Assembly: GCF_900111885.1 (NCBI RefSeq)
Contig: NZ_FOKG01000014.1
Coordinates: forward strand, 1 to 64,000
DNA length: 64,000 nucleotides
From: Amycolatopsis marina
GTDB taxonomy: Bacteria > Actinomycetota > Actinomycetes > Mycobacteriales > Pseudonocardiaceae
Direction: 5' to 3'
Every line of letters starts with the position of its first letter. Position 1 is the first letter of the stretch. The notes under the pieces were generated by a model. It saw nothing but the letters and a program-made list of their open reading frames with translations. It ran no database searches and had not been told where the DNA came from. A program made the translations under genes and the position numbers. Positions 1 to 64,000 of this stretch are shown here, in pieces.

Positions 1-95
1 CAGCCAAAACCAGCGACTAACCAAGATCCATCAACCACGGGAGGTGGTCAGTTTTCACCCGGAACAGGGTGGTCAGTTTTCGAGCGGCGTTGACA
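1..95. mobile_element. Terminal region of an IS21-like insertion sequence
   Basis: Two near-identical motifs, GGTGGTCAGTTTTC at 43-56 and 68-81, are spaced 25 bp apart and end in a CA-type tip (GTTGACA, to about 95). Tandem subterminal repeats of this kind, built on a TCAGTTTT core, are typical of IS21-family (IstA/IstB) ends. The remainder of the element would lie left of the window. The tip falls inside an IMPase-like gene, whose protein homology to its paralogue at 30.5-31.3 kb stops at about this point. No transposase is visible here, so the family call rests on the end motifs only. Confidence 0.6.
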
Positions 96-626
96 GCGGT
101 CTACAGCGGCGCACAACACGTCGCGCAAACCTTCGTCGGCACCGCTGCCGTAGTCGCTGAACCCGACCAGGGCCTTGTTGAGGCCGTCGGTGGTGGAGGC
201 GCTGATCGGGTCGCCGTCGCGGTAGGCGCCGTGGCCGTGGGCCGCCCAGTAGCGGTGGCCGAGGAAAGGCAGCGCGGTGACGCCGAGGACCGGCTGGTCG
301 CGGTGGACCAAGCCGAGCGCGATAGCGCACAGCGGGTTGCCGTGCTGGTGGTTGATCGTGCCGTCAATAGGGTCGAGCACCCAGTACGTGTCCGAGTTGC
401 CGACCGCTCCGGTCTCTTCCCCCACGAACCCGGTCTCGGCATGGCCGCAGGCGCTCAGTCGTTGCCGCACAAGGTGTTCGACGGTCTCGTCCACTTCGGA
501 GACCGGATTGCGGTCTCCCTTGTACCGGATGTTGCGTGGAGGGTGGCTGAGCACGTGCTCGACCGCGAGGTCGATCGCGGCGTGGGCCGCCGGCAGGGCG
601 GCGGTGAGGTCAAGTGCCGACGACAT
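48..626 (-). pseudogene. Inositol monophosphatase-family protein, C-terminus cut off
   Basis: This is the copy-A counterpart of the intact IMPase-like gene at 30487-31314. The start is the ATG at 626, with AAGGA just upstream. The metal-binding motifs are present: GEE and DPIDGTIN. Similarity to the copy-B protein runs from the N-terminus to about GSGADEGLRD, and the last 15 or so residues are encoded by the IS21-like end. The C-terminal WDxxAG motif, needed for substrate and third-metal binding in this fold, is therefore lost (the full length should be about 275 aa). Enzymes of this family dephosphorylate inositol phosphates, histidinol phosphate or nucleotide phosphates, and the substrate here is unknown. 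Probably non-functional. Confidence 0.8.
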
Positions 627-688
627 GGTTCCTTCGGGGTTGCTTCTTGGCGGGCATGGCGCCGCATGAACGAGCGGTGGACCTCCGG

Positions 689-1135
689 TTAGGACCGGGC
701 AGGCCACCACGGCTGCTCGCGGGTCGGTCCGCCGTTGCGCAACCGATCCGCGAGGGCCGTCGGCCGCAGGTCCAGGTGGTCGAGTTCGGTATCGGTGGCC
801 CAGCGCGCCTCGCCGTGGTCAACCCGGACCGCACTGGGGTCGATGAGAGTCACGTCGAACAGCAGGGCCAGCTCGAAGACGGTGGGTTGCGTGCCTGGGT
901 GCTGGTTGCGCAGTTCCACGGCGGCGCAGAAGTCCAGGTGGGCCGCGTGGGCGTCGACCTGTTCCCGAAGGATGCGCCGCAGGGCGTCCTCGACAGCTTC
1001 ACCGGCTCGTACGAAGCCGCCCGGCAGCCGGTACGTGATCGCGTCCGAGTCGCGGACGACTAGAAGTCGCTCGTCGTGTCCGACAAGGCCGTACACCGCG
1101 ACGAGCGGGCCGAGGGCGGGCGAGGTGGTAGTCAT
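689..1135 (-). CDS. Nudix-like protein with a degenerate Nudix box (copy A)
   Basis: 148 aa, with the start at the ATG at 1135. A Nudix fold is suggested by a beta-rich N-terminus (VAVYGLVGHDERLLVV) and a box beginning GGFVRAGE, which keeps the GX5E half. The second half reads RILREQVDA where REUXEEXGU is expected, so the first metal-binding Glu is Ile and the second Glu of the EE pair is Gln. Catalysis as a normal Nudix pyrophosphatase is doubtful. The paralogue at 29564-29998 is degenerate at the same place, which suggests a shared altered role and not random decay. It lies between the QueD-like gene and the truncated IMPase-like gene, in the same order as copy B apart from missing genes. 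Confidence 0.75.
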   Translation of the reverse strand: MTTTSPALGPLVAVYGLVGHDERLLVVRDSDAITYRLPGGFVRAGEAVEDALRRILREQVDAHAAHLDFCAAVELRNQHPGTQPTVFELALLFDVTLIDPSAVRVDHGEARWATDTELDHLDLRPTALADRLRNGGPTREQPWWPARS

Positions 1136-1225
1136 GGTGCTTCTCACGATCGACGGACGGGGCAATATCGAAGGGGCACGTCAGGGTCGGGCCTGCCCGT
1201 GCTCGGCGGCCAGTGCCTGGAGTGC

Positions 1226-1711
1226 TCATCGCGGCACCGAGGGCTCGTAGGCGGCGGTGTTGAGCCGGGTCTCGTGAACCAGGACCCGCTCGACCCTCGC
1301 GCCGTCGGCGCGAGGAAGCCCGGCCAAAACGCTCTCGGCGACCCGACCCAGCAAAACCGCGACGGCCTCCACGGTGGGCCACGCCAGCCCGTGGCCGAAC
1401 TGCTCGGCAACGTCCGCCGGGCGCTCGACCCCGAAGCAGAACACCCGGCTGCCCTCCGCGATCAGCGGCTCGATCAGTCGGTCGCGCGCGCCGAGCATCG
1501 TCGCGTGGTCGAGGTGTTCGTCGATCCACCGCCGAAGCCCGACCTTGAGCGCGCCGAACTCCACCACGGTCACCTCGGGACTCAGTTCCGGGGCGCTCAC
1601 CGTCACTGCGACCGACCAGGAGTGGCCGTGCAGGCTCACGCACTTGCCGCCCAGGTGCGGCAGTCTGTGTCCGGACTCGAACGAATGCTCGACGGTGATC
1701 TTGTGCGGCAT
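1226..1711 (-). CDS. queD-like: 6-pyruvoyl-tetrahydropterin synthase / QueD family (copy A)
   Basis: 161 aa. The family motifs are intact. The zinc ligands appear as GHRLPH and LHGHS, the catalytic Cys in GKCVSLHGH, the pair LDHATM, and the substrate-binding Glu in HETRLN. QueD enzymes convert 7,8-dihydroneopterin triphosphate to 6-carboxy-tetrahydropterin, the precursor of 7-carboxy-7-deazaguanine; the sequence cannot distinguish this from PTPS activity. The start ATG shares its A with the TGA of a 21-codon upstream ORF, which implies coupled translation. In copy B a QueE-like gene follows directly, but here it is absent and a Nudix-like gene follows. A QueD without QueE would make a dead-end product unless the copy-B enzyme supplies the next step. 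Confidence 0.85.
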   Translation of the reverse strand: MPHKITVEHSFESGHRLPHLGGKCVSLHGHSWSVAVTVSAPELSPEVTVVEFGALKVGLRRWIDEHLDHATMLGARDRLIEPLIAEGSRVFCFGVERPADVAEQFGHGLAWPTVEAVAVLLGRVAESVLAGLPRADGARVERVLVHETRLNTAAYEPSVPR

Positions 1712-1776
1712 CAGCGGACCAGCGTGCTCGGCCGGTCGATCGACAGGGGCGAGTGCGGCAGCATCACCTCGTGCAT
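1711..1776 (-). CDS. 21-residue leader-like ORF coupled to the QueD-like gene
   Basis: An ATG at 1776 opens a 21-codon frame (beginning MHEVMLPHSP, ending STLVR). Its stop overlaps the QueD start as TGATG. No family is recognised. It could be a translational-coupling leader or chance. In copy B the QueD-like protein instead carries a 25-residue N-terminal extension, also starting MH. Confidence 0.3.
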   Translation of the reverse strand: MHEVMLPHSPLSIDRPSTLVR

Positions 1777-2049
1777 CTGCACTGAACCAAGCTCACTTCC
1801 GCGAAGTCAGGCGACCGGGATCGAGTACGGCCTGCGGTGACCGGTCGGGGGTCGGCCACCGCAGGCCCGAGGCCAGTCAACGGCGTCGCCCACCGCGATC
1901 ACCAGAGCGATCGTGCGGCGGCTGCGAGGCGTCCACGGGGCGGCACCCGGCCCGATCAGGGTTTTTCCTGGCGGGAGATCGGCTGTGTCACCCAAACGAG
2001 TGCGGGGAGCGGGTGTTCGGCGTCCGGCCGTCTGTGGTTGGTGGTCGGA
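1777..2049. other. Divergent promoter region between QueD-like (A) and XRE-TPR (A)
   Basis: This spacer separates the minus-strand QueD-like gene from the plus-strand regulator. Long frames crossing it are shadows of the regulator gene, whose own start is at 2152. Apart from the repeat element that follows at 2050-2084, I see no gene in it. Confidence 0.5.
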
Positions 2050-2084
2050 GGCCGGGCGACGGTGAGGCACTCATGGGGCGACAC
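2050..2084 (+). promoter_or_regulatory. Triple 11-bp direct repeat, copy 1 (candidate operator)
   Basis: Three consecutive 11-bp units lie 68 bp upstream of the XRE-TPR start: GGCCGGGCGAC, GGTGAGGCACT and CATGGGGCGAC. They match the pattern (A/G)TGnGGCG seen on the minus strand at 25316-25360, 28000-28044 and 33527-33571, with TGAGGC always in the middle unit. This copy is the most diverged and lacks a clear flanking CGCTCTGG block. Confidence 0.6.
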
Positions 2085-2151
2085 CGGCCGTACGCTGCGG
2101 AAACGGGCGAGTACTGTGCGCTATGGAGGGACCGGAAGAAGGGGACGCGCG

Positions 2152-3432
2152 ATGGCGGCACGGCCACTCACTCCGCTGGCCGCTGCTCGCGAAGCCGCCA
2201 GCTACACCCAGGAAAGCCTCGCCGTCACGCTGAAGGTCGAGCGCACCACCATCGGCCGATGGGAACGCGGCGTCCAGTCGCCCCAGCCGTGGCAGCGGCC
2301 CGGCCTCGCGCGCGCCCTGCAGGTCTCTCTCGAAGAGTTGGACGACCTGCTGCGCCGCACCGCCCGACGCTCCAACAAGCCCACCTCAGCTGCGGTCCTG
2401 GCCTCGGCACCGATCGGCGTCGAGCTGGTCCCGCCGGCACCACCGACCAGCGACAGCCACCAGCGCGAACCCGTCGCCGAGGTCGACGTCATCCACGCCG
2501 CGATCCCACGCCTGCGCCGCGCCCTCGACCGACTGGACCTGCCCGACGACGGGTACACCAGGACCCCGGCTGGCCTACACGGCGACATCTCCCGCGCCAG
2601 CGACGACCGGCTGCAGTCCCGCTACGGCAACCTCGCCCGTCGCCTGCCCGACCTCATCGCCGAACTCGCCCGCGCCGGCCAGCTCGGCGACGTCGCCGGT
2701 CGCCGCCACGCCGCAGCCCTGCTCACCCTGGCGCTGCGTGCCGCCGACGGGGTGGCCTTCAAGTTCGGCTACCTGGACCTGTCCGCGCGGCTGATCGACC
2801 TGATGCGCTCGGCCGCCCAGCTCGCCGAGGACCCACTGCTGCTGGCCACGGTGGCGTACGTGCGCACCGAGACCTTCTTCGCCAACGGCGACCTGGACAC
2901 CGCCGCCCGAGCCCTCGAACTCGCCGCCGACCACGTACCCGACCTCGACACCGCCTCGGCCTCGGCCGCCTTCGGCGCCCTGCACATGCGCGCCGCGGTC
3001 GTCGCGGGCCGGGCTGGCAAGCCCGATCGCGCCGCCGACCACCTGCGCGAAGCCCGCCGCGCCGCAACCGCCGTCCCCGAAGGCGTCTACCAGGGCACCG
3101 CGTTCGGGCCGGCCTCCCTATGCATCCACGAACTCGCCGTCGCCGTCGAACTGCGCGATCCTCTGGGCATCGAACGGGCGGCGGCGTGGCACCCGCCCGA
3201 CAACCTGCCCGCCGAACGTCGCTCCCACTACTTCATCGACCTCGCCCGCGCCCAGCTCACGCTCGGCCGTCACGAGGACGCCTACCTGTGCCTGCAAGCC
3301 GCCCGCCAGGCCGCGCCCGAGCACACCCGCACCCATCCCCAGGTCCGCCATTCGCTGTCGACCTTGCTGCGTACTCACAGCGCCCCGAGCACGGGACTGC
3401 TCGACCTCGCCGCCTGGGCTCGTGCTCGTTGA
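2152..3432 (+). CDS. XRE-family helix-turn-helix regulator with TPR-like C-terminus (copy A)
   Basis: 426 aa. The N-terminal XRE HTH spans residues 10-55 (SYTQESLAVTLKVERTTIGRWERG), and a long alanine-rich, helical-repeat (TPR-like) domain fills the rest. The start is the ATG at 2152, preceded by AAGGGG; an earlier ATG at 2122 is possible. It is strongly similar along its whole length to the minus-strand protein at 23955-25253. Proteins of this architecture usually act as transcription factors whose TPR half senses a small ligand or peptide. The triple repeat immediately upstream is the obvious candidate for autoregulation. It converges on the HAD gene with only 15 bp between stops, as in copy B. 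Confidence 0.85.
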   Translation: MAARPLTPLAAAREAASYTQESLAVTLKVERTTIGRWERGVQSPQPWQRPGLARALQVSLEELDDLLRRTARRSNKPTSAAVLASAPIGVELVPPAPPTSDSHQREPVAEVDVIHAAIPRLRRALDRLDLPDDGYTRTPAGLHGDISRASDDRLQSRYGNLARRLPDLIAELARAGQLGDVAGRRHAAALLTLALRAADGVAFKFGYLDLSARLIDLMRSAAQLAEDPLLLATVAYVRTETFFANGDLDTAARALELAADHVPDLDTASASAAFGALHMRAAVVAGRAGKPDRAADHLREARRAATAVPEGVYQGTAFGPASLCIHELAVAVELRDPLGIERAAAWHPPDNLPAERRSHYFIDLARAQLTLGRHEDAYLCLQAARQAAPEHTRTHPQVRHSLSTLLRTHSAPSTGLLDLAAWARAR

Positions 3433-3447
3433 TGCCCGGCCGGACGT

Positions 3448-4092
3448 TTAGTGCGGCGCCAGCAGATTGGGCAGGTCGTGCAGGGAGTCGATCACCCAAT
3501 CGGCGTCGCGACGCACCACCGGGTCGTCAGCCCAGAGGTAGCCCCACGGGCCACGCCTGATCAACGCCGTGCGGAACCCCGCCGCCTTCGCCGCCACCAC
3601 GTCGTTGTCCCGGTGGTCACCCACGTACACCGTCTCGCCGGGTCCGTCGGGCACCATCTCCGCGACGCGCGCGAAGAACTCGAGCGAGGGCTTGGCGACA
3701 CCCCACTCGCCCGACGTCGCGATCTGGTCCACCGGCAGGCCCAGCGCACGCAGCAGCTCGGCAGCGCGGGAGGTCTGGTTCCCGGCCACCCCCACCCACA
3801 AGCCGAGCTCCCGCAGCCGCGCCAAGCCGGGCCGGACGTCGGGGTAAAGGTCGTTGTCCTCGATGTGCTCACCCAGTCCGGCCTCTTCCCGTAGCCGCCG
3901 TTCGCGGGCAAGGTCGAATCCCGGCTTGAAGTACTGGAACGTCTCGGCGTTGTCCCGGCCGGCAGCGGTGACCGCACCCAGCACGGTCGAGAAGGTATGA
4001 CGTGGCACGCCGATCCAGTCGGCCCACGCACCCCACTCGCGCGAGTCGTCCAGCAACGTCTCGCCCACGTCGAACACCACCGCGGTCACCAT
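3448..4092 (-). CDS. HAD-superfamily hydrolase (copy A)
   Basis: 214 aa. Motif I reads FDVGETLLDD, so the nucleophile Asp is present and the usual second Asp two positions on is Glu. Motif II is VAGNQTS, a Lys lies in GVAKPS, and motif IV is VYVGDHRDND. This is the phosphatase/dehalogenase-like subfamily with a helical cap. It is the same length as, and closely similar to, the protein at 23299-23943. The DxGET variant of motif I is shared by both copies, so the enzyme may be a phosphatase with altered proton donor. In both clusters it sits tail-to-tail with the XRE-TPR regulator. The substrate is unknown. Confidence 0.85.
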   Translation of the reverse strand: MVTAVVFDVGETLLDDSREWGAWADWIGVPRHTFSTVLGAVTAAGRDNAETFQYFKPGFDLARERRLREEAGLGEHIEDNDLYPDVRPGLARLRELGLWVGVAGNQTSRAAELLRALGLPVDQIATSGEWGVAKPSLEFFARVAEMVPDGPGETVYVGDHRDNDVVAAKAAGFRTALIRRGPWGYLWADDPVVRRDADWVIDSLHDLPNLLAPH

Positions 4093-4264
4093 GCTCCTAC
4101 TCCTACGTCACCCACGATCACCCCGCCACAGAGGGTCTTGCGGCCCGCACCGCCCCGCTGACCTCGCCGCCGCGGAAGCCGGTCGAGGCGCCGCGTGGTC
4201 TGCCGCCACACCGGCCACGCAGCCTGCACCGACGTGGGCAGATCGGGGCTGCCATCCTGAACCG

Positions 4265-5128
4265 ATGAGCACCTCCGGTCCGGGCCGCGGTCGTGACGAC
4301 TTGGGACGCGCGCTGTTGGCCCAGCACCCTCGTGGCGAGCAATGGCGACAGCTCGACGTGACCATCGCCAACCTGACCTTCGAGCAGATCACTCGCATGG
4401 GCTCGCTCGGCGAGGAGCGCGCCTCCGATCGCCAGGCCGTTCGGGACAGGATCATCAACCGGATCTCCGACCCCGAGCTGGCCGGACGGCTTGCCTCACG
4501 GTGGATCCGATGGAAGGACACCTTCGGCCTGCCGATGCCCGCCGAACTCGACGACCCGATCGCCGTGCTGCAGCACCCCTACCTGCTGGCCCGGCAGGCT
4601 TCACCGGACCACTCCGGCTGGCACAAGGTGGTCCTGCCCGTGTTCGACGCCGGACTGGCGATCGCAGCGGCAGGCCACGACGACACGGGAAGCGCCGACT
4701 ACGAATTGCTCATCGCTCCGTGGCGGCAGACCTGTCTGCCCTCGCGACACACCGCGACTGACGCCTACGGCCCGCACACCCAAGCCGCGCTGCGAGTCCT
4801 GCGCCATGCCGAAGCCACGCCGGCAGGGGTTGTGCGCCGGATGGGTCGAGTGTGCGCGGAAATCGACGAGCAACGCTGGCAAGCAGCGTGTGACACGGTC
4901 ACCGAGGCGTCGATCGCGTGGGGGTTCCCGCTCCGGGCGCGCTCGCTGTACTGGGAGACCGTTCCAGCCGCCGAGGACGCCGTCGGCGAGTCACCCACAG
5001 ACACGGCGGTCGTCAACGCACTATGGGGCGCGGCGATCTCGCAGGCGTTCGCCGGACGACTCGACTCCGACACCAGCGCGCTGTTGGCCAGCGCCTGGAG
5101 GACGGCGGGACTTCCACTCCCCGGATGA
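4265..5128 (+). CDS. Hypothetical protein, 287 aa
   Basis: I do not recognise a family. The start chosen is the ATG at 4265 (MSTSGPGRGRDD), because the frame upstream of it is low-complexity Pro/Arg/Ala translation overlapping the HAD promoter. The protein is soluble, with many Trp residues, no signal peptide, no membrane segment and no obvious catalytic motif. Its centre carries the phrase WHKVVLPVFDAGLAIAAAGHD. It follows the copy-A HAD gene divergently and has no counterpart in copy B. GC-rich third positions support real coding. Confidence 0.6.
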   Translation: MSTSGPGRGRDDLGRALLAQHPRGEQWRQLDVTIANLTFEQITRMGSLGEERASDRQAVRDRIINRISDPELAGRLASRWIRWKDTFGLPMPAELDDPIAVLQHPYLLARQASPDHSGWHKVVLPVFDAGLAIAAAGHDDTGSADYELLIAPWRQTCLPSRHTATDAYGPHTQAALRVLRHAEATPAGVVRRMGRVCAEIDEQRWQAACDTVTEASIAWGFPLRARSLYWETVPAAEDAVGESPTDTAVVNALWGAAISQAFAGRLDSDTSALLASAWRTAGLPLPG

Positions 5129-5204
5129 CCCACCTCGCCGCGCTCCACGGCAACGGTCAGGCCGCGCCTCTGCCTGACACCGAGGTCGCAGACCGGCGAC
5201 GAGA

Positions 5205-5860
5205 TCATCCGGCCGGGTCGTAGGTGAGGACGAACCTGCTGTGGGTCTTGTCGATGGCAGGGCCCGCCAGTTCGCTGTCCGGGGTACCAGCCGGGTAGAC
5301 GATGAGCGATGGCGTGTGCTGGTTCCGCTCGGGCGCCCAGGATCGGATCTCGTCGCAGAGGTACTCGGTCAGCTCGTCGGCGGCCGGGCCGTGACCGATC
5401 GCGCCCAACTCCCACCGCACCTCGTCGTCGGATTCCAGGCGGCGGGCGGTGAGGTACACCAGCGTGTCGCCCTCGACCAGCGCCATGCGCCACCACCCTG
5501 CGACCGGATCGCACACCTCGGGCGGGACGTCGGCGTGGACCTTGATCCGGCACACGCGCGGGTCGGTCACGGTCAGGCGGAGCCAGATCCCGTCATGCGA
5601 CTCGTTCCTGCCGATCGTGGTCCCGGACCAGGCCGTGACACGCGGCTGGTCGAGCACCCCGCGCAGCGCTTCGGGGTCCACGGCCTGATCGCGGTCCCAG
5701 TGGAGCGACACCAGCTCGTCGGCGGTGATCGAGCCGCTGAGTTCGCCCTCACCGTCACCGACCAGGTACACGAAGCCGCACAGGTAGAGCGAATCGGACA
5801 CCAGGCGGCCATCGGTGTAGGTGAAGGCGACGCTGCGTCCCTGGCCGCGCCATCGCAGTT
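5205..5860 (-). pseudogene. C-terminal part of a methyltransferase-like protein (FxLD-system type), 5' end missing
   Basis: An open frame enters from the right (FNRELRWRGQGRSVAFTYTDG) and runs to the stop at 5205. It has no credible start; the first GTG at 5801 lies inside the conserved part. Phrases such as LYLCGFVYLVG, GAIGHGPAADEL and AIDKTHSRFVLTY resemble the C-terminal domain of protein-L-isoaspartate-type methyltransferases of actinobacterial FxLD peptide clusters, from memory and not from a search. The recombinase gene begins within about 10 bp of where the frame is lost, so insertion of that element probably removed the N-terminal SAM domain. The missing half was not found in the window. 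Confidence 0.45.
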
Positions 5861-5869
5861 CCCTATTGA

Positions 5870-7470
5870 ATGTGGGTGTTGATCCACTTCGAGAGGGACG
5901 GTGGCGTGGCGGGCTGGCGGGTGTTCTGGGTGCCGCAGGATGCGCTGCGTGGCGGGGTGCGACGACAGGCGCTGGCGGGCTGGGCGGATCTGGCGGCGCG
6001 CGAAGACGAGGCGGGCGTACGGGCGGGGGATCCGATCTTCTTGTCGCCGGAGTATCGCGTGGATCCGCTGTTGAGTTTGTACGGGCGGTCGAAGCGGTTC
6101 CGCGAGTACACGACGGAGACGCGGCGGAACTACGCCACGGACATCGGCTTGTTTCTGACGTTCTTGTCCGTTCGCGGTCGGGTGTGGACTGCGGCGAGCG
6201 AGAGGGATGTGGAGGATTACGAGCATTGGCGCCGGTTCGCGGAGCGGAATCCTGCGCGGGTCGGGGGTTCGAAGTGGGATCGCGAGTTGGCGGCGTTCGC
6301 GAGCTTGTACCGGTGGGCGGTCAACAACCGTCACGTGCGGCGCAGCCCGCTGGCGATGAAGCAGGTGGTGGGTCGTGAGGGTGCGGTGTTGACGGTGCCG
6401 GCGGCCAGGGCGAAGGACGCGCGGCCGAGCAATGTGCACTGGCTGACGCCGCGGACGTGGCGGCGGTGGATCGAGGTCGGGCTGCGTGGGCATTCCCGTG
6501 ACGGAGTTCCGGAACATGGCTGGGTGGGTCGGCTGGAAGACCGCAACGTGGCGTTCGTGCGGCTATTGGTCACCTCGGGGCTGCGGCGGGCGGAGGGCGG
6601 GTCGTTGCTGACGTTTGAGGTGCCAGCGCGGCAGGTGGAGGGTGCCCGCTATTACCGCGGCAAGGTCGCTGCCGAGGTGACGCGGTCGAAGAAGGCGCGC
6701 ACGTTCTACGTCGCCGCAGACGCGGTCGGGGAGATCGAGGCGTATGTGGAGTCTTCGCGGGCGTGGGCGGTGCGCCGAGCGCAGAAGAAGGGGCGCTACG
6801 ACCGGCTGCCGGGCAGGCGGGTGGTTGTCGAGGTGACCAGGGGCCGCAAGCCGACGGTGCGCTGGCGTGACGAGGCCGGCGTCACTGGTGAGCGAGGGTT
6901 GGATGATCTGACGGTGCGGGAGCGGATGACGCTGTTCGCTGAGGGGCCGCGGGGGTTGGAGCCGTTGTGGTTGTGGCTCAATGAGCAGGGCCTGCCGTTT
7001 CAGGTGCATTCCTGGGAGGGGTGTTCACCGCCGCGAACGGGCGCTGCGAGCGGGTGCTGTCCCCGCCGAACCGGATGGGCCTCGATCCGCATCAGGTGTT
7101 CGCTCCGTACGCGACGCCGCACTCGGCGCGGCACTCGTTCGCGCTGTTCATGTTGGTGGTGTTGAACACCCTGATGGATCTGAAGTACGGGTTGAGTCCG
7201 GAGGAGCGGCGGGATTTCCGGCAGCTGTACGGGGATCCGTGGTTCATGGTGCAGTGCTTGTTGGGGCATTCCTCGCGGGAGACCACTGTGGACCGGTATC
7301 TGGCGCCCGTGGCGGACCTGCAGTTGCGGTCGATGCTGGCCGGCGCGGCTGAGTCGGCGGCGGCACCGATGCCCGAACTGGACGTGGTGTTCGCGCGGAT
7401 CGCGCGGGAATCGGAGGGCATCCAGGACCTTGATGACTGTATGCGGCCTGCGGGCGGTGGGATCGCGTGA
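5870..7470 (+). pseudogene. Tyrosine recombinase 1, with a frameshift
   Basis: The first frame runs 5870 to about 7018. It carries an SAM-like core-binding domain and the first catalytic Arg (TSGLRRAEGGSL). The homologous reading then continues in another frame from about 7021 to 7470, with HSARHSF (the HxxR box) and LLGHSSRETTVDRYL (His and nucleophile Tyr). The switch lies at the G-run in TGGGAGGGGTGTTC (about 7006-7020), where one base appears to be missing. All catalytic residues exist but in two frames. It is therefore a pseudogene, a programmed frameshift or a sequencing error. The stop overlaps the next recombinase start as GTGA, so this was the first gene of a coupled recombinase operon. 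Confidence 0.75.
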
Positions 7471-9257
7471 GTCACAGCATGAGTCGTCGAGGGCGCCGGG
7501 CGTCCCTGCCGTCGGCCGGCCATGCCCGCCCGGAGTATGTCGCGGCGGATGGGCTGGTCGTGCACCACTACAACAGCGCTGGCCGGGTCCAGGAGTACGA
7601 CTTCGCTGCACTGCCGGTCGCCGAGCCGCTGCAGCGCTCGCTGGCCGCGCTGTTCGCTGCCCGCTGCACACCGCACCATTGGACTGTGCACGCCAGTTCC
7701 ACGATGTATTGGCGGCAGCTGGAGACGTTCACGATCTTCCTGTCTCAGCAGGCGCGGCCACCGCGTGACGTGGACGAGCTGACCGCGAGTCTGATCGAAC
7801 GCTGGCGGGAGAGCGTGCTGGCCACTGCGGGTGGCTACACCACGTTCACTGCGGTCACCAGCCTGCTGCGCGGCGACCCCCGGCTGCAGACCGGGCCGAT
7901 CGCGGACACGCTGGCCCGGCGCGCCCAGCGACCCCGCAGTGGGATCCAGTCCTACAGCGAGGCCGAGTTCGACCGGGTCAAGCTCGCCGCTCGGCGCATG
8001 TTCCGTGCGGCGTTGCTGCGGATCGAGCACAACGCCGCCCACCTGCAGCGCTGGCAGGCGGGCGAGTTCACCGAGGGCAGCCGCGACTGGGTGCTCGGCG
8101 AAGCCTTGGACGTCCTCGCCCGCACCGGCGACCTCATCCACTATCCCGGCCGCCGCGCGAGAGGCGGGCGGGGCATCGTCTACAAGTACCGGAAGGCGTT
8201 CGGGGGCATGGCCGCGGCGGTGACGTGGCAGCGGCTGTTTCTGTCCCGTATGGAGGCCACCGCGCTCGGGGTGCTGCTGCTGGCGGAGTTCGGTTGGAAC
8301 CTCTCGGTGATCGACCGAGCCGCGATACCCCGAGCGTTACCCGACCCTGGCGAGGATGGCCGGCCGACGTACCGCATCCCGATCGAGAAACGGCGCCGTG
8401 GTGCGGGCCGCTTCTACGAGACCCGCAACGTCACCGATGATGGTGCCGCCTCGCCGGGCCGGCTGATCACGCAGGCGCTGGCGGCTACTCGGTTTGCTCG
8501 TGCCGTCGTCGCGGACCGCGCCCCGGATGTCGATCTGCTGGTCGTCTGGCGCACGCACGTCGTCGGCCGGGAACGCGCCGACGGGGACCGGCAGCCACCG
8601 GTCGGTCCGTTCCATTTCGGGGTTCATCGCGACGCCGGTGCACGGTGGGCACGCACGGTGGGGTTGCGCGGGTCGCCGTTTCAGCGGGGACGGCAGACGG
8701 TGAACGCGCTCAATCGCCGCGAGCCGGGCCAGAACAGCCAGGACACGCACGACCGGCACTACGTGCTGGTCGACAAGCGGGTGCAGTCCGAGGCTGTCGC
8801 GATCATCGCGGCCGGTGCGGACGAGGCGACCGCGCACGCGCGTCGAGCGGTGCTGGTGGCTGAACTCCGGGACGCGCCGGACCCCGGCGATGTAGAGACC
8901 GCGACGGCGGACTGCGCCAACATCGAGCACAGCCCCTACCCGGCAGCTGGCGGTGGTTCTGGTGGTGGTTCTGGTGATCGATGTGGGGCGTCGTTCCTGA
9001 TGTGCCTGGGTTGCGTGAACGCCCGGATCCATCCCGGCCACCACGGTCGGCTCGCCCACTTGCACCACGCGGTGAGCCACCTGCGCTCCGTGCAGGCGCC
9101 GACGGTGTGGGACGCGGACTGGGGCGAGACCCACGCCCGTTTGGACGACCTGAAGACCAAGCTCGGCGCCACCGTGTGGACACGAGCGAAAGCCCAGGTC
9201 ACCGACACTGACCGGGAACTGATCGACCTCATGCTGACCGGAGACCTCGACACGTGA
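7467..9257 (+). CDS. Large recombinase-like protein 2 of a multi-recombinase element
   Basis: 596 aa. GTG start overlaps the preceding stop. The central part has a lambda-integrase-like layout and ends with the box GQNSQDTHDRHYVLVDKRV, in which the final His and Tyr correspond to the end of the recombinase active site. A Gly/Ser-rich linker then precedes a Cys/His-rich tail (CGASFLMCLGCVNARIHPGHHGRLAHLHH) that may bind zinc. It matches the middle gene of actinobacterial three-recombinase mobile elements, comparable in role to Tn554 TnpB. Such proteins act together with the first and third recombinases in integration. It overlaps the next gene by GTGA. Confidence 0.7.
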   Translation: MSHSMSRRGRRASLPSAGHARPEYVAADGLVVHHYNSAGRVQEYDFAALPVAEPLQRSLAALFAARCTPHHWTVHASSTMYWRQLETFTIFLSQQARPPRDVDELTASLIERWRESVLATAGGYTTFTAVTSLLRGDPRLQTGPIADTLARRAQRPRSGIQSYSEAEFDRVKLAARRMFRAALLRIEHNAAHLQRWQAGEFTEGSRDWVLGEALDVLARTGDLIHYPGRRARGGRGIVYKYRKAFGGMAAAVTWQRLFLSRMEATALGVLLLAEFGWNLSVIDRAAIPRALPDPGEDGRPTYRIPIEKRRRGAGRFYETRNVTDDGAASPGRLITQALAATRFARAVVADRAPDVDLLVVWRTHVVGRERADGDRQPPVGPFHFGVHRDAGARWARTVGLRGSPFQRGRQTVNALNRREPGQNSQDTHDRHYVLVDKRVQSEAVAIIAAGADEATAHARRAVLVAELRDAPDPGDVETATADCANIEHSPYPAAGGGSGGGSGDRCGASFLMCLGCVNARIHPGHHGRLAHLHHAVSHLRSVQAPTVWDADWGETHARLDDLKTKLGATVWTRAKAQVTDTDRELIDLMLTGDLDT

Positions 9258-10513
9258 CCGCCGCCCTGGACCTCAGCCGCCACTACCGTTATCTCCTGCC
9301 GCTGCCGGAACCTGGCACTGCGGTGGTCCTGCCGCCGTTCGTCGTGGCGATGCACGCCCATCTCAACGCCCGCTATGCCGACGCCGCCTGGCCGCTTGGC
9401 CCGCTGACGGCCAACCCCAGCGCGTACCGGAGGGTGATCTACTGGCGCAACTGTCCGGCGGTGTTCGCCGACGAACTGCGGCTGGCCTCTTGGACGATGA
9501 TCAACGGCCGCTTGCGGCCCACGTTCCTGCGGGCTCGCGGCGCCCGGCTGCGTTCCCGCCTCAGCGCCGCACAGATACACGAGACGATCTCGGCCTGGAT
9601 ACGCCTGGCGAACTGGCTAGAGGCTCACGGCATCCGGCGTCTCGCCGACTGCACCACCAGTGTCCTGCACTCCTACGGGCAACATCTCCTGAGCTGCCAC
9701 ACCAACCGCAACCACACGCACAAGACGTTGGGCGCAGTGACCCGGCTGTGGGCGTTCGATCAGCTGTGCGCCCGGCCTGCCGGGATCGGGCGGCCTCCGT
9801 GGGACGAACGCGGAGCTGATGACTACCTCCCCGCCGCCACGATCACCGGTGGGGAGAACGAGACCGAGCCATTGGCCGAACAAACGATAGGCCCGCTGCT
9901 GATCTGGGCGATGCGCATGATCGACGACCTGGCCGAGGACATCCTCGCCGCCTGGGTCGAGACGCAGCGGCTGACTGAGGTCGCCCGCACCACGACCGGG
10001 ACACCGCACGGGAAAGCCGCGTTGGAGGCGTTCCTCGCCCCGCTGCTGGCCGCCGGATCGCCGTTGCCAGCCAGCCGGATCCGGGGCGAGGTTTGTCTCG
10101 CCGCGACCTACCTCAGCGGCATCACCGGAGCCTCACGCGCCCAGATCGACAAGCTGAACCAGCGCGAGGGCCTCGCGGCCGTCGCCGCGCAGCGGCCAGG
10201 GCCGTGCCCGTTGGACGTCCCGATAACCGGCCGGATCGCCGGGTTGCCGTGGCGGCAGGCTCTGGACTTCGCCGAGACACCAGTGCTGATGCGGCACCTC
10301 GGCACAGCGGCCTTCATCGTCTGCGCCTACTTGACAGGGATGCGCACCGGTGAGGTTCTGGGCATGAGAACCGGTTGCTGCCCCGACCCAGAACCCGTCA
10401 CGGACAAGAACGCGGACAGGAACAACGCCGACGGGAACGCCGGCAGGCACTTGATCCGGACGCACGAGTACAAGAACGCCATCGACGAAAGGGCATTTTC
10501 TTGCGCGTCATGA
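9254..10513 (+). pseudogene. Tyrosine recombinase 3, truncated before its catalytic C-terminus
   Basis: 419 aa with a GTG start overlapping the previous stop. The N-terminal and core-binding parts are well formed, and the first catalytic Arg is present in YLTGMRTGEVLGM. The protein then reaches HLIRTHEYKNAIDE and ends abruptly after an unrelated tail (RAFSCAS). The HxxR box and Tyr are missing, so about 250 residues have been lost. Immediately beyond the break, the frame of the next recombinase is open upstream of its annotated start. This points to a deletion that fused two recombinase genes at about 10,485-10,500. Confidence 0.7.
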
Positions 10514-10559
10514 CGATCTCGTCGCGCGCTGCGCCCACGGGGTCGGACCGATCGACGCC

Positions 10560-12878
10560 GTGCCCGCCGACCGCGTGGTGGCCACCCTGTCGGGCGTGCC
10601 GGGCTGGTCCGACGCGAGCGCCAAGGAGCAGGCCGCCCGCCAACGCGGAACCAGCCGGGTGCTTCAGTGGTTGCTGACCTATCCCGGAGACGGCTGGCAG
10701 GATCGATGGCTGGCCGCGAACGCCGACGCCGGAACAGAGTGGTTCGACACCCTGGTCGCCGCCGACCACAGGGCACCGCTGACCGCGCGCAACGAGGTCA
10801 CTCGCGGCGTGAACTGGCTGCTGCTGAGCCGGGCGATCCTGCCCAGCTACCGGTTCCTGGCCCAGTATCACAGCCAGACGCTGTTGGACCGTGTGCAGGA
10901 GATCCGCCGACCCGACCTGTTCGCGCAGGCCCGGAAGAGCACCACTACCTACCCTCATCTGACCGGTCGACGGTTGGTCGCGGGGCTGAGGGTGCTGTGC
11001 AAGATCGTGCTGCACACCGGCCGCGATCTGGACCAACTCGGCGCCGACGACGTCTTCGAGTACCGCGCCTGGTTCATGCGAAACACCGGTCGTTTTGCCG
11101 GCGGCACTCACGAGGCATGGGACCTGTTGCGTGCCCTCGATATCCTGCGCACGGACTTGTCCCTGCGGGACACCCTCCGCACGGGCCAACGCAGCCCGGC
11201 CGAGCTCGTCGACCGCTACCCGATTGCGTGCCGCCCGGTCCGAGATGTCCTCGTGCGGTACCTGGACGAGCGCAGCGCCGGCCTGGACCACAAGAGCTTG
11301 ATCACCTTGTCCTACTACCTCGCCGCTGTCTTCTGGGCGGACGTCGAGCAGCATCATCCCGGTATCGACACGCTGCGCTTGCCGCCGGAGGTGGCCGAAG
11401 CCTGGCGCGGCCGAGTGCGTTTCTGCGTCACACGCCGTGGCCATCAACGACCTCGCCGGGACCACCTGGGCGTCATGACCCGAGTCCGGACGCTCTACCT
11501 CGACATCCAGGAATGGGCGACCGAGGACCCCGCGGCTTGGGCCGCTTGGGCCGCGCCCAGCCCGGTCCGCGCGAGCGACCTCAAAGGCATGGGCAAGGCC
11601 CAGAAGAAAACGACGGCCGCGATGCACCAGCGTGTGCGGGAACGACTCCCTCAACTGCCGATGCTGGTCGACTACGCCGAACGCCACCACAAGGACCAAG
11701 CAGACCTGCTGGATGTAGCGCGGGCGACCCCGGTGGGCGAGACGTTCGTCCGCAACGGGGTTCGTTACCGCCGGGTCGCCTACAAGACGACGAGCCCCAC
11801 GAATAGCGACGTCGGATCATCGACGTTGCCGGTGGAGAATACCGCCACGGGCGAACGAATCGACGTGCTGCGCGGCGAGGACGAAGCGTTCTGGGCGTGG
11901 GGAATCATCGAAACATTGCGCCATACCGGAGTTCGGCTGGAAGAGTTGCTGGAGGTGACACACCTGGCGTTGGTGTCGTACCGGCTTCCGGACACCGGCG
12001 AAGTCGTACCTCTGCTTCAGATCGTCCCCTCGAAGTCCAACGAGGAAAGACTACTGTTGGTCAGCCCCGAACTCGCCAGCGTTCTGGCTACGATCGTGAC
12101 CAGGCTCCGCGCGCATAATGGCAACACCATACCGCTGGTGGCCCGATACGACCCGCACGAACGGACCATCGGTCCACCATTGCCACACTTGTTCCAGCGC
12201 ACCCTCGCCGGGAAGTCGAAAGTCATCAGCACCGGCACGGTCTACAAGTTGCTCGCGGACACGCTTACCCGAAGCGGGATCTGCGACGCCGCCGGACAGT
12301 CGATGAACTTCAGCCCACATGATTTCCGGAGATTGTTCACCACTGACGCCGTCACCGGCGGCCTTCCCGTCCATATCGTGGCACGCCTATTGGGGCACAA
12401 AAACATCAACACGACCCAAGCATATCTCGCCGTCTTCCAGGAAGAACTCGTCAAGACCTATCGCAGCTTCCTGGCCAACAGGCGAGCGCTCCGACCCCAC
12501 GAAGAATACAGGGAGCCGACGGACGAGGAATGGACAGAATTCCAGCGACACTTCCAACTGCGTAAACTAGAGCTTGGTGAATGTGGACGCCCGTATGGAA
12601 GCAGCTGTCAGCACGAGCATTCTTGTATTCGCTGCCCGATGCTTCGGGTCGACCCCAGACAACGCGGCAGGCTCGTCGAGATAATTCATAACCTCAAAGA
12701 GCGCATCGCCGAAGCCACGATGAATCGGTGGCTGGGCGAAGCCCAGGGACTTCAGGTCAGCCTCGCCGAGGCGACGAAGAAGCTCGTCAGCCTTGACCGC
12801 AGGCTCGAACGCAACCGCGCCGGACACGGCAAGGACACCGTCGGTTTGGGGATGCCGGTGATCGGCATACCTTGCTGA
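10560..12878 (+). CDS. Tyrosine recombinase 4 (large site-specific integrase)
   Basis: 772 aa from the GTG at 10560. The frame is open further upstream (reading HDDLVARCAHGVGPID), so the natural start was probably lost in the fusion with the truncated gene before it. Catalytic residues are complete: Arg in RHTGVRLEELLE, HDFRRLF, and LLGHKNINTTQAYL with the Tyr nucleophile. A Cys-rich patch (CGRPYGSSC...HSCIRCPM) follows, then a basic helical tail. It belongs to the long actinobacterial integrases with a C-terminal zinc-ribbon-like domain. If translated, it could still be catalytically active. Confidence 0.8.
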   Translation: MPADRVVATLSGVPGWSDASAKEQAARQRGTSRVLQWLLTYPGDGWQDRWLAANADAGTEWFDTLVAADHRAPLTARNEVTRGVNWLLLSRAILPSYRFLAQYHSQTLLDRVQEIRRPDLFAQARKSTTTYPHLTGRRLVAGLRVLCKIVLHTGRDLDQLGADDVFEYRAWFMRNTGRFAGGTHEAWDLLRALDILRTDLSLRDTLRTGQRSPAELVDRYPIACRPVRDVLVRYLDERSAGLDHKSLITLSYYLAAVFWADVEQHHPGIDTLRLPPEVAEAWRGRVRFCVTRRGHQRPRRDHLGVMTRVRTLYLDIQEWATEDPAAWAAWAAPSPVRASDLKGMGKAQKKTTAAMHQRVRERLPQLPMLVDYAERHHKDQADLLDVARATPVGETFVRNGVRYRRVAYKTTSPTNSDVGSSTLPVENTATGERIDVLRGEDEAFWAWGIIETLRHTGVRLEELLEVTHLALVSYRLPDTGEVVPLLQIVPSKSNEERLLLVSPELASVLATIVTRLRAHNGNTIPLVARYDPHERTIGPPLPHLFQRTLAGKSKVISTGTVYKLLADTLTRSGICDAAGQSMNFSPHDFRRLFTTDAVTGGLPVHIVARLLGHKNINTTQAYLAVFQEELVKTYRSFLANRRALRPHEEYREPTDEEWTEFQRHFQLRKLELGECGRPYGSSCQHEHSCIRCPMLRVDPRQRGRLVEIIHNLKERIAEATMNRWLGEAQGLQVSLAEATKKLVSLDRRLERNRAGHGKDTVGLGMPVIGIPC

Positions 12879-13060
12879 CCGTGCTGCTCGGCCGGTAGCG
12901 CGCGTGATGTACGAGCGCTACCGGCGACGACAACCTCGTTGAACGCGCCACGCAAGGGCATCGGCGAGTCGGTGGCCCGAGGCAGTGCCGAAACCAATGA
13001 CCACCGCAGCGGCCACATTGGTCAGGACTGGCCGACCGACCAACGATGGGACGGCCTCGA

Positions 13061-14278
13061 TCAGACTGTGCGGGTCGGGAGCGTCAGCGCTTGGTCCAGA
13101 TCCGCGATGAGGTCGTCGGCGTCTTCGAGCCCGATGGAGAGGCGGACCATACTGTCGGCGATGCCGCGACGGGCTCGGTCGGCGGGGTCGAGGCCGTGGT
13201 GGGTGGTGGTGATGGGTTGCGTGACAAGGCTTTCCGCGCCGCCGAGGCTGGCGGCGATGCTGAACACTCGGAGCCGGTCGACTACAGCCGCGGTGGCGTT
13301 GGCGTCGCCGTCGACGAGGAAGCTGAGCATGCCGCCGTGGCCGCGCATCTGGGTTTTGACGATGGTCGCTTGGTCGCCGGTGGCCAGGCCGGGGTAGTTG
13401 ACCTTGGTCACGCGGGGATGCTCGGCCAGGTATTCGGCGACGGCGGTGGCGGCGGTGTTCTGGGCACGGACCCGGACGACGAGGGTGCGGATGCTGCGGG
13501 CGAGCAGTGATGCGATCTCGGGGGCGATGACTTGGCCGAGGTTCTTGCGCCACGCGGCGATCGGGGCGAGCAGTTCGGCGGGGCCAGCGACGGCTCCGGC
13601 GGTGAGGTCGCTGTGGCCGCCGAGGTATTTGGTCGCGGAGTGGATGACCAGGTCGGCGCCGTGGTGCAGCGGGTTCTGGTTGACCGGGGTGGCAAAGGTG
13701 TTGTCCACCACGACCAGGGCCCCGGCTTTGTGCGCCTGGGCGGTGATCGCGGCGATGTCGAAGATGTCGAGGTTGGGGTTGGACGGGGTTTCGAAGAACA
13801 CGATCCGGGTGCGGTCGGTGAGCACGTCGGGTAGCTGATTGGCTTCGCCGGCGGTGAGGAAGGTGGTCTCGATTCCGAGCCGGGGCAGGTTCTCGCCGAG
13901 TAGTTCGAAGGTGCCGCCGTAGACGTCGCCCAGGCACACGATGTGCTCGCCGGTCTTGATGTGGGACAGGAAGGTCGCGGCTTCGGCGGCCATGCCGGAT
14001 CCGAACGCGAGCGCGGACTGGGTGTCTTCGAGGTCGGCGAGTTTGCGTTCCAGGGAGCGGATGGTGGGGTTGAGGCCGTAGCGGGTGTAGAGGTTGCCCT
14101 CGCGTCGGCCTTCGACGACGTCGAGCAGGTCGGCGGTGGAGTCGAAGGCAAAGGTGGAGTGCCCGTAGAGCGGCGGGTGGATGGCGCCTTGCGGGTCGCG
14201 GACGTCTCCGGCGTGCACACACCGGGTGGACAAGCCGGGTCGCTGTTCGGGCGTGGTGTTCACCTTCGGGTCGCTCAT
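13061..14278 (-). CDS. PLP-dependent trans-sulfuration enzyme (cystathionine gamma-synthase/lyase family)
   Basis: 405 aa. The hallmark Cys/Met-metabolism fold is clear: YTRYGLNPT near the N-terminus, GSGMAAEAA, VVDNTFATP, and the PLP lysine in HSATKYLGGHSD. A C-terminal SLGGAESLVTQP substrate-specificity segment follows. Members make or cleave cystathionine or use O-acyl-homoserine with sulfide, and the sequence does not settle which. The start ATG at 14278 shares a base with the TGA of the cysteine desulfurase gene. It is the last gene of a four-gene operon whose regulator senses sulfur species, so it probably assimilates or releases sulfide or persulfide. Confidence 0.9.
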   Translation of the reverse strand: MSDPKVNTTPEQRPGLSTRCVHAGDVRDPQGAIHPPLYGHSTFAFDSTADLLDVVEGRREGNLYTRYGLNPTIRSLERKLADLEDTQSALAFGSGMAAEAATFLSHIKTGEHIVCLGDVYGGTFELLGENLPRLGIETTFLTAGEANQLPDVLTDRTRIVFFETPSNPNLDIFDIAAITAQAHKAGALVVVDNTFATPVNQNPLHHGADLVIHSATKYLGGHSDLTAGAVAGPAELLAPIAAWRKNLGQVIAPEIASLLARSIRTLVVRVRAQNTAATAVAEYLAEHPRVTKVNYPGLATGDQATIVKTQMRGHGGMLSFLVDGDANATAAVVDRLRVFSIAASLGGAESLVTQPITTTHHGLDPADRARRGIADSMVRLSIGLEDADDLIADLDQALTLPTRTV

Positions 14279-15441
14279 CAATCCCTGCTTCCTGTCGTGG
14301 TTGTGATCAGCTCGGTGGCGCGGTCGATGTCGGCGGGGGTGCTCCAGCGACCGAGGGACAGCCGCAACGCGGACAGGCTCCGTTCGGCGTCGAGGCCCAT
14401 CGCGGTCAGTACAGGTGAGGGCTGGTGGTCACCGGCGTGGCACGCGGAGCCGGTCGACGCGGCGATCCCCGGTGTCGCGGCGAGCAGGCTGTGCCCGGTC
14501 ACCCCGAGGATGCTGATGTTGAGCGTGTTCGGCAGCCGCGCCGCCGCGGGCCCGTTGAGTTCCACCCGGCCGGGCAGTCGCGCGGCGAGCTGGTCGTGGA
14601 GCCGGTCGCGCAGGGTCTGGATGCGCTCGTGGCCTCCTGCTGCAAGGTCGGCGGCGGCGAGGTCGGCGGCGGTGCCCAGTGCGACGGCGAGGGCGACGTT
14701 TTCGGTGCCGGCGCGCAGGCCGTGTTCCTGTCCGCCGCCGTACACCAAGGGCTCCAGTGCCAGGCCGGGTCGCGTGTAGAGGGCGGCGATGCCTTTGGGG
14801 GCATACATTTTGTGCCCGACCACGGTGAGCAGGTCCACGTCGAGGGCGGTCACGTCGAGCGGGATCTTCCCGACGGTTTGGGCGGCGTCGCAGTGGAACA
14901 CCGCGCCGTGCTCGTGGGTGATGCGGGCCAGTTCGTCGATCGGTTGCAGGGCACCGGTTTCGTTGTTGGCGGCCATGATCGACACCAGCACGGTGCGGCC
15001 GGTGAATGCGGCGGCCAGCGCGGCCGGGTCGACGCGCCCGTCGGTGTCGACGGGCAGGTAGGTCACCTCGGCGCCGTGCCAGCGTTGCAACGCCTGGCAC
15101 GCTTGCAGGACAGCGGGGTGCTCGGTGGTCTGGGTGATCACGTGCGGCCGGTCGGTTCCGGCGGCCAAGACCACACCGCGGATGGCGAGGTTGTCGGCCT
15201 CGGAACCGGAGCCGGTGAACACGATTCGTCCGCCTGGCGCGCCGATCAGGGCGGCGACCTGGTCGCGGGCGTGCTCCAGTGCGGCGCGGGGCGTGGTGCC
15301 GTAGCGGTGGTCGCTGGAGGGGTTGCCGAATTCGCCGGTCAAATACGGCAGCGTCGCCTCGACGACTGTGGGATCGACGGGCGTGGTGGCGTTGTAGTCG
15401 AGGTAGATCGGGTCCTCGGCTAGTCCACTAGGGATGGTCAC
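14278..15441 (-). CDS. Cysteine desulfurase (NifS/IscS family)
   Basis: 387 aa. YLDYNATTP opens the protein. The PLP-binding GHK motif is in VVGHKMYAPKG, the region VYGGGQEHGLRAGTENV is characteristic, and the persulfide-carrying Cys lies in STGSACHAGDH. It moves sulfur from cysteine to its own Cys as a persulfide. The GTG start at 15441 overlaps the MFS gene stop (GTGA), and this fits the N-terminus of known homologues better than the longer frame, which extends into the MFS gene. It lies in the operon for sulfane-sulfur handling and could either generate or accept persulfide. Confidence 0.9.
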   Translation of the reverse strand: MTIPSGLAEDPIYLDYNATTPVDPTVVEATLPYLTGEFGNPSSDHRYGTTPRAALEHARDQVAALIGAPGGRIVFTGSGSEADNLAIRGVVLAAGTDRPHVITQTTEHPAVLQACQALQRWHGAEVTYLPVDTDGRVDPAALAAAFTGRTVLVSIMAANNETGALQPIDELARITHEHGAVFHCDAAQTVGKIPLDVTALDVDLLTVVGHKMYAPKGIAALYTRPGLALEPLVYGGGQEHGLRAGTENVALAVALGTAADLAAADLAAGGHERIQTLRDRLHDQLAARLPGRVELNGPAAARLPNTLNISILGVTGHSLLAATPGIAASTGSACHAGDHQPSPVLTAMGLDAERSLSALRLSLGRWSTPADIDRATELITTTTGSRD

Positions 15442-16742
15442 GGCGTGTCTTTCTCCTGTAGTGGAACGGGTTCGGCGCGCTGGTCGCGCGGGTGTGTCTC
15501 GTACATGCGTGCCGCGACGATCAGGCCGGAGGCGGCGGTGATCGCGGCGACCACCCACACCGCGGCGCGGATGCCCCAGAGGTCGGCGACGATCCCGGAC
15601 AGCAGGGCGCCGACGGCGAACCCGCCGTCGCGCCAGAGCCGGTAGACCCCGACCGCGCGGGCACGCCAGGCCGGATGGGCGACATCGCCGATGGTGGCCA
15701 GCAACGTCGGATAGACCATCGCGGTACCCGCGCCCAGCAGCACCGCGGCCACCGCCCAGAGGGTGAACGTGTCGGCCAGCGCGATGAGGCCGAGCGCCGC
15801 AGCTTGGACGAGCATGCCGGTGGTGATGAGGTGTTTGCGGCCCCACCGGTCCGACAGCGGACCGGTGACGAGTTGCCCCAGGCCCCACACCGCGGGGTAG
15901 AGCGCGGCCAGGATCCCGATCCGGGCGACCGACAGCCCGGCCGCGGTGAACAGGATCGGGAGCAGTCCCCAGGCGAGGCCGTCGTTGAGGTTGTTGACCA
16001 TCCCGGCCTGGCTGGCCGCGGACAGGGCGGGTTCGCGCACGCTGGTGTGGGCGAAGACCTGCTTGTTGGTCAGTTCGGAGTGCAGGTGGTCGTGCCGGCC
16101 GTCGGCGCGGGTGGTGTGCTGGGCGGCTTCCACGCGGGCGTGCTCGCGGGTCTCACGGACCACGAGCACGGACAGCCCGAGGCCGAGCGCGACGTAGGAC
16201 AGGCCGAGCAGGAACGGCGCGGGCCGCAACCCGTAGCGGGCGGCGAGGTAGCCGGTGGCCACGGCGGTAACCGCGACCGCGAGGTATCCGGCGGCTTCGT
16301 TCAGACCCATCGCCAGGCCGCGGCGGGACGGGCCGGCGAGGTCGATCTTCATGATCACGGTGGTGGACCAGGTCAGTCCCTGGTTGATCCCGAGCAGCAC
16401 GTTCGCCGCGACGACCCAGCCCCACGAGGGCGCCCAGATCAGCATGAGCGGCACCGGGATCGCGATCAGCCATCCAGCGACGAGCACCGGTTTGCGGCCG
16501 AACCGGTCCGACCAGGTGCCCGCGAAGTAGTTGGTGGCGGCTTTGGTGGCGCCGAAGGCCAGCACGTAGGTCAGCAGGAACGTGTAGCCGGTCAGGTGAA
16601 AGGTCTGCTCGGCCAGCGGGGACAGCACGGTGCGTTCCTGCCCGAGCACGCCGCCAACCAGCGCGTTGACGGCGACGAGCAAGCTGAACTGGGCGAGGTT
16701 GGCGCGGATCCCCAGCCGCGGGCTTCCGATGGCGCGGCTCAT
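15438..16742 (-). CDS. MFS transporter
   Basis: 434 aa with about twelve hydrophobic segments. The MFS signature loop appears twice, as GTWSDRFGRKPVL in the first half and GPLSDRWGRKHLI in the second. A hydrophilic central loop (residues about 205-235, rich in His and Asp) separates the halves. The start ATG at 16742 overlaps the stop of the MBL-rhodanese gene (ATGA). Its substrate is not evident, but the tight coupling to MBL-rhodanese, cysteine desulfurase and trans-sulfuration genes suggests a sulfur compound. Confidence 0.88.
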   Translation of the reverse strand: MSRAIGSPRLGIRANLAQFSLLVAVNALVGGVLGQERTVLSPLAEQTFHLTGYTFLLTYVLAFGATKAATNYFAGTWSDRFGRKPVLVAGWLIAIPVPLMLIWAPSWGWVVAANVLLGINQGLTWSTTVIMKIDLAGPSRRGLAMGLNEAAGYLAVAVTAVATGYLAARYGLRPAPFLLGLSYVALGLGLSVLVVRETREHARVEAAQHTTRADGRHDHLHSELTNKQVFAHTSVREPALSAASQAGMVNNLNDGLAWGLLPILFTAAGLSVARIGILAALYPAVWGLGQLVTGPLSDRWGRKHLITTGMLVQAAALGLIALADTFTLWAVAAVLLGAGTAMVYPTLLATIGDVAHPAWRARAVGVYRLWRDGGFAVGALLSGIVADLWGIRAAVWVVAAITAASGLIVAARMYETHPRDQRAEPVPLQEKDTP

Positions 16743-18097
16743 GTTCCGGTCTCCAGCCGGTGGCCGGTGGCCGTGGCCCAGTCGTCGGGGCCGCCGGTGA
16801 GCACGGCGAGGTCGCGGTGGCCGGCGCGTTCGAGCAGGCTGGCCGCGCCCATCGCGCGTTCGCCGTGTCCGCACATCACGACCAGCGGTTCGCCGGGCAC
16901 GTCCTGCGCGCGGTCGGCGAGCTCGCCCAGTTCGACGTGCTGGGCGCCGGGCAGGTGCCCGGCGGCGAACTCGGGGGTCTGCCGGATGTCGAGGACCGAC
17001 GTGTCGACCTGGTCGGGTCGCACGAGTCGAGTGCTGGTGGTGGGGTGCTCGGCGGCGGTCCAGGCGTCCAGGCCGCCGGTGAGTTCTCCGGCGAGGTTGC
17101 CGTAGCCGATCTTCGTGGCCTGCCACGCGATCTCCGCCGGGTCCTGATCGGACCGGCGCACGATGATCAGCGGCTGGTCGTGCGGTGCCAGCCACCCCAG
17201 CCAGGACGCGAACACCGGCCGCAGCGGGATCGACACCGCACCCGGTATGTGGGCGGCAGCGAAGTCGGCGACCGGCCGCACGTCGACCGCCACCGCGCCC
17301 TGCGCCAGCAGCGCCCGCACCTCGGCGACGCTGAGCGGCGCGAGCGCCGGTGGCTGGTCGAGCACGGCGGGGCCGCGACGGTTGATCTCGCCCAGACGGT
17401 GAAAGTAGGGCGGGAAGCTGCCCAGCGAGCCGAGCAGCGCGGTGACGAAGGCGTCCTCGTCGGCGGCGCGCAGCAGCGGGTTGGTGGTCTTCTCCCGGCC
17501 GATGGTGCTGGTGCGTTCCGAGCCCGGCGGAGCGGAGCAGAACGACCCGGCACCGTGGGTGGGCCACACCGCCACGTCGTCCGGGAGTTCGGCCAGCCGC
17601 CGCAACGAGGCGTACTGGGCGCGGGCCAGCGCCTCGGTCTGCTCGGGTGAGACCAGATCGGTCCGGGCCGCCGACCCCACCAGCAGGGAACCACCGGTGA
17701 ACACCCCGACCGGCTTGTCGCCGTCCAGCAGCAGGAACGACAGATGCTCATGAGTGTGGCCCGGCGTGCCCAATGCACGCAGCCGCAACCCGCCGAGGTC
17801 GACCTCGTCACTGTCGCGCAGCCCGCTGTGGGTGAACTCGCGATGCCCGGCGGCCGAGGCGAGCACCTGTGTGCCCTCGGTCGCGGATAGCTGGCGGGCG
17901 CCGGAGAGGAAGTCCGCGTGCAGATGGGTGTCGGCGGCAAACGCCACCGTCAACCCGCGGCGTCGGGCGAGGCGCGAAGACTCCCGCAGGTCGAGGCTGA
18001 CGTCGACCACCATTGCCCGGCCATCGCCGAGGTCGAGCAGGTAGGCGGAATTGCCCAGTCCCTCGTCGACGAGCGGGACGATGTCGACTGTGCTCAC
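16739..18097 (-). CDS. MBL-fold hydrolase with two rhodanese domains (persulfide dioxygenase-like)
   Basis: 452 aa. The N-terminal metallo-beta-lactamase domain (about 1-235) has THLHADF for HxHxD, GTPGHTHEH and FTGGSLLVG, as in ETHE1/CstB persulfide dioxygenases. Rhodanese domain 1 (about 255-345) lacks an active Cys (IIVRRSDQ). Domain 2 (about 355-450) has VVMCGHGERA with the catalytic Cys. It should oxidise or transfer glutathione- or cysteine-like persulfides in the cytoplasm. The GTG start at 18097 has GGAGGT 5 bp upstream. It is the first gene of the four-gene operon, divergent from the ArsR-rhodanese regulator. Confidence 0.88.
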   Translation of the reverse strand: MSTVDIVPLVDEGLGNSAYLLDLGDGRAMVVDVSLDLRESSRLARRRGLTVAFAADTHLHADFLSGARQLSATEGTQVLASAAGHREFTHSGLRDSDEVDLGGLRLRALGTPGHTHEHLSFLLLDGDKPVGVFTGGSLLVGSAARTDLVSPEQTEALARAQYASLRRLAELPDDVAVWPTHGAGSFCSAPPGSERTSTIGREKTTNPLLRAADEDAFVTALLGSLGSFPPYFHRLGEINRRGPAVLDQPPALAPLSVAEVRALLAQGAVAVDVRPVADFAAAHIPGAVSIPLRPVFASWLGWLAPHDQPLIIVRRSDQDPAEIAWQATKIGYGNLAGELTGGLDAWTAAEHPTTSTRLVRPDQVDTSVLDIRQTPEFAAGHLPGAQHVELGELADRAQDVPGEPLVVMCGHGERAMGAASLLERAGHRDLAVLTGGPDDWATATGHRLETGT

Positions 18098-18155
18098 CTG
18101 GCACCTCCGTGGCTTCGCGGGCGGGTTGGGTTCCCGCATGAGTTCTGTTCTACAC

Positions 18156-18177
18156 TATTCCAAGGATGATTGGAGAA
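18156..18177. promoter_or_regulatory. Inverted repeat in the divergent sulfur-operon promoter
   Basis: TCCAA-6 bp-TTGGA (18159-18163 and 18170-18174) sits between the two divergent starts and just before the ArsR-type gene. This position and symmetry fit an operator for that regulator, by analogy with BigR/SqrR-type sulfur sensors; binding is inferred. Confidence 0.5.
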
Positions 18178-18179
18178 CC

Positions 18180-18833
18180 ATGGGTGATCGAGGCGCGAAG
18201 ACGGCGTTGTTCGAGCAGTTCGCCCGCGTGGGCAAGGCGCTGGGCAGCGGCAAACGGCTGGAGTTGCTGGACCTGCTGGCACAGGGTGAGCGCACGGTCG
18301 AGTCGCTGGCACGGGCCGCCGAACTCGGGCTGACCACGGCCTCGGCGCACCTGCAGACCCTCAAGCAGGCCAACTTGGTGACGACCCGCCGTGACGGCAC
18401 CAAGATCTACTACCGGCTCGCCGGGGATGACGTCGCCGCGCTGTACGCGCTCGTCCAGGCCGTGGCCGTCGAGCACCTCGCCGACGTGGAGGCCGCACGC
18501 GCCACCTATCTCGGGCCAGAGACCGAGGAGGTCACCCGCGAGGAGCTGCTGCGACGGGTGCGTTCCGGCGGCGCCACCGTGATCGACGTGCGTCCGCGCG
18601 AGGAATACGCCGCCGGGCACATCCCCGGCGCGGTGTCGATTCCGCTGGAAGACCTCGCCGAGCGCTTGGCTGAACTTCCCCTCGATCAGGAGATCGTCGC
18701 CTACTGCCGCGGCGCCTACTGCGTGTTCGCCCACGACGCGGTCCGCCTGCTCATCGCCGCCGGTCGCCCGGCTCGCCGGTTGGCCGACGGCATGCTCGAA
18801 TGGCGCTTGGCTGACCTACCGGTGGCAACCTGA
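18180..18833 (+). CDS. ArsR-family regulator fused to a rhodanese domain
   Basis: 217 aa. The ArsR winged helix (about residues 10-95) has the recognition segment GLTTASAHLQTLKQANLV and the wing RRDGTKIYYRL. The rhodanese domain (about 125-215) has VIDVRPREEYAAGHIPGAVSIP and the loop VAYCRGAYCVFA with the active Cys. Such fusions repress persulfide- or sulfite-handling genes until sulfane sulfur modifies the protein. It is transcribed divergently from the MBL-rhodanese operon with an inverted repeat between them. The ATG at 18180 is preferred over an upstream in-frame ATG at 18138 that would overlap the operator and promoter. Confidence 0.88.
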   Translation: MGDRGAKTALFEQFARVGKALGSGKRLELLDLLAQGERTVESLARAAELGLTTASAHLQTLKQANLVTTRRDGTKIYYRLAGDDVAALYALVQAVAVEHLADVEAARATYLGPETEEVTREELLRRVRSGGATVIDVRPREEYAAGHIPGAVSIPLEDLAERLAELPLDQEIVAYCRGAYCVFAHDAVRLLIAAGRPARRLADGMLEWRLADLPVAT

Positions 18834-19136
18834 CCAAGATTTTCGGGCGCGGTGTCGAATCGGGCGTGTCGGTCGTCTCCTGGGCAAGGAGGTGTTGAGG
18901 CGGCTGCCTCGCGCCATCGCCCTTGCACGCTACGTGGCCGGTTCTGAGGCCGCACGGAATGAACTGTCCACATCGGATGGTGCGCTAGACCATTGTCACC
19001 GCTATCACGCCACCCGCGCCGAGCCGCTGCGCGAGCTCGACCACTTCGAGCAGGCCCAGGCCGTCGAGCGCCGCGCGCTGGAACTAACCGCCCGCCCGAT
19101 CAAGCAATCCCTGCTGCGGCAACCCATTCTCGACAG
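18834..19136. other. Intergenic stretch, no convincing gene
   Basis: A short plus-strand frame (18892-19140, 82 codons) crosses this spacer and its last bases overlap the methyltransferase stop. It has no recognisable family, and its start is a GTG without a good ribosome site. I treat it as unsupported. Confidence 0.4.
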
Positions 19137-19775
19137 CTAGCTACCCTCTGCTGCTGGTTTGACGGCCGCGACCCGCTCCACCATGCCGGCCTTGAGCCGC
19201 TCCTGTCGTTGGATGATCAACCCGGCCTCCTCGACCAGCGGCAGCGGGCGACGGGTTTGGTAGTCGCCCAGCATCCGCACGGTCAACTTCTCCAGCAACC
19301 ACTGTCCGAAATGGATCACCCGGTGGTGGCTGCCGACGTGGTCGAGCAGCAGCAGCGTCCCGTTGGGACGCAGGACCCGGTACATCTCGATGATCGCCGC
19401 CCGCTCGTCCGGGAAACCGCACAACCCGAGAGTGCACACCACGGTGTCGAACGAGGCGTCCGGGAACGGCAACGCCTGCGCGTCGCCCTCGCGCAGGTCG
19501 ATCTCGCGGCCCAGTTCGGCTGCGCGAGTGTGGGCGAGCTTCAGCATGGCGGGGCTGAAGTCGATCCCGGTCAACCGGACCGCGTCCGGGTAGAACGCCA
19601 GGTTCAGGCCGGTTCCCACCGCCACGTCCAGCACCTCGCCGTGGGCCTGCGAGCACACCCACTCCCGGCCGCCACCGAACTGCACCCGCTCGAAGAACCC
19701 GATATCGCGGTCATACCGCGGCGCGTACTTGTCCCACTTCTCCCGCAACCGGTCAACGCTCATTGCCTTACCCAT
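19137..19775 (-). CDS. Class I SAM-dependent methyltransferase
   Basis: 212 aa. The Rossmann motif I is VLDVAVGTGLNLAFYP, motif II is TGIDFSPAML, and FDTVVCTLGLCGFPD with LRPNGTLLLLDH follow. This is the UbiE/Methyltransf_11 type. The ATG at 19775 overlaps the end of the TetR gene; a second ATG at 19763 (MSVDRL) is a possible start. The acceptor is unknown. It is cotranscribed behind the TetR regulator. Similar small methyltransferases often act on phospholipids, quinones or small toxic molecules. Confidence 0.85.
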   Translation of the reverse strand: MGKAMSVDRLREKWDKYAPRYDRDIGFFERVQFGGGREWVCSQAHGEVLDVAVGTGLNLAFYPDAVRLTGIDFSPAMLKLAHTRAAELGREIDLREGDAQALPFPDASFDTVVCTLGLCGFPDERAAIIEMYRVLRPNGTLLLLDHVGSHHRVIHFGQWLLEKLTVRMLGDYQTRRPLPLVEEAGLIIQRQERLKAGMVERVAAVKPAAEGS

Positions 19776-20499
19776 CGCCTTGTCCCTTCGTTGATACCAG
19801 TCCGTGGGTGAGCAGCCCGGCCAGCGTGGCGGCCACGACCTCCGGCGGCGGTAGCTCGCGATCATCTGGATCAACACGGGCGGGGTCCCAGTGCAGGTGC
19901 ACCGCCCACAACACGCAGGTCTCCAAGATCGTCCGCGCCACAACAGGCGCTGGCCCCGGCAGACGCAGTGCTCGGCTGGCCGCACGGCGCGTCAGATAGT
20001 CGGTCAGCACGGCGACCTGTCCCGCCCGGCCAACCCCGAACCACACCTCGCCGAGATCCGGCAACTCCGGCGCACACCGGTCGACCAGCTTGATACTCAC
20101 CCGATGCCGCGCCAGCCGCCGATACAGATCGATGACGATCTCGGTGAGTTCCTCGGCGACCGGCACCCGCCGAGGCCCGGCCAACGCCTTCACCAGCCGC
20201 AGCTCGGTCACCTCGCCGCGGAGCCGATCGGCCACCAGCGTCGCCACTTCGCCCGCCACCGGGGTCGGCACCGGCAACTCGGCCAACTCGGGTAGCGGTT
20301 CTACATCGTCGGCGTAGCGCACCGCGGCGGCCAGCAACGCGGACTTGCTCTCCACGTACCCGTACACGGTGCCCTTCGCCACCCCCAACCGGTCCGCGAC
20401 ATCCTGCATCTGCGTGCGTTGGAATCCCTGCGCGATGAACGTCTCGGCCGCGGCCGAGACCAGGCGCGGGAAGAACTCCGCCGACCGAACCCTGGGCAT
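19768..20499 (-). CDS. TetR-family transcriptional regulator
   Basis: 243 aa. The N-terminal TetR HTH (about residues 10-55) reads FIAQGFQRTQMQDVADRLGVAKGTVYGYVESK, followed by a helical ligand-binding domain. It overlaps the downstream methyltransferase gene by 8 bp. An inverted repeat of the TetR type lies 12 bp before its start. It probably represses itself and the methyltransferase. Confidence 0.85.
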   Translation of the reverse strand: MPRVRSAEFFPRLVSAAAETFIAQGFQRTQMQDVADRLGVAKGTVYGYVESKSALLAAAVRYADDVEPLPELAELPVPTPVAGEVATLVADRLRGEVTELRLVKALAGPRRVPVAEELTEIVIDLYRRLARHRVSIKLVDRCAPELPDLGEVWFGVGRAGQVAVLTDYLTRRAASRALRLPGPAPVVARTILETCVLWAVHLHWDPARVDPDDRELPPPEVVAATLAGLLTHGLVSTKGQGDG

Positions 20500-20511
20500 G
20501 CGGCAACGATA

Positions 20512-20530
20512 ACTGACCGACCCAGTCAGT
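20512..20530. promoter_or_regulatory. TetR-type palindromic operator
   Basis: ACTGAC-7 bp-GTCAGT is a perfect 6-bp inverted repeat directly upstream of the TetR gene at 20499. The location suggests autoregulation. Confidence 0.6.
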
Positions 20531-20607
20531 CAAAGCTCGAATCGATATCGGTCGAAGCTGCTTCGGCCTGGATAGATTGTCCAGTCGGATGGCGTGCTGT
20601 CATGCGG

Positions 20608-21783
20608 TCACCACTGCACTGGGAGTGCGGTCAGACCGCCGGTCAGCACGTCGCGCCGCATGGTCAATTCCTCCACGCCGACGGCCAGCCGCAACGTCGG
20701 GAACCGTGCAGCGAGTTGGGTGAACACCGCTTGTAGCTCGATGCGGGCCAGTGGCGCGCCGATGCAGTAGCGGGCGCCGTGCCCGAAGGTGAGGTGCGCG
20801 GCGGACGAGCGGGTGATGTCGACCTGGTCGGGGTCAGCGAAGACGGCCGGGTCGTGGTTGGCCGCGCCGTTGTCCAGCAGCACCAACTCGCCTGCCTGGA
20901 TGATCACGCCGTCGATCTCCAGGTTGGTCCGGGCGTAGCGGGGAATCCCACCGCCACCCTTGCCTGGTGCCCGCAGCATCTCCTCGACCGCGTTCGGAAC
21001 CAGGGTCGGGTCGTTCACCAGGTTCTGCCACTGGTCGGGGTTGGCCAGTAACGCCAGTGCACCCAGAGCGATCTGGACCACCGTGGTTTCGTGTCCGGCG
21101 AACAGCAACGCCATGGACATGCCAGCGGCCTCGACGTCGGAGACACCTTCGGTCGCGCACAGTCGGGAGATGACGTCGTCGCCGGGATCGGTCCGCTTGC
21201 GGGCGACCAGCTTCTGGCCGTACGCGAACAGCTCGCCCAATCCCTGTTCCGAGCGGGCGCGATCGCGGATGTTGGCGGCGTCGTTGGTCCAGGCGCGGAA
21301 CTGGTCACGGTCCTCGTAGGGCACGCCGAGCAGTTCGCAGATCACCAGGATCGGCAGCGGCACCGCCACCGCGGCGTGCAGGTCCGCGGGAGGCCCCTGC
21401 TCGGCCAACTCGTCCGACAACCGTGCGGTCAGGGCCTCGACCCTGGGGCGCAGGGCACGTAGGTGCTTGGGCGAGAAGTGGGGCTGCAGCAGCGACCGCA
21501 TCCGGGCGTGGTCGCTCTTCTCGGTGACGAAGTTGCCCAGCGGTCCGCCGAACAACGCCGACTCCCCGGTTCGCGCCGCGGTCTCCGGTGCCGGATGGGC
21601 GCGTCCCAGCCGGTCGTCGTCCAGCAGCCGCCGTACCTGCGCATGACCGGTGACCAGCCATGCCTCATCACCCGTCGCGGTGCGAACCCGGTGAACCGGA
21701 CCCTGGGACTGCAACTCCCGCAGTTGGGGCGCGACCCGCAACGGATCTACCTGCTCGAACGGCAACTGAACCGGGGCGCTCAT
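20608..21783 (-). CDS. Cytochrome P450
   Basis: 391 aa. The I-helix motif AGHETT, the EMLR (ExxR) motif and the heme loop FGHGARYCIGAPLAR with the Cys thiolate ligand are all intact. It is a soluble bacterial class P450 that needs a ferredoxin partner, and none is visible nearby. The ATG at 21783 has GGAGG five bases upstream and is preferred to the earlier ATGs at 21795 and 21798. It is divergent from a TetR gene 90 bp away, which is the likely controller. The substrate is unknown. Confidence 0.92.
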   Translation of the reverse strand: MSAPVQLPFEQVDPLRVAPQLRELQSQGPVHRVRTATGDEAWLVTGHAQVRRLLDDDRLGRAHPAPETAARTGESALFGGPLGNFVTEKSDHARMRSLLQPHFSPKHLRALRPRVEALTARLSDELAEQGPPADLHAAVAVPLPILVICELLGVPYEDRDQFRAWTNDAANIRDRARSEQGLGELFAYGQKLVARKRTDPGDDVISRLCATEGVSDVEAAGMSMALLFAGHETTVVQIALGALALLANPDQWQNLVNDPTLVPNAVEEMLRAPGKGGGGIPRYARTNLEIDGVIIQAGELVLLDNGAANHDPAVFADPDQVDITRSSAAHLTFGHGARYCIGAPLARIELQAVFTQLAARFPTLRLAVGVEELTMRRDVLTGGLTALPVQW

Positions 21784-21872
21784 CGCGACCTCCATCATTA
21801 CACACCACTTGTACAAGCCGACTTCAACAACGTACTTATATAGTCTGCCTTTAACAAGAGGAGGTTGATGCG

Positions 21873-22532
21873 ATGGCAGCCGCCCGACAATCCACGCAGC
21901 CCGCGTCGGAAAGTCAGTCCGAGCGTGTCCGGCGCATGCCCCGCGCACAGCGGCGCGAGCAACTCCTCGACGCGGCCACCCGCGCGTTCGCCCGCACCGG
22001 GTTCACCGCCACTGGCCTCGACGACATCGCAGCGGAGGCCGGTGTCACGCACGTGATCCTCTACCGACACTTCGCGTCGAAGAACGACCTGTACCGGGCG
22101 GTGCTGGACCGCGCCTGCACCCGGCTCGGGACCGCCGTCGGGATTGAGAACTACGACGAGGGCAGCATTCCCGCGCTGCTGCGTGCCGCCGTGGCCGACC
22201 CGGACGGGTTCCGGCTGCTGTTCCGCCATGCGGTCAGGGAGCCGGAGTTCCGCGACGTGATCGACCGGATCCGGTTGGCCTCGACCGAGATCGCCCACCG
22301 CCACCTCGCCGACGCGATCCCGGACGGCTCCTGGCAGGACTGGGCAGCCCGACTGATCCCCACCCTCACCCTCGAAGCTGTCATCGTCTGGCTCGACACC
22401 GGCCAACCCGATCCCGACGACGCCGCCAACCGCATCGAGTACGCCATCCACGGCGTGATCCAAGCCGCTCAGACCGGTTATGCACGAACGAGCGACGCCG
22501 ACCAGAGAACGGTCAACACGGACAACTGTTAG
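21873..22532 (+). CDS. TetR-family transcriptional regulator
   Basis: 219 aa. The HTH occupies about residues 28-75 (AATRAFARTGFTATGLDDIA, then GVTHVILYRHFASKNDLYR). It is followed by an effector domain. It faces away from the P450 gene and has AAGAGGAGG upstream of the ATG at 21873. The AT-richer 90-bp spacer with the P450 gene should hold its operator. Its 3' end overlaps the convergent NYN gene by 20 bp. Confidence 0.85.
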   Translation: MAAARQSTQPASESQSERVRRMPRAQRREQLLDAATRAFARTGFTATGLDDIAAEAGVTHVILYRHFASKNDLYRAVLDRACTRLGTAVGIENYDEGSIPALLRAAVADPDGFRLLFRHAVREPEFRDVIDRIRLASTEIAHRHLADAIPDGSWQDWAARLIPTLTLEAVIVWLDTGQPDPDDAANRIEYAIHGVIQAAQTGYARTSDADQRTVNTDNC

Positions 22533-23127
22533 TCCGGAGAAAGAGTTTGTACTCCGAGCACACCGCGACCAGCCGTGCGCTCGCCGCGGTCTCTGCTCCG
22601 ACGCCGATGACGTGCTTGCCGAACTCCCGCAGCTTGGAAACGAGCGGAGAGAAGTCTGAATCACCGCTGACCAGCACGAACGCTTCGACAGACGGATGGA
22701 TGATCAGCGTCTCCATCGCGTCGACGGTCATGCGGATGTCGGCGCCGTTCTTGCGCGACGGACCGTGCCCGATCTGGACAAGGTCGACGCCATCGCGTTC
22801 GAGCGCCTGCTGGTAGCGGCCGAAGCGCTGGTCGGCCCAGTCCGCATAGGCGCGACGGATCGTGGTCGAGCCGTATGCGCGACACAGCCACGTGAGTGCC
22901 TTCGCCGGTACCGGCTCGGCTCGGTCCGGCAGGCTCGCGCTCGCGCCGAGCACCAGGTTCTCGAAGTCGATCAGGAGCGCGACTTGCTCACCTCGGGAGC
23001 CGATCTCCCGGCTCCACGGACTCCGGCGGGCTTCGGCCGCGCGCACCATCCGCACCGCCTCGCTCTCGGCGAGCTCGGCGGACTCGTCGGTCGTCACGAC
23101 GGCCGCCCGGCGCCGGGCGTGGTCCAT
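22513..23127 (-). CDS. NYN-domain (PIN-like nuclease) protein, possibly C-terminally shortened
   Basis: 204 aa. NYN/LabA motifs are clear: ALLIDFENL (first acidic site), KNGADIRMTVDAMET (second) and VSGDSDFSPLVSKLREFGKHVIGVG (third). These build a metal-dependent RNase-like active site. Many homologues carry a LOTUS/OST-HTH domain after the NYN domain. Here the protein stops at YKLFLRTNSCPC, where the match to the family ends, overlapping the convergent TetR gene. The domain may therefore have been lost. Confidence 0.75.
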   Translation of the reverse strand: MDHARRRAAVVTTDESAELAESEAVRMVRAAEARRSPWSREIGSRGEQVALLIDFENLVLGASASLPDRAEPVPAKALTWLCRAYGSTTIRRAYADWADQRFGRYQQALERDGVDLVQIGHGPSRKNGADIRMTVDAMETLIIHPSVEAFVLVSGDSDFSPLVSKLREFGKHVIGVGAETAASARLVAVCSEYKLFLRTNSCPC

Positions 23128-23298
23128 GAGATCGGTCTTGTCGTCGCGCTGAGCGGAAGTTCGGCGGTGTCGTCCACGGCGGTCATCCTGCCGGGTCTTG
23201 CTCTGTCGGGTCGTTGATCATCCGCTGGATGAACAGGTTGTCCCCGATGGTGTGAGGCATCCAACCGACGAGCGAGACCGTTCTGATCTCATGGAGGC

Positions 23299-23943
23299 AT
23301 GGTCAGCGCGGTGGTGTTCGACGTGGGTGAAACTCTGCTGGACGATTCACGCGAGTGGCGTGCGTGGGCTGACTGGGTGGGGGTATCGCCGCATACATTC
23401 TCGACCGTGCTCGGCGCTGTTACGTCGGCGGGCCGAGACAACGCCGAGACGTTCGAGTATTTCCGCCCTGGCTTTGACCTGGCTCGTGAGCGCCAGTTGC
23501 GGGAGGAGGCCGGGTGCGGGGAACAGATCGACGAGAGCGATCTGTACCCGGACGTGCGGCCGAGCCTGGCGGCTCTCCGCGCTGGAGGCTTGTGGGTGGG
23601 CGTCGCTGGCAATCAGACTCCGCGGGCCGCCCAGCTGTTGCGGGCATTGGGCCTGCCCGTGGACTACGTCGGTACGTCGGGCGAGTGGGGCGTGGCGAAG
23701 CCGGATCCCGCCTTCTTCGAGCGGGTGGTCGACGTCGCGCCCGGTCGGGCTGATCAGATCGTGTACGTCGGTGATCACCGTGACAACGACGTTCTGCCTG
23801 CGAAGGCGGCTGGTCTTCGTGTCGCGTTGATCCGGCGTGGCCCGTGGGGATATCTCTGGGCCGACGACCCCGTGGTCAGGGAGAACGCCGATTGGGTGAT
23901 CGACTCGCTCGCGGAGCTGCCCGCCCTTCTTCTTGATCGGTAG
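23299..23943 (+). CDS. HAD-superfamily hydrolase (copy B)
   Basis: 214 aa, the same length as the copy-A protein at 3448-4092 and similar throughout. Motif I FDVGETLLDD again has Glu in place of the usual second Asp. Motif II is VAGNQTP, the Lys is in GVAKPD, and VYVGDHRDND supplies the last acidic residues. The ATG at 23299 opens the conserved motif directly. It converges on the XRE-TPR gene, 11 bp between stops, as in copy A. It is probably a phosphatase acting on an intermediate of the neighbouring deazaguanine-type pathway, which is inferred from context only. Confidence 0.85.
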   Translation: MVSAVVFDVGETLLDDSREWRAWADWVGVSPHTFSTVLGAVTSAGRDNAETFEYFRPGFDLARERQLREEAGCGEQIDESDLYPDVRPSLAALRAGGLWVGVAGNQTPRAAQLLRALGLPVDYVGTSGEWGVAKPDPAFFERVVDVAPGRADQIVYVGDHRDNDVLPAKAAGLRVALIRRGPWGYLWADDPVVRENADWVIDSLAELPALLLDR

Positions 23944-23954
23944 CCCAATAGTCG

Positions 23955-25253
23955 TCAACGTGCGCGAGCCCAGGTAGCCAGCTCCAACAGGCGGTCGTCG
24001 GGGGAGCCGTGGGTGCGCAGCAGCGCCGACAGCGTCTGCCGAACCTGGGGATGTTCGCGGACGTGTTGCGGGGCAACCCGGCGGGCGGCTTCCAGACCGA
24101 GGTAGGCGTCTTGGTGGTGGCCGAGGCGAAGCTGGGCGCGGGCCAGGTCGATGTAGTAGTGCGAGCGCCGTTCGGCGGGGAGACGGTCGGGTGGGTGCCA
24201 GGCTGCCGCCCGCTCCACCGCCGCCGGGCTGTCGCCCAGTTCGACGGCGACGGCGAGTTCGTGGATGCGGACCGACGCCGGTCCGAAGGCCGTGCCGAAG
24301 TAGACGCCTTCAGGCACCTGGCGGGCGGCTCGATGAGCCTCACCGAGGTGATCCCACGCGGCGTCGGGCTTGCCAGCGCGGCCGGCGACGACGGCGGCTC
24401 GCATGTGCAAGGCGCCGTAGGCCGCGGCGGAGGACGCCGAAGCGCCGAGGTCAGCCGACAGATCGTCCGCGGCGGCCATCAACAGCCGCGAGGCCGACGT
24501 CAGGTCGCCTGTGGCGAAGAAGGTCTCGGTGCGCACGTAGGCGACAGCGGCCACCAGCAGCGGGTCCTCGGCCGCCAGGGCGGACACGCGCATCAGGTCG
24601 ATGATGCGGGCGGACAGGTCGAGGTAGCCGAACTTGTAAGCCACGCCATCGGCCGCTCGGAATGCGAGGGTCAGCAGCGTGGCGGCGTCGCGCACCCAGT
24701 GACCGCCATCGGCGTGTGTCCGTGCAAGCTCGGAGATCAGGTTGGGCAGACGCCACGCCATCTCGACATAGCGTGCTTGCAGACGGTGCTCGATCATTCC
24801 TGCGACCTCGGCCGCGAGTTCGGCGAAGGACCGCGTCGGTCCGTCCTCGGGCAGATCGATGCTGTCGAGCGCCCGCCGCAGCCGTGGGATGGCGGCGTGC
24901 ACCGCGTCATCACCGGAGAACGTGTCGACCAACTTTGACCGGCCGAGCTCACGGTCAGCGTGAGGCAGGAATGAAGGACCGGGTGTGAAGAATGGCTCGT
25001 GGTTGGGGCTTTCGAGCGCGACCGATGTGTTCGAGCGCCGTTTCGTTCGCCGGAGTAGGTCGTCGAGATGATCTAGGCTGATATTCAACGCTGTGGCAAG
25101 GTCGGGACGTTGCCACGGTTGGGGAGATTGGACACCGCGTTCCCAGCGGCCGACGGTGGTTCGGTCCACGCCCAGCTTGTCGGCGAAGGTCTCTTGCGTG
25201 TAGCCAGCGGCGTGGCGGCAGTCGGCCAACGGGCTTGACGGTTGGGTTGCCAT
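23955..25253 (-). CDS. XRE-family helix-turn-helix regulator with TPR-like C-terminus (copy B)
   Basis: 432 aa. The HTH at about residues 8-52 is GYTQETFADKLGVDRTTVGRWERG, followed by the invariant phrase VQSPQPWQRP that is also in copy A. The rest is a helical repeat domain (PDLS... YVRTETFFATGDL... AHLHLGEAHRA-type helices). The ATG at 25253 lies 63 bp from the triple repeat at 25316-25360. It is the likely regulator of the B cluster through these repeats. One XRE-TPR protein could bind the sites of both clusters, because their HTH segments are nearly alike. Confidence 0.87.
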   Translation of the reverse strand: MATQPSSPLADCRHAAGYTQETFADKLGVDRTTVGRWERGVQSPQPWQRPDLATALNISLDHLDDLLRRTKRRSNTSVALESPNHEPFFTPGPSFLPHADRELGRSKLVDTFSGDDAVHAAIPRLRRALDSIDLPEDGPTRSFAELAAEVAGMIEHRLQARYVEMAWRLPNLISELARTHADGGHWVRDAATLLTLAFRAADGVAYKFGYLDLSARIIDLMRVSALAAEDPLLVAAVAYVRTETFFATGDLTSASRLLMAAADDLSADLGASASSAAAYGALHMRAAVVAGRAGKPDAAWDHLGEAHRAARQVPEGVYFGTAFGPASVRIHELAVAVELGDSPAAVERAAAWHPPDRLPAERRSHYYIDLARAQLRLGHHQDAYLGLEAARRVAPQHVREHPQVRQTLSALLRTHGSPDDRLLELATWARAR

Positions 25254-25315
25254 CTCCTCACCCCCTGGTGTGCCGTTGTCACGCTACCCGGCGCGGTTGG
25301 TGCAGCTCACGAGGG

Positions 25316-25360
25316 TCAACGCCGCATCAGCGCCTCATCGTCGCCCCACGTGCGCTCTGG
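25316..25360 (-). promoter_or_regulatory. Triple 11-bp direct repeat, copy 2 (candidate operator)
   Basis: On the minus strand the units read CGTGGGGCGAC, GATGAGGCGCT and GATGCGGCGTT. They are preceded by a CCAGAGCG block. The element lies in the divergent spacer between the XRE-TPR gene and the TPR/peptide genes. Eleven-bp spacing puts each unit on the same face of the helix. Confidence 0.7.
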
Positions 25361-25528
25361 TAGCCGACCGTAGCGGGCGATCTACTGGCGTTCGACAACA
25401 CCGACACGGCAGCGGAACTGGGGAGCCACGATTCCTGCCCGTTCATATTCGGCAACTGTTCTCCCGGAAATGACTCACTCCTTGGCAACGTCGCGCAACA
25501 AGAACGTCGTGGTGAAAGCGGGATCACC

Positions 25529-25618
25529 ATGAGCAGCACCAGGACGTACCGCAAAGACCAATCCCGTAGGGCGGCCCCTGCGCGCCTCGCTGTCGATGTA
25601 GCCGGAGCACATCAGTGA
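25529..25618 (+). CDS. 29-residue ORF coupled to the TPR gene
   Basis: An ATG at 25529 opens a 29-codon, Arg/Ala-rich frame beginning MSSTRTYRKDQSRR. Its stop overlaps the next GTG start as GTGA. No family is recognised. It could be a leader for coupled translation. A signalling-peptide role is conceivable next to TPR regulators, but there is no secretion signal. Confidence 0.3.
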   Translation: MSSTRTYRKDQSRRAAPARLAVDVAGAHQ

Positions 25619-26961
25619 CCGACCCTGGGCACCGCAACGACCTCGGCGTGAGCTACGACGACCTCGACGCCGACAACGCGCGGCTGTACCGGCTGCTGGC
25701 CGTGCACCCCGGCGCCGAGTTCACCGCCGCCCCGCTCGCCGCAGCCCTCGCCCTGCCGGTCGCCCAGGTCGAAAACGGGCTGGCCCGGCTGGCGGATGCC
25801 CACCTCGTCACCGCGGTGGCCGCCGCCCGCTACCGTCAGCACGACTTGCCGCGCGAGCACGCCCAGGTACTGGCCGAGCAACATGACGACGCGAATGTGC
25901 GCCGGGCCGCGCTGCGCAGCATGATCGAGTGGTATCTGCGACGCACCGCCGCCGCCGACATCGCGATCAACCCCCGCTCCCGGCGGTTCAGCCCGGTGTA
26001 CGAACAGTTGGACACCGAGCCGTTCGCCAGCGTCGAACATGCTCTGAACTGGTTCACCCTCGAACGGCCGAACGTGCTTGCCTCCCAATATCTCGCCGGA
26101 CAGCAGGGCTGGGACGGGCTGGTGTTCCAGCTCGCCGAGGTCGTCTGGAATCCATTGCGCCCCAGCTACTTCGCCGATGACCTAGTCCAGACGCAACAAC
26201 TTGGCATCGTCTCCGCCCAGCGCTGTAAGCACATCCTCGAAGCGGTCTTCCTCGCCCGGCTGGGGTTCGGCGAATCCAACCGCTCCCACCACGACGCGGC
26301 GATCACTGCCTGCACCACGGCGATCGAGCGAGCAACAGCATTCGGCGACAGCTGGGTACAAGCGGCAGCCCTGTCCACCCGCGCTCGCGCTTTCACCGCC
26401 GCCGGGCAACCACGTACCGCGCTGCAGGATCTCGGCAGCGCGCTGCTCCTCGACGAGCAACGCGGCGACCGCCGCAGCATCGCCTTGCGGCATCGGCGAA
26501 TCGGCCAGGCATACGCCCACCCCGAGATCGCCGATTTCCCCCAAGCCACCTGGCACCTGCGTGAAGCCGCCGAATTGATGGAGGCCCTGGGCGATGAGTC
26601 GGGCCACGCCCGAGTGATCACTTACCTTGCCGAGGTCCACGTTGCGGCCCGACAGTCGGACGCCGCCTTGTTCACCCTGCGCCGGATCGAGAACGCCTTG
26701 GCGTCCTGTGGATCGTCGCGCTACCGAGGTCACGCCTCCACCGTCATGGGTCGGGCGCACGCCCAGCTCGGCAACGTCGCGGAGGCGGAGCACTGCTACA
26801 GCAACGCACTGGGTCTCTTTGCCGACGCGGGACCGGGTGCGGCAACCGATCGCGAAGCAGTGCTGAAGCTCCGCGAGGAACTCGGAGACCCGGTGACGCG
26901 AAAGTCGCAGGTGGACACCAGCAACGTCGAAAACGAGAACATGGAAGGAAACACGAAATAG
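25615..26961 (+). CDS. TPR-repeat protein with winged-helix N-terminus
   Basis: 448 aa. It resembles the C-terminal half of AfsR/NB-ARC-type regulators. A winged-helix segment (LYRLLAVHPGAEFTAAPLAAALAL) is followed by an arm and at least four TPR-like helix pairs, but there is no P-loop NTPase domain. The GTG start overlaps a 29-codon ORF. The last residues (VENENMEGNTK) are hydrophilic. It probably works as an adaptor or sensor with the XRE-TPR regulator across the divergent promoter. It could also be a remnant of a larger STAND protein, although I see no NTPase motifs upstream. Confidence 0.7.
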   Translation: MTDPGHRNDLGVSYDDLDADNARLYRLLAVHPGAEFTAAPLAAALALPVAQVENGLARLADAHLVTAVAAARYRQHDLPREHAQVLAEQHDDANVRRAALRSMIEWYLRRTAAADIAINPRSRRFSPVYEQLDTEPFASVEHALNWFTLERPNVLASQYLAGQQGWDGLVFQLAEVVWNPLRPSYFADDLVQTQQLGIVSAQRCKHILEAVFLARLGFGESNRSHHDAAITACTTAIERATAFGDSWVQAAALSTRARAFTAAGQPRTALQDLGSALLLDEQRGDRRSIALRHRRIGQAYAHPEIADFPQATWHLREAAELMEALGDESGHARVITYLAEVHVAARQSDAALFTLRRIENALASCGSSRYRGHASTVMGRAHAQLGNVAEAEHCYSNALGLFADAGPGAATDREAVLKLREELGDPVTRKSQVDTSNVENENMEGNTK

Positions 26962-26963
26962 CG

Positions 26964-27212
26964 ATGACCCCAATTCTGGCAATCCTGTACGTCGGCGCGG
27001 CCGTGGGCATCGGCGCAGTTGTCTGGGGCCACACTCGCGGCACCTGGTCTGCCGGAAAGCTCAGCTCCCACGTGGCCCGATGCGTGCTGCTGACGGTCGT
27101 TGCCGGGGCAGTGTGGCCAGCGGCCGTGCTCGTCGCCGTGGCCTATCAATTCCCGGCGGACCGCGCCGTCGACCGCCTCGTCTTCGGCCGCACCACGAAC
27201 GGAAATGCCTGA
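26964..27212 (+). CDS. Small two-helix membrane protein
   Basis: 82 aa with two hydrophobic helices, at about residues 4-22 (ILAILYVGAAVGIGAVVWG) and 41-62 (CVLLTVVAGAVWPAAVLVAV). It starts 2 bp after the TPR gene stop and is surely cotranscribed. No family is recognised. It may anchor a complex of the neighbouring regulators. Confidence 0.65.
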   Translation: MTPILAILYVGAAVGIGAVVWGHTRGTWSAGKLSSHVARCVLLTVVAGAVWPAAVLVAVAYQFPADRAVDRLVFGRTTNGNA

Positions 27213-27230
27213 CTTGGAAGGCCGCTGATC

Positions 27231-27494
27231 ATGTCACAAATAACGAAGGTCAAGAAGGGGAAGCGGATCACCGGTCCCGCACGGACTCGGATGGGCGCAG
27301 ACCTGAAGAAGAAGTACGACAAGGGTGCCAGCATCCGCACCCTGGCCAGGCTGACCGGCCGCTCGTACGGCTTCATACACCGGATCCTGTCCGAGTCCGG
27401 CGTTCAACTGCGTGCACGTGGCGGCGGACCCCACCGCCAGCCCGGCCAAACCACTCGGACAGCTCGGTCAAGTCGGCAGATCGGAGCCGGGTAG
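27231..27494 (+). CDS. Small helix-turn-helix DNA-binding protein
   Basis: 87 aa. It belongs to the conserved actinobacterial family with a basic N-terminus (KKGKRITGPART) followed by an HTH: YDKGASIRTLARLTGRSYGFIHRILSES. The C-terminal tail is Gln/Arg/Ser-rich. It is directly followed (0 bp) by the RbpA-like gene. A transcription-related role is likely. Confidence 0.8.
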   Translation: MSQITKVKKGKRITGPARTRMGADLKKKYDKGASIRTLARLTGRSYGFIHRILSESGVQLRARGGGPHRQPGQTTRTARSSRQIGAG

Positions 27495-27902
27495 ATGCCG
27501 AGAGGAACGCTGCGTGGCTACCGCTGGGGCCACACCACGGTGGAGCCCGATCGCTACACCGGACCTGTCGCCCGAGTGACCGCTCGGTTCGCGTGTACGC
27601 GTGGGCACGAGTTCACCGTGCATTTCGCATCGGACGCGGAGCTGCCGGCGAGCTGGACTTGTCGGCTGCATGGCGTCGAGGGCTGCGCTCGACTCGGCGC
27701 CACCGCCACCGCCACCGCAGCGGGCAAGGGTAAAGGCAAGTCCCCGCGGACACATCTGACGATGCTGTACGAACGACGCAGCGTGGCCGAGCTGGAGATT
27801 CTCCTCGCCGACACGCTCGCGGCGATCCGCCGACGAGGAGGCGCGCAGCCGGGCTGCGTGCAATTCGGGGACAGGACGTACTCGTTCCGCTACGACGGCT
27901 GA
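27495..27902 (+). CDS. rbpA-like: RbpA-like RNA polymerase-binding protein
   Basis: 135 aa. It follows the RbpA plan: a basic N-terminal tail, a zinc-ribbon-like core (FACTRGHEFTVHF ... WTCRLHG), a basic linker (KGKGKSPRTHL) and the sigma-interaction helices (LYERRSVAELEILLADTLAAIR). RbpA binds RNA polymerase and group 1/2 sigma factors and stabilises open complexes. Housekeeping RbpA is normally a lone gene, and this diverged paralogue sits inside an accessory cluster directly behind a small HTH gene. It may direct polymerase to cluster promoters. Full coordination of zinc is uncertain because the second Cys pair is altered. Confidence 0.8.
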   Translation: MPRGTLRGYRWGHTTVEPDRYTGPVARVTARFACTRGHEFTVHFASDAELPASWTCRLHGVEGCARLGATATATAAGKGKGKSPRTHLTMLYERRSVAELEILLADTLAAIRRRGGAQPGCVQFGDRTYSFRYDG

Positions 27903-27999
27903 CCGTTCTCGCCCAACCGGGTTACCTTTCGGTCCTGACCGGGTGAACACGTGCCGCGCGACGCCGCTGACGTCGTGCCGCTTTCCCTGGTCAGCGCGG

Positions 28000-28044
28000 T
28001 CGACGCCCCATCCGCGCCTCATCGACGCCGCACCCACGCTCTGG
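28000..28044 (-). promoter_or_regulatory. Triple 11-bp direct repeat, copy 3 (candidate operator of the queD operon)
   Basis: Minus-strand units are GGTGCGGCGTC, GATGAGGCGCG and GATGGGGCGTC. They are followed on the plus strand by CACGCTCTGG. The element lies about 150 bp upstream of the QueD-like start, in a 293-bp spacer that otherwise holds no gene I can support. Confidence 0.7.
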
Positions 28045-28195
28045 ATAGCGATGATCACCCGTCGTTGACTTATCCGGACTGCGGCGGAAGGCACACTCCT
28101 TCCCCCTCGGCCTTCCGCCGCAGGCCACCCCAGTCCTCGTTGATGAGTACGCGCGTGCGGGAACGCGCTCGTGGTGAAAGGATCTGGCGCTCACG

Positions 28196-28759
28196 ATGCA
28201 CGGCTCGGCGACAACCGATCACGCCACCGCCTACCTGGCGAACCTCGTGACGGACGATCACGCGCCGACAGCCCACCAGATCACCATCGAGCACACCTTT
28301 GAAACCGCGCACCGCCTGCCACACCTTGGGGGCAAGTGCACCAGCCTGCACGGACATTCCTGGCGGGTCGCAGTGCCGGTGATCGCCCCAACCCTGAGCG
28401 ACGATGTCACCGTCGTGGAGTTCGGTGCCCTCAAAGCCGGAGTCCGGCAGTGGATCGACACCTACCTCGATCACGGCACCATGCTCGGTATCCACGACCC
28501 GCTCGCTGTGCACCTTGCCGTAGCGAAGTGCAAGGTCTTCCGCTTCGGCGCTGATCGCTATACGACAGTCGAGGATGCGGAACTGCTGGCTGCCGACTTG
28601 GCCTGGCCAACCGTCGAAGCTGTCGCGGTGTTGCTACGACGCGTGAGTCAGGCTGTTCTCGCCACGCTGCCCTGCGCTCCCGATGCCCGCGTCGGCCGGG
28701 TGTTCGTGCGCGAAACCCACCTCAATGCCGCGACCTACGGGCCGGTGGACGCACTGTGA
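28196..28759 (+). CDS. queD-like: 6-pyruvoyl-tetrahydropterin synthase / QueD family (copy B)
   Basis: 187 aa. Zinc and active-site motifs are all present: AHRLPH, GKCTSLHGHSW (Cys plus HxH), LDHGTM and RETHLN. It has a 25-residue N-terminal extension compared with copy A; a GTG inside it (28247) would remove most of it. The expected reaction is dihydroneopterin triphosphate to 6-carboxy-tetrahydropterin. Its stop overlaps the QueE-like GTG start (GTGA). GTP cyclohydrolase, QueC, QueF and TGT are not in the window, so any queuosine-type route would have to draw on genes elsewhere. The gene set looks instead like one for a deazapurine metabolite. Confidence 0.87.
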   Translation: MHGSATTDHATAYLANLVTDDHAPTAHQITIEHTFETAHRLPHLGGKCTSLHGHSWRVAVPVIAPTLSDDVTVVEFGALKAGVRQWIDTYLDHGTMLGIHDPLAVHLAVAKCKVFRFGADRYTTVEDAELLAADLAWPTVEAVAVLLRRVSQAVLATLPCAPDARVGRVFVRETHLNAATYGPVDAL

Positions 28760-29478
28760 AGCCGCCGTTGGTGTCCGATGTGGACCGTGACCTGGTGGTC
28801 AACGAGACCTTCGGTCCGACCTTCCAAGGCGAGGGACCGAGTACCGGTCGCTACGCCCACTTCATCCGGCTGTTCGGCTGTCACCTGTCGTGCGATTGGT
28901 CCGATAGTCCGGAAACCCACGACCCCAACCGCTATGACCTCAACGCCGAACAGCAGATCCTCTCGATCGAGGACATCCTGTCCTGGCTCGCTGCCGGTCC
29001 CGCCGACCTGCTAGTGATCACCGGTGGCGAACCGTTGCTGCAGCCGCACGTTCTGGGGCGGTTGGTATGTGCGATCCGGCAGCGTGCGCTCGCCGCCGAC
29101 ATCGAGATCGAGACGTCCGGCACCATTGCGCCCACGGACATGATCACGTCGGCGGTGACACGGTTCAACGTCTCGCCGAAGCTCGCGCATTCGGGGCTGC
29201 GCCGTCATCAACGCATCCGCCCCGCCGTTCTGCGCGACCTCGCCGACAGCGGGAAGGCCATCTGGAAGTTCGTCGTCCAAGAGATTGACGACCTCGACGA
29301 GATCCAGGAACTCGTTGGTACTTACGGCCTTCACCCCGTGTGGGTCATGCCAGAAGGCACGGACAGCGCCACCGTCCTGGCACGGATGCGGATGTTGGCC
29401 GACCCGGTGCTGGCACGCCGCTGGCACCTGTCGACCCGGCTCCACACGCTGCTGTGGGAGAACGACCGTGGCCGCTGA
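28756..29478 (+). CDS. queE-like: QueE-like radical SAM protein with an altered cluster motif
   Basis: 240 aa. It closely follows 7-carboxy-7-deazaguanine synthase: NETFGPTFQGEGPSTGR at the start, TGGEPLLQP, ETSGT and NVSPKLAHS. The radical SAM motif should be CX3CX2C, but the protein has C42, C46 and Ser49 (FGCHLSCDWSDSPET; codon TCC at 28900-28902). One TGC-to-TCC change would explain it. Without the third thiolate the [4Fe-4S] cluster may be unstable or Ser-ligated, so normal CDG synthesis is doubtful. Everything else looks under selection. It is coupled to the QueD gene by GTGA. Confidence 0.85.
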   Translation: MKPPLVSDVDRDLVVNETFGPTFQGEGPSTGRYAHFIRLFGCHLSCDWSDSPETHDPNRYDLNAEQQILSIEDILSWLAAGPADLLVITGGEPLLQPHVLGRLVCAIRQRALAADIEIETSGTIAPTDMITSAVTRFNVSPKLAHSGLRRHQRIRPAVLRDLADSGKAIWKFVVQEIDDLDEIQELVGTYGLHPVWVMPEGTDSATVLARMRMLADPVLARRWHLSTRLHTLLWENDRGR

Positions 29479-29563
29479 CCTCATCACCGCGGAGTACGCC
29501 GGCCACCTTGCGCCGGGACATCGCTCGTCAACTCAGACATCTCCCAACGACAGGCGGTCCACG

Positions 29564-29998
29564 ATGAGCGAACCCAACACCCCGGCCCCCGGTCCCCGCG
29601 TCGGGGTCTACGCCCTCATCGGGCAGAACGACCGCCTGCTCCTCATTGGATATCCCGGCCACGATGCACTCCCCGGCGGCCCGGTTCGCGCCGGAGAACC
29701 CGTCGAGCAAGCGCTCCGTAGAAGCCTGCTCGACCAGCTCGGCGCGACCATCGCCGAGCTGGACTTCTGCGTCGCTGTCGAGCACGGCCCCAGCGAGGCC
29801 GGCGAGCCGTCTGCCTCCGAAGTGGCCTTCCTGTTCGACGTGACGCTCACCAACCCTGACCTCCTTAACGACGCGGCACAGCCACATCGGTGGGCCGACG
29901 AACACGACCTCTCCGCCCTCCACCCTCAAGCGGTCCGGGATGAGTTGATCGCGGGCACGCTGTCGGCCGAACGCCCGTGGCGGGCGTGGACGCCATGA
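29564..29998 (+). CDS. Nudix-like protein with a degenerate Nudix box (copy B)
   Basis: 144 aa. It is the paralogue of 689-1135. It keeps PGGPVRAGE (GX5E), but the second half reads RSLLDQLGA where REUXEEXGU is expected, losing the catalytic Glu residues. The shared loss in both copies argues for a non-hydrolytic role or for an altered metal site. The ATG at 29564 is taken because the upstream frame overlaps the QueE-like gene. It lies between the QueE-like and IMPase-like genes. Confidence 0.75.
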   Translation: MSEPNTPAPGPRVGVYALIGQNDRLLLIGYPGHDALPGGPVRAGEPVEQALRRSLLDQLGATIAELDFCVAVEHGPSEAGEPSASEVAFLFDVTLTNPDLLNDAAQPHRWADEHDLSALHPQAVRDELIAGTLSAERPWRAWTP

Positions 29999-30062
29999 GT
30001 AGCGCGTTCCTGAGCAGGCCCTGCGGCCCCGACGCTTGCCTCGTGGTCGCGGTGAGCGCGTC

Positions 30063-30404
30063 ATGACCCCAGAACAGGCAGCCGCGCTGACCGAGTTTCC
30101 CGAGCTGCAGCGGCTCATCGACCTTCGCGATGCGGGCTGGATGTTCCTTCCCACCGTCGTCGACGGCGAACTCGTCCAGGTGCACGGCGTGCGGACCTGG
30201 CCGGAAGGGTGGGCGGACGCCCTGCGTGTCCGTTACACCACCGACGCCGCTGGGCTCCGCAACGACCACACCGGCGGTATCACCTGGCAAAGAGAAGGCA
30301 CGCTCACCGAGATCATCGACGGCCTCATCGCCTTGCCCGCACCCAGCAACCGGCTCGCGCCCCGGCTCGTCATTGCCCGCGGCCCGCTGCCGCGGAGCGC
30401 ATGA
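30063..30404 (+). CDS. Conserved-looking hypothetical protein
   Basis: 113 aa, start ATG at 30063. It is compact and soluble, with the phrases LRDAGWMFLPTVVDGELVQV and VRTWPEGWADALRVRYT. I do not recognise a domain. It sits between the Nudix-like and IMPase-like genes and is missing from copy A. The Trp/Asp pattern could bind a ligand, but that is speculation. Confidence 0.6.
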   Translation: MTPEQAAALTEFPELQRLIDLRDAGWMFLPTVVDGELVQVHGVRTWPEGWADALRVRYTTDAAGLRNDHTGGITWQREGTLTEIIDGLIALPAPSNRLAPRLVIARGPLPRSA

Positions 30405-30486
30405 CCCCCGAACTTCGCCGTGAGCACCGTCCAGGTGGCTCTCCGGCGCGAAGCCCTCATCAGCAGAACCCAAGGAACGCCCGTCG

Positions 30487-31314
30487 ATGCCCTTCCCCAA
30501 TCTTGATCACGCTCTCAAGGCCGCGCAACGCGCGATCGATCTCGCCGTCCACCATGCCCTGAACCATCAACCGACCCACATCACCACCAAAGGTGACCGC
30601 GATGTCGTGACCAACGTCGACCTGGCCGTCGAAAACCTCATCCGGCACCGACTGAGCGACTGGGATCCCGCCGTCGGTTTCGTGGGTGAGGAAAACGGAT
30701 CCTCCGGTGACGAGAACACCTACTGGGTCCTCGACCCGATCGATGGCACTATCAACTTCTCCCACGGCAGCCCGCTGTGCGCGATCGCTCTCGGCCTCGT
30801 CCAAGACGACCAACCACTGCTCGGCGTCACGGCCGTCCCGTTCCTGGGGCACCGCTACTGGGCCGTCAAAGGCGAAGGCGCCTACCGAGACGGCGACCCT
30901 ATCGCCGTCTCCACGACCACCAGCCTCGACAACGCACTCATCGGGATGTGCGACTACGGCAGCGGCCCCGACGCCAGCACCCGCGACCGGCTCTGCAACG
31001 ACCTCGACCAACGTTTGACTGGCCAAGCTCAGGGAGTGCGCCGTCTGGGCACTACCGCACTCGAACTGGTCTGGGTCGCCGACGGCACCCTTGACGCCAG
31101 CATCCTGTTCGGCAACCGCACCTGGGACACCGCCTCCGGAGCGATCATCGCGCGCGAAGCCGGAGCTCTTGTCCTCGATGCCGACGGCAGCCCCCATACG
31201 ACCCGCTCCCACTGCACGCTGGCCACCACTCCTGCACTCGCGGATGTACTCGTGCCGATGATGGACATCGCCCGCGACACGAACTACTGGCCCCGACCGG
31301 CGGGCACCCAGTGA
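30487..31314 (+). CDS. Inositol monophosphatase-family phosphatase (copy B)
   Basis: 275 aa, full length for the family. The metal site is complete: GEENGSS (Glu), DPIDGTINFS (Asp, Ile-Asp, Gly-Thr) and WDTASGAIIAREAG. It would remove a phosphate from a small phosphorylated metabolite (inositol, histidinol or nucleotide type). Its stop overlaps the GTG start of the APH-like kinase (GTGA), so kinase and phosphatase are translationally coupled. Copy A of this gene is destroyed by an IS21-like end. Confidence 0.88.
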   Translation: MPFPNLDHALKAAQRAIDLAVHHALNHQPTHITTKGDRDVVTNVDLAVENLIRHRLSDWDPAVGFVGEENGSSGDENTYWVLDPIDGTINFSHGSPLCAIALGLVQDDQPLLGVTAVPFLGHRYWAVKGEGAYRDGDPIAVSTTTSLDNALIGMCDYGSGPDASTRDRLCNDLDQRLTGQAQGVRRLGTTALELVWVADGTLDASILFGNRTWDTASGAIIAREAGALVLDADGSPHTTRSHCTLATTPALADVLVPMMDIARDTNYWPRPAGTQ

Positions 31315-32303
31315 ACGCAGCGCGAGCCCTGCTGCCCGAGCACACCGATCCGGAGCACGCGACGATGGACCACCACACCATCCCGCACGACCTGCTGGCC
31401 GAGCTGCGCGTGCTGCACAGAGAACGGCCCGACGCTCTGGGCGCGGACCTGCCGGAGCACGGACTGACTCAGCTCACCGGTGGCCGCAACAACCGGGTCT
31501 ACCGCTGGAGCAGCCCTCGCGGCCCGGTGTGCCTCAAGCTCTACCGCACCGACAAACGCGACCGCGCCCGATGCGAATGGACAGCCCTGCGGCACCTCGC
31601 TGACCACGGCGTCACCGTCGCGTGCACGGCGTTGTGGCACGACCCGCATCCCGAACTGCCCGCCGTCGGTTTGAGGCTCGTGCCCGGACGGCCCATCACC
31701 GCGCTGGACACGCCACATGCCGCTCTTCAGGCGATGGTGACCGCCCTCGGCCAGATCCGCCAGGTTCCGCTCGGGCCGTTCGCCAGCCTGGGCCGACTGG
31801 ACTCGGCGAGCGACTTCATCCGACGCATCACCACTACGTGGCCCGAACAACTCCACGAGTACCCCGACGAACCGCTCAGCCGCGACATGAGCAGGATGAT
31901 CGCGAGATGGCACGACCGCGGCGACGCCACCGTGCTCGCGGAACCGGCGCCGCGTGTGCTTTCCCACGGGGACGGCAACCTCGACAACTGGCACTGGCAC
32001 GACTTCATCAGCACCATCTACGCCCTGGACTGGGAGTTCGCCGGGCACTCCGACGCCGCCTATGACGCGGCGGAACTCATCGAGCATCCCAGCGCACGAG
32101 CGGTCGAGGACGACCTGTGGCTCGCGCTCCTTCCCGAACTCGGGGTCGACGACGGCCAGGCGCGCCGCCGTTTCGCCGCCGCGCGCCGCACCGCCGCCCT
32201 CCGCTGGCTGGCCGTCCGCTGGAAACGACGCGACACCAACGTATCCGCCTTCGAGCAGCAGTTGCATCGCACCCGAAGCCTGATCGCAGGCGACCACGAA
32301 TAG
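31311..32303 (+). CDS. Aminoglycoside phosphotransferase-like kinase
   Basis: 330 aa. The APH/choline-kinase fold shows a nucleotide-binding loop (LTGGRNNRVYRW), a Lys in VCLKLYR, the catalytic loop LSHGDGNLDNW (HxDxxxxN) and the metal site IYALDWEFAG. A small-molecule or sugar kinase role is more likely than drug resistance, given its coupling to the IMPase-like gene. GTG at 31311 is the coupled start; an ATG at 31365 would omit 18 residues. Substrate unknown. Confidence 0.85.
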   Translation: MNAARALLPEHTDPEHATMDHHTIPHDLLAELRVLHRERPDALGADLPEHGLTQLTGGRNNRVYRWSSPRGPVCLKLYRTDKRDRARCEWTALRHLADHGVTVACTALWHDPHPELPAVGLRLVPGRPITALDTPHAALQAMVTALGQIRQVPLGPFASLGRLDSASDFIRRITTTWPEQLHEYPDEPLSRDMSRMIARWHDRGDATVLAEPAPRVLSHGDGNLDNWHWHDFISTIYALDWEFAGHSDAAYDAAELIEHPSARAVEDDLWLALLPELGVDDGQARRRFAAARRTAALRWLAVRWKRRDTNVSAFEQQLHRTRSLIAGDHE

Positions 32304-32335
32304 CCCACCATTCCAGCCCACACAGAGGTGTCCTG

Positions 32336-32683
32336 ATGACGAGGAAAACACAAGCTGTCTTGAGCGCACTCCTTGCCGAGCCGGACAAAGAACTGTACGG
32401 CCTGGAGATTTACGAACGAACGGGGCTAATGCCCGGAACGACCTACCCGATCCTCGTCCGCTTGCAGCACGCCGGGTTGGTGCGCTCTCGCTGGGAAGAC
32501 GCTGATCCAACCGACCCCCGCCGGCCACGCCGCCGCTACTACCAGCTCGCGGACCTCGGCATCGGCGCTGCACCAACGATGGCGGTCGAGGCGACCGGCC
32601 CGCTGGTACTCCTACGCCGCTGGCTGACCTGGACGCCACAGCCCGCTGTCCAGGTCGCCACGTCGGGCACGTCCGCGAGGTAG
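32336..32683 (+). CDS. PadR-family transcriptional regulator
   Basis: 115 aa. The winged helix matches PadR: LSALLAEPDKELYGLEIYERTGLMPGTTYPILVRLQHAGLV, followed by an Arg-rich wing RRPRRRYYQL. The usual C-terminal dimerisation helix is short and ends in a Trp-rich stretch (RRWLTWTPQ). It is 32 bp after the kinase gene and in the same operon. Confidence 0.8.
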   Translation: MTRKTQAVLSALLAEPDKELYGLEIYERTGLMPGTTYPILVRLQHAGLVRSRWEDADPTDPRRPRRRYYQLADLGIGAAPTMAVEATGPLVLLRRWLTWTPQPAVQVATSGTSAR

Positions 32684-32688
32684 TCCAC

Positions 32689-33141
32689 ATGCACCTGCCT
32701 CAGATCGATCCCCAAGCAGTAGCTCTCGGCGACGCGCTCGCCACCGCATTGGAACAAGCGGCGAAAGGCGGAGAAATCGAGCCGGTAATCCGCGCCGCAG
32801 ACAAGATCATCGCGGCCGGTCTCTATTTCGGTACGCAAGGCGAACTGGTGTCCATGATGTTGTTCCGCCTGGAACTGGCCAGTGGCGTGCGACCGCCCAG
32901 CCCCTACTACGACCTGAGCGTGCGCCTGGTCGAGGAAGCGGTGTGCACGGCCGGTGAGATGAAGGCCGCCGTGTGCGGCACCCTGCTGATGCGCGGGCAG
33001 GAACAGGGATGGCTCGAGCCCCACCTCTACGACATGCTGGCCAGCGCCGCGCACGGCCGCCCGGACTGGCAGTTGGCAATGTCGTTGATCGAACGGCAGG
33101 ACCGTGGTTCCGCCCACACGCCGCGCCCGGCGGAGAACTAA
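32689..33141 (+). CDS. Hypothetical alpha-helical protein
   Basis: 150 aa, starting 5 bp after the PadR gene. It is helical throughout, with no membrane segment and two Cys residues (AVCTAGEMKAAVCG). No family is recognised. The close spacing to the PadR gene suggests the two work together. Confidence 0.6.
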   Translation: MHLPQIDPQAVALGDALATALEQAAKGGEIEPVIRAADKIIAAGLYFGTQGELVSMMLFRLELASGVRPPSPYYDLSVRLVEEAVCTAGEMKAAVCGTLLMRGQEQGWLEPHLYDMLASAAHGRPDWQLAMSLIERQDRGSAHTPRPAEN

Positions 33142-33149
33142 CGCCGGCG

Positions 33150-33509
33150 ATGGCGGTCGCGTGGATTGTGGGTGGCTACACGCTTGGTGCACTACTCGCC
33201 GCGCTGCTGGCGTTCTTGGCCATCGCGCAGGTACGAGCATGGCGAGCCAATCGGCAAGTCTACTTGCGACCACCGGACCTCTCGCCCGCACAAGTCCGAT
33301 GGGCGAATGAAAAACGGCTCAGCGACGATCCCGAAGCGACGCTGATCATCCCCGCCGATCACCCGGACTACATCAGACCCGTGAACTGGCAAGCGTTGCG
33401 GGTACGAGGCAGACCCTGGCCGTTTCGCACAGGAGGAGGTCCGGGCGGCTTGCACACGCCCCATGCCGCCCGCAGTATCGGTCGCCGTTTCCGCCCGCCA
33501 CACGGATAG
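33150..33509 (+). CDS. Small membrane-anchored protein
   Basis: 119 aa, ATG at 33150. One strong N-terminal hydrophobic helix (residues about 3-25, IVGGYTLGALLAALLAFLAI) is followed by a hydrophilic, Pro/Arg-rich domain. It lies 8 bp after the previous gene and ends the operon. No family is recognised. Confidence 0.6.
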   Translation: MAVAWIVGGYTLGALLAALLAFLAIAQVRAWRANRQVYLRPPDLSPAQVRWANEKRLSDDPEATLIIPADHPDYIRPVNWQALRVRGRPWPFRTGGGPGGLHTPHAARSIGRRFRPPHG

Positions 33510-33526
33510 CCCGCAGGTCAAAGCAC

Positions 33527-33571
33527 TCGTCGCCGCATTGGCGCCTCACGCCCGCCGCATCGGCGCTCTGG
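33527..33571 (-). promoter_or_regulatory. Triple 11-bp direct repeat, copy 4 (candidate operator)
   Basis: Minus-strand units are GATGCGGCGGG, CGTGAGGCGCC and AATGCGGCGAC. They are flanked by CCAGAGCG on the same strand. The element lies 18 bp after one gene and about 165 bp before the plus-strand frame at 33735, matching the distance of copy 3 from the QueD-like start. Confidence 0.65.
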
Positions 33572-33734
33572 AGCCTCATGCGCATGAACGTTTCACTGCC
33601 TTGACAGCAAGTTGATCTGACGCGACTGACAGCGGGGCGGCGACGCCCGGAGGGCGTTGCCGCAACCATGACATTTCCCAACGATGAGGCCGGTATTCAC
33701 CCGTTCCGATGGGTGAGGCACCGGAAATGATCTC

Positions 33735-34082
33735 GTGGCCGCCGACGCCATACATGGCGCGCGCGTTCGCCGCCATGCCGACACCGGAGCCCCGCTCATC
33801 CGCGATCCTCCGGAGGAGTATGTCGGGCAACACCGGTTCATTCTCGGCGATGACAACCCGACCATGCCACCAGAATTCCTGTTCCCACTTAAGGACGACT
33901 TACCCAGCGCGGCCACCGCGTACCTACCGCGCGTTGGGAGGCTCGACGCCGAGCCAGCATACGAAGCCCGCGACGGCGATCTCGCTATCGAGAGAGCCGC
34001 GGCGACTCGGGCGATTCGGCACAGCAGCGAGCCAAATCTCGCGTTCCTCCAGCGGGTCCTGGATGGCCTACAGCGGATGTGA
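33735..34082 (+). CDS. Hypothetical protein, possibly the last member of the B regulon
   Basis: 115 aa from a GTG at 33735. The text is protein-like (EEYVGQHRFILGDDNPTMPPEF) and ends at a clean stop. No family is recognised. The triple-repeat element upstream suggests it is regulated with the cluster. The start is uncertain, and it may be a fragment of a longer ancestor. Confidence 0.4.
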   Translation: MAADAIHGARVRRHADTGAPLIRDPPEEYVGQHRFILGDDNPTMPPEFLFPLKDDLPSAATAYLPRVGRLDAEPAYEARDGDLAIERAAATRAIRHSSEPNLAFLQRVLDGLQRM

Positions 34083-34170
34083 GCCCGCGCCAGCCATCGC
34101 TGGCCAGCCCCACGAGTACGTGATGGCGCCATTCACAAAGAGGCTGGGCGGTCGACCTCTCAGGCAGCTG

Positions 34171-35133
34171 CTATCGGCGGAACCCGCGATAGCGGTCGCG
34201 CGGCGGGACGTTGCCGAACTCCTCGAACCACCCCTCGGCCTCGTCCCGTGCGAGCGGCATCCGGTGGCTGAGCAGACCTTCGTAGTCCTTGTCCTGGAAC
34301 AGGACGTCCTGCAGGGTGTCCCAGTCGTAGTCAGATCGCGAGGCCGGGAGATCAGACTCCAGGTCTGCGACGAGTTCGTGTTCGTCGTGGTAGAGCCGCT
34401 CGGCATCCTGGATTGCCAGGTCGAGGGCGATCTCCTCGGCCGTGCACGTCGGTGTGGGATACCGCCCGACCTGGAGATCCGAGCTGAGGTCGTCGAAGGT
34501 GCGGGCGTAGCGGCGCAGGAACCAGTCGTCCTGATCAGTGACACAGGGCAGCACCGCACCCAACGGGCCGGGCGCTCCGTCGCGGCTCATCCTCGTCCGA
34601 TAGACGTAGTCGTATGCCTCGTCGGCGAGGATGGCCAGCGCGTGACCGAGCACTGCGGCCGTGCGCGGCGTCAGCGTCGCTGGGAGGCAGATCTCGCACC
34701 CGCCGTCCGCGCATTCTGGGCATTCGACGCAATCGTTGCGACACGTCCCGCAGATCTCGCACCGGCCGGGGCAGTTGGTCGTCGGGAACAGCAGAAAGCC
34801 GCCGTCGCCGGCCGTCGGGAGTTGCCGGGCCACACGTGAGGCCGCCGGATCCTCGGTGGCAGTGGCCAGGATAGGCAGCAACGCGGAGATCGTCTTCCGT
34901 GTCGAGGCGGATGCGCCTCCCAGCACCGCCTCCAAGTGCCGCTCGGCGGTGACCTGGTGCAGCAGGACGCCGTTGAGCGCCGACGCCAGCACGGTGGCCG
35001 ACGGGGCATCGGGCAAGCTGACCAGGGCCTCGGCTTCGGGACCGTCACCGCCGTCGACTATGGCCAATACCCCGTGGGCGTCCGGCGCGTGCTGGGGCAC
35101 GAACGCCAGATACGACTTCGTGGCGGCGGACAT
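34171..35133 (-). CDS. Unknown protein with a nine-cysteine cluster
   Basis: 320 aa, ATG at 35133 with GAGGAG six bases upstream. Near residues 117-148 it has a dense run of nine cysteines (CPGRCEICGTC ... CVECPEC ... CEIC) that looks like a double zinc ribbon or an Fe-S site. The N-terminal 110 residues are alpha/beta, and the C-terminal half is acidic and helical. No family is recognised. It lies downstream of, and in the same direction as, the gene at 35410-36747, 276 bp apart. Together they begin the defence-like region. Confidence 0.65.
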   Translation of the reverse strand: MSAATKSYLAFVPQHAPDAHGVLAIVDGGDGPEAEALVSLPDAPSATVLASALNGVLLHQVTAERHLEAVLGGASASTRKTISALLPILATATEDPAASRVARQLPTAGDGGFLLFPTTNCPGRCEICGTCRNDCVECPECADGGCEICLPATLTPRTAAVLGHALAILADEAYDYVYRTRMSRDGAPGPLGAVLPCVTDQDDWFLRRYARTFDDLSSDLQVGRYPTPTCTAEEIALDLAIQDAERLYHDEHELVADLESDLPASRSDYDWDTLQDVLFQDKDYEGLLSHRMPLARDEAEGWFEEFGNVPPRDRYRGFRR

Positions 35134-35409
35134 CGAACTCCTCGGGGTTGTTCCAGGACCAAACGGTATGACCAGGTCCCTTCTCGCGGAACCATTGACA
35201 ACGCGCGTGTCACGCTACGGCCGACCACTGGCAACGGCTCGCCCCGGTGGATACGACCGCGGGGGCGTGGGCTCCCGATTTCGGACGAGGTCGCTGCTAC
35301 TGCCCGCCGCCACTCGGCAGCAAGCGAATTCTTTGAGTTCACGCTGTCGCCGCCATGGCCAGGCAGACTTGCCGGTCTCACACGAACGCCGGGAACGCGT
35401 CAGGGCCTG

Positions 35410-36747
35410 CTACGCCCACACCTTCCACTCCTCGGTGAATGACTGCCACGGATGCCGTCCGGAATCGTTGCGGTCCATCAACTGCGCGGCGCCTTCAGCC
35501 CACATCGGAAGGTCTGCCATCTCGAGTAGTAGTCGCCGCTGCATCTCAGCCCAGCGCAGCTCGATCGTTCGAGTGCCGCGGTGGGCGCGGAGCACGACCT
35601 CGTCTGGCCGGACGGTTTCCTGATCGCGAGGGAGTACCCACTCCGCGGCGAGACCGACATCGTCCAGCGCGGCCAGCAGCGGTTCGCTGGACATCGTGAC
35701 GAAGTACATGGCGTAGTCGGTGATCAGCCGCGCGCACAACGCGGGCGACAGCGGATAGATCGACCATGGAGGCATCGTTGGCGAGCGCGCCACGAGGTCA
35801 TCGCTGCGCGCGTAGACCAGGTGCCCGACATCCAGGATGCGAGCCCGTTTGACGGTCTGAAGGTGTTCGACGGCCGTCCGGTCGATGAGTTCACGTTCCG
35901 ACCACAGTTCGTAGCCGCGCACGATGTCGGTCGCCACCAGTGCCCGGCCGCCGGGAACCTTCATCCCTTGGACACCACGGTCGTGGGCGAGGTCGAAGGC
36001 TGTACTCAGCAGGTCGAGGTGGGTCTTGTATGCGATGTCGAGCGGCACCAGTCGGCCGGGCAGATCACCGGGCAACGGTCCACCGGATCGGATCGCTTCC
36101 TCGGCCATCCGCTGGCGCCGTAGTTGCCGCGACACGGTGCGGTTGGGATCGGATTTGATCTCGTGCAGGTACGCCTCGTAGTCGTTGCCGATCTCCTTGA
36201 AGGAGGTGGCGTCGCCGATGGTCAGGCACGAGGTGAGGTCGTGAAGCAGGACGAACCGACGCTCGTCGTGCCACCAGTCAGTCACGAACTCGCGTTCGGC
36301 GGCCAAGCCCTTCTTGCCGACCATCGGGCCGGGATGTTGGTTCCGAGAGAGGGCGATGATGACTCGCCGGTCGTAGCTGAATACTCGCCAGGCCAGACCA
36401 TCAGCGACCGACCGCAGTTGACGGTCGACCCGCTCACAAACATCCGCCTCCAGATCCCAGGTCTCGGGGCTGGTCGCCGAGTCGGTAGACCTCAACTCGG
36501 GGGCGTCGGCCGGCACAGCCTTGCCCTGCCGGAGCAGCTTCGCGACGCGCCGACACCCTGCCCGATGTTCCTGGACCTCAAGCACTCGCGCGAGCAGGTC
36601 CTGCTGGAAGTCGTAGAAGTCCTCGGCACTCCGACATTGCCGCAACGCGGTGATCAGCCGCACGAGGGCGCCGACCCCGTCCTGGTGAATCGGGTGGCGG
36701 AAGATCTGGTTCGTTCGCTCGAGCGGCATGTCGTTTAGCAGCGGCAT
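35410..36747 (-). CDS. Unknown protein with a possible PD-(D/E)XK nuclease motif
   Basis: 445 aa from the ATG at 36747, which has GGGAGG eight bases upstream; an in-frame ATG at 36768 lacks such a site. In the middle (about residues 175-205) it reads LTIGDATSF ... LHEIKSDPNR. An Asp followed after 17 residues by E-x-K is the signature spacing of PD-(D/E)XK nucleases. The following helix is basic (QLRRQR). The rest is unassigned. If it is a nuclease, pairing with the Cys-rich gene downstream would fit an anti-phage or anti-plasmid module. Homology evidence is lacking. Confidence 0.6.
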   Translation of the reverse strand: MPLLNDMPLERTNQIFRHPIHQDGVGALVRLITALRQCRSAEDFYDFQQDLLARVLEVQEHRAGCRRVAKLLRQGKAVPADAPELRSTDSATSPETWDLEADVCERVDRQLRSVADGLAWRVFSYDRRVIIALSRNQHPGPMVGKKGLAAEREFVTDWWHDERRFVLLHDLTSCLTIGDATSFKEIGNDYEAYLHEIKSDPNRTVSRQLRRQRMAEEAIRSGGPLPGDLPGRLVPLDIAYKTHLDLLSTAFDLAHDRGVQGMKVPGGRALVATDIVRGYELWSERELIDRTAVEHLQTVKRARILDVGHLVYARSDDLVARSPTMPPWSIYPLSPALCARLITDYAMYFVTMSSEPLLAALDDVGLAAEWVLPRDQETVRPDEVVLRAHRGTRTIELRWAEMQRRLLLEMADLPMWAEGAAQLMDRNDSGRHPWQSFTEEWKVWA

Positions 36748-37455
36748 CAACGGAGCCTCCCACGACATCGCCGGGCGCCAGGCCGATCAGCCGGGCCAAC
36801 CGCTCACCAGATCGAACGAGACGTCTCTGAACAGGGAGAATGGCTGCGCCACACGCTGTCATCCCGGTCGGCGATCCAGCGGCTCGGTAATGCCGCACCG
36901 GTCGGCAGCGATGGAGTTGACGGGTGGGCCAGCCTTTCCCCCTCGATGCTGGCCCACCCATGGTCTGGCTCGTCTGCCTACCCTGACCAGCGGGTTCGAC
37001 GCGATAAGTCGATCTTCGTCAGGGGGCGAGGTGAACGGGACCTCGTCGAGTTCCGCCACGGAGCAACAACTAAGGCGAGCAAGGCGTAGCGCCGCTGGAG
37101 GAAGCGCGACGCTCCCGCGACGAGTGGATGACCACACCGCTGGCGTGAGCTGCGCATAGTGAGGGCCGAGGCTCTCCGGACAGTCGAGCTACGCCGAACA
37201 GGCGCTTGGTCAGGAGCAGCAGGGTCAATCCGCCCCTTCGAGGCGCTCAGCGCCCGAGATCGCCAACAAGCTCGCGGGACAGGCCGGGGTTGTGGCGACC
37301 GAAACCGCCCGATTCATCCGCCCGGCCGCCCCTTGGGGAGGTGTCCCATGGATGTCCCATTTGGCGTCGAATTCCATCACGGAAAACGGAAAACGTCAGG
37401 CGGCAAGGCTGCGCAGTGACGTAAGTATGTCGGAGGGCGCCTCTACCATGGACAT
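36748..37455. other. Gene-free stretch before the TIR gene
   Basis: About 700 bp between divergent genes. Frames here are short and lack coding bias or recognisable motifs. It should contain the promoters of the unknown minus-strand pair and of the TIR gene. Confidence 0.5.
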
Positions 37456-38160
37456 ATGGCGCAATGCACAGCACCGTCCCGAGGCCACCGCACCGCGAGC
37501 GGGGCTGCGAACTGCCCAGCGTGCAGCAGCCGGGGAAGGTCGTCCTACCGCTCGGCCTACTCCTACACGTCGCCCCGGCCGTCCTACGGCGGTGGCGGCG
37601 GGTCGAGCTACGGCAGCTCGTCGGGCGGTAGCGCAGGCTCCCGTCGGACCAGGACCGGCAGGTCGGTGTCGTACACGCCGACGGAGTGGCGCACCGTCGA
37701 GCCTTTCACCGAGAAGGCCAGTGAGCAGGCTCAGGCGCACCCGGAACGCCGCGACCTCTTCTTGTGCCACGCTTGGCCTGACCGAGAAGGCAGCGCGAAG
37801 GAGCTGCACGCCCACCTGAAGTCGAACGGTGCGTCGGTGTGGTTCAGCGAGGAAGACCTGCCCCTCGGCTCGCTCATGATCCGCGAGATCGACAAGGGAC
37901 TACGGAACTCCCGCGTTGGCATCGTGCTGGTCACGCCTGCGCTGCTCAAGAGCATCAACGACGAGGGCGTAGCGGAGAAGGAACTCGCCGTGTTGCTCTC
38001 CACCCGGCGCGTCATTCCCGTCTTACACGGGGTGGGCTTCAACGACCTCAACGACGTCAGCCCGATGTTGGCCTCGCACGCTGGGCTGAGCACCACGGAG
38101 TCGTCGCTCGACGTTGTCGCAGCCAAAGTCGCTGCCGCTGCCGCTGCGCTCGCGGACTGA
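37456..38160 (+). CDS. TIR-domain protein with an N-terminal Cys/His motif
   Basis: 234 aa. The N-terminus (AQCTAPSRGHRTASGAANCPAC) looks like a small zinc knuckle. A low-complexity Ser/Gly/Tyr linker (about residues 25-75) follows. The TIR domain (about 95-225) shows DLFLCHAWPDRE, VWFSEEDLPLGSLM and GIVLVTPALL; the Glu in the SEED region could serve as NADase catalytic residue. Bacterial TIR proteins act as NAD-degrading or signal-producing effectors in immunity. No separate sensor gene is obvious, though a further ORF follows in the same frame after the stop. Confidence 0.85.
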   Translation: MAQCTAPSRGHRTASGAANCPACSSRGRSSYRSAYSYTSPRPSYGGGGGSSYGSSSGGSAGSRRTRTGRSVSYTPTEWRTVEPFTEKASEQAQAHPERRDLFLCHAWPDREGSAKELHAHLKSNGASVWFSEEDLPLGSLMIREIDKGLRNSRVGIVLVTPALLKSINDEGVAEKELAVLLSTRRVIPVLHGVGFNDLNDVSPMLASHAGLSTTESSLDVVAAKVAAAAAALAD

Positions 38161-38193
38161 GGTCAGCCGAGCCTGCACGAGCAGGCGAGCCCG

Positions 38194-38610
38194 TTGCCGC
38201 GAGAAGCGCTGACCCTCGCCGACCTGCAGACGGTGGATAGGGCGGTGCTGCGGTTGGAGAAGGAGGCGCGGGTCCGCAAGAAGGCGCGTGCGGTGCTGAA
38301 CACCGCGCTGCGGGCGCGGGCGATCCCTGGACGGTGGGCAGACGCTGTTCAGTGTCCATCGGACAATCACTCGCGGGTGTGGTCCGAGGTCGGGTCGTTC
38401 GACGACCTGGTGCAACTCGGCCGGCAAGCCGACGGCGACGTCGTCCGTTCGCAAACCGCGTGCTCCGGGATCCTCCGCAGCGACGCGCCGCTGGCTGGGC
38501 AGCTCCAGTCGACGCCCGCCATGGCCGCGAAGCTGCTCGTCGTTCTCACCGACGACCGCGTAACCCTTCTGACCAGGACGTTTCACACTCCGGCCTCGAG
38601 AACGGTTTGA
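38194..38610 (+). CDS. Hypothetical protein following the TIR gene in the same frame
   Basis: About 138 aa from a TTG at 38194. The frame is the same as that of the TIR gene and is already open directly after its TGA stop. It is helical and Arg/Leu-rich, with phrases such as TVDRAVLRLEKEARVRKKARAVLNTALRAR. No family is recognised. It may be a partner protein, a stop-codon-separated C-terminal domain of the TIR protein, or noise. The weak start codon lowers confidence. Confidence 0.4.
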   Translation: MPREALTLADLQTVDRAVLRLEKEARVRKKARAVLNTALRARAIPGRWADAVQCPSDNHSRVWSEVGSFDDLVQLGRQADGDVVRSQTACSGILRSDAPLAGQLQSTPAMAAKLLVVLTDDRVTLLTRTFHTPASRTV

Positions 38611-39458
38611 GACAGAAGTGCCGCTCGGCAAGCTCGCGCCCCGGTGCTGCGAGAAGACGCGCCATCGAAGTGGCGACCTCGTCCACGGCGGCTGGCGAAG
38701 GCAACCTGTACCTCGCTGAACAGGGCTTTCATGTCAGGAAGTCGCGCTCTGCCGAGCCGCGGGAGACGGTAAGGCGATGTCGGCGGCACAGCAAGGCGAC
38801 TACCAGGTCATTCACAGAGCTCCGGTGTACGCACAGTGGCGTGAGCTGGCACAACAGCGACCATGGTCCTCCTTTGTGGACGTACGGGACACGGCGAGCA
38901 GGGACTATGGATTGCGGACGTCCCGTGCGGATGGCCTCTGATCAGCAGTTCCGGACAGTTTTGACCTCCGAGAAAGGGGCTGCACTTCATCTCGCGGCTG
39001 CTCCGGCACCGCGAAGGGCCGATGGTGTCCGGTTTATCCGGAATTCTTCGTCAAACCTGTTTGTGCTGGTCAGAGGCTACTGTCGGCGCGGCCGATGCCG
39101 ACGGCACGGCCTCTGACCTGGAATGACGCGTTCCGGCGATGCGTGCCCGAGGCGTCGCGACGGAGACGTCCCTGATCAGCGGAAACGGCCGCGACCGGTG
39201 CCGGAACGAGTGTTTCCGCAGGTAAGGAGGGGTTTGAGCAATCCCGGCCCCGATGGGCGAGATCCACTCAAAATCGGTGGCGCAACTCACATCCGAGAGG
39301 GGTCCTGCCCGGACAGCGCGCGTTGCCCATCTCCCGCCACGGTCCTCCATGATGGAAAAGCCCCGGCGAGAGCGGTGGCAGGCCACCACCAGCGTTGCTC
39401 TCGCACCCGGCACGTCGACAGCCCTCAACCGCTGACACCCAACTGGAGTGACCACCTG
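38611..39458. other. Gene-free stretch
   Basis: Roughly 850 bp with no reading frame I can support on either strand. GC skew and codon periodicity look weak. It may contain decayed genes. Confidence 0.45.
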
Positions 39459-39680
39459 ATGTCCGCATTCTCGCTTTCGGTGCCGATGCCGCCTCGCACC
39501 ACGTGTGGTGCCGCACCCCGCGCTCAGATCATCACCCTCGGCGTCCTGGCCGTCTTCGTCGTCGTGATGGTGGTGCTGGGCCAACCGCTCACCGTCGCTG
39601 CCGGTGTCGCGGGATGGCTGGTCACGGTGACGGCCCCGGCCCCGGCCACGAGGCGGAACAAGCGACGGAACGAGATCTGA
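39459..39680 (+). CDS. Small membrane protein
   Basis: 73 aa, ATG at 39459. One or two hydrophobic helices (IITLGVLAVFVVVMVVLG and TVAAGVAGWLVTVTA) are followed by a basic tail. It ends 1 bp before the next gene, so the two are cotranscribed. No family is recognised. Confidence 0.5.
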   Translation: MSAFSLSVPMPPRTTCGAAPRAQIITLGVLAVFVVVMVVLGQPLTVAAGVAGWLVTVTAPAPATRRNKRRNEI

Positions 39681-39681
39681 T

Positions 39682-40518
39682 GTGACGACGATGAGCATCC
39701 CTCCCACACAGGGCAAGTCGGCCAACGGAAGCAGCGCGGAGTGGCGCCTCGACGCGGAGCTGCTGCGATCGACCTTGGCGCGGCTACGCGAGCGGCCCGT
39801 CTCCGGTGCGATCTGGCCGCCGACGCTCCTGGCCTTTGAAACGGGCCTGCCGATCACCGAGGTGGAACTCGCCCTCGATCCTGGCCGCCAACGCGACCGT
39901 GCCGCGAAGCCGGAACTCGCTGCCTGGTCGGTCTACGAGCAACTTCTGTACCTGTTGCAGCCTGGTGATCACGACCGCGAGGTCTGCCAGGCAGCACATG
40001 AACGGCTCGCTCAGCATTTGTGGCAGCGCGTCTCTCCGCCGCGCGACATCGCCGCCATCGTCAGCGAGGCGGACTTCATGGCCGCCATGGCGGCGCTGAC
40101 CGCGAAGGCAGATATGAGCCTGCGGGCGATCGCGGCGGCGATGTGGGACCTTGACCGCAAGCACACTTGGAGCAAATCCGGGCTCGAGCCGTACGTCGCG
40201 GGGAAGAAGCTGCCGCCGCTGGACAAGAAGGAGCACCTGCGCACCTTGCTGTTGGTGTTGTGTGATCGGGCTGGGCGGCCCGTCGAAGATGTCGAGCACT
40301 ACCTCTGGGCGTGGGACTCGTTCCGACCTCGTCCTCGGTTCGGCCGCCCGCAGCTCGTGACCCTGCCGGCTGCTTCGCGGGACCAGGAGCAGAACCCGCT
40401 TCGCATTTCGGCTCGACGAGTACCCCGCACGATCCAGCTGACCATGTCCGCCGCGACGATCGGAGTCATTGCTCTGATCGTGCTCGTCGTCATCGTCGGG
40501 GTGGCGCTCTTGATCTAA
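39682..40518 (+). CDS. HTH-like protein with a C-terminal membrane anchor
   Basis: 278 aa from a GTG at 39682; ATG at 39691 is an alternative. The centre (about residues 145-205) has an XRE-like pattern: DMSLRAIAAAMWDLDRKHTWSKSGLEPYVAGKKLPP. The C-terminus is a single strong helix (IGVIALIVLVVIVGVALLI) that would tail-anchor the protein. Membrane-tethered HTH proteins of this type recur next to conflict-system effectors in actinomycetes. It lies between the TIR and Wadjet loci. Confidence 0.6.
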   Translation: MTTMSIPPTQGKSANGSSAEWRLDAELLRSTLARLRERPVSGAIWPPTLLAFETGLPITEVELALDPGRQRDRAAKPELAAWSVYEQLLYLLQPGDHDREVCQAAHERLAQHLWQRVSPPRDIAAIVSEADFMAAMAALTAKADMSLRAIAAAMWDLDRKHTWSKSGLEPYVAGKKLPPLDKKEHLRTLLLVLCDRAGRPVEDVEHYLWAWDSFRPRPRFGRPQLVTLPAASRDQEQNPLRISARRVPRTIQLTMSAATIGVIALIVLVVIVGVALLI

Positions 40519-40701
40519 GATCGGGCCGGTGACCAGGCACAACAGAGTACGGAGGCAGAGGGTGCGGTCCCTGCCCAGCACCGATGACGGCACACCCGGT
40601 CACCGCAGTCGGTGAACCTCCTGCCGACGATCCGGAGGCGGGGACGGTTTCGATGAACCGCCTGGTCTTGATCTTGAGGCCACAGCTCCAGGAAGGCGAA
40701 A

Positions 40702-40962
40702 ATGCCCAGCCGCGGACCATTGGATGCCGACACGCTGCTCAGCGGCGACGAGACCGAAGCGCTCCTCGCCCTTCTTTCCGACATCTCACAGGGCCACGGT
40801 GGCGACCCCGGTGTTCGCGACGCGGCGAGCGCAGCGTGGTCGCTTCTGGGCAACCGCTCGGCAGCCCAAGGCGGATACGCACAAGCTCGTGACGACAGCT
40901 ACTACGCCCAACTTCTGGGGAGAATGCAAAACCGGGACCGGCCCTGGCGTTCCACGCGGTAA
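40702..40962 (+). CDS. Small hypothetical protein
   Basis: 86 aa, ATG at 40702 with GGAAGG upstream. It is acidic at the N-terminus (LLSGDETEALLALLSDIS), then polar. It may be a small antitoxin-like or unknown protein. No family is recognised. Confidence 0.4.
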   Translation: MPSRGPLDADTLLSGDETEALLALLSDISQGHGGDPGVRDAASAAWSLLGNRSAAQGGYAQARDDSYYAQLLGRMQNRDRPWRSTR

Positions 40963-41176
40963 CCACCGCAGCCGGATCCGGCTTCTGAGCGGGGTCCGGC
41001 CCGTTCGCCCATCGTTGCGGGCGGCCGTGCTGGCGGTCAGTTGCCACGTGGCACCCGCCGCGCGCCGGTCGGGTTGTCCACGTTCGGGTACACCCGTCCG
41101 ACGCGGCTGCCGCCGACCGGAAGAACGGCTACGGCCGGGCCGCGACGCCGAGGGAGGCGACGGCGCGGCAACTGAC

Positions 41177-41626
41177 TCACCCACTCAAAGATCGGGGCCG
41201 CCCGTGGGAGTCGCGGGTCGGGACACCGCGCTCCCGCAGCTTGGTCAAGACAGTGGTGTGGTCGACGTTCAGGTGTTCGCCGACCCGTGCCAGAGACCAG
41301 CCAAGCTTGTAAAGGTGGATGGCGTCATCGACTTCGTCAGGGGACAGTCCCCGTCGGCGCATCTGCACACCGTTCCGGTGGAGTATGTTGCTGACCGTTC
41401 GCCGATCAATGCCGAACAGGGCACCTAGCTCGTAGGTCGTGGCACCGTCCAGATAGCCCTGGATCAGCGCTTGGGTCTGGACAGTATCGAGTTGCCGTGC
41501 CCGACCTGGCTTAGGCCGGTCGACGGGCTGCGGAGCGGGCGCGGACGGGTCGGGGAGCTTCTGGAGCAGGTTCTCCAGGGCTTCTACCTGGGGTTTTGTG
41601 TTGTAGTAAGTTCCCCCAAGGTCCAC
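41177..41626 (-). CDS. Integrative-element HTH protein (copy 1)
   Basis: 149 aa with two helix-turn-helix units: [30 protein letters not shown] and [31 protein letters not shown]. The linker [16 protein letters not shown] is conserved with the paralogue at 50895-51353. This family accompanies recombinases of actinobacterial integrative elements and may act as excision or transposition regulator. GTG start at 41626. TAGAAC occurs 6-7 bp upstream and no ribosome site is visible, which suggests a leaderless transcript. It lies left of Wadjet in direct orientation with copy 2. Confidence 0.8.
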
Positions 41627-41730
41627 CTAAAGGGTTCTAGTCGCTCCGGCCTGCGGTTTTAACGGTCAGTATTGTTGATCTTAATGCGAGCTTCGGTAAG
41701 TCTGCAGGTCAGAAACGGTTTCGATGGGTT

Positions 41731-42003
41731 CTAGTCACGCTTAGGTGTCCGGGTTTCGTGACTGTGAGCTACCGGCGTGCTCAGGGTTTGCTCAGGCGGT
41801 CTGGCGGCCTGGAAGCGTCCCTCTGCTGATTCCGTCTGGTCGATCTCAGTTTCGTTGGTGCGGATGTCGGGGTTCCGGGCGATGTCGATGAGGACTTTGG
41901 CGATCTTGGTGGCGTTTGGTGAGTTGCGTCGTTCGTCGCGCACGGTCAAGGAGAATGAGTCGGATCGGCATACCCGGCGTTTTTGCTGTTTCTTTGCACC
42001 CAT
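41731..42003 (-). CDS. Small basic hypothetical protein
   Basis: 90 aa, ATG at 42003. It reads KKQQKRRVCRSDSFSLTVRDERRNSPNATKIAKVLIDIA in two stretches, with conserved-looking basic N-terminus and a helix. Small proteins with an RRxxPxxxKxAxVLI pattern are common beside integrative-element HTH genes, which fits its position 104 bp upstream of the HTH gene on the same strand. Function unknown. Confidence 0.45.
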   Translation of the reverse strand: MGAKKQQKRRVCRSDSFSLTVRDERRNSPNATKIAKVLIDIARNPDIRTNETEIDQTESAEGRFQAARPPEQTLSTPVAHSHETRTPKRD

Positions 42004-42416
42004 GATCCATCTTGGACCGCTGAAGGCACGTCGCTGCGGTCGTGATTCCCTTCGTTGTCCTGAAGCGGGTTCGGACGCGTCCCTGGCTCGTCGAGGCCTT
42101 CCGGACGACGCGTGTAGGAACCCTCATCCTCGGGAGACCTCGACCCCTATCTGGTCACCGACGCGCCGGGCACTGCCGACGGCGACGTCACACCGACTTC
42201 ACCGGGATGAGCAGGTGCCGCGATCGCCGGAGTCTTCACCATCACTCCAGGACTCGCACAAGCTCCTCTTGCGGGCAGAAGGGCGCACCGGGTCGGCCGT
42301 AACACGAGGGACCCGCTACTCGACGGATCCGACGTGCGAATGCCGGAGCCAGTGATCGGGGAGCGGCACTCGCTTGGTCGGTCGAAACTGTCGTACCTCG
42401 TGGTTATGGTCTGAGA
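42004..42416. other. Promoter region of the Wadjet operon
   Basis: No gene supported in 413 bp. Just before jetA, TATGGT ends 7 bp upstream of the ATG at 42417, with no clear ribosome-binding site. A leaderless start is possible. Confidence 0.4.
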
Positions 42417-43934
42417 ATGGTGGAGGAGACAGAGCTCGCCGATCCGGACGGGCCGGTGGTGGACGCGGCCTTGGCGCGGCGGTTGAAGGCGCTGGCCTGC
42501 ACCGCCCCGGTGCACGACTTGGATGCGCGGAAAGGGCGGCTCGACTGGGCCGAAGCCGATGTCTACCAGATGTCGGAAATCGCCCTGACGATCATCGACC
42601 AGGTCACCATCCGGATGGACTTCGACCGCGGGGCCGATCACGAAGAGGTCCTGCGCCGGACGTTGCCCTTCGTGGCTGCCCAGGCGCCGGACCGGCCCCG
42701 GGACGAGCACCGGAAAATCGCCCGATGGGTCCTGGACAATCTGATCAACGTCGGCACCCAGGACCGCGGTTTCTCCGCCACTTATGGCACCTTCGATGCG
42801 GAGGGGCGATACGAGCGGCGTACCTGGCCTTTCAAGCTGCTGGTCGAGTCGTTCTCAGCGGACGGTGAGGTCTACCTCCGTTCGACTGACGAAGCGATCA
42901 ACGTCCTGGTCGGCGCGCTTGACACCGATGTCGAGTCCGCCCAGGAGGCGGCGGAGACGAAACTGGCCAACCTGGTCCGGCGCGGCCGGCTCTCCGACGC
43001 GCAACTGGCGGCCGAAGCCGCACGTTGGCGCACGGTCCAGTACGCCGACCAGCTCCGCCGGCTGCTCGATGCGACCCGCCGCGACGTCCGCGCAGTCGAC
43101 TGGCTGGACGAGGTGCCGAGCCTGATCAAGGAGGCGCTGGACCACATCGCGGCCCGGCACCGCGCCGAAACCGCGATCCTCACGAACATCACGCAGGCCC
43201 GGGACGAATCGGAGTCTCCAGCCCGCAAGCGGCAGGCAGCGACCCTGATCACGATCGTCCGTGACTGCATGCAGCGGCACGGGCAACTCCAGGCCAGGCT
43301 GATTCTTGCCGGAAAGACGTTCCGTTCCGAGCAGGATCGGCAGGAGTTTTCGGAACCCGCAAGGCGGGCCAGCATCGATTTGTTCGGCCAGTTGTTGACG
43401 CCGACGCTCGGCCTGAGCATTGCCGAAGCGACCGGGGTGACAACGGCGTTCTTCGCCAAGAGCACGGGCCTGTCGGTGAAGGGCGTCCCGAGGCTGGTCG
43501 ACGTCGTGTACAAGCTGCTCGCGCCTCCTGCGGACCGGGTCGATCTCGGCGATCCGGTTCCGGAACCCGATCTGGTGCCCGCCGCCGATCCGGCGGTGTT
43601 CGACGACGAGCAGTGGACGGCGGCCGATCGGCTGCTCGCGCTCGGATCCGTCCCGCGCCGGCTGTCGGGGCTGCTGGCCGAGGCGCGCGCCCTCGACCCC
43701 GACCTACCGCACCTGATCGGGCTCCGGGTCCTTCACCTGCTCGATCCGGGAGTGACCACGGCATTGCGCCAAGGCGACGAATCCATTCTGCTGGCGACCG
43801 ACGACGGAACAGAGCTGGCCGACGACGAGTTCGGAGGCGCCGACCTCCTGGTCGGCCTGGTATCGCTGGAAATCGGGCGTCATTCCGCTGATCGGGTCGC
43901 GTCCGGCGAGAACCGGGGAGAGGTGGTCGCATGA
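42417..43934 (+). CDS. jetA: Wadjet subunit JetA (MukF-like kleisin)
   Basis: 505 aa. Overall helical, with winged-helix-like N-terminal portion and a long central region, as expected of the kleisin that bridges the two SMC heads. The assignment relies mainly on position: it is the first gene of a four-gene operon jetA-jetB-jetC-jetD whose third and fourth members are distinctive. Its stop overlaps jetB as ATGA. In Wadjet, JetABC loops DNA like a condensin and JetD cleaves plasmid-sized circles. The C-terminal third holds a conserved LLGLLAEARALDPDLPH-type segment before a short acidic tail. Confidence 0.85.
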   Translation: MVEETELADPDGPVVDAALARRLKALACTAPVHDLDARKGRLDWAEADVYQMSEIALTIIDQVTIRMDFDRGADHEEVLRRTLPFVAAQAPDRPRDEHRKIARWVLDNLINVGTQDRGFSATYGTFDAEGRYERRTWPFKLLVESFSADGEVYLRSTDEAINVLVGALDTDVESAQEAAETKLANLVRRGRLSDAQLAAEAARWRTVQYADQLRRLLDATRRDVRAVDWLDEVPSLIKEALDHIAARHRAETAILTNITQARDESESPARKRQAATLITIVRDCMQRHGQLQARLILAGKTFRSEQDRQEFSEPARRASIDLFGQLLTPTLGLSIAEATGVTTAFFAKSTGLSVKGVPRLVDVVYKLLAPPADRVDLGDPVPEPDLVPAADPAVFDDEQWTAADRLLALGSVPRRLSGLLAEARALDPDLPHLIGLRVLHLLDPGVTTALRQGDESILLATDDGTELADDEFGGADLLVGLVSLEIGRHSADRVASGENRGEVVA

Positions 43935-44737
43935 GCTCGCCGACCGAGGATGCCACCGACGCTGGCCGGCTGCTCGCGCTCGGAATGCGGCCCAAGCATC
44001 TTCCCGCGCGGGACGCCGTGTACGCGGACCTGGTGCGGCGTTACCACGAGGACGATGAGTTCGCCGAGCTCGTCAAGGCGTTCGCCGAAGGCCTCGGGAT
44101 GACCGTGCTGGCGGTGACCCAGCAATCCGGCGCAGTCCCGGTCCCCCGGGAAGAATCACCCTTCGAGCTGAAAATCGACGAATACGCCAAGCGCACCGCG
44201 CTGGGCAACCGCGGAGTCGACAAGATGCTGCACGGTCTGGCGCACCTCGCGGTCGCCGCGCTCGCCTTCCCGCGTCCAGACGATCTCGCCAACCCGGCCT
44301 ATGTGGGATACGTCGCTGTGGCCGAGGTCGATGCGGTGGTGCGCGAGGCCTGCCGGGTGCTGGAACAGCGCGCCGTCGAAGCGGAAGAGAACGAGGATCC
44401 GCTCGACACGACCCCCGACCTGGAGCGGGCTTGGCGTGCGTACACGCGCCGCCCGGCCGCGGCGTCGACCAAGGACGGCCGGCTGGCCCCGGACACCACC
44501 CGCGCGATCATCGCCAAGGCCGTCCGGTTTCTGGCCGACCAGGGCTTCCTGGTCTTCCGCAATACCGACGACGGCGGCTCCTATCGCACGACTCCGCGTT
44601 ACCAGGAACAGGTTCGCGAAGTAGCCGCGAGCGCGGCGTTCCGGGAACTGCTGGATCTCGGCGTCATTTCCATCACGGGCCCGTCCGGCAGTCTCACCGT
44701 GACGAGCGAACCCGGGTCAGGCGGCGCCGATGTATGA
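43931..44737 (+). CDS. jetB: Wadjet subunit JetB (MukE-like)
   Basis: 268 aa. The N-terminus has GRLLALGMRPKHLPARDAVYADLVRRY and winged-helix elements (AVRFLADQGFLVFRNTDDGGSYRTTPRYQ) typical of KITE proteins that bind the kleisin. It overlaps jetA by 4 bp and jetC by 8 bp, so subunits are made in coupled amounts. Assigned by its size, winged-helix pattern and place between JetA and the SMC protein. Confidence 0.85.
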   Translation: MSSPTEDATDAGRLLALGMRPKHLPARDAVYADLVRRYHEDDEFAELVKAFAEGLGMTVLAVTQQSGAVPVPREESPFELKIDEYAKRTALGNRGVDKMLHGLAHLAVAALAFPRPDDLANPAYVGYVAVAEVDAVVREACRVLEQRAVEAEENEDPLDTTPDLERAWRAYTRRPAAASTKDGRLAPDTTRAIIAKAVRFLADQGFLVFRNTDDGGSYRTTPRYQEQVREVAASAAFRELLDLGVISITGPSGSLTVTSEPGSGGADV

Positions 44738-47700
44738 ACTGTCCCGGGTCCGGCTGCATTCGGTCGGGCCCAAGGGTGCCCGTTACCAGGACGTCGTTCT
44801 CGACCTGCGCCATGTCGGACCGCCGGTTCCTGCCCCGGCGCAGCGGGCATTGTTCGATACCGGAGCCGCTGGTGTGTTGCGACGGCCCTCGCCGGCGTCG
44901 GTGCTGTTCGCGGAGAACGGCAACGGCAAGTCCGTCCTGATCAAGCTGATCTTCTCGGTGATGCTTCCCGGACGCCGGCAGATCGTCGGTACCACGAGCA
45001 CGAGAACGCTGGATGACTTCGTGCTCGCCGATGACGTCGCGCACGTGATCCTGGAATGGCAGCACACCCGAACCGGGCAACGGGTGATCACGGGCAAGAC
45101 GTCGGCCTGGCGCGGTCATGTCGTGTCCAGCGACCCGAACAAGCTGCTCGAAGGATGGTGGTCTCTCCGGCCGACCAACCAGCTGGATCTGGACACGTTG
45201 CCGCTGACGCAGCAGGGCCGGCAAGTCGAGCTGAGCGGGTTCAAGGACCGGCTGACCGAAGCCCATCGGCAGGAGCCCCATCTGCAGTTCGAATGGCTGA
45301 CGTCACCGGGGGCTTGGACCGAGCACCTGGGAACACTGGATCTCGATTCGAAGCTCTTCGGATACCAGCGGAGGATGAACGCCGGCGAGGGCGAGGCAGC
45401 CGATGCCTTTTCCTTCAAGAGCGATGAGGCGTTCGTCGACTGGCTGCTTCGTGCCGTGACCGACGAAGAGGAGCCGCGACTGCTGGCCGAACTCATCGAC
45501 GGCTACGCCGGCCAGCTCGCTGATCGCGCCTCGATGGTCGCCGAGCGGGACTTCGTCGACGGCGCCCTTGAGCTGCTCGGCCCGCTCGCGACTGCGGCAA
45601 AAGAAGCAGAAGCAGCTGCCGAGGTCTCCGCCGACGTCGCACGGGAAGCGGCGCAGTTCATCCGGGCCATCAAGGCTCGATGGGCCGAGGAGACCGGCCG
45701 ACTCGAGCTGCTGGGCGTGCGCCGGGACACTGCTGCCGAGCAGGCCGAGACCACCGAGCGGGAAAACCGCCGGATGAATCGCATTGTGCTCGAGCTCCGC
45801 CGGGACCGAGCCCGCATCGAGTGGCAGCTCGCCGAAGCCTCGCTCAAGGAGCTGACAGATCGACTGACCGCACAGCAAGCGGACCTGGCTGCCTGGAAGG
45901 CGACAGACATCCTCCTCGCGTTCCAACGCGCGCAGGGAGCAGCGCAGGCCGTCCGGGACCTGGTGGCAGCCAAGGAGGCGGAGGCCGCAGGACCACTGCG
46001 GGCACGGGATGCTGCCGCGCGCCGACTCGTCCAAGGCTTGCTCGCCCTGATCGACCGGGCCGAGGCGGAGGTCCAGCGCCTGACAGCTCAGGCGAAGATC
46101 CTCGACCAGGAGATAGCCGAGCTGGCGGAGGAAGAAAACGCCCAACGGGAGGCCATCGGGCAAGAAAAAGGCCGTGCCCAGGCGGCTCGGGAGAAGATAC
46201 GCACGGCTCGGGAGCAAGTGGCACAAGCGGTGGCCAGCGGTCTCCTGGACGACGGGCGCGCTCCAGTCGACGCGGCCGAGGAAGCCGAGGCGACTGCCAG
46301 CGAGGCAGAGACTGCCGTCTCCGCAGCCGAGATCGAGCTCAGCCAGCTCAGCGATCAGCGCAGGCTGCTCGATCCGACCGCACGCGCTGCAGAACGGAAA
46401 GCAGAAAGCCGCCGATCAGACCTAGCCGACAAGAACCGTGCCCTGCAAGAAGCATTGACCGCGACCACCGTACTGGCCGGGGAGGAACGGCTGGCAGCGG
46501 TGCTCGGGACTGCTTCGATCACGCTGGAGAACGACTACCTGCCCTTGCTTATCCGGTTGGACGAGATCATCGCCGAGAACGGCGCTGAACTGGTCACCTG
46601 GCAACTCGCGTACGCCGCCGACCGGAGGGTGCTGGAAGCGCTGCAGACCGGGGAGCTTCTCCCACCCCGTTCGGAAATCACCTCCGCGCTCCAGACCCTC
46701 GACGAAGCCGGCATCCGGGCCTACGCCGGTTGGGAGTATCTCGCCAAAGTGCCGGAAGACCGACGTGATCACCTCATGGCAGCTCACCCTCAGCTGGTCG
46801 ACGGCGTCGTCCTCAATAATCCCCAGCATCTCGATCGCGCAGAAGAGGTCTTGGCGGCTGCGCGTTTGCTGCCTCGATCGATCGTCGTGGTCGGCACCAC
46901 CGAGACCCTCAGCAGCACGGCGCGAGTCGAGGCGTCGGAAACGGAGTACGTGGTCCCGCCGAATCCGGCGATGTATGACGTCGATCTGGCCGCGGCCGAA
47001 CGGCAACGGCTGCTGGAGGCCGCGCGGGAACGACGGACACAGATGGATGCGCTGTCCGCGCAGCTCGAACACGACCAGGCATTGGTCAGGCGTTTGAAGG
47101 AGTGGGAGAGGTCGTGGCCGCCCGGCACCATCGAGCAGTTGACCGCGGAACGCGACGCGGCGCTGGAGGAGCTGGAGAAGGCTGAGAGCCACGCGGAAGG
47201 TTTGCTTGCCCGGCTCGCCAGGATCAACGAGGCCGAAGAAGTCATCACCATCTCCCTGCCCGATCTGCGTGCGGTGGCCCGGACAGCGCGGAATCGCTCG
47301 AACGAGCTTGCCGCACTTGCTCAGGTCATCGCACAGGAGCCGGCATGGTCACACGAGCTGAAGGAAGCGCAGGCAGCGGCAACGGCCGCTCAACTTGGGG
47401 CCGATGACGCCCACAACCGAGCCGAAGCGCGGCGCGAGGACAAATCCGAACTCCACCGCGAGACCGATGACCAGGAACGGACCATCGCCACCACCCGCGA
47501 CGAGGTCGGCCGGATTCCCGGTGGCGGATCGGCGGATCGAACGGCGACGCCACCTGTGGAGTCCGCCGAAACGTTGCGAGCGACTTATCAGGCAGCGAAG
47601 GAAGCGTACGAGCAGGTCGAGGTCGGCGCTGATCTGCGGGCTGAGCTGGAGGTGAAGCTCAACGCCGAAGCGCAGGCGCGGGCCGTGCTGGAGAAAGTGC

Positions 47701-49172
47701 CGGAGGCCGTCCGGGCGCGAGCGACCGAACTACTGAGCGGCCCAGACGGAGCGGACGCGGCGTCCAGATCGGCCGCCACGTCCCGGACCGAACGAGCGGT
47801 CGACAGCCTGACGAGCCAGGCCGGCGCCGCCCAAGGGCAGGCCGGCCGGCGCCAGGAGGCCTATGAAGCCCTTCAACCGCAGGAAGTCTCGATGGAGCCC
47901 TACGGCCATCCTCGCGACCTCGCGCACGCGAACGAGTTGCTGGCTGTTGCCTCCAGCGACTACCAGCGAGCCCGCCAAGCCGACGAAGAGGCGCAGCGCC
48001 ACCTTGAGGATCTCGACAAGCAGATCGTGACGACGACGAAGACAGCCGCTGACTTCGAGTCGCTCTACGACTCGATCAGCGCACTGGCGGTCGCCGGTGG
48101 CGACGACGAGGTGTCGCCGTTCACCGGCGACGTCGCCGCCGCCCGCGACCGGCGGACCAGGATCCGGACTTCGGTGTCCGCAGCCGAGAACCTGCTGGAC
48201 AACGCCCAGGGAGAGGTTCGCCGCCTCTCCTCGGCGCTCGGCCAGTACGCCGTGGGCCAAGCCTTCGAGAAGGTCGACAGCCCGGTCAGGCAGCAGATGA
48301 TCGCGGTCGATCGAGAGCGGCTTGCCGAGTACGCCGCGGATTGGGAGCACGCGCTCAAGCCGCGGCTGCGCAGTCTCACCGACGATCTGGCCCACATCGA
48401 GCGCCACCGCACCGAGATCGTGGTCCGGCTGCGCGGCATGGTGGAGATCGCGCTCAAGACCCTGCGCACCGCGGAAAAGGTCAGCGCCCTGCCGGACACG
48501 CTCGGTGACTGGTCGGGCCTGCGCTTCCTGCACATCCGGTTCACCGAACTCGACCCCCCGGTGCTCGACGAGCGGCTCGGCGAGGTGGTGGACGAAGCCG
48601 CCACAGGCAGCTCGAAGGCGGCGAGCGGCAAACGCGACGGCCTGACGTTCCTCCTCAAAGGTGTCCGAGCTGCGATACCGAAAGGCGTGCGGGTCGACAT
48701 CCTCAAGCCCGATGCCGCGCTGCGCGCCGAGCGGGTCCGGGTCTCGTCGGTCGGGGAGATCTTCTCGGGTGGTCAGCTGCTGACCGCGGCGATCATCCTC
48801 TACTGCACGATGGCCGCGTTACGCTCGAACGAGCGAGGCCAGCTCCGACGCCCACACGCCGGTGTCCTCTTCCTGGACAATCCGATCGGCCGCGCCTCGG
48901 CGGGTTACCTGCTGGACCTCCAGCTCGGCGTGGCCGACGCCCTCGGTGTCCAGCTGATCTACACCACCGGGCTCTTCGACATCAACGCACTGTCGCTGTT
49001 TCCGCTGATCATCCGGCTGCGCAACGACCGCGATCTGCGCAGCGGCATGGCCTACCTGACTGTCGAGGACGAGATCCGGGCCGGGCTGCCGACGGACGGG
49101 GACCCCGAGCACGGGCAGATCACCGCAGCACGGTTCTTCCGCAGGCCAGCGAACATCGAGGAGGCAGGCTGA
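44730..49172 (+). CDS. jetC: Wadjet SMC-like ATPase JetC
   Basis: 1480 aa. The Walker A motif lies at residues 60-69 (FAENGNGKSV). Long Ala/Glu/Arg coiled coils follow (about 250-600 and 770-1290), separated by a globular hinge-like part (about 600-770). The C-terminal head has the ABC signature EIFSGGQLLTAA (about 1343) and Walker B GVLFLDNPIG (about 1381). In this family the residue after the Walker B Asp is Asn-Pro, as seen. It powers DNA loop extrusion and, with JetD, detects and cuts small circular DNA. All motifs appear intact. Confidence 0.95.
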   Translation: MYELSRVRLHSVGPKGARYQDVVLDLRHVGPPVPAPAQRALFDTGAAGVLRRPSPASVLFAENGNGKSVLIKLIFSVMLPGRRQIVGTTSTRTLDDFVLADDVAHVILEWQHTRTGQRVITGKTSAWRGHVVSSDPNKLLEGWWSLRPTNQLDLDTLPLTQQGRQVELSGFKDRLTEAHRQEPHLQFEWLTSPGAWTEHLGTLDLDSKLFGYQRRMNAGEGEAADAFSFKSDEAFVDWLLRAVTDEEEPRLLAELIDGYAGQLADRASMVAERDFVDGALELLGPLATAAKEAEAAAEVSADVAREAAQFIRAIKARWAEETGRLELLGVRRDTAAEQAETTERENRRMNRIVLELRRDRARIEWQLAEASLKELTDRLTAQQADLAAWKATDILLAFQRAQGAAQAVRDLVAAKEAEAAGPLRARDAAARRLVQGLLALIDRAEAEVQRLTAQAKILDQEIAELAEEENAQREAIGQEKGRAQAAREKIRTAREQVAQAVASGLLDDGRAPVDAAEEAEATASEAETAVSAAEIELSQLSDQRRLLDPTARAAERKAESRRSDLADKNRALQEALTATTVLAGEERLAAVLGTASITLENDYLPLLIRLDEIIAENGAELVTWQLAYAADRRVLEALQTGELLPPRSEITSALQTLDEAGIRAYAGWEYLAKVPEDRRDHLMAAHPQLVDGVVLNNPQHLDRAEEVLAAARLLPRSIVVVGTTETLSSTARVEASETEYVVPPNPAMYDVDLAAAERQRLLEAARERRTQMDALSAQLEHDQALVRRLKEWERSWPPGTIEQLTAERDAALEELEKAESHAEGLLARLARINEAEEVITISLPDLRAVARTARNRSNELAALAQVIAQEPAWSHELKEAQAAATAAQLGADDAHNRAEARREDKSELHRETDDQERTIATTRDEVGRIPGGGSADRTATPPVESAETLRATYQAAKEAYEQVEVGADLRAELEVKLNAEAQARAVLEKVPEAVRARATELLSGPDGADAASRSAATSRTERAVDSLTSQAGAAQGQAGRRQEAYEALQPQEVSMEPYGHPRDLAHANELLAVASSDYQRARQADEEAQRHLEDLDKQIVTTTKTAADFESLYDSISALAVAGGDDEVSPFTGDVAAARDRRTRIRTSVSAAENLLDNAQGEVRRLSSALGQYAVGQAFEKVDSPVRQQMIAVDRERLAEYAADWEHALKPRLRSLTDDLAHIERHRTEIVVRLRGMVEIALKTLRTAEKVSALPDTLGDWSGLRFLHIRFTELDPPVLDERLGEVVDEAATGSSKAASGKRDGLTFLLKGVRAAIPKGVRVDILKPDAALRAERVRVSSVGEIFSGGQLLTAAIILYCTMAALRSNERGQLRRPHAGVLFLDNPIGRASAGYLLDLQLGVADALGVQLIYTTGLFDINALSLFPLIIRLRNDRDLRSGMAYLTVEDEIRAGLPTDGDPEHGQITAARFFRRPANIEEAG

Positions 49173-50234
49173 GTGGCAGCAGACGTCGACGCAACCGGTC
49201 CTACCATCAGCCTGCGAGCCCGCCGAGTGGCGGACCTACTCGCCGAGTGGCCACGACAACGAGTTCAGCTCGAGGAGTTGTGGCAACTGCTCGACGCAGC
49301 GGACCCAGCCGGCCGCTCGACCCCCGGCCGGCGGTCGGTGCTCGCCGACGTGATCGCCGAACTTGATCACGCCGGGTTGGTGAGACCCGCCGGAGTGCGG
49401 TCCTGGGATCGTAGTCAGAAACCCCATTTGCCGCGCTTCGTCAGCCTGCCGGCATCCGAGCCGCCGAAACCGGCCGCCCGCATGGTGTGGCACCACCGGC
49501 TTGCCTGGGTTGAGGAAGCCCGGCCCAGCCCGGCCCAGCGGACGCATTTGGAGTCCCTCAACACGTGGTTCCACGAACACGACCACGAAGACCTGCCCGT
49601 CATTCCGCATCGAGAGCGGTCAGTCAAGATATTCGGCAATGAGAAGGTCCTGGACAAACTGATGGGTACGGCCTTGTTCGGTGACGGCCGGCTCAGCTTA
49701 GACATCCTGCGGGCCCGGCGGGTTGCCCCAAACTTCATCGTCGAGTCCCTCGGTCATGGACCGTTACTCCTGATAGTCGAGAACAGCGACACGTTCGACT
49801 CCCTCGTGTCCGCGCTCCGGCGGGAGCCTGGGAACGTCGGCTTGGTCGGCTGGGGAGCAGGCGGTGCCTTCGAGCAGTCAGTGCTGTCGATCGGCCGGCT
49901 AACCCCTGCCGTCCGCGACGTGCGGTACTTCGGCGACCTCGATGCCAAGGGATTGCAAATCCCGGCCAATGCTGCGGCCGTCGCAGCGCGCGGGCACCTC
50001 CCGACCGTCAAGCCCGCAATCGGCCTCTACGAGGCGATGTTCCGCTACGCACGACCCCAACCAGGCCAATCACGCCTCGCCGCGACCACCGCGCACCCGA
50101 TAGCCGCCTGGCTGCCTCCGTATCTGCAGAACCGGGCAGCCGAGCACCTGATGCGCGGCACGCGTCTCGCCCAGGAAGAGGTCGGAATCACCGAGCTGAT
50201 TGCTGACCGCCGGTGGCGCTCCGACCTCGAATGA
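49173..50234 (+). CDS. jetD: Wadjet nuclease subunit JetD (TopoVI/Toprim-like)
   Basis: 353 aa, GTG start directly after the jetC stop. A winged-helix N-terminus (VADLLAEWPRQRVQLEELWQLLD) is followed by VKIFGNEKVLDKL and the Toprim core. E203 lies in LIVENSDTF and the Asp pair D255/D257 in RYFGDLDAKG. These acidic residues bind the metal for DNA cleavage. It lies last in the operon, as in type I Wadjet. All catalytic residues are present, so the system looks functional. Confidence 0.93.
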   Translation: MAADVDATGPTISLRARRVADLLAEWPRQRVQLEELWQLLDAADPAGRSTPGRRSVLADVIAELDHAGLVRPAGVRSWDRSQKPHLPRFVSLPASEPPKPAARMVWHHRLAWVEEARPSPAQRTHLESLNTWFHEHDHEDLPVIPHRERSVKIFGNEKVLDKLMGTALFGDGRLSLDILRARRVAPNFIVESLGHGPLLLIVENSDTFDSLVSALRREPGNVGLVGWGAGGAFEQSVLSIGRLTPAVRDVRYFGDLDAKGLQIPANAAAVAARGHLPTVKPAIGLYEAMFRYARPQPGQSRLAATTAHPIAAWLPPYLQNRAAEHLMRGTRLAQEEVGITELIADRRWRSDLE

Positions 50235-50319
50235 ACTTGGTCAGCTGCGTCGCCGTTCCCGCGACAGGACTCGTCGTCAATTTCCGTATGGCACGGACTC
50301 ACCGCTCAACGCGGTCGCG
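50235..50319. other. Spacer after jetD
   Basis: 85 bp between convergent frames. I see no clear hairpin terminator in it. Confidence 0.4.
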
Positions 50320-50898
50320 TTAGCCGTGACGTTCACGCACAGACGCGATGGAGCAAGGTCGTTGCGGCTGCTCGCAATCGGGACCGTCCGATGCCCGCCG
50401 CCGTGACTCGCACGTCACGTTCAGTGCCGGCGCGCCACCGAGCCACTTTTTGTCCTTTGTGGCCACAATCATAGTCCTGTGTTGAGTCGCCGTGATGGTG
50501 GCAGCAAACTTCTGTAACGGCCTGCGAGGGGCTCCGATATCTGCCGAAGTGCCGGCACGCTTCACCTCTTCGTTGGACGACTCCGGTGCCGTCTTTTCCG
50601 ATGACGGTCGGTTCATCGGCAGATGGCGCCGTGCGGGCCGCAGTTGTGCCGACGGCACCCCACTAAAGGCCAAGTGTCGACTGCCGAGCAACAGCCCGAG
50701 GATTGACAGATCGACAGCGGGTGCGATCAGGGGCGCGACCCAGGCGGGTACGTCGAGTCGGAGTGCGAGGTTGAGGATGTTGCCGAAGCCGAACATGAAA
50801 GTGAGGCCGACGACGACACCCATGATCACGGTGACGGCCTGCGCGACGCCGGCCCCGTCCGAACCTGATCGAATCGGCATAGCTGCAGCCCGGCTCAT
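50320..50898 (-). pseudogene. DUF2637-like membrane protein, C-terminal part scrambled
   Basis: The first 85 or so residues show three hydrophobic helices: AQAVTVIMGVVVGLTFMFGFG, ILNLALRLDVPAWVAPLIAPAV and DLSILGLLLGSRHLAFSG. This matches the DUF2637 family found on actinobacterial integrative and conjugative elements. After QLRPARRHLP the similarity ends and the frame continues as unrelated polar sequence, so the gene is probably frameshifted or truncated at about 50,640. Its ATG overlaps the stop of the HTH gene (ATGA). Confidence 0.55.
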
Positions 50899-51353
50899 CG
50901 AGTACCACCTGCTTCGACGCGCGGGCGGCCGTGGGTGTCGCGGGTGGGGATGCCGCGTTCGCGCAGCTTGTTGAGCACGGTGGTGTGGTTGACGCCCAGG
51001 TGGTCGCCGACTCGTGCGAGGGACCAGCCGAGGTTGTAGAGGTGGATGGCGTCGTCGACCTGCTCGGGAGAGAGTCCGCGGCGGCGCATCGGCACGCCGT
51101 GCCGGTGGAGGATGTTGCTGACCGTCCGCCGTTCGATGCCGAACCGATCGCCGAGTTCGTAAACTGTCGCGCCGGAGTGGTAGTCGGCGATCAGTTGCTG
51201 GATTTGATCGGTGTCGAGTTGTCGGGCCCGGCGCGGTCGGTCGGCCTTGATCAAGCTCGGCTCGGTGGTATCGGGGCTGGGAAGCTTCTCACGGAGTTCT
51301 TCCAGTGCTCTGACCTGGTCTTTTATGTCCGAGTAAAGTCCCCCAAGCTCCAC
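50895..51353 (-). CDS. Integrative-element HTH protein (copy 2)
   Basis: 152 aa. Two HTH units match copy 1 at 41177-41626 almost residue for residue ([33 protein letters not shown]). Upstream DNA is also conserved between the two (CCGCAGG ... ACTAGAACCCTT, then GTG), which suggests the same leaderless promoter. It is coupled to a DUF2637-like gene. With copy 1 it forms direct repeats 9.7 kb apart around Wadjet. Confidence 0.8.
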
Positions 51354-51721
51354 ATAAGGGTTCTAGTTGCCGTTGACCTGCGGTTTTGACTCTTTCGCGC
51401 ATCGCCGTCGGATATATCGACGGGCCATCCAGCGGGCCCAGCTCCGCCGCCCCGTGGGATCTCGCGGCGGCGCAGGTTATAGGAGAACGCAAGCGCCACC
51501 GCCCGAGCGTCGGGGCGCTCGGCAGCAGGAGCCATCTGCTCCGCGAGCTGCTCGACCCGCACACCCGCCTCGGGTGGATCGTCCACGTCCTCGCATGCCG
51601 CGTCGGCCAGGCGCGCCAGCGCGGGAATGTGTGCCGCATCGTGCCGGTACGGCGCGCGCGGCGCCTCAGGCCGCGAAGACTCGTTCGTCGGCAACGCGTC
51701 AGCAGGCTCAGCGGTATCCAC
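51323..51721 (-). CDS. Hypothetical protein upstream of the HTH gene
   Basis: 132 aa from a GTG at 51721 with GGAG seven bases upstream. Acidic, helical ([30 protein letters not shown]). Its end overlaps the start of the HTH gene by 31 bp, on the same strand. No family is recognised. Confidence 0.4.
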
Positions 51722-52155
51722 GGTCGATCTCCTCTGACAGCTAGGCTGACCAGTCAACCACTGCCACCTACTCGTGCAGCAGACACGGCTACACGTCCCT
51801 GATTCAGCCCGGTTCTTTGCTGGCGCTGGACGGTGTGGTGCTGGTCGGTGGTGTCCCGTGCCGGCGAAAAGTGGGACAACCGGGGCAAGTGGTCGGGTGT
51901 AGTGGGTTGGGGGTCGGTGATGTAGGTGTGTGCTCTGCTCGTCGAGTGGGATGTGCGTCCCCGGTCGATCGTTCTTGTAGCTGCTCAAGAAGTGGGTGCT
52001 GACCTGGCTTGCGCGGCACCGTCAGAAGATGTCGGTCTCCGCGCACGCTTGATCCTCTCCCTGGTGGGGCCATTGTCGCTGGTTGAGTGGTTCGAGCTTG
52101 CGTGCGCGGACGCGCCACGTAGGTGTGCTGGCATGTGGAGCCGGTGCGGTCAGCG
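51722..52155. other. Gene-free stretch with an integrase-flank repeat
   Basis: No gene is supported. It contains the repeat copy at 51822-51905 that also occurs downstream of an integrase remnant at 57.8 kb. Confidence 0.45.
51822..51905 (+). repeat. About 85-bp repeat, copy 1 (partner at 57762-57848)
   Basis: The phrase TTGCTGGCGCT, then GGTGGTGTCCCG and GGGACAAC, recurs in the same order and orientation at 57762-57848, at about 80 percent identity by eye. At 57.8 kb it lies right after the end of an integrase remnant, so it is probably the flank or att region of an integrase. Confidence 0.5.
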
Positions 52156-52956
52156 TCAGTGGGCCCAGGAAAGCTGTACCGCTTCGATCTCGAAGTCGTG
52201 CAGCAGTGCTTCGATCAGGGCTGGGGGACCGGCAACTTTGGTGGCCCACAGGTCGTAGTCGGTGCACAGGCACCATGAGTGGTCCTCGGCCCAGAGGTTG
52301 GAAGGGCTGAAGTCGGGCTCGGGAGCGTCGTACAGGATCTCGGCGTCGCCGAGGTGTCCCGCACGTACGTGGAAGTTGTCGAGGTCGGTGGCCCCGAGTG
52401 TGAGCGGGTTGTAGTAGGCCAGGCAGGGGGTGTTCGGGCCTGTAGGACTCTGTTCGGTGAGGATGTTGATCAGCCGGGTCCAGGTTTCGCGGTCCAGGCT
52501 TCCCTCGGTGGGTGGGATGATGCCGAGCGGCCAACTGCCCTTCTTTGTGGCGGAGGGGAAGCATCGGTAGCAGGGCAGGAGCCCGTCGGGAACGATGGGG
52601 TCGCCCGTGCGTTGGGCGAGTTCCGCCCAGCGTAGCCGTTGCCACCCTGGACCGGGGTGTTCGGCGCGCCCCAGTCCGCCTCCTGTGGTCACGCTCACGG
52701 CGTCGAGGTCGATGTCGCCGACGATGAAGGGCTGGGCGCTTCCATCTGCCAGCCGGGTTTGGTGGTGATCGTGGTAGGACGTCTCGCTTGGGCCGCGCTC
52801 GTGCTCGTACATGGCGTTGAGGACCCAGGCCGCGTCCGGCATCGCTGGTGGCATGAATCCGGTCAGGCCGTCGCCGCACATCTCCCGCAACCAGTCGGTG
52901 GTCTCGGTCAGTGCGGGCGGCCATAACGCTGACAGCGGGTTCGAATCCTCGGGCAT
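52156..52956 (-). CDS. Hypothetical protein, 266 aa
   Basis: Start ATG at 52956 (MPEDSNPLSALWPPAL), which ends an upstream shadow extension. It is soluble and rich in Trp, Pro, Asp and Cys (LLPCYRCFPSATKKGSWPLGI, SWCLCTDYDLWATKV). No family is recognised. It is the last gene before the tRNA-fragment scar. Confidence 0.55.
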   Translation of the reverse strand: MPEDSNPLSALWPPALTETTDWLREMCGDGLTGFMPPAMPDAAWVLNAMYEHERGPSETSYHDHHQTRLADGSAQPFIVGDIDLDAVSVTTGGGLGRAEHPGPGWQRLRWAELAQRTGDPIVPDGLLPCYRCFPSATKKGSWPLGIIPPTEGSLDRETWTRLINILTEQSPTGPNTPCLAYYNPLTLGATDLDNFHVRAGHLGDAEILYDAPEPDFSPSNLWAEDHSWCLCTDYDLWATKVAGPPALIEALLHDFEIEAVQLSWAH

Positions 52957-53360
52957 GCGTTCATGATTCCAGTCGTGGCGCCCTAGAAGGGGGCGAGCTG
53001 GTCTTCGCGGATGGCAGCTCCTGCTGCCAGCGTCCTCCGTGAACCTAGAGCCGTCGGGCTGGTTGCGGTGATCCCATCGTGAGGCGTTGAGTTGGTGAGG
53101 ACGAGGCGGTGATCGGATATGGACAGGAGCATGCTCTAACCTCGCCCGCACCGGAATCATGCACGAACGCCATCCGGCCCACATTGTCGTGTTTTCCGAC
53201 AATCGACGCCGGGGCTTCACACGGTTATGTCTGGAGCAATCGTGGAGCACAGGGGCGTGTTGAACCGGGGGAAACAGCGCTCAAGTGCAGTAAAGGGCAG
53301 CGTTTGATTACTGGATTCTCGTCTTGCTATCGTTGACCTGCGAACTAAGAGTGGCCCGGT
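52957..53360. other. Gene-free stretch before the tRNA fragment
   Basis: No gene is supported in about 400 bp. The 5' half expected of the tRNA gene (a GGAGCTA acceptor strand and D-arm) is not present here. Confidence 0.5.
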
Positions 53361-53407
53361 CCTCACTGACAGTGAGGGGGTCAGGGGTTCGAGCCCCCTT
53401 AGCTCCA
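53361..53407 (+). tRNA. 3' fragment of a tRNA gene, anticodon GAC (Val); likely att scar
   Basis: The anticodon arm CCTCA-CTGACAG-TGAGG has anticodon GAC. It is followed by variable bases GGGTC, the T-arm AGGGG-TTCGAGC-CCCCT and the 3' acceptor strand TAGCTCC plus discriminator A. The D-arm and 5' acceptor strand are missing, so it is not a functional tRNA. A 3' tRNA piece like this is what site-specific integration leaves at one end of an element. A strong terminator follows. Confidence 0.65.
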
Positions 53408-53421
53408 CAGCTTTCATGATT

Positions 53422-53460
53422 GCCCGGCCTGCGTGTTGATGCAGGACGGGCGCTATTTTT
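53422..53460 (+). terminator. Rho-independent terminator
   Basis: GCCCG-CCTGC pairs with GCAGG-CGGGC around an 8-nt loop, with one G/A mismatch, and is followed by TATTTTT. It lies 15 bp after the tRNA fragment and is probably the original tRNA terminator. Confidence 0.7.
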
Positions 53461-54321
53461 AGGTGCACCGAAAGTTCGTCCATTGTGTATTCCGCTTCAG
53501 TTACTGTTCAGTAGGTGGAGCAAAACTGGAGCAGTGTGGGATTCCGGGCGAAATGGGGTCACCAGAACTGCTCCAGCACGGTCGGTCGGACGGATGGTCC
53601 TGTCGAGGCATTTCGGGCGTGCCCCCGTACGCGGTTGGTGGCGGCGATGAGCCAGGTTTTGTGGCTGTGGCGGGTCGTGGAAGGTCAGGCCGGGTTTAAT
53701 GGGGTGGAGCCGGTGGACGGGGTTGCGAGTCCCTCCTCGCCTGAACCAATCTTGTGCCAGTAAGCGATTGGTAGCTTGATGTGATCAGGCAAGCTCAAGT
53801 GCATATCTGCAATACCGCAGCGACGAGCATCGCGGCAAGATTCCGCCCCCATCGTCATGCGCGTAACACGGCTGCTGGCCGAGGCGAACGTGACGTCCCT
53901 ACTGGGCCACGGCGACGACACCTGGCGAGAACGAGGACGGTCGGCGTTCAAGGACTTCATGTCCCGCGGATTTCTTAGCTATGCCTGCCGAACCATCGAG
54001 GATCTAGTCGAAGCGGGACCGCAATCTGGCCATAACAGGTGCCAAACTACTTTTTGTAACACTACAAACTGCCTATTGTGTGGTGCCTCTCTCCAGTCAT
54101 ACGCTCGACGTCGTCCAGACACCCCCTGGACGTGTGGAGGCAACGAGGTTCGCCCAACCCACCGGGACAACCTCCGCCCACCGCTCATCTGGGCAGCAGC
54201 TCTTTCAGTAGGCCAGCCATGCAGACAGCCGGCTCAGGTGTGATCTGCGGGCCGGGTCGGCTTCCTGGCTGCACCGCATGCACAACCGCGAGTGGTGGCG
54301 ACATCCCTGAGAGGATCACCG
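53461..54321. other. Gene-free junction stretch
   Basis: About 860 bp without a supportable gene. Short frames exist on both strands but show no motifs. It marks the change from accessory DNA to the catabolic genes on the right. Confidence 0.45.
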
Positions 54322-55470
54322 ATGACAAACAACGACAGCTCAGGAGGGCGACCGCGGGGGCGAGACTTGGGATTGCGTTTCTCAGGAGTACCGGGCCCTT
54401 ACAACGCGATAACCGACGTTCCTGGCGTGGAAGTCGGTTACGAGACGCTTGTCTCCGAAGACGGTGCGCTTGTATCAGGCGAGGGTCCAGTACGGACCGG
54501 TGTCACCGCAATCCTGCCGTTGGGCCGCGACGGTGTCGGCCGATCCTGTCCGGCAGGCTGGTTCTCCCTGAATGGAAACGGCGAGCTAACGGGAACCGCA
54601 TGGGTCGACGAGGTAGGAGCGATCTCGCTTCCTATCGGTATCACCAACACCCATGCAGTAGGCGCCGTACACCGCGGAATCATCGAGTGGTCTGCCAAGC
54701 AGAACCCTGAGCTCAAGCGCCGCTGGCTCCTGCCGGTAGTGGGGGAGACCTGGGACGGATACCTCAACGACATCTACGGGCGGCACATTACCCCCGAACT
54801 GACCTGGTCGGCGCTCGACAACGCCTCGGGGGGATCAGTGCAAGAGGGGTCGGTCGGCGGCGGAACCGGCATGAACTGCTACGAGTTCAAGGGCGGGACC
54901 GGCACAAGTTCCCGGGTCGTGACTGTCGGTTCCCGTCAGTACACCATGGCGGTTCTCATGCAAGCCAACTTCGGTGCTCGTCGTGAACTGATGCTGACCG
55001 GACGCCCGCTGGGGAAATTGCTCGCAGACGACAATCCGATCGCGGACCCGTCGTGGCTAGCACCCGCAGGCGCAGGTTCGTGCATCACGATCGTGGCCAC
55101 CGACGCTCCGCTGCTCCCGGGGCAATGCAAGGCCCTGGCCAGGCGCGTGCCACTCGGCCTCGCGCGGACAGGCACGACCGGAAGCCACTTCTCGGGTGAC
55201 CTGTTCCTGGCGTTCTCCACGGCAAACGTCGGCATGTTGGACAGCTCTCTCGACACGGCCACGCAGGGCGACATTCGGAATCTGGAGTTCCTGTCGTGGG
55301 GTTCGATGGACGCGCTCTACGAGGCACTCGTGCAGGCGGTTGAAGAGTCAATCGCCAACGTCCTGGCGGCCAGCACCACGATGATCGGTCGAGATGGCCA
55401 CCGAAGTCCGGGATTCCCAACCGATCGGCTACCCGAACTGATGGAAAGCGCGTTCTCGGATCCGGCATGA
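54322..55470 (+). CDS. P1-family peptidase (DmpA-like aminopeptidase)
   Basis: 382 aa, ATG at 54322. ITDVPGVEVGYETL and PVRTGVTAILP are typical of the P1 N-terminus. GGGTGMNCYEFKGGTGTSSRVV holds the autoprocessing region, where the chain is cut before a Ser that becomes the N-terminal nucleophile of the beta chain. DmpA-like enzymes release N-terminal amino acids, often D-Ala or beta-amino residues. Its stop overlaps the APC permease start (ATGA), so uptake and cleavage of a peptide or amino acid derivative appear linked. Confidence 0.85.
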   Translation: MTNNDSSGGRPRGRDLGLRFSGVPGPYNAITDVPGVEVGYETLVSEDGALVSGEGPVRTGVTAILPLGRDGVGRSCPAGWFSLNGNGELTGTAWVDEVGAISLPIGITNTHAVGAVHRGIIEWSAKQNPELKRRWLLPVVGETWDGYLNDIYGRHITPELTWSALDNASGGSVQEGSVGGGTGMNCYEFKGGTGTSSRVVTVGSRQYTMAVLMQANFGARRELMLTGRPLGKLLADDNPIADPSWLAPAGAGSCITIVATDAPLLPGQCKALARRVPLGLARTGTTGSHFSGDLFLAFSTANVGMLDSSLDTATQGDIRNLEFLSWGSMDALYEALVQAVEESIANVLAASTTMIGRDGHRSPGFPTDRLPELMESAFSDPA

Positions 55471-56966
55471 CCGACCAGAATGATCCACATTGGAAGCGAG
55501 ATGCGATGAGTGCGAACACCAACTCACGGGACGCCGACCCAACAGTCGCCGATCCCAGGGCAGTTGCCGCAGGTTCGACCCTTTCCGGAAACCTGGGCAC
55601 CGGGGCCATCGTCTTCATGGTGATGGCCGCCGCTGCGCCGTTGACCGTCATCGGCGGCAACGTTCCGCTCGCCATCGGAATCGGAAACGGCGCGGGCGCT
55701 CCCGTGGCCTTCCTCATCGCCGCAGCGGTTCTCCTGCTGTTCTCGATCGGGTTCGTCGCAATGACTCCGCACGTGCGCGAGGCCGGCGCCTTCTTCTCCT
55801 ATGTGACCGAAGGCATCGGCAAGCGCGCTGGCATGGGAATCGCCTTCGTCGCGCTGATCGCCTACACCGCCATCCAGGTCGGTATCTACGGCTACCTCGG
55901 CTGGGCGGTCAATGACACGGTCCAGTTCTACGGTGGGCCGGACGTCCCGTGGCCGGTGTACGCGTTCGCCGCCCTGGTCATCGTTGCCGTCCTTGGGTAC
56001 CGCCACATCGAACTGAGCGCGAAGGTGCTCGGCGTGGCCCTCATCTGTGAGGTCGGCATCGTCGTCATCATGGACGCCTTGATCTTCGGCTCCGGCGGAG
56101 CTGAGGGCATCAACGTTGAGTCGTTCACCAGCTCGACGATCACTTCGGGATCAATCGGAGTGCCGATCCTGTTCGCGCTCACCGGGTTCATCGGCTTCGA
56201 GGCCACCGCTGTCTTCCGCGACGAGGCACGGGACCCCGCTCGAACGATCCCGCGGGCGACCTACATCGCGGTCGCGGTCATCGGATCGTTCTACGCGATC
56301 ACGTGCTGGGCGATGGTGCTCGGCTTCGGCGTTGACGACGTCGTCGGCGTCGCGGAGGCGACGCTTGCAGGGGAGAGCAACATGCTCCTCGGCCTGGCGG
56401 ACGAGTACCTCGGCCGGGTGGGCCGGGATGTCGTCAACATTCTGCTGCTGACCAGCCTCTTCGCTTGCGTGTTGTCATTCCACAACGTGATCGCCCGCTA
56501 CAAGTACGTCCTGGCTCGGAAGGGCTTGTTGCCTGAGTCGATCGGACGAGTGCACGCCCGTCACGACTCGCCGTCGATCTCGTCGCTGGTGCAGACGGTG
56601 ACTGCCGCGTTGATCCTCTGCCTCTTCGCTGTGCTCGACCTCGACCCGCTGGTCGGCGTCTTCGGCTCGATGGCAGGCGTGGCGACCATGGGCATGGTGC
56701 TGCTCATGCTGAGCACGTCGCTGGCGGTGATCTTCTTCTTCACCCGGCGCAGCGACCTGCGCGAGGGTCACCTCTGGTCCACGCGAGTCACGCCGGTACT
56801 GGCCTGCCTCGGGCTTCTCCTGAGCCTGTACCTGGTGGTCTCCAACTTCACGCTCGTGACGGGAGGAAGCGCCGGTGTGAGTACGTTCCTGGGGCTCATC
56901 CCGGTGGTTGGCTTCATCATCGGCTACGTTCGGGGACAGGGCGCGCACGTTGCCCGAAAGCCCTAG
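55467..56966 (+). CDS. APC-superfamily amino acid permease
   Basis: 499 aa with about twelve transmembrane helices. The conserved APC phrases TGAIVFMVMAAAAPLTVIGG, FFSYVTEGIGKRAG and FIGFEATAVFRDEARDPARTIPRATY are present. It transports an amino acid or amine in symport with protons. Coupled with the P1 peptidase gene by ATGA overlap. A second ATG at 55506 would give a shorter N-terminus. Confidence 0.88.
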   Translation: MTDQNDPHWKRDAMSANTNSRDADPTVADPRAVAAGSTLSGNLGTGAIVFMVMAAAAPLTVIGGNVPLAIGIGNGAGAPVAFLIAAAVLLLFSIGFVAMTPHVREAGAFFSYVTEGIGKRAGMGIAFVALIAYTAIQVGIYGYLGWAVNDTVQFYGGPDVPWPVYAFAALVIVAVLGYRHIELSAKVLGVALICEVGIVVIMDALIFGSGGAEGINVESFTSSTITSGSIGVPILFALTGFIGFEATAVFRDEARDPARTIPRATYIAVAVIGSFYAITCWAMVLGFGVDDVVGVAEATLAGESNMLLGLADEYLGRVGRDVVNILLLTSLFACVLSFHNVIARYKYVLARKGLLPESIGRVHARHDSPSISSLVQTVTAALILCLFAVLDLDPLVGVFGSMAGVATMGMVLLMLSTSLAVIFFFTRRSDLREGHLWSTRVTPVLACLGLLLSLYLVVSNFTLVTGGSAGVSTFLGLIPVVGFIIGYVRGQGAHVARKP

Positions 56967-57039
56967 CGCCGCCTCCTGAGCGGTCCTGCAACGCAACCTC
57001 AACGGGCGCCAGTGCGCCAGCCGTCCATCAGGGCAGCCT

Positions 57040-57640
57040 CGGCAACCTGGGACGCTACTCGCTCGAGGGTCCCGATCAAGGAGCCCAGTGGTCACGCGGA
57101 TGCGTCTGCCCTCCTCAGGGAGCAGCGCGAACGGTTCGCCCGGAGTGACGCCGATATCGAGGGAGGCTAGGCGCATCAGCGTCACCGCCTCGTCGAGGAC
57201 GGGAATCCAAACGTTCAGGCCGTCGGAGTCGAGTGTCTGGATCCCGAAGTCGGCCAGCACTTCGTAGAAGGCGCTTCGGCGGCGAGCGTATTCGACGCGC
57301 GCCGCGTCGACTGTCACGGCCGCCAGGCGGAGGTCTGGACCGTGGGACTTGGAGTAGCTCCGGATGTGTACCGTCATCGTGGGCTCGAAGACGCCGATGC
57401 CGAGATCCGGCGAGTTGCTGATTCCGTTGGCGTAGTCGTCCTCGACGACCAGGATGTCGCGACCCCGAACCACCTCAGCAAGTTCAACTCCTCAGGGATC
57501 AGGCCCTCCTCGTCCAGGCTCACTCCTTGCACGTCAACCCCGGCTGCCTCCAGTAGATCCAGAAGTGGGAGGAACGTCGGATGTTCGACGATGACTCGGT
57601 CGCCGAATCGGAGGTGGATGCCGTTTTGGCTGGTCGGAGG
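57040..57640 (-). pseudogene. Decayed PLP aminotransferase (MocR-like) remnant
   Basis: Two frames carry consecutive pieces. The first (about 57,640-57,490) reads RFGDRVIVEHPTFLPLLDLLEAAGV ... DEEGLIPEEL. The second (57,473 to about 57,050) has ILVVEDDYANG, SYSKSHGPDLRLAAV (with the PLP Lys) and GLNVWIPVLDE. The N-terminal DNA-binding domain and about half the catalytic domain are gone. It probably once regulated the peptidase-permease operon on its left. Confidence 0.7.
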
Positions 57641-57761
57641 GGTTTTCTTGTGCCCAGGGGTGATCTTGGATGGTCCGGGGGACTGCCGTGTGCGTGCCCC
57701 AGGTGGGGCGCTTGGGGGCAGCGGCCGGTGGCGTGTGGACTGTGTATTCCGGTGCTTTCGT

Positions 57762-57848
57762 TGCTGGCGCTCGACGTTGTGGTGTGGGTGGGTGGTGTCC
57801 CGCGTACCGGCGAAGAGGGGGACAACTGGGGCCAGTGGCTCGTCGTCA
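57762..57848 (+). repeat. About 85-bp repeat, copy 2 (partner at 51822-51905)
   Basis: It runs up to and just beyond the stop of the integrase remnant at 57846. The shared string pattern TTGCTGGCGCT ... GGTGGTGTCCCG ... GGCGAA ... GGGACAAC is in the same orientation as copy 1. Confidence 0.5.
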
Positions 57849-57990
57849 GGGGTGGGCGAGCCTGGTGGTGGGGGTGTGCCAGCGGTGTTCGAGGGCGGTG
57901 AGGAGTCGGTGTTCGACTTCGGGGGCGACGTGGCTGTAGGTCTCGACGATGCGGTTGTCGAGGTGGTGCCCGAGTGGGCGGGTTTGGGCG
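57846..57990 (-). pseudogene. C-terminal remnant of a tyrosine integrase
   Basis: About 45 residues survive: RPLGHHLDNRIVETYSHV contains the final His and the nucleophile Tyr, and APEVEHRLLTALEHRW is the usual tail of Streptomyces-type integrases. No start or core domain precedes it. It marks an old integrated element. Confidence 0.7.
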
Positions 57991-58364
57991 ATTTCGGGGA
58001 TCTGGTCGGCGCGAGTAGCGGCACGAGGGACCGCACGTGTCCCCGCATGACGTCTCAACCAGGACTCCCGCACAGCGAGAAGTCCGCCCGCCTCGGCGGG
58101 GGTGAGAGAAGCTGCGGGAACGACGGCCGTGCCTCGCCGCCAGCGCCGACACGGCGGTCCCTCAATGCCGAGTCAGAGTCAGGGATCGGCAGTGACGTCC
58201 CTGCGCAGCCTGAACAACCTCCCTGAACCGGTTGGCTGGATTCTGGTTGTGCGGCGGGTCGGCCGCTGGTCCGCGGGTGACATACAGCTATCCGTCACGC
58301 ATACGCCGGGGTCGGCCGCCGCCTTAGCACGGTCTTGCCACAGCCTCTTGCCACGCCTATGCTC
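57991..58364. other. Gene-free stretch before the hydrolase operon
   Basis: No gene is supported. Plus-strand frames that cross it run into the hydrolase gene but carry no conserved sequence before about 58,420. Confidence 0.45.
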
Positions 58365-58395
58365 AAGGAACCTTAGTAAGTTCCTTTACAAGGAA
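58365..58395. promoter_or_regulatory. Nested palindromes upstream of the hydrolase-MarR operon
   Basis: AAGGAAC-8 bp-GTTCCTT (58365-58386) overlaps TTCCTT-TAC-AAGGAA (58381-58395). Both are perfect inverted repeats sharing the half-site AAGGAA. Such sites suit a MarR dimer, and the operon encodes one. Confidence 0.65.
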
Positions 58396-58422
58396 GCTGA
58401 AGTAGATTGCCGCCCCGGCAGC

Positions 58423-59223
58423 GTGGAGGACGTGTTGTTCGTACTCGACCAAGGCAGTGGTCCGGCTGTCGTCTTGCTCCCCATACTGGGTAGCGATCAT
58501 CGGATGTATGCGGCACAGGTGGAGGGGTTACGGGACGAGTTCCGCTGCCTCGCCGTCGATCTACGTGGCTGCGGTGAGTCACCCACCCTCGACGGTGTCC
58601 CGGAAGGTGATGTCCTGCGAACGCAGGCCCAGGACATCGTCGACGCCCTGGACGAGCGAGGGATCGAGTCGGCGCACGTGGTGGGCATCTCCTACGGCGG
58701 GGTCGTGGCGGAGACGCTCTTGCTGGACCACGGGGAACGTGTCGCGTCTGCGGTGATCTGCGACAGCTTTTGCGATACGCGGCCGCGGGGCGTGCCCGAG
58801 CGCCTGTTGATGGCAGGCGCGAAGGTGCAGCCGCTCCTCTTCCGGCTGCCGAAGCGCTGGCTGGTCGCGCTCGAGCGGCGTCTCTACCGGCGGTGGCCAG
58901 AGGCTGGGCGGGCAGTGGCAGATACTCTGGTGAACTCCCGGCGCGACGATCTCGTGAAGCAACGTCGGGCCGTGAACGCGATCCGGTTGGAAGACCGTCT
59001 ACGGCACTGCGTCACGCCTACGCTGTGCCTTGCCGGTGCCGCGATGCCGACGGGGGTGACGATGATGCGCAGGGTCCACGAAGCGTTGCCGGTATCGGAG
59101 TTCATGCTTATCGAGGACTCCGTTGACCCGTCGAATCTGTGTCAGCCCGAACTCTTCACGAAGACGGTCGCCGAGTGGGTCCGGCAGCACGATTCCAGCT
59201 CGAGAGGCGATCTCCCCCGATGA
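58423..59223 (+). CDS. Alpha/beta-hydrolase
   Basis: 266 aa from a GTG at 58423. AVVLLPILGSDHRMYAAQ opens the fold. DLRGCGESPT follows, and the nucleophile elbow is GISYGGV (Ser). The catalytic Asp and His are less certain; the C-terminus has MLIEDSVDPSNLCQPELF, without the usual His after it. It might be an esterase or a lactone hydrolase, or it may be inactive. The stop overlaps the MarR start (ATGA). Confidence 0.8.
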   Translation: MEDVLFVLDQGSGPAVVLLPILGSDHRMYAAQVEGLRDEFRCLAVDLRGCGESPTLDGVPEGDVLRTQAQDIVDALDERGIESAHVVGISYGGVVAETLLLDHGERVASAVICDSFCDTRPRGVPERLLMAGAKVQPLLFRLPKRWLVALERRLYRRWPEAGRAVADTLVNSRRDDLVKQRRAVNAIRLEDRLRHCVTPTLCLAGAAMPTGVTMMRRVHEALPVSEFMLIEDSVDPSNLCQPELFTKTVAEWVRQHDSSSRGDLPR

Positions 59224-59690
59224 CCGAATCACCGGCGAACGCGGGGCCGGCTTCCCTGCCCCAGCTGATCAGCCAGATGCTGGACTGGGTGGTGGCCGGG
59301 CTGGACGACCACCTGAGCAGTCGTGGCTTCCACGACCTCAGGCCGACTCATGTCATCAATGTGTTGCGCCACATCGAGTGCGACGGAATCAGGCCGACAG
59401 TCCTCGCGCACCGGGCCGGGATGACGCCGCAGGGAATCAGCGAACTGGTCACACATCTGGAACATGCGGGCTATGTCCGGCGGATCCCCGATCCGTCCGA
59501 CGGACGGGCGCGCATCGTGGTCTTCGCCGAACGGGGCGAGGCAGCGGCAGAGGCCGCCGCGCAGTACTTCGCCGAACTCGAGGACCGCAGTGCCCGCGTG
59601 GTGGGTGCCGAGCGGTTCGACGACGTCAAGACCGCACTGGGGCAGCTTCTGCGGTCGGGACACCCCTGTTCGGCGGGACCGTCGGCATGA
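59220..59690 (+). CDS. MarR-family transcriptional regulator
   Basis: 156 aa. The winged helix reads GIRPTVLAHRAGMTPQGISELVTHLEHAGYVRRIPDPSDGRARIV, the MarR signature with the wing Asp-Arg. It is coupled to the hydrolase gene. Nested palindromes before the operon suggest it represses both genes until a ligand, maybe the hydrolase substrate, binds. Confidence 0.87.
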   Translation: MTESPANAGPASLPQLISQMLDWVVAGLDDHLSSRGFHDLRPTHVINVLRHIECDGIRPTVLAHRAGMTPQGISELVTHLEHAGYVRRIPDPSDGRARIVVFAERGEAAAEAAAQYFAELEDRSARVVGAERFDDVKTALGQLLRSGHPCSAGPSA

Positions 59691-59915
59691 GGCGGGGCGC
59701 GGCCCCGCCCCGTAGACATCAGTGCACTCCCGCAGATCCGCGCCGCCCAACGTCAACACCACCACCACCACCTCCGTCGGCACGCTGGGACATACTCATG
59801 GCCCGACTTCCGGCCCACGGCGCTGATGTTCGAGGGCCGTCGTAGGGTCTCGCAGACCGCTCTGTAAGGAAGCGCCGGCGAGGTCGTCGATGGGACCTGT
59901 TCGGCGAACGCGGAG

Positions 59916-60060
59916 GTGATCGTGAGGGAAGATCTGGGCAGGGCCGACATCGGCAAGGCGCATCACCACTGCATGGTGATCGATGCCAAGGGCAACAGGC
60001 CGTTATCCCGTCGAGCGGTCAACGACGAGACGGTTTTGCTCGAGTTGATTCGCGACGTCA
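59916..60060 (+). pseudogene. IS110-family transposase N-terminal fragment
   Basis: GRADIGKAHHHCMVIDAKGNRPLSRR and NDETVLLELI match the start of IS110 DEDD transposases, with the first catalytic Asp. The match stops after about 45 residues, so only a stub remains. It ends against the MmgE/PrpD gene. Confidence 0.7.
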
Positions 60061-60106
60061 CCAAGACTTGGGACGCGACGACACTGGGACCTCAGGGACC
60101 GTCACC

Positions 60107-61513
60107 TCATAACACCTCGCCCCCACCCGCCGCAGGTGCAGCGCTGCAAGCTTCGGCGAACTCCAGGGCGCTGTGGTCCGATCCGAGATCGCGAACCACA
60201 TCGCGTACCCGCTGGATCAACTGTTCGTCACCGACCGCGCGCATGTTGGCGGTGAATTTGTCCTGAATCTCCTGATGGCTCAGTGGCCGCTCGGGGTGGC
60301 CACGGTTCACCGGTTCGCGCCTGTTGAGACGGCGGCCGTCTCGTAGAGTGATCTCGACTGCGGCGGAATAGGCTTGAGGGAACCGGCTGTCCGGGTCGTC
60401 GGCGACATCCACGCGGTCTGCGAGCTTGTGGATCGCGGGGTCGTCGAGTGAGTCGTCGGTGAACTCGGCGAGGGTGAGTTTGCCTCGCGACAGGCAGGCG
60501 CCGACGACATAGGGGACGCTGAACTTGGCGTCGTAGAGGTCGTGTGGTCGCCGTTTACGCTCGAGTGGCTCACACACGGCGGCGGCGGCGGTGGGGTGGA
60601 TGAGGCAGCGGATGTGTTCAACGTCCTCCGCGGCGAAGCCTGCTGCTGACCGCAACGCGAGAACCGCGTCCGCGAATCCGTGCGTGAAGTGGCAGCTGGG
60701 GTAGGGCTTGACGGCCGTCGCGAGGAGTTCCCAGTGGTCACCGAGGCCCGCGGTGATCGCTTCGGCATCCCAGTCCTTGCCGGCGAGGTGCGTGGCGTAG
60801 AGGCCGTAGCGGCCCTCGTACACCCGCCGCGGCCCGGGCCAACCCGCGCCGGCAAAGGCCGCGGCGGTGAGAGCCGACGAGCTCGCCCAGCCCGGGTGCA
60901 GCCTTTTGGTCCAAGCTCCGTCATCGAGGAACTCCAGGATCCCGGAGGCCATCGACCCGACGACCTGCTGTGCGCCGGCGATGCCTTGCGCGTCCAGGCC
61001 GGCAAGTTTGCCGGCGGTGACAGCGGCGCCGAAGGCACCCGCAAGCCCCGTGGGATGAAAGCCGACTTCGTGGAAGCCGCCATGTGCGGCGAGGCCGATT
61101 CGCGCGCTCACCTCGACACCCAGGACATAGCCCACAAGCATCTCCCGGGTGGTTCGGTCGTTCATGATCGCGGAGGCGATCGCCGAGGGCAAGGCGGACG
61201 CCGAGACGTGCACGATCGAACCGATGTGAGTGTCGTCGAAGTCGTGCCCGTGAATGAGGATTCCGTTGAGCATCGCGGCATCACGCGGTGACAGGCGATC
61301 GGGTAGTGCGAGCACCGGCTGTGTGCCGTCTCCGAGTAATCCGAGCGCGCGACGTGCCCGTTCCGCGAACGGTTCGTTCGCTGCGCAGAACGCGACCCCT
61401 ACCGAGTCCAGAACGAGATGCTGTGCGTGCTCGACGACGTCGACGGGAAGGTCCTCGAACCGGAGTTGCGCGGCGAACTCGCCAATGTGTTCGGCCACGG
61501 TGGGCTGTTGCAT
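60107..61513 (-). CDS. MmgE/PrpD-family protein
   Basis: 468 aa, start ATG at 61513. Family phrases include LDSVGVAFCA, LIHGHDFDDTHIGSIVHVSAS, VGVEVSARIGLAAHGGFHEVGFHPTG and KPYPSCHFTHGFADA. These enzymes include 2-methylcitrate dehydratase and cis-aconitate decarboxylase, and related enzymes of unknown substrate. It lies downstream of an FCD-GntR gene on the same strand and near MaoC and CoA-transferase genes. That suggests breakdown of a branched dicarboxylic acid via a CoA ester. Confidence 0.87.
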   Translation of the reverse strand: MQQPTVAEHIGEFAAQLRFEDLPVDVVEHAQHLVLDSVGVAFCAANEPFAERARRALGLLGDGTQPVLALPDRLSPRDAAMLNGILIHGHDFDDTHIGSIVHVSASALPSAIASAIMNDRTTREMLVGYVLGVEVSARIGLAAHGGFHEVGFHPTGLAGAFGAAVTAGKLAGLDAQGIAGAQQVVGSMASGILEFLDDGAWTKRLHPGWASSSALTAAAFAGAGWPGPRRVYEGRYGLYATHLAGKDWDAEAITAGLGDHWELLATAVKPYPSCHFTHGFADAVLALRSAAGFAAEDVEHIRCLIHPTAAAAVCEPLERKRRPHDLYDAKFSVPYVVGACLSRGKLTLAEFTDDSLDDPAIHKLADRVDVADDPDSRFPQAYSAAVEITLRDGRRLNRREPVNRGHPERPLSHQEIQDKFTANMRAVGDEQLIQRVRDVVRDLGSDHSALEFAEACSAAPAAGGGEVL

Positions 61514-61582
61514 GGATGAGTCCTTACATGAGTCGCGTGTCGGCCGACCCGGCCCACCAGTAGTCTGCATTATCGCTCGGAC

Positions 61583-61606
61583 CGCCGCAATATAAACATC
61601 AGACAA
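61583..61606 (-). promoter_or_regulatory. Candidate GntR operator, copy 1
   Basis: On the minus strand it reads TTGTCTGATG, then TATTGCGGCGG. The same combination TGTCTGA-GT-ATTGC-GC is at 62452-62470, in the promoter of the MaoC and GntR genes. It sits between the GntR stop and the MmgE/PrpD start. Confidence 0.45.
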
Positions 61607-62359
61607 TTAGTGGACCTGCGCTCGGTCGCCGTCGTCCATCTGCTCGTACAGCGGGCGAAGGCTGTGCAGGTGGTCGCGCGTCAACTGCTCCGCTCGGCTG
61701 ACGTCGCCGTCGGCGACAGCCTGGTAGATGTCGATGTGATCGGTGTCGACGCGATCCCAGACCTCCCTCGCGATCCGCTCTCGATGCAGTCGTGTTCGCA
61801 ACACCTGGTTGACCGGCTGGCACATCAGTCGCAGAAGGGGATTGCCGGTGGCTGCCACCAGTGTGGTGTGAAAGTCCCAATGCACTTCGAAACCGCGGGC
61901 CGGAGCCAGTGCCGAGGTGCTCTCGATGGTCGACCGCAACGCCTCGAGCGTCGCGGTGTCAGCCCGCTCGGCGGCGAGCCGCGCCGCCGACGGTTCCAGG
62001 ATCAAGCGCGCTTCGAGTAGATTGGCCACCGTCATGTCGTGGGCGTTGAGCAGCAGACCCAGTGTGCCGCCCAGATTCTCCGCCACGGTGCCCGCGTCGG
62101 GGCTTGACACGAAGCTGCCACCGGTCACGCCCCGCGTGGTGTCGATCAGGTGCTGGCTGGCGAGCAGCCGTAGCGCCTCCCGGACAGTGCTACGGCTGAC
62201 GCCGAACAGCCGGGCGAGGTCCGCCTCGCTGGGCAATCGGGTGCCAGAGACCAGTTCACCGGTCAGAATCTGCTCTTTGAGCTGGTCGGCTACCTGTCGG
62301 TAGGCCGCCTGCACCCGGCGAACACGCAGCCCTGCGTAGGCGCCGGCCTTCTCGCTCAT
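61607..62359 (-). CDS. GntR-family regulator, FCD (FadR) subfamily
   Basis: 250 aa, ATG at 62359. The winged helix (about residues 20-85) includes LKEQILTGELVSGTRLPSEADLARLFGVSRSTVREALRLL. The FCD domain (about 110-240) has LEARLILEPSAARLAA, DFHTTLVAATGNPL and DHIDIYQAVADGD, with metal-binding His residues. It presumably controls the flanking MmgE/PrpD gene and divergent MaoC-CoA transferase genes in answer to a carboxylic acid. Confidence 0.88.
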   Translation of the reverse strand: MSEKAGAYAGLRVRRVQAAYRQVADQLKEQILTGELVSGTRLPSEADLARLFGVSRSTVREALRLLASQHLIDTTRGVTGGSFVSSPDAGTVAENLGGTLGLLLNAHDMTVANLLEARLILEPSAARLAAERADTATLEALRSTIESTSALAPARGFEVHWDFHTTLVAATGNPLLRLMCQPVNQVLRTRLHRERIAREVWDRVDTDHIDIYQAVADGDVSRAEQLTRDHLHSLRPLYEQMDDGDRAQVH

Positions 62360-62451
62360 CCTTGATTCCCCTGTTCGTTCAGTTCTGCGTGGATCGTGCC
62401 GACAAGCGTATGACATCAAGTCTGCCGTGTCCGCCCGCTTCGATATTTAAA

Positions 62452-62485
62452 TGTCTGAGGTATTGCCGCAAGGGGTTGTCAGATG
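62452..62485 (+). promoter_or_regulatory. Candidate GntR operator, copy 2
   Basis: TGTCTGAGGTATTGCCGC matches copy 1, and TTGTCAGATGC follows as a related half-site. It lies in the divergent promoter between the GntR and MaoC genes. Confidence 0.45.
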
Positions 62486-62590
62486 CATACTTCTCGGCAA
62501 CCCGCATGCCGGAGGCGGCCCATCGCCAGTCCCCGAGGCATGCCCCGTCGATCACGAGAACGGCGGATAGCCGTACAGAGGAGGTACCCC

Positions 62591-63133
62591 GTGGCCGTGC
62601 ACGATGGCTGGCAAGGGCGCTACTACGAGGATTTCGTCGTGGGTGATGTCTACCGCCACCCGTTGGGCCGCACGATCAGCGAAGCCGACAACACGTGGTT
62701 CACCTTGCTGACGATGAACACGCACCCGGCTCACTTCGATGCCCATTACGCGAAGAACACACCGTTCGGCAAGATCCTGGTGAACTCCGGCCTCACGATC
62801 GCGATGCTGATCGGCCAGAGCGTCACCGACATCAGTCAGAAGGCCGTCGCCAACCTCGAACTCACGAATGTGCGGCTCACTCACCCGGTGTTTGTGGGCG
62901 ACACTCTCTATGCCGAGTCGATCTGCACCGGCCGTCGGGAGTCGTCATCCAGGCCCTACGCAGGCCTGGTCAACGTGCACACCCGCGCGCTGAATGGTGA
63001 CGGTGACGAGTGCCTTTCGTTCGACCGCACGGTTCTGGTGTACAAGCACTCGCAGGCCGAGGCGATCAACTCGTTCCCCGAGGCGAAGAACGGGCCGCTG
63101 ACACTATCCGGAACGACGGAGGGGACGGCATGA
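62591..63133 (+). CDS. MaoC-family hydratase
   Basis: 180 aa. The hot-dog fold holds YYEDFVVGDVYRHPLGRTISEADNTWFTLLTMNTHPAHFDAHYA with the catalytic Asp/His region. The GTG at 62591 has GGAGG seven bases upstream. MaoC proteins hydrate enoyl-CoA or dehydrate beta-hydroxyacyl-CoA, and the mesaconyl-CoA hydratase group is close in pattern. Its stop overlaps the CoA-transferase start (ATGA). Confidence 0.87.
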   Translation: MAVHDGWQGRYYEDFVVGDVYRHPLGRTISEADNTWFTLLTMNTHPAHFDAHYAKNTPFGKILVNSGLTIAMLIGQSVTDISQKAVANLELTNVRLTHPVFVGDTLYAESICTGRRESSSRPYAGLVNVHTRALNGDGDECLSFDRTVLVYKHSQAEAINSFPEAKNGPLTLSGTTEGTA

Positions 63134-64000
63134 GCGAATCACTGCCGTTGAGCGACATCCGCATCCTTGCGGTGGAACAATACGGTGCCGGCCCGTTCGG
63201 TTCGGTGCATCTCGCCGATCTCGGCGCCGAGGTCATCAAGATCGAGGATCCACGCTTCGGCGGCGATGTCGGCCGGCACACTCCCCCGTACGCGGAGGAG
63301 GCGGACTCGCTGTTCTTCGAGGCTTTCAATCGCAACAAGCGATCTGTGCTGCTCGACCTCACCAATCCGGCAGGTCGGAGCGCCTTCGAAGAGCTGGTGA
63401 AGGTCAGTGACGCCGTCTACTCCAACCTTCGCGGCGACGTGCCGGAGAAGATGGCTATTCGCTACGACGACCTCAAGCATCTCAATCCCAAGATCGTGTG
63501 CTGTTCACTGTCGGGGTACGGGATGACCGGCCCACGGGCCAAGCAGCCCGGTTACGACTACATGCTGCAGGGACTGGCGGGCTGGATGTCGGTCACCGGC
63601 GAGCCTGACGGTCCGCCGACCAAATCCGGTTTGTCCATGGTGGACTACTCAGGTGGTTTCGTTGCCGCGATGTCCATGCTGGCCGGTATTCACGCGGCCC
63701 GCCGAGGCGGCACCGGAATGGACTGTGATGTCAGCCTGTACGACACCGCGATCGGGATGCTCACCTATCTCGCGACGTGGCATCTCAACCGAGGGTTCGA
63801 GCCGAAGCGTACGCACCACTCGGCGCATCCGAGTCTGGTCCCGTTCCAGAACTTCCCGACCGCCGACTCGTGGATCGTCATCGGTTGCGCGAAGCAGAAG
63901 TTCTGGGAGCGCTTGGTTGAGGTGCTGGGCGCACCGGAGTGGGCATTGAGCGCGAAGTTCGCTACACCCGCAGACCGGTACGACAACTCTGCCGAATGTG
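63130..64000 (+). CDS. Class III CoA-transferase (CaiB/BaiF), cut by the window edge
   Basis: 290 residues visible. EQYGAGPFGSVHLADLGAEVIKIEDP is the family N-terminus, GYDYMLQGLAGWMSVTGEPDGPP follows, and the catalytic Asp is in GTGMDCDVSLYDTAIGML. It transfers CoA between carboxylic acids, the activation step for the acid used by the MaoC and MmgE/PrpD enzymes. The frame is open to the last base. Confidence 0.88.
   Translation, partial: MSESLPLSDIRILAVEQYGAGPFGSVHLADLGAEVIKIEDPRFGGDVGRHTPPYAEEADSLFFEAFNRNKRSVLLDLTNPAGRSAFEELVKVSDAVYSNLRGDVPEKMAIRYDDLKHLNPKIVCCSLSGYGMTGPRAKQPGYDYMLQGLAGWMSVTGEPDGPPTKSGLSMVDYSGGFVAAMSMLAGIHAARRGGTGMDCDVSLYDTAIGMLTYLATWHLNRGFEPKRTHHSAHPSLVPFQNFPTADSWIVIGCAKQKFWERLVEVLGAPEWALSAKFATPADRYDNSAEC

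Follow-up and report, generated by a model that had tools for sequence, protein, structure and literature searches.

The question raised by this locus is whether the short direct repeats that recur in front of several genes constitute a shared operator, and which protein would read them and with what effect. The window, which is the whole stretch of 64,000 nucleotides that was analysed (positions 1-64,000 of contig NZ_FOKG01000014.1, Amycolatopsis marina, GCF_900111885.1), had been described in an earlier note as carrying three 11-bp direct repeats at four places, with TGAGGC in the middle unit and a fixed block in three of the four copies. All four places were confirmed, on the strands given, and the block, CCAGAGCG, was found in those three copies. 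The repeats are real and specific, but the three-unit description missed a fourth unit and one site. The element reads CCAGAGCGnnn followed by three RTGnGGCGnnn units, and because CCAGAGCGnnn is itself an 11-bp unit, it consists of four 11-bp units spanning 41 bp. In the three RTGnGGCGnnn units most of the 8 positions are kept, while the 3 spacer bases vary. Four full copies lie in the window (Table 1). The one absent from the earlier list, at 1902, is the cluster A counterpart in front of queD-A and is kept in six related loci; its middle unit has CGAGGC, so that TGAGGC holds for the copies listed earlier but not in general. The site formerly listed first (2050-2084) is a conserved footprint among 7 A-type genes, the window's included, but a degenerate one, and it is probably autoregulatory for XRE-TPR A. 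The orientation follows a rule, the array being sense to the XRE-TPR gene and antisense to the target operon.

Table 1. Arrays, promoter-like elements, regulators and putative targets in the window.
Feature	Position	Strand	Remark
Full 41-bp array (CCAGAGCG + 3 units)	1902..1942	+	antisense to queD-A operon, sense to XRE-TPR A
Weaker partial copy	2051..2080	+	without CCAGAGCG unit, 2 mismatches, ~70 bp upstream of XRE-TPR A
Full array	25320..25360	-	between XRE-TPR B (-) and TPR gene at 25615 (+)
Full array	28004..28044	-	upstream of queD-B operon
Full array	33531..33571	-	upstream of 115-aa gene at 33735
-10-like TTGACT	1875..1880	-	21 bp past array, toward queD-A
-10-like TCTACT	25381..25386	+	20 bp past array, toward 25615
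-10-like TTGACT	28065..28070	+	20 bp past array, toward queD-B
-10-like TTCACT	33592..33597	+	20 bp past array, toward 33735
TACTGT, likely -10 of XRE-TPR A	2112..2117	+	predicted from sequence
XRE-TPR regulator A, 426 aa	2152..3432	+	helix TTIGRWERG; HTH_31, HTH_3 over cut-off
XRE-TPR regulator B, 432 aa	23955..25253	-	helix TTVGRWERG
queD-A (PTPS family)	1226..1711	-	first in putative operon
NUDIX gene after queD-A	689-1165	-	adjacency
IMPase-family gene	48-710	-	cut by contig start; same strand as queD-A
TPR protein, putative target	25615..26961	+	resembles AfsR over part of its length (profile positions 536-682), below family cut-off
queD-B, first gene of putative target operon	28196..28759	+	
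queE-like gene, queD-B operon (putative)	28756-29478		
NUDIX gene, queD-B operon (putative)	29564-29998		
IMPase gene, queD-B operon (putative)	30487-31314		
APH-like gene, queD-B operon (putative)	31311-32303		
13-bp hairpin, queD-B leader start	28079..28123	+	arms 28079-28091, 28111-28123
115-aa putative target gene, no assigned function	33735..34082	+	frame backed by codon-position substitutions

Searching the window with RTGNGGCGNNNRTGAGGCRNNNRTGNGGCG at <=3 mismatches returned 5 matches, compared to a mean of 0.03 and a maximum of 1 in 100 dinucleotide shuffles. An exact search for the three-unit pattern whose central unit has TGAGGCG gave three occurrences in the 7.02-Mb genome, all inside the window, and the reversed control gave none. 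Genome-wide there are five full copies, the fifth of which (C51:18863-18903) lies upstream of a third XRE-TPR gene; weaker places with 3 mismatches are also listed on contigs C14, C38 and C54. Across the family, the full motif was found in 57 of 390 genomes with 144 matches, a few of them chance-like, and the reversed pattern gave a single match. The one match in genome G345, which has no HTH, is chance-like, as are the matches L207/L208 and L034. The genome thus has few copies of the motif, and homologous clusters have it as well. Neither of the computational outcomes that would speak against an operator shared by the two clusters (a common motif or its absence from homologues) appeared, and the tests favour this reading of the earlier note.

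The site is often accompanied by XRE-type HTH genes. Outside Amycolatopsis, an XRE HTH at E<=1e-14 was found in 40 of 41 site-bearing genomes compared to 21 of 41 site-less ones, and among these the best E value was under 1e-20 in 38 and 5 genomes, respectively; in G150 and G261 the sole HTH match is on a different contig from the site. Within Amycolatopsis, an HTH matched at E<=0.001 in 63 of 80 genomes. When loci were fetched by the motif, an XRE HTH was located 133-336 bp downstream in the sense direction at 17 of 30. Among the 13 loci without one, two face a target in the locus maps (L198, L211), and some of the other 11 look like chance.

On the other side of the array, a -10-like element (TYNAMT) begins at a distance of exactly 20 or 21 bp, toward the opposite-strand target operon, in 29 of 34 distinct sites (20 bp at 20 sites, 21 bp at 9; chance ~0.2% per site), and is missing at 5. 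These 34 sites were selected by their first unit, so that the constancy of this unit among them is by construction, and the first unit as the most constant one was dropped. In a fresh gene set, the strict hexamer was found at 20 or 21 bp in only 5 of 20.

Array presence and unit sequence both follow the recognition helix. Among 30 genes fetched by HTH alone, arrays were present at 9 of 14 GRWERG genes and at none of 16 others. An array is missing directly upstream of 5 of the 14 GRWERG genes of the genus set and of 21 of the 30 from site-bearing genomes; some of these genes are second copies close behind another XRE gene (such as L151 and G139:C21). XRE-TPR genes with other recognition helices retain the 4 x 11 layout with changed units, and units end in G in 16 of 16 GRWERG cases compared to 4 of 16 with other helices (Fisher 1.6e-5), an association that is not independent of phylogeny because helix and operator share ancestry. 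Exceptions, namely a GRWERG helix with units ending GGCA at 3 mismatches (L245) and GRWERA/GRWERD helices with A (L269/L270, grouped under 'other'), blur the code between helix and unit. The looser 4 x 11 pattern was drawn after viewing the first set, and 33 genes hand-picked from earlier hit lists form its only fresh test: the layout was found in 9 of 33 at <=1 mismatch (controls 0) and in 14 of 33 at <=2, with antisense controls at 0 of 33 and reversed controls at 0 of 66. In Streptomyces, plasmid-borne relatives of regulator B that follow a HAD gene (L285-L287) have no array at <=2 mismatches, and therefore the layout is not universal. On a plasmid stretch of Amycolatopsis AA4 (L284), one of three XRE genes (3513) has its own 11-bp repeats and two do not. 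Overall, these associations support only indirectly the proposal that XRE-TPR proteins would be the array binders.

Regulators A and B are 63% identical, and each carries an N-terminal HTH_3/HTH_31 domain above the Pfam cut-offs together with a C-terminal TPR superhelix. The structure model of regulator B places the HTH at residues 8-73, followed by a linker and helical repeats at 105-428, and the predicted architecture matches structures that include Rap, AimR, NprR and PlcR. No description of an operator for XRE-TPR regulators was found in the literature searched. Regarding the putative targets, queD and queE are family-level names, with scores below the NCBIfam equivalog cut-offs, and queD-A, the NUDIX gene and the IMPase-family gene would form an operon judging by adjacency. 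A longer frame, 33709-34839, was rejected as the gene after array 33531, as codon-position substitutions favour 33735-34082. The 115-nt queD-B leader folds no better than its shuffles (z -0.27), and an Rfam scan of 27900-28260, covering this leader only, gave nothing above gathering score; three sub-threshold matches there are chance-like. A Padloc search of ten island proteins returned models for RT and QueC, as well as a viperin-like match, and no nameable defence system.

From the array, its spacing, orientation and conservation, and its link to the helix, we infer that XRE-TPR regulators are quite probably activators of the target promoter that bind the arrays in head-to-tail order along a single DNA face, in a SARP-like geometry built on the unrelated Cro/XRE fold. 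Each of the four 11-bp units, with 8 conserved and 3 free bp, would take up the Cro-type HTH of one protomer, so that the four protomers would stack head to tail on that face. With the array antisense to the target, the -10-like TTNACT comes 20 or 21 bp after the end of the first unit, which reads CGCTCTGG in target orientation; if this hexamer is at -12 to -7, the first unit would cover about -40 to -33, the place of the -35 element, and activation by replacing the -35 and contacting sigma region 4 would therefore be the most likely outcome. The regulator's own gene, on the other side of the array, is probably autoregulated; the regulon in the window would comprise queD-A, the TPR gene, queD-B to APH and the 115-aa gene, and the TPR domain may be the sensor.

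The same regulator on the same array could instead be a repressor, covering the -35 and blocking sigma until it is released by a signal that binds the TPR domain. Repressors are numerous among XRE proteins, and the -35 region would lie under the first unit; however, the target promoters, by eye, show a weak -10 (TTNACT, not TANNNT) and nothing that can be recognised as a -35, giving them an activator-dependent look, and the 20/21-bp spacing is tighter than plain blocking requires, so that repression appears unlikely. Still less probable is a different binder of the array, be it a SARP, the winged-helix NB-ARC/TPR protein of several islands or another island regulator, with XRE-TPR as a mere frequent neighbour. 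SARPs do bind 11-bp direct repeats near the -10 according to the available text of PMC10936776, and the NB-ARC/TPR protein (family F1) has an HTH_20 match. Yet the unit sequence follows the XRE recognition helix, and over the 14 kb mapped in the lanthipeptide contig L019, no F1 gene accompanies the array and the XRE-TPR gene. The SARP was set aside as array binder because none of the 17 BTAD genes, counted in this genome only, is on the site-bearing contigs C9 and C51.

We give almost no credence to the arrays being chance matches or members of a dispersed repeat family that regulates nothing. Matches to the bare three-unit pattern do occur in unrelated phyla, many of them minisatellite-like, but among the 80 of 83 such stretches examined, 59 were set aside because they have no CCAGAGCG unit (in one of the 59, L136, its position falls outside the stretch) and none of them has a related HTH. 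Eight positions mostly kept beside three variable ones, the fixed distance to the -10-like element, the family-wide count and the fresh-gene test all contradict this explanation. Equally improbable is that the array acts as RNA in a leader transcript: strong hairpins do follow some sites, but the array is upstream of the -10-like element and on the strand opposite to the target operons, arrays 28004 and 33531 are read in sense by neither neighbouring gene, and the one leader scanned had no Rfam match above gathering score.

Several known systems come close to the proposed activator. Regulators of the RRNPP group (PlcR, NprR, Rap, AimR) resemble it in the C-terminal TPR superhelix and, in PlcR, the N-terminal HTH, as the structure matches suggest, but PlcR-type operators are palindromes, whereas direct repeats are found here. 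MalT is an activator on direct repeats with a TPR-like sensor domain III, a fold to which the model is likened by a structure match (1hz4), but MalT belongs to the STAND ATPases and has a LuxR-type HTH, in contrast to the Cro/XRE HTH here. The helical-repeat part of regulator B matches the NsdA family model NF053720 over residues 225-385, at 36.6 bits compared to the cut-off of 75, and regulator A does not match this model; in the available main text of the 2025 NsdA paper, the words motif, footprint and direct repeat are absent (PMC12243394). The available text on AfsR and SARPs describes 11-bp direct repeats with 8 contacted and 3 free bp, an upstream AfsR repeat that covers the -35 element (-40 to -30) with activation of biosynthetic genes, and SARPs with ODB and BTA domains whose last repeat is 8 bp from the -10 (PMC10936776). 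The arrays here share the 11-bp direct repeats, and AfsR also has a TPR domain; the differences are the Cro/XRE HTH, the four units and the 20 or 21 bp, not 8 bp, to the -10-like element, and neither BTAD nor its DNA-binding domain has a Pfam match in A or B.

These observations suggest that 11-bp tandem arrays over the -35 also arose with an unrelated DNA-binding fold. The wider proposal, which we consider an even bet, is a general operator code of actinomycete XRE-TPR regulators, in which four head-to-tail 11-bp units, the first replacing the -35 of a divergent promoter, have their sequence set by the recognition helix. If true, this code would mean that a SARP-like activation geometry evolved a second time, independently, on a Cro/XRE fold, and the code would steer mobile clusters with queD/queE/queC-type and lanthipeptide genes. 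With a 41-bp address and a fixed -10 spacing, likely target operons, including lanthipeptide and queD/queE/queC-bearing clusters, can be listed from sequence alone; DNA recognition by this HTH class becomes testable base by base, and the targets of the poorly understood XRE-TPR family could be predicted in a group of actinomycetes.

All four sites of consecutive 11-bp repeats described in the earlier note are present in the window, where the three-unit pattern (≤3 mismatches) gave 5 matches compared with 0.03 in shuffled sequences. The number of sites was nevertheless higher than four, a fifth copy at 1902-1942 having been overlooked, and the first listed site (2051-2080) is only a partial copy lacking the first unit, although it is conserved, together with a TACTGT element behind it, across seven regulator genes of the A type, three being near-identical. 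The full element, a 41-bp array (CCAGAGCGnnn followed by three RYGnGGCG units), proved rare in the genome-wide scan proposed in that note, with five exact copies in the 7.02-Mb genome, whose contig C9 begins with the window. The putative regulators XRE-TPR A and B (N-terminal Cro/XRE helix-turn-helix, HTH; C-terminal TPR) are 63% identical, and queD-, queE-, NUDIX-, IMPase- and APH-like genes lie in the surroundings of the pair. The reading frame of the 115-aa gene is backed by third-position substitutions in two relatives. A HAD hydrolase gene is found with XRE-TPR A as well as with its plasmid relatives in Amycolatopsis and Streptomyces (L284-L287).

Arrays, leaders and genes of the window and of C51, another contig of the same genome
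Feature	Position	Strand	Context
Full element	1902-1942	+	between queD-A (-) and XRE-TPR A (+)
Full element	25320-25360	-	between XRE-TPR B (-) and TPR gene (+)
Full element	28004-28044	-	precedes queD-B
Full element	33531-33571	-	precedes 115-aa gene
Full element	C51:18863-18903	+	upstream of third XRE-TPR gene
Hairpin leader	1816-1875	-	
Hairpin leader	28079-28123	+	
XRE-TPR A	2152-3432		
HAD hydrolase gene	3448-4092		companion of XRE-TPR A
Phage-integrase-type gene	5870-7165		between clusters A and B
Phage-integrase-type gene	10560-12878		between clusters A and B
XRE-TPR B	23955-25253		
RbpA-like RNA polymerase-binding protein gene	27495-27902		within cluster B, between TPR gene and queD-B
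TIR-domain protein	37456-38160		downstream of cluster B
JetD C-terminal (Wadjet) match	49338-50234		downstream of cluster B, behind 1480-aa ORF

The motif also occurs in other species, as the proposed comparison of related clusters had asked. The three-unit pattern (≤1 mismatch) gave 27 matches in 13 of 80 Amycolatopsis genomes (reversed pattern, 7), and the full pattern (≤2 mismatches) gave 144 matches in 57 of 390 family genomes and 18 of 46 genera (reversed pattern, 1); a few of the 144, for example in genomes G345, G053 and G057, look like chance matches. Scanning with the three-unit pattern, whose query did not include the first unit, yielded 83 stretches, 19 with the exact first unit and three with a one-base variant. 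These came only from Amycolatopsis, Prauserella, Crossiella, Pseudonocardia, Saccharopolyspora, Saccharothrix, Actinokineospora and Gandjariella, genera of the Pseudonocardiales, and no related HTH was found in the other 59 of the 80 stretches examined. Since the matches in many multi-match genomes sit within tens of kilobases of each other and identical operators were found across different genera, the sequences suggest that the operators travel on mobile islands. The integrase-type genes between clusters A and B (5870-12878), which flank two large proteins without a Pfam match, would be in keeping with such an island. At five loci (L090, L092, L094, L096, L097), islands near the operator encode QueC in the vicinity of a short protein that resembles reverse transcriptases, with FADN replacing YADD. 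They also encode two glycosyltransferases, a viperin-like radical SAM protein, a phosphoribosyltransferase, a 5'-3' exonuclease and PIG-L, to which some add an FGE-sulfatase-like protein. XRE-TPR C adjoins a LanB/LanC lanthipeptide operon lying antisense to the array (L019, L080, L084).

An XRE HTH was located 133-336 bp downstream of the array, in sense, in 17 of 30 family loci fetched by the motif, and was missing there in 13. Counted per genome (G150 and G261 have the site and the HTH on separate contigs), the HTH reached E≤1e-14 in 40 of 41 site-bearing non-Amycolatopsis genomes and fell below 1e-20 in 38, compared with 21 and 5 of 41 site-less genomes that we selected, with few exceptions, from the same genera. 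Among 30 genus genes fetched by HTH similarity alone, the array (≤3 mismatches) accompanied 9 of the 14 whose recognition helix is GRWERG and none of the 16 with a different helix. Counting against the link, only 9 of the 30 top HTH genes of site-bearing genomes have the array directly upstream; some of those without it are second copies that closely follow another XRE gene.

The other-helix genes carry the same layout with changed units. A looser pattern, CCASRGC-N4-(NNGNNGC-N4)x2-NNGNNGC, drawn from the 78 distinct upstream regions themselves, matched in sense (≤1 mismatch) 14 of 38 GRWERG and 10 of 40 other-helix genes, while the reversed pattern in either direction and the true pattern in antisense matched 0 of 78. 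Self-similarity of the other-helix genes peaked at period 11 (mean 15.42, versus 12.90-13.98 at periods 9, 10, 12, 13 and 14); the GRWERG peak was less clear (14.87 versus 12.95-14.37). Because the pattern derived from these regions, it was fixed and applied to 43 further genes hand-picked from earlier match lists, of which 33 upstream regions were kept after removing similar, short or unmatched ones. It matched 9 of 33 in sense at ≤1 mismatch and 14 at ≤2 (at ≤2, antisense 0/33, reversed 0/66), and period 11 was again highest (15.24 versus 12.58-13.48). The layout extends to representatives of three further families within the class (L263, L264, L267, L269, L271, L274) and is not universal, being missing in the Streptomyces plasmid relatives examined. 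The last unit base was G in 16 of 16 GRWERG versus 4 of 16 other genes (≤2 mismatches; Fisher 1.6e-5, uncorrected for kinship), A leading in 10 of the 12 without G, C in one and one being mixed; L245, beyond the mismatch limit, is an exception, as are L269 and L270, whose helices GRWERA and GRWERD were counted as other. Strong upstream 11-bp repeats of very different sequence (ACTTGGCG, TGACTGCN, CCGGCAAGAAA) precede XRE genes in L293, L327 and L284:3513, possibly representing further specificities.

Promoter geometry was examined, reading towards the target on the strand antisense to XRE, at 39 sites with first unit C[CG]AGnGCG and ≤5 mismatches overall from an early set of loci, thinned to 34 at ≤80% identity over 141 bp. 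As these were selected by the first unit, its constancy is uninformative; the hexamer TYNAMT played no part in selection. TYNAMT has a background of 0.1% per position. Its start is 20 bp from the array at 20 sites and 21 bp from it at 9; it occurs nowhere else within 50 bp, and is absent from that interval in 5. In 24 of 34, a second box, GCAGGTCA (≤2 mismatches), follows the far end of the array at a distance of 9 or 10 bp. In the fresh set (≤3 mismatches), only 5 of 20 sites had TYNAMT at one of these two distances (20 or 21 bp); TTNRNT, a looser hexamer picked after viewing these sites, was there in 11 and once elsewhere within 60 bp. Twelve target leaders, hand-selected for this feature among 39 folded leaders (two in the window; L148, L149, L095 (two), L038, L087, L097, L093, L085, L175), open immediately after the -10-like element with a hairpin that has a C-rich loop and a stem of at most 13 bp. 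It shows compensatory changes in 8 of 13 pairs, the whole queD-B leader folding no better than shuffles (z -0.27), and may serve as a 5'-end stabiliser or leader regulator.

If TYNAMT is taken as the -10 (-12 to -7), the first unit would cover about -40 to -33. The weak -10 and missing -35, both judged by eye, the tight spacing and an array over the -35 most likely reflect activation, and we consider it probable that the array's regulator is an activator; that it would instead repress from this same position seems unlikely. No operator for this regulator class was described in the literature searched, which largely excludes subscription papers and wholly excludes preprints. An activator placed over the -35 would recall AfsR, a SARP whose upstream repeat overlies the -35 (PMC10936776). 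The DNA-reading fold of XRE-TPR is a different one, and these regulators would thus act in a SARP-like manner yet not be SARPs.
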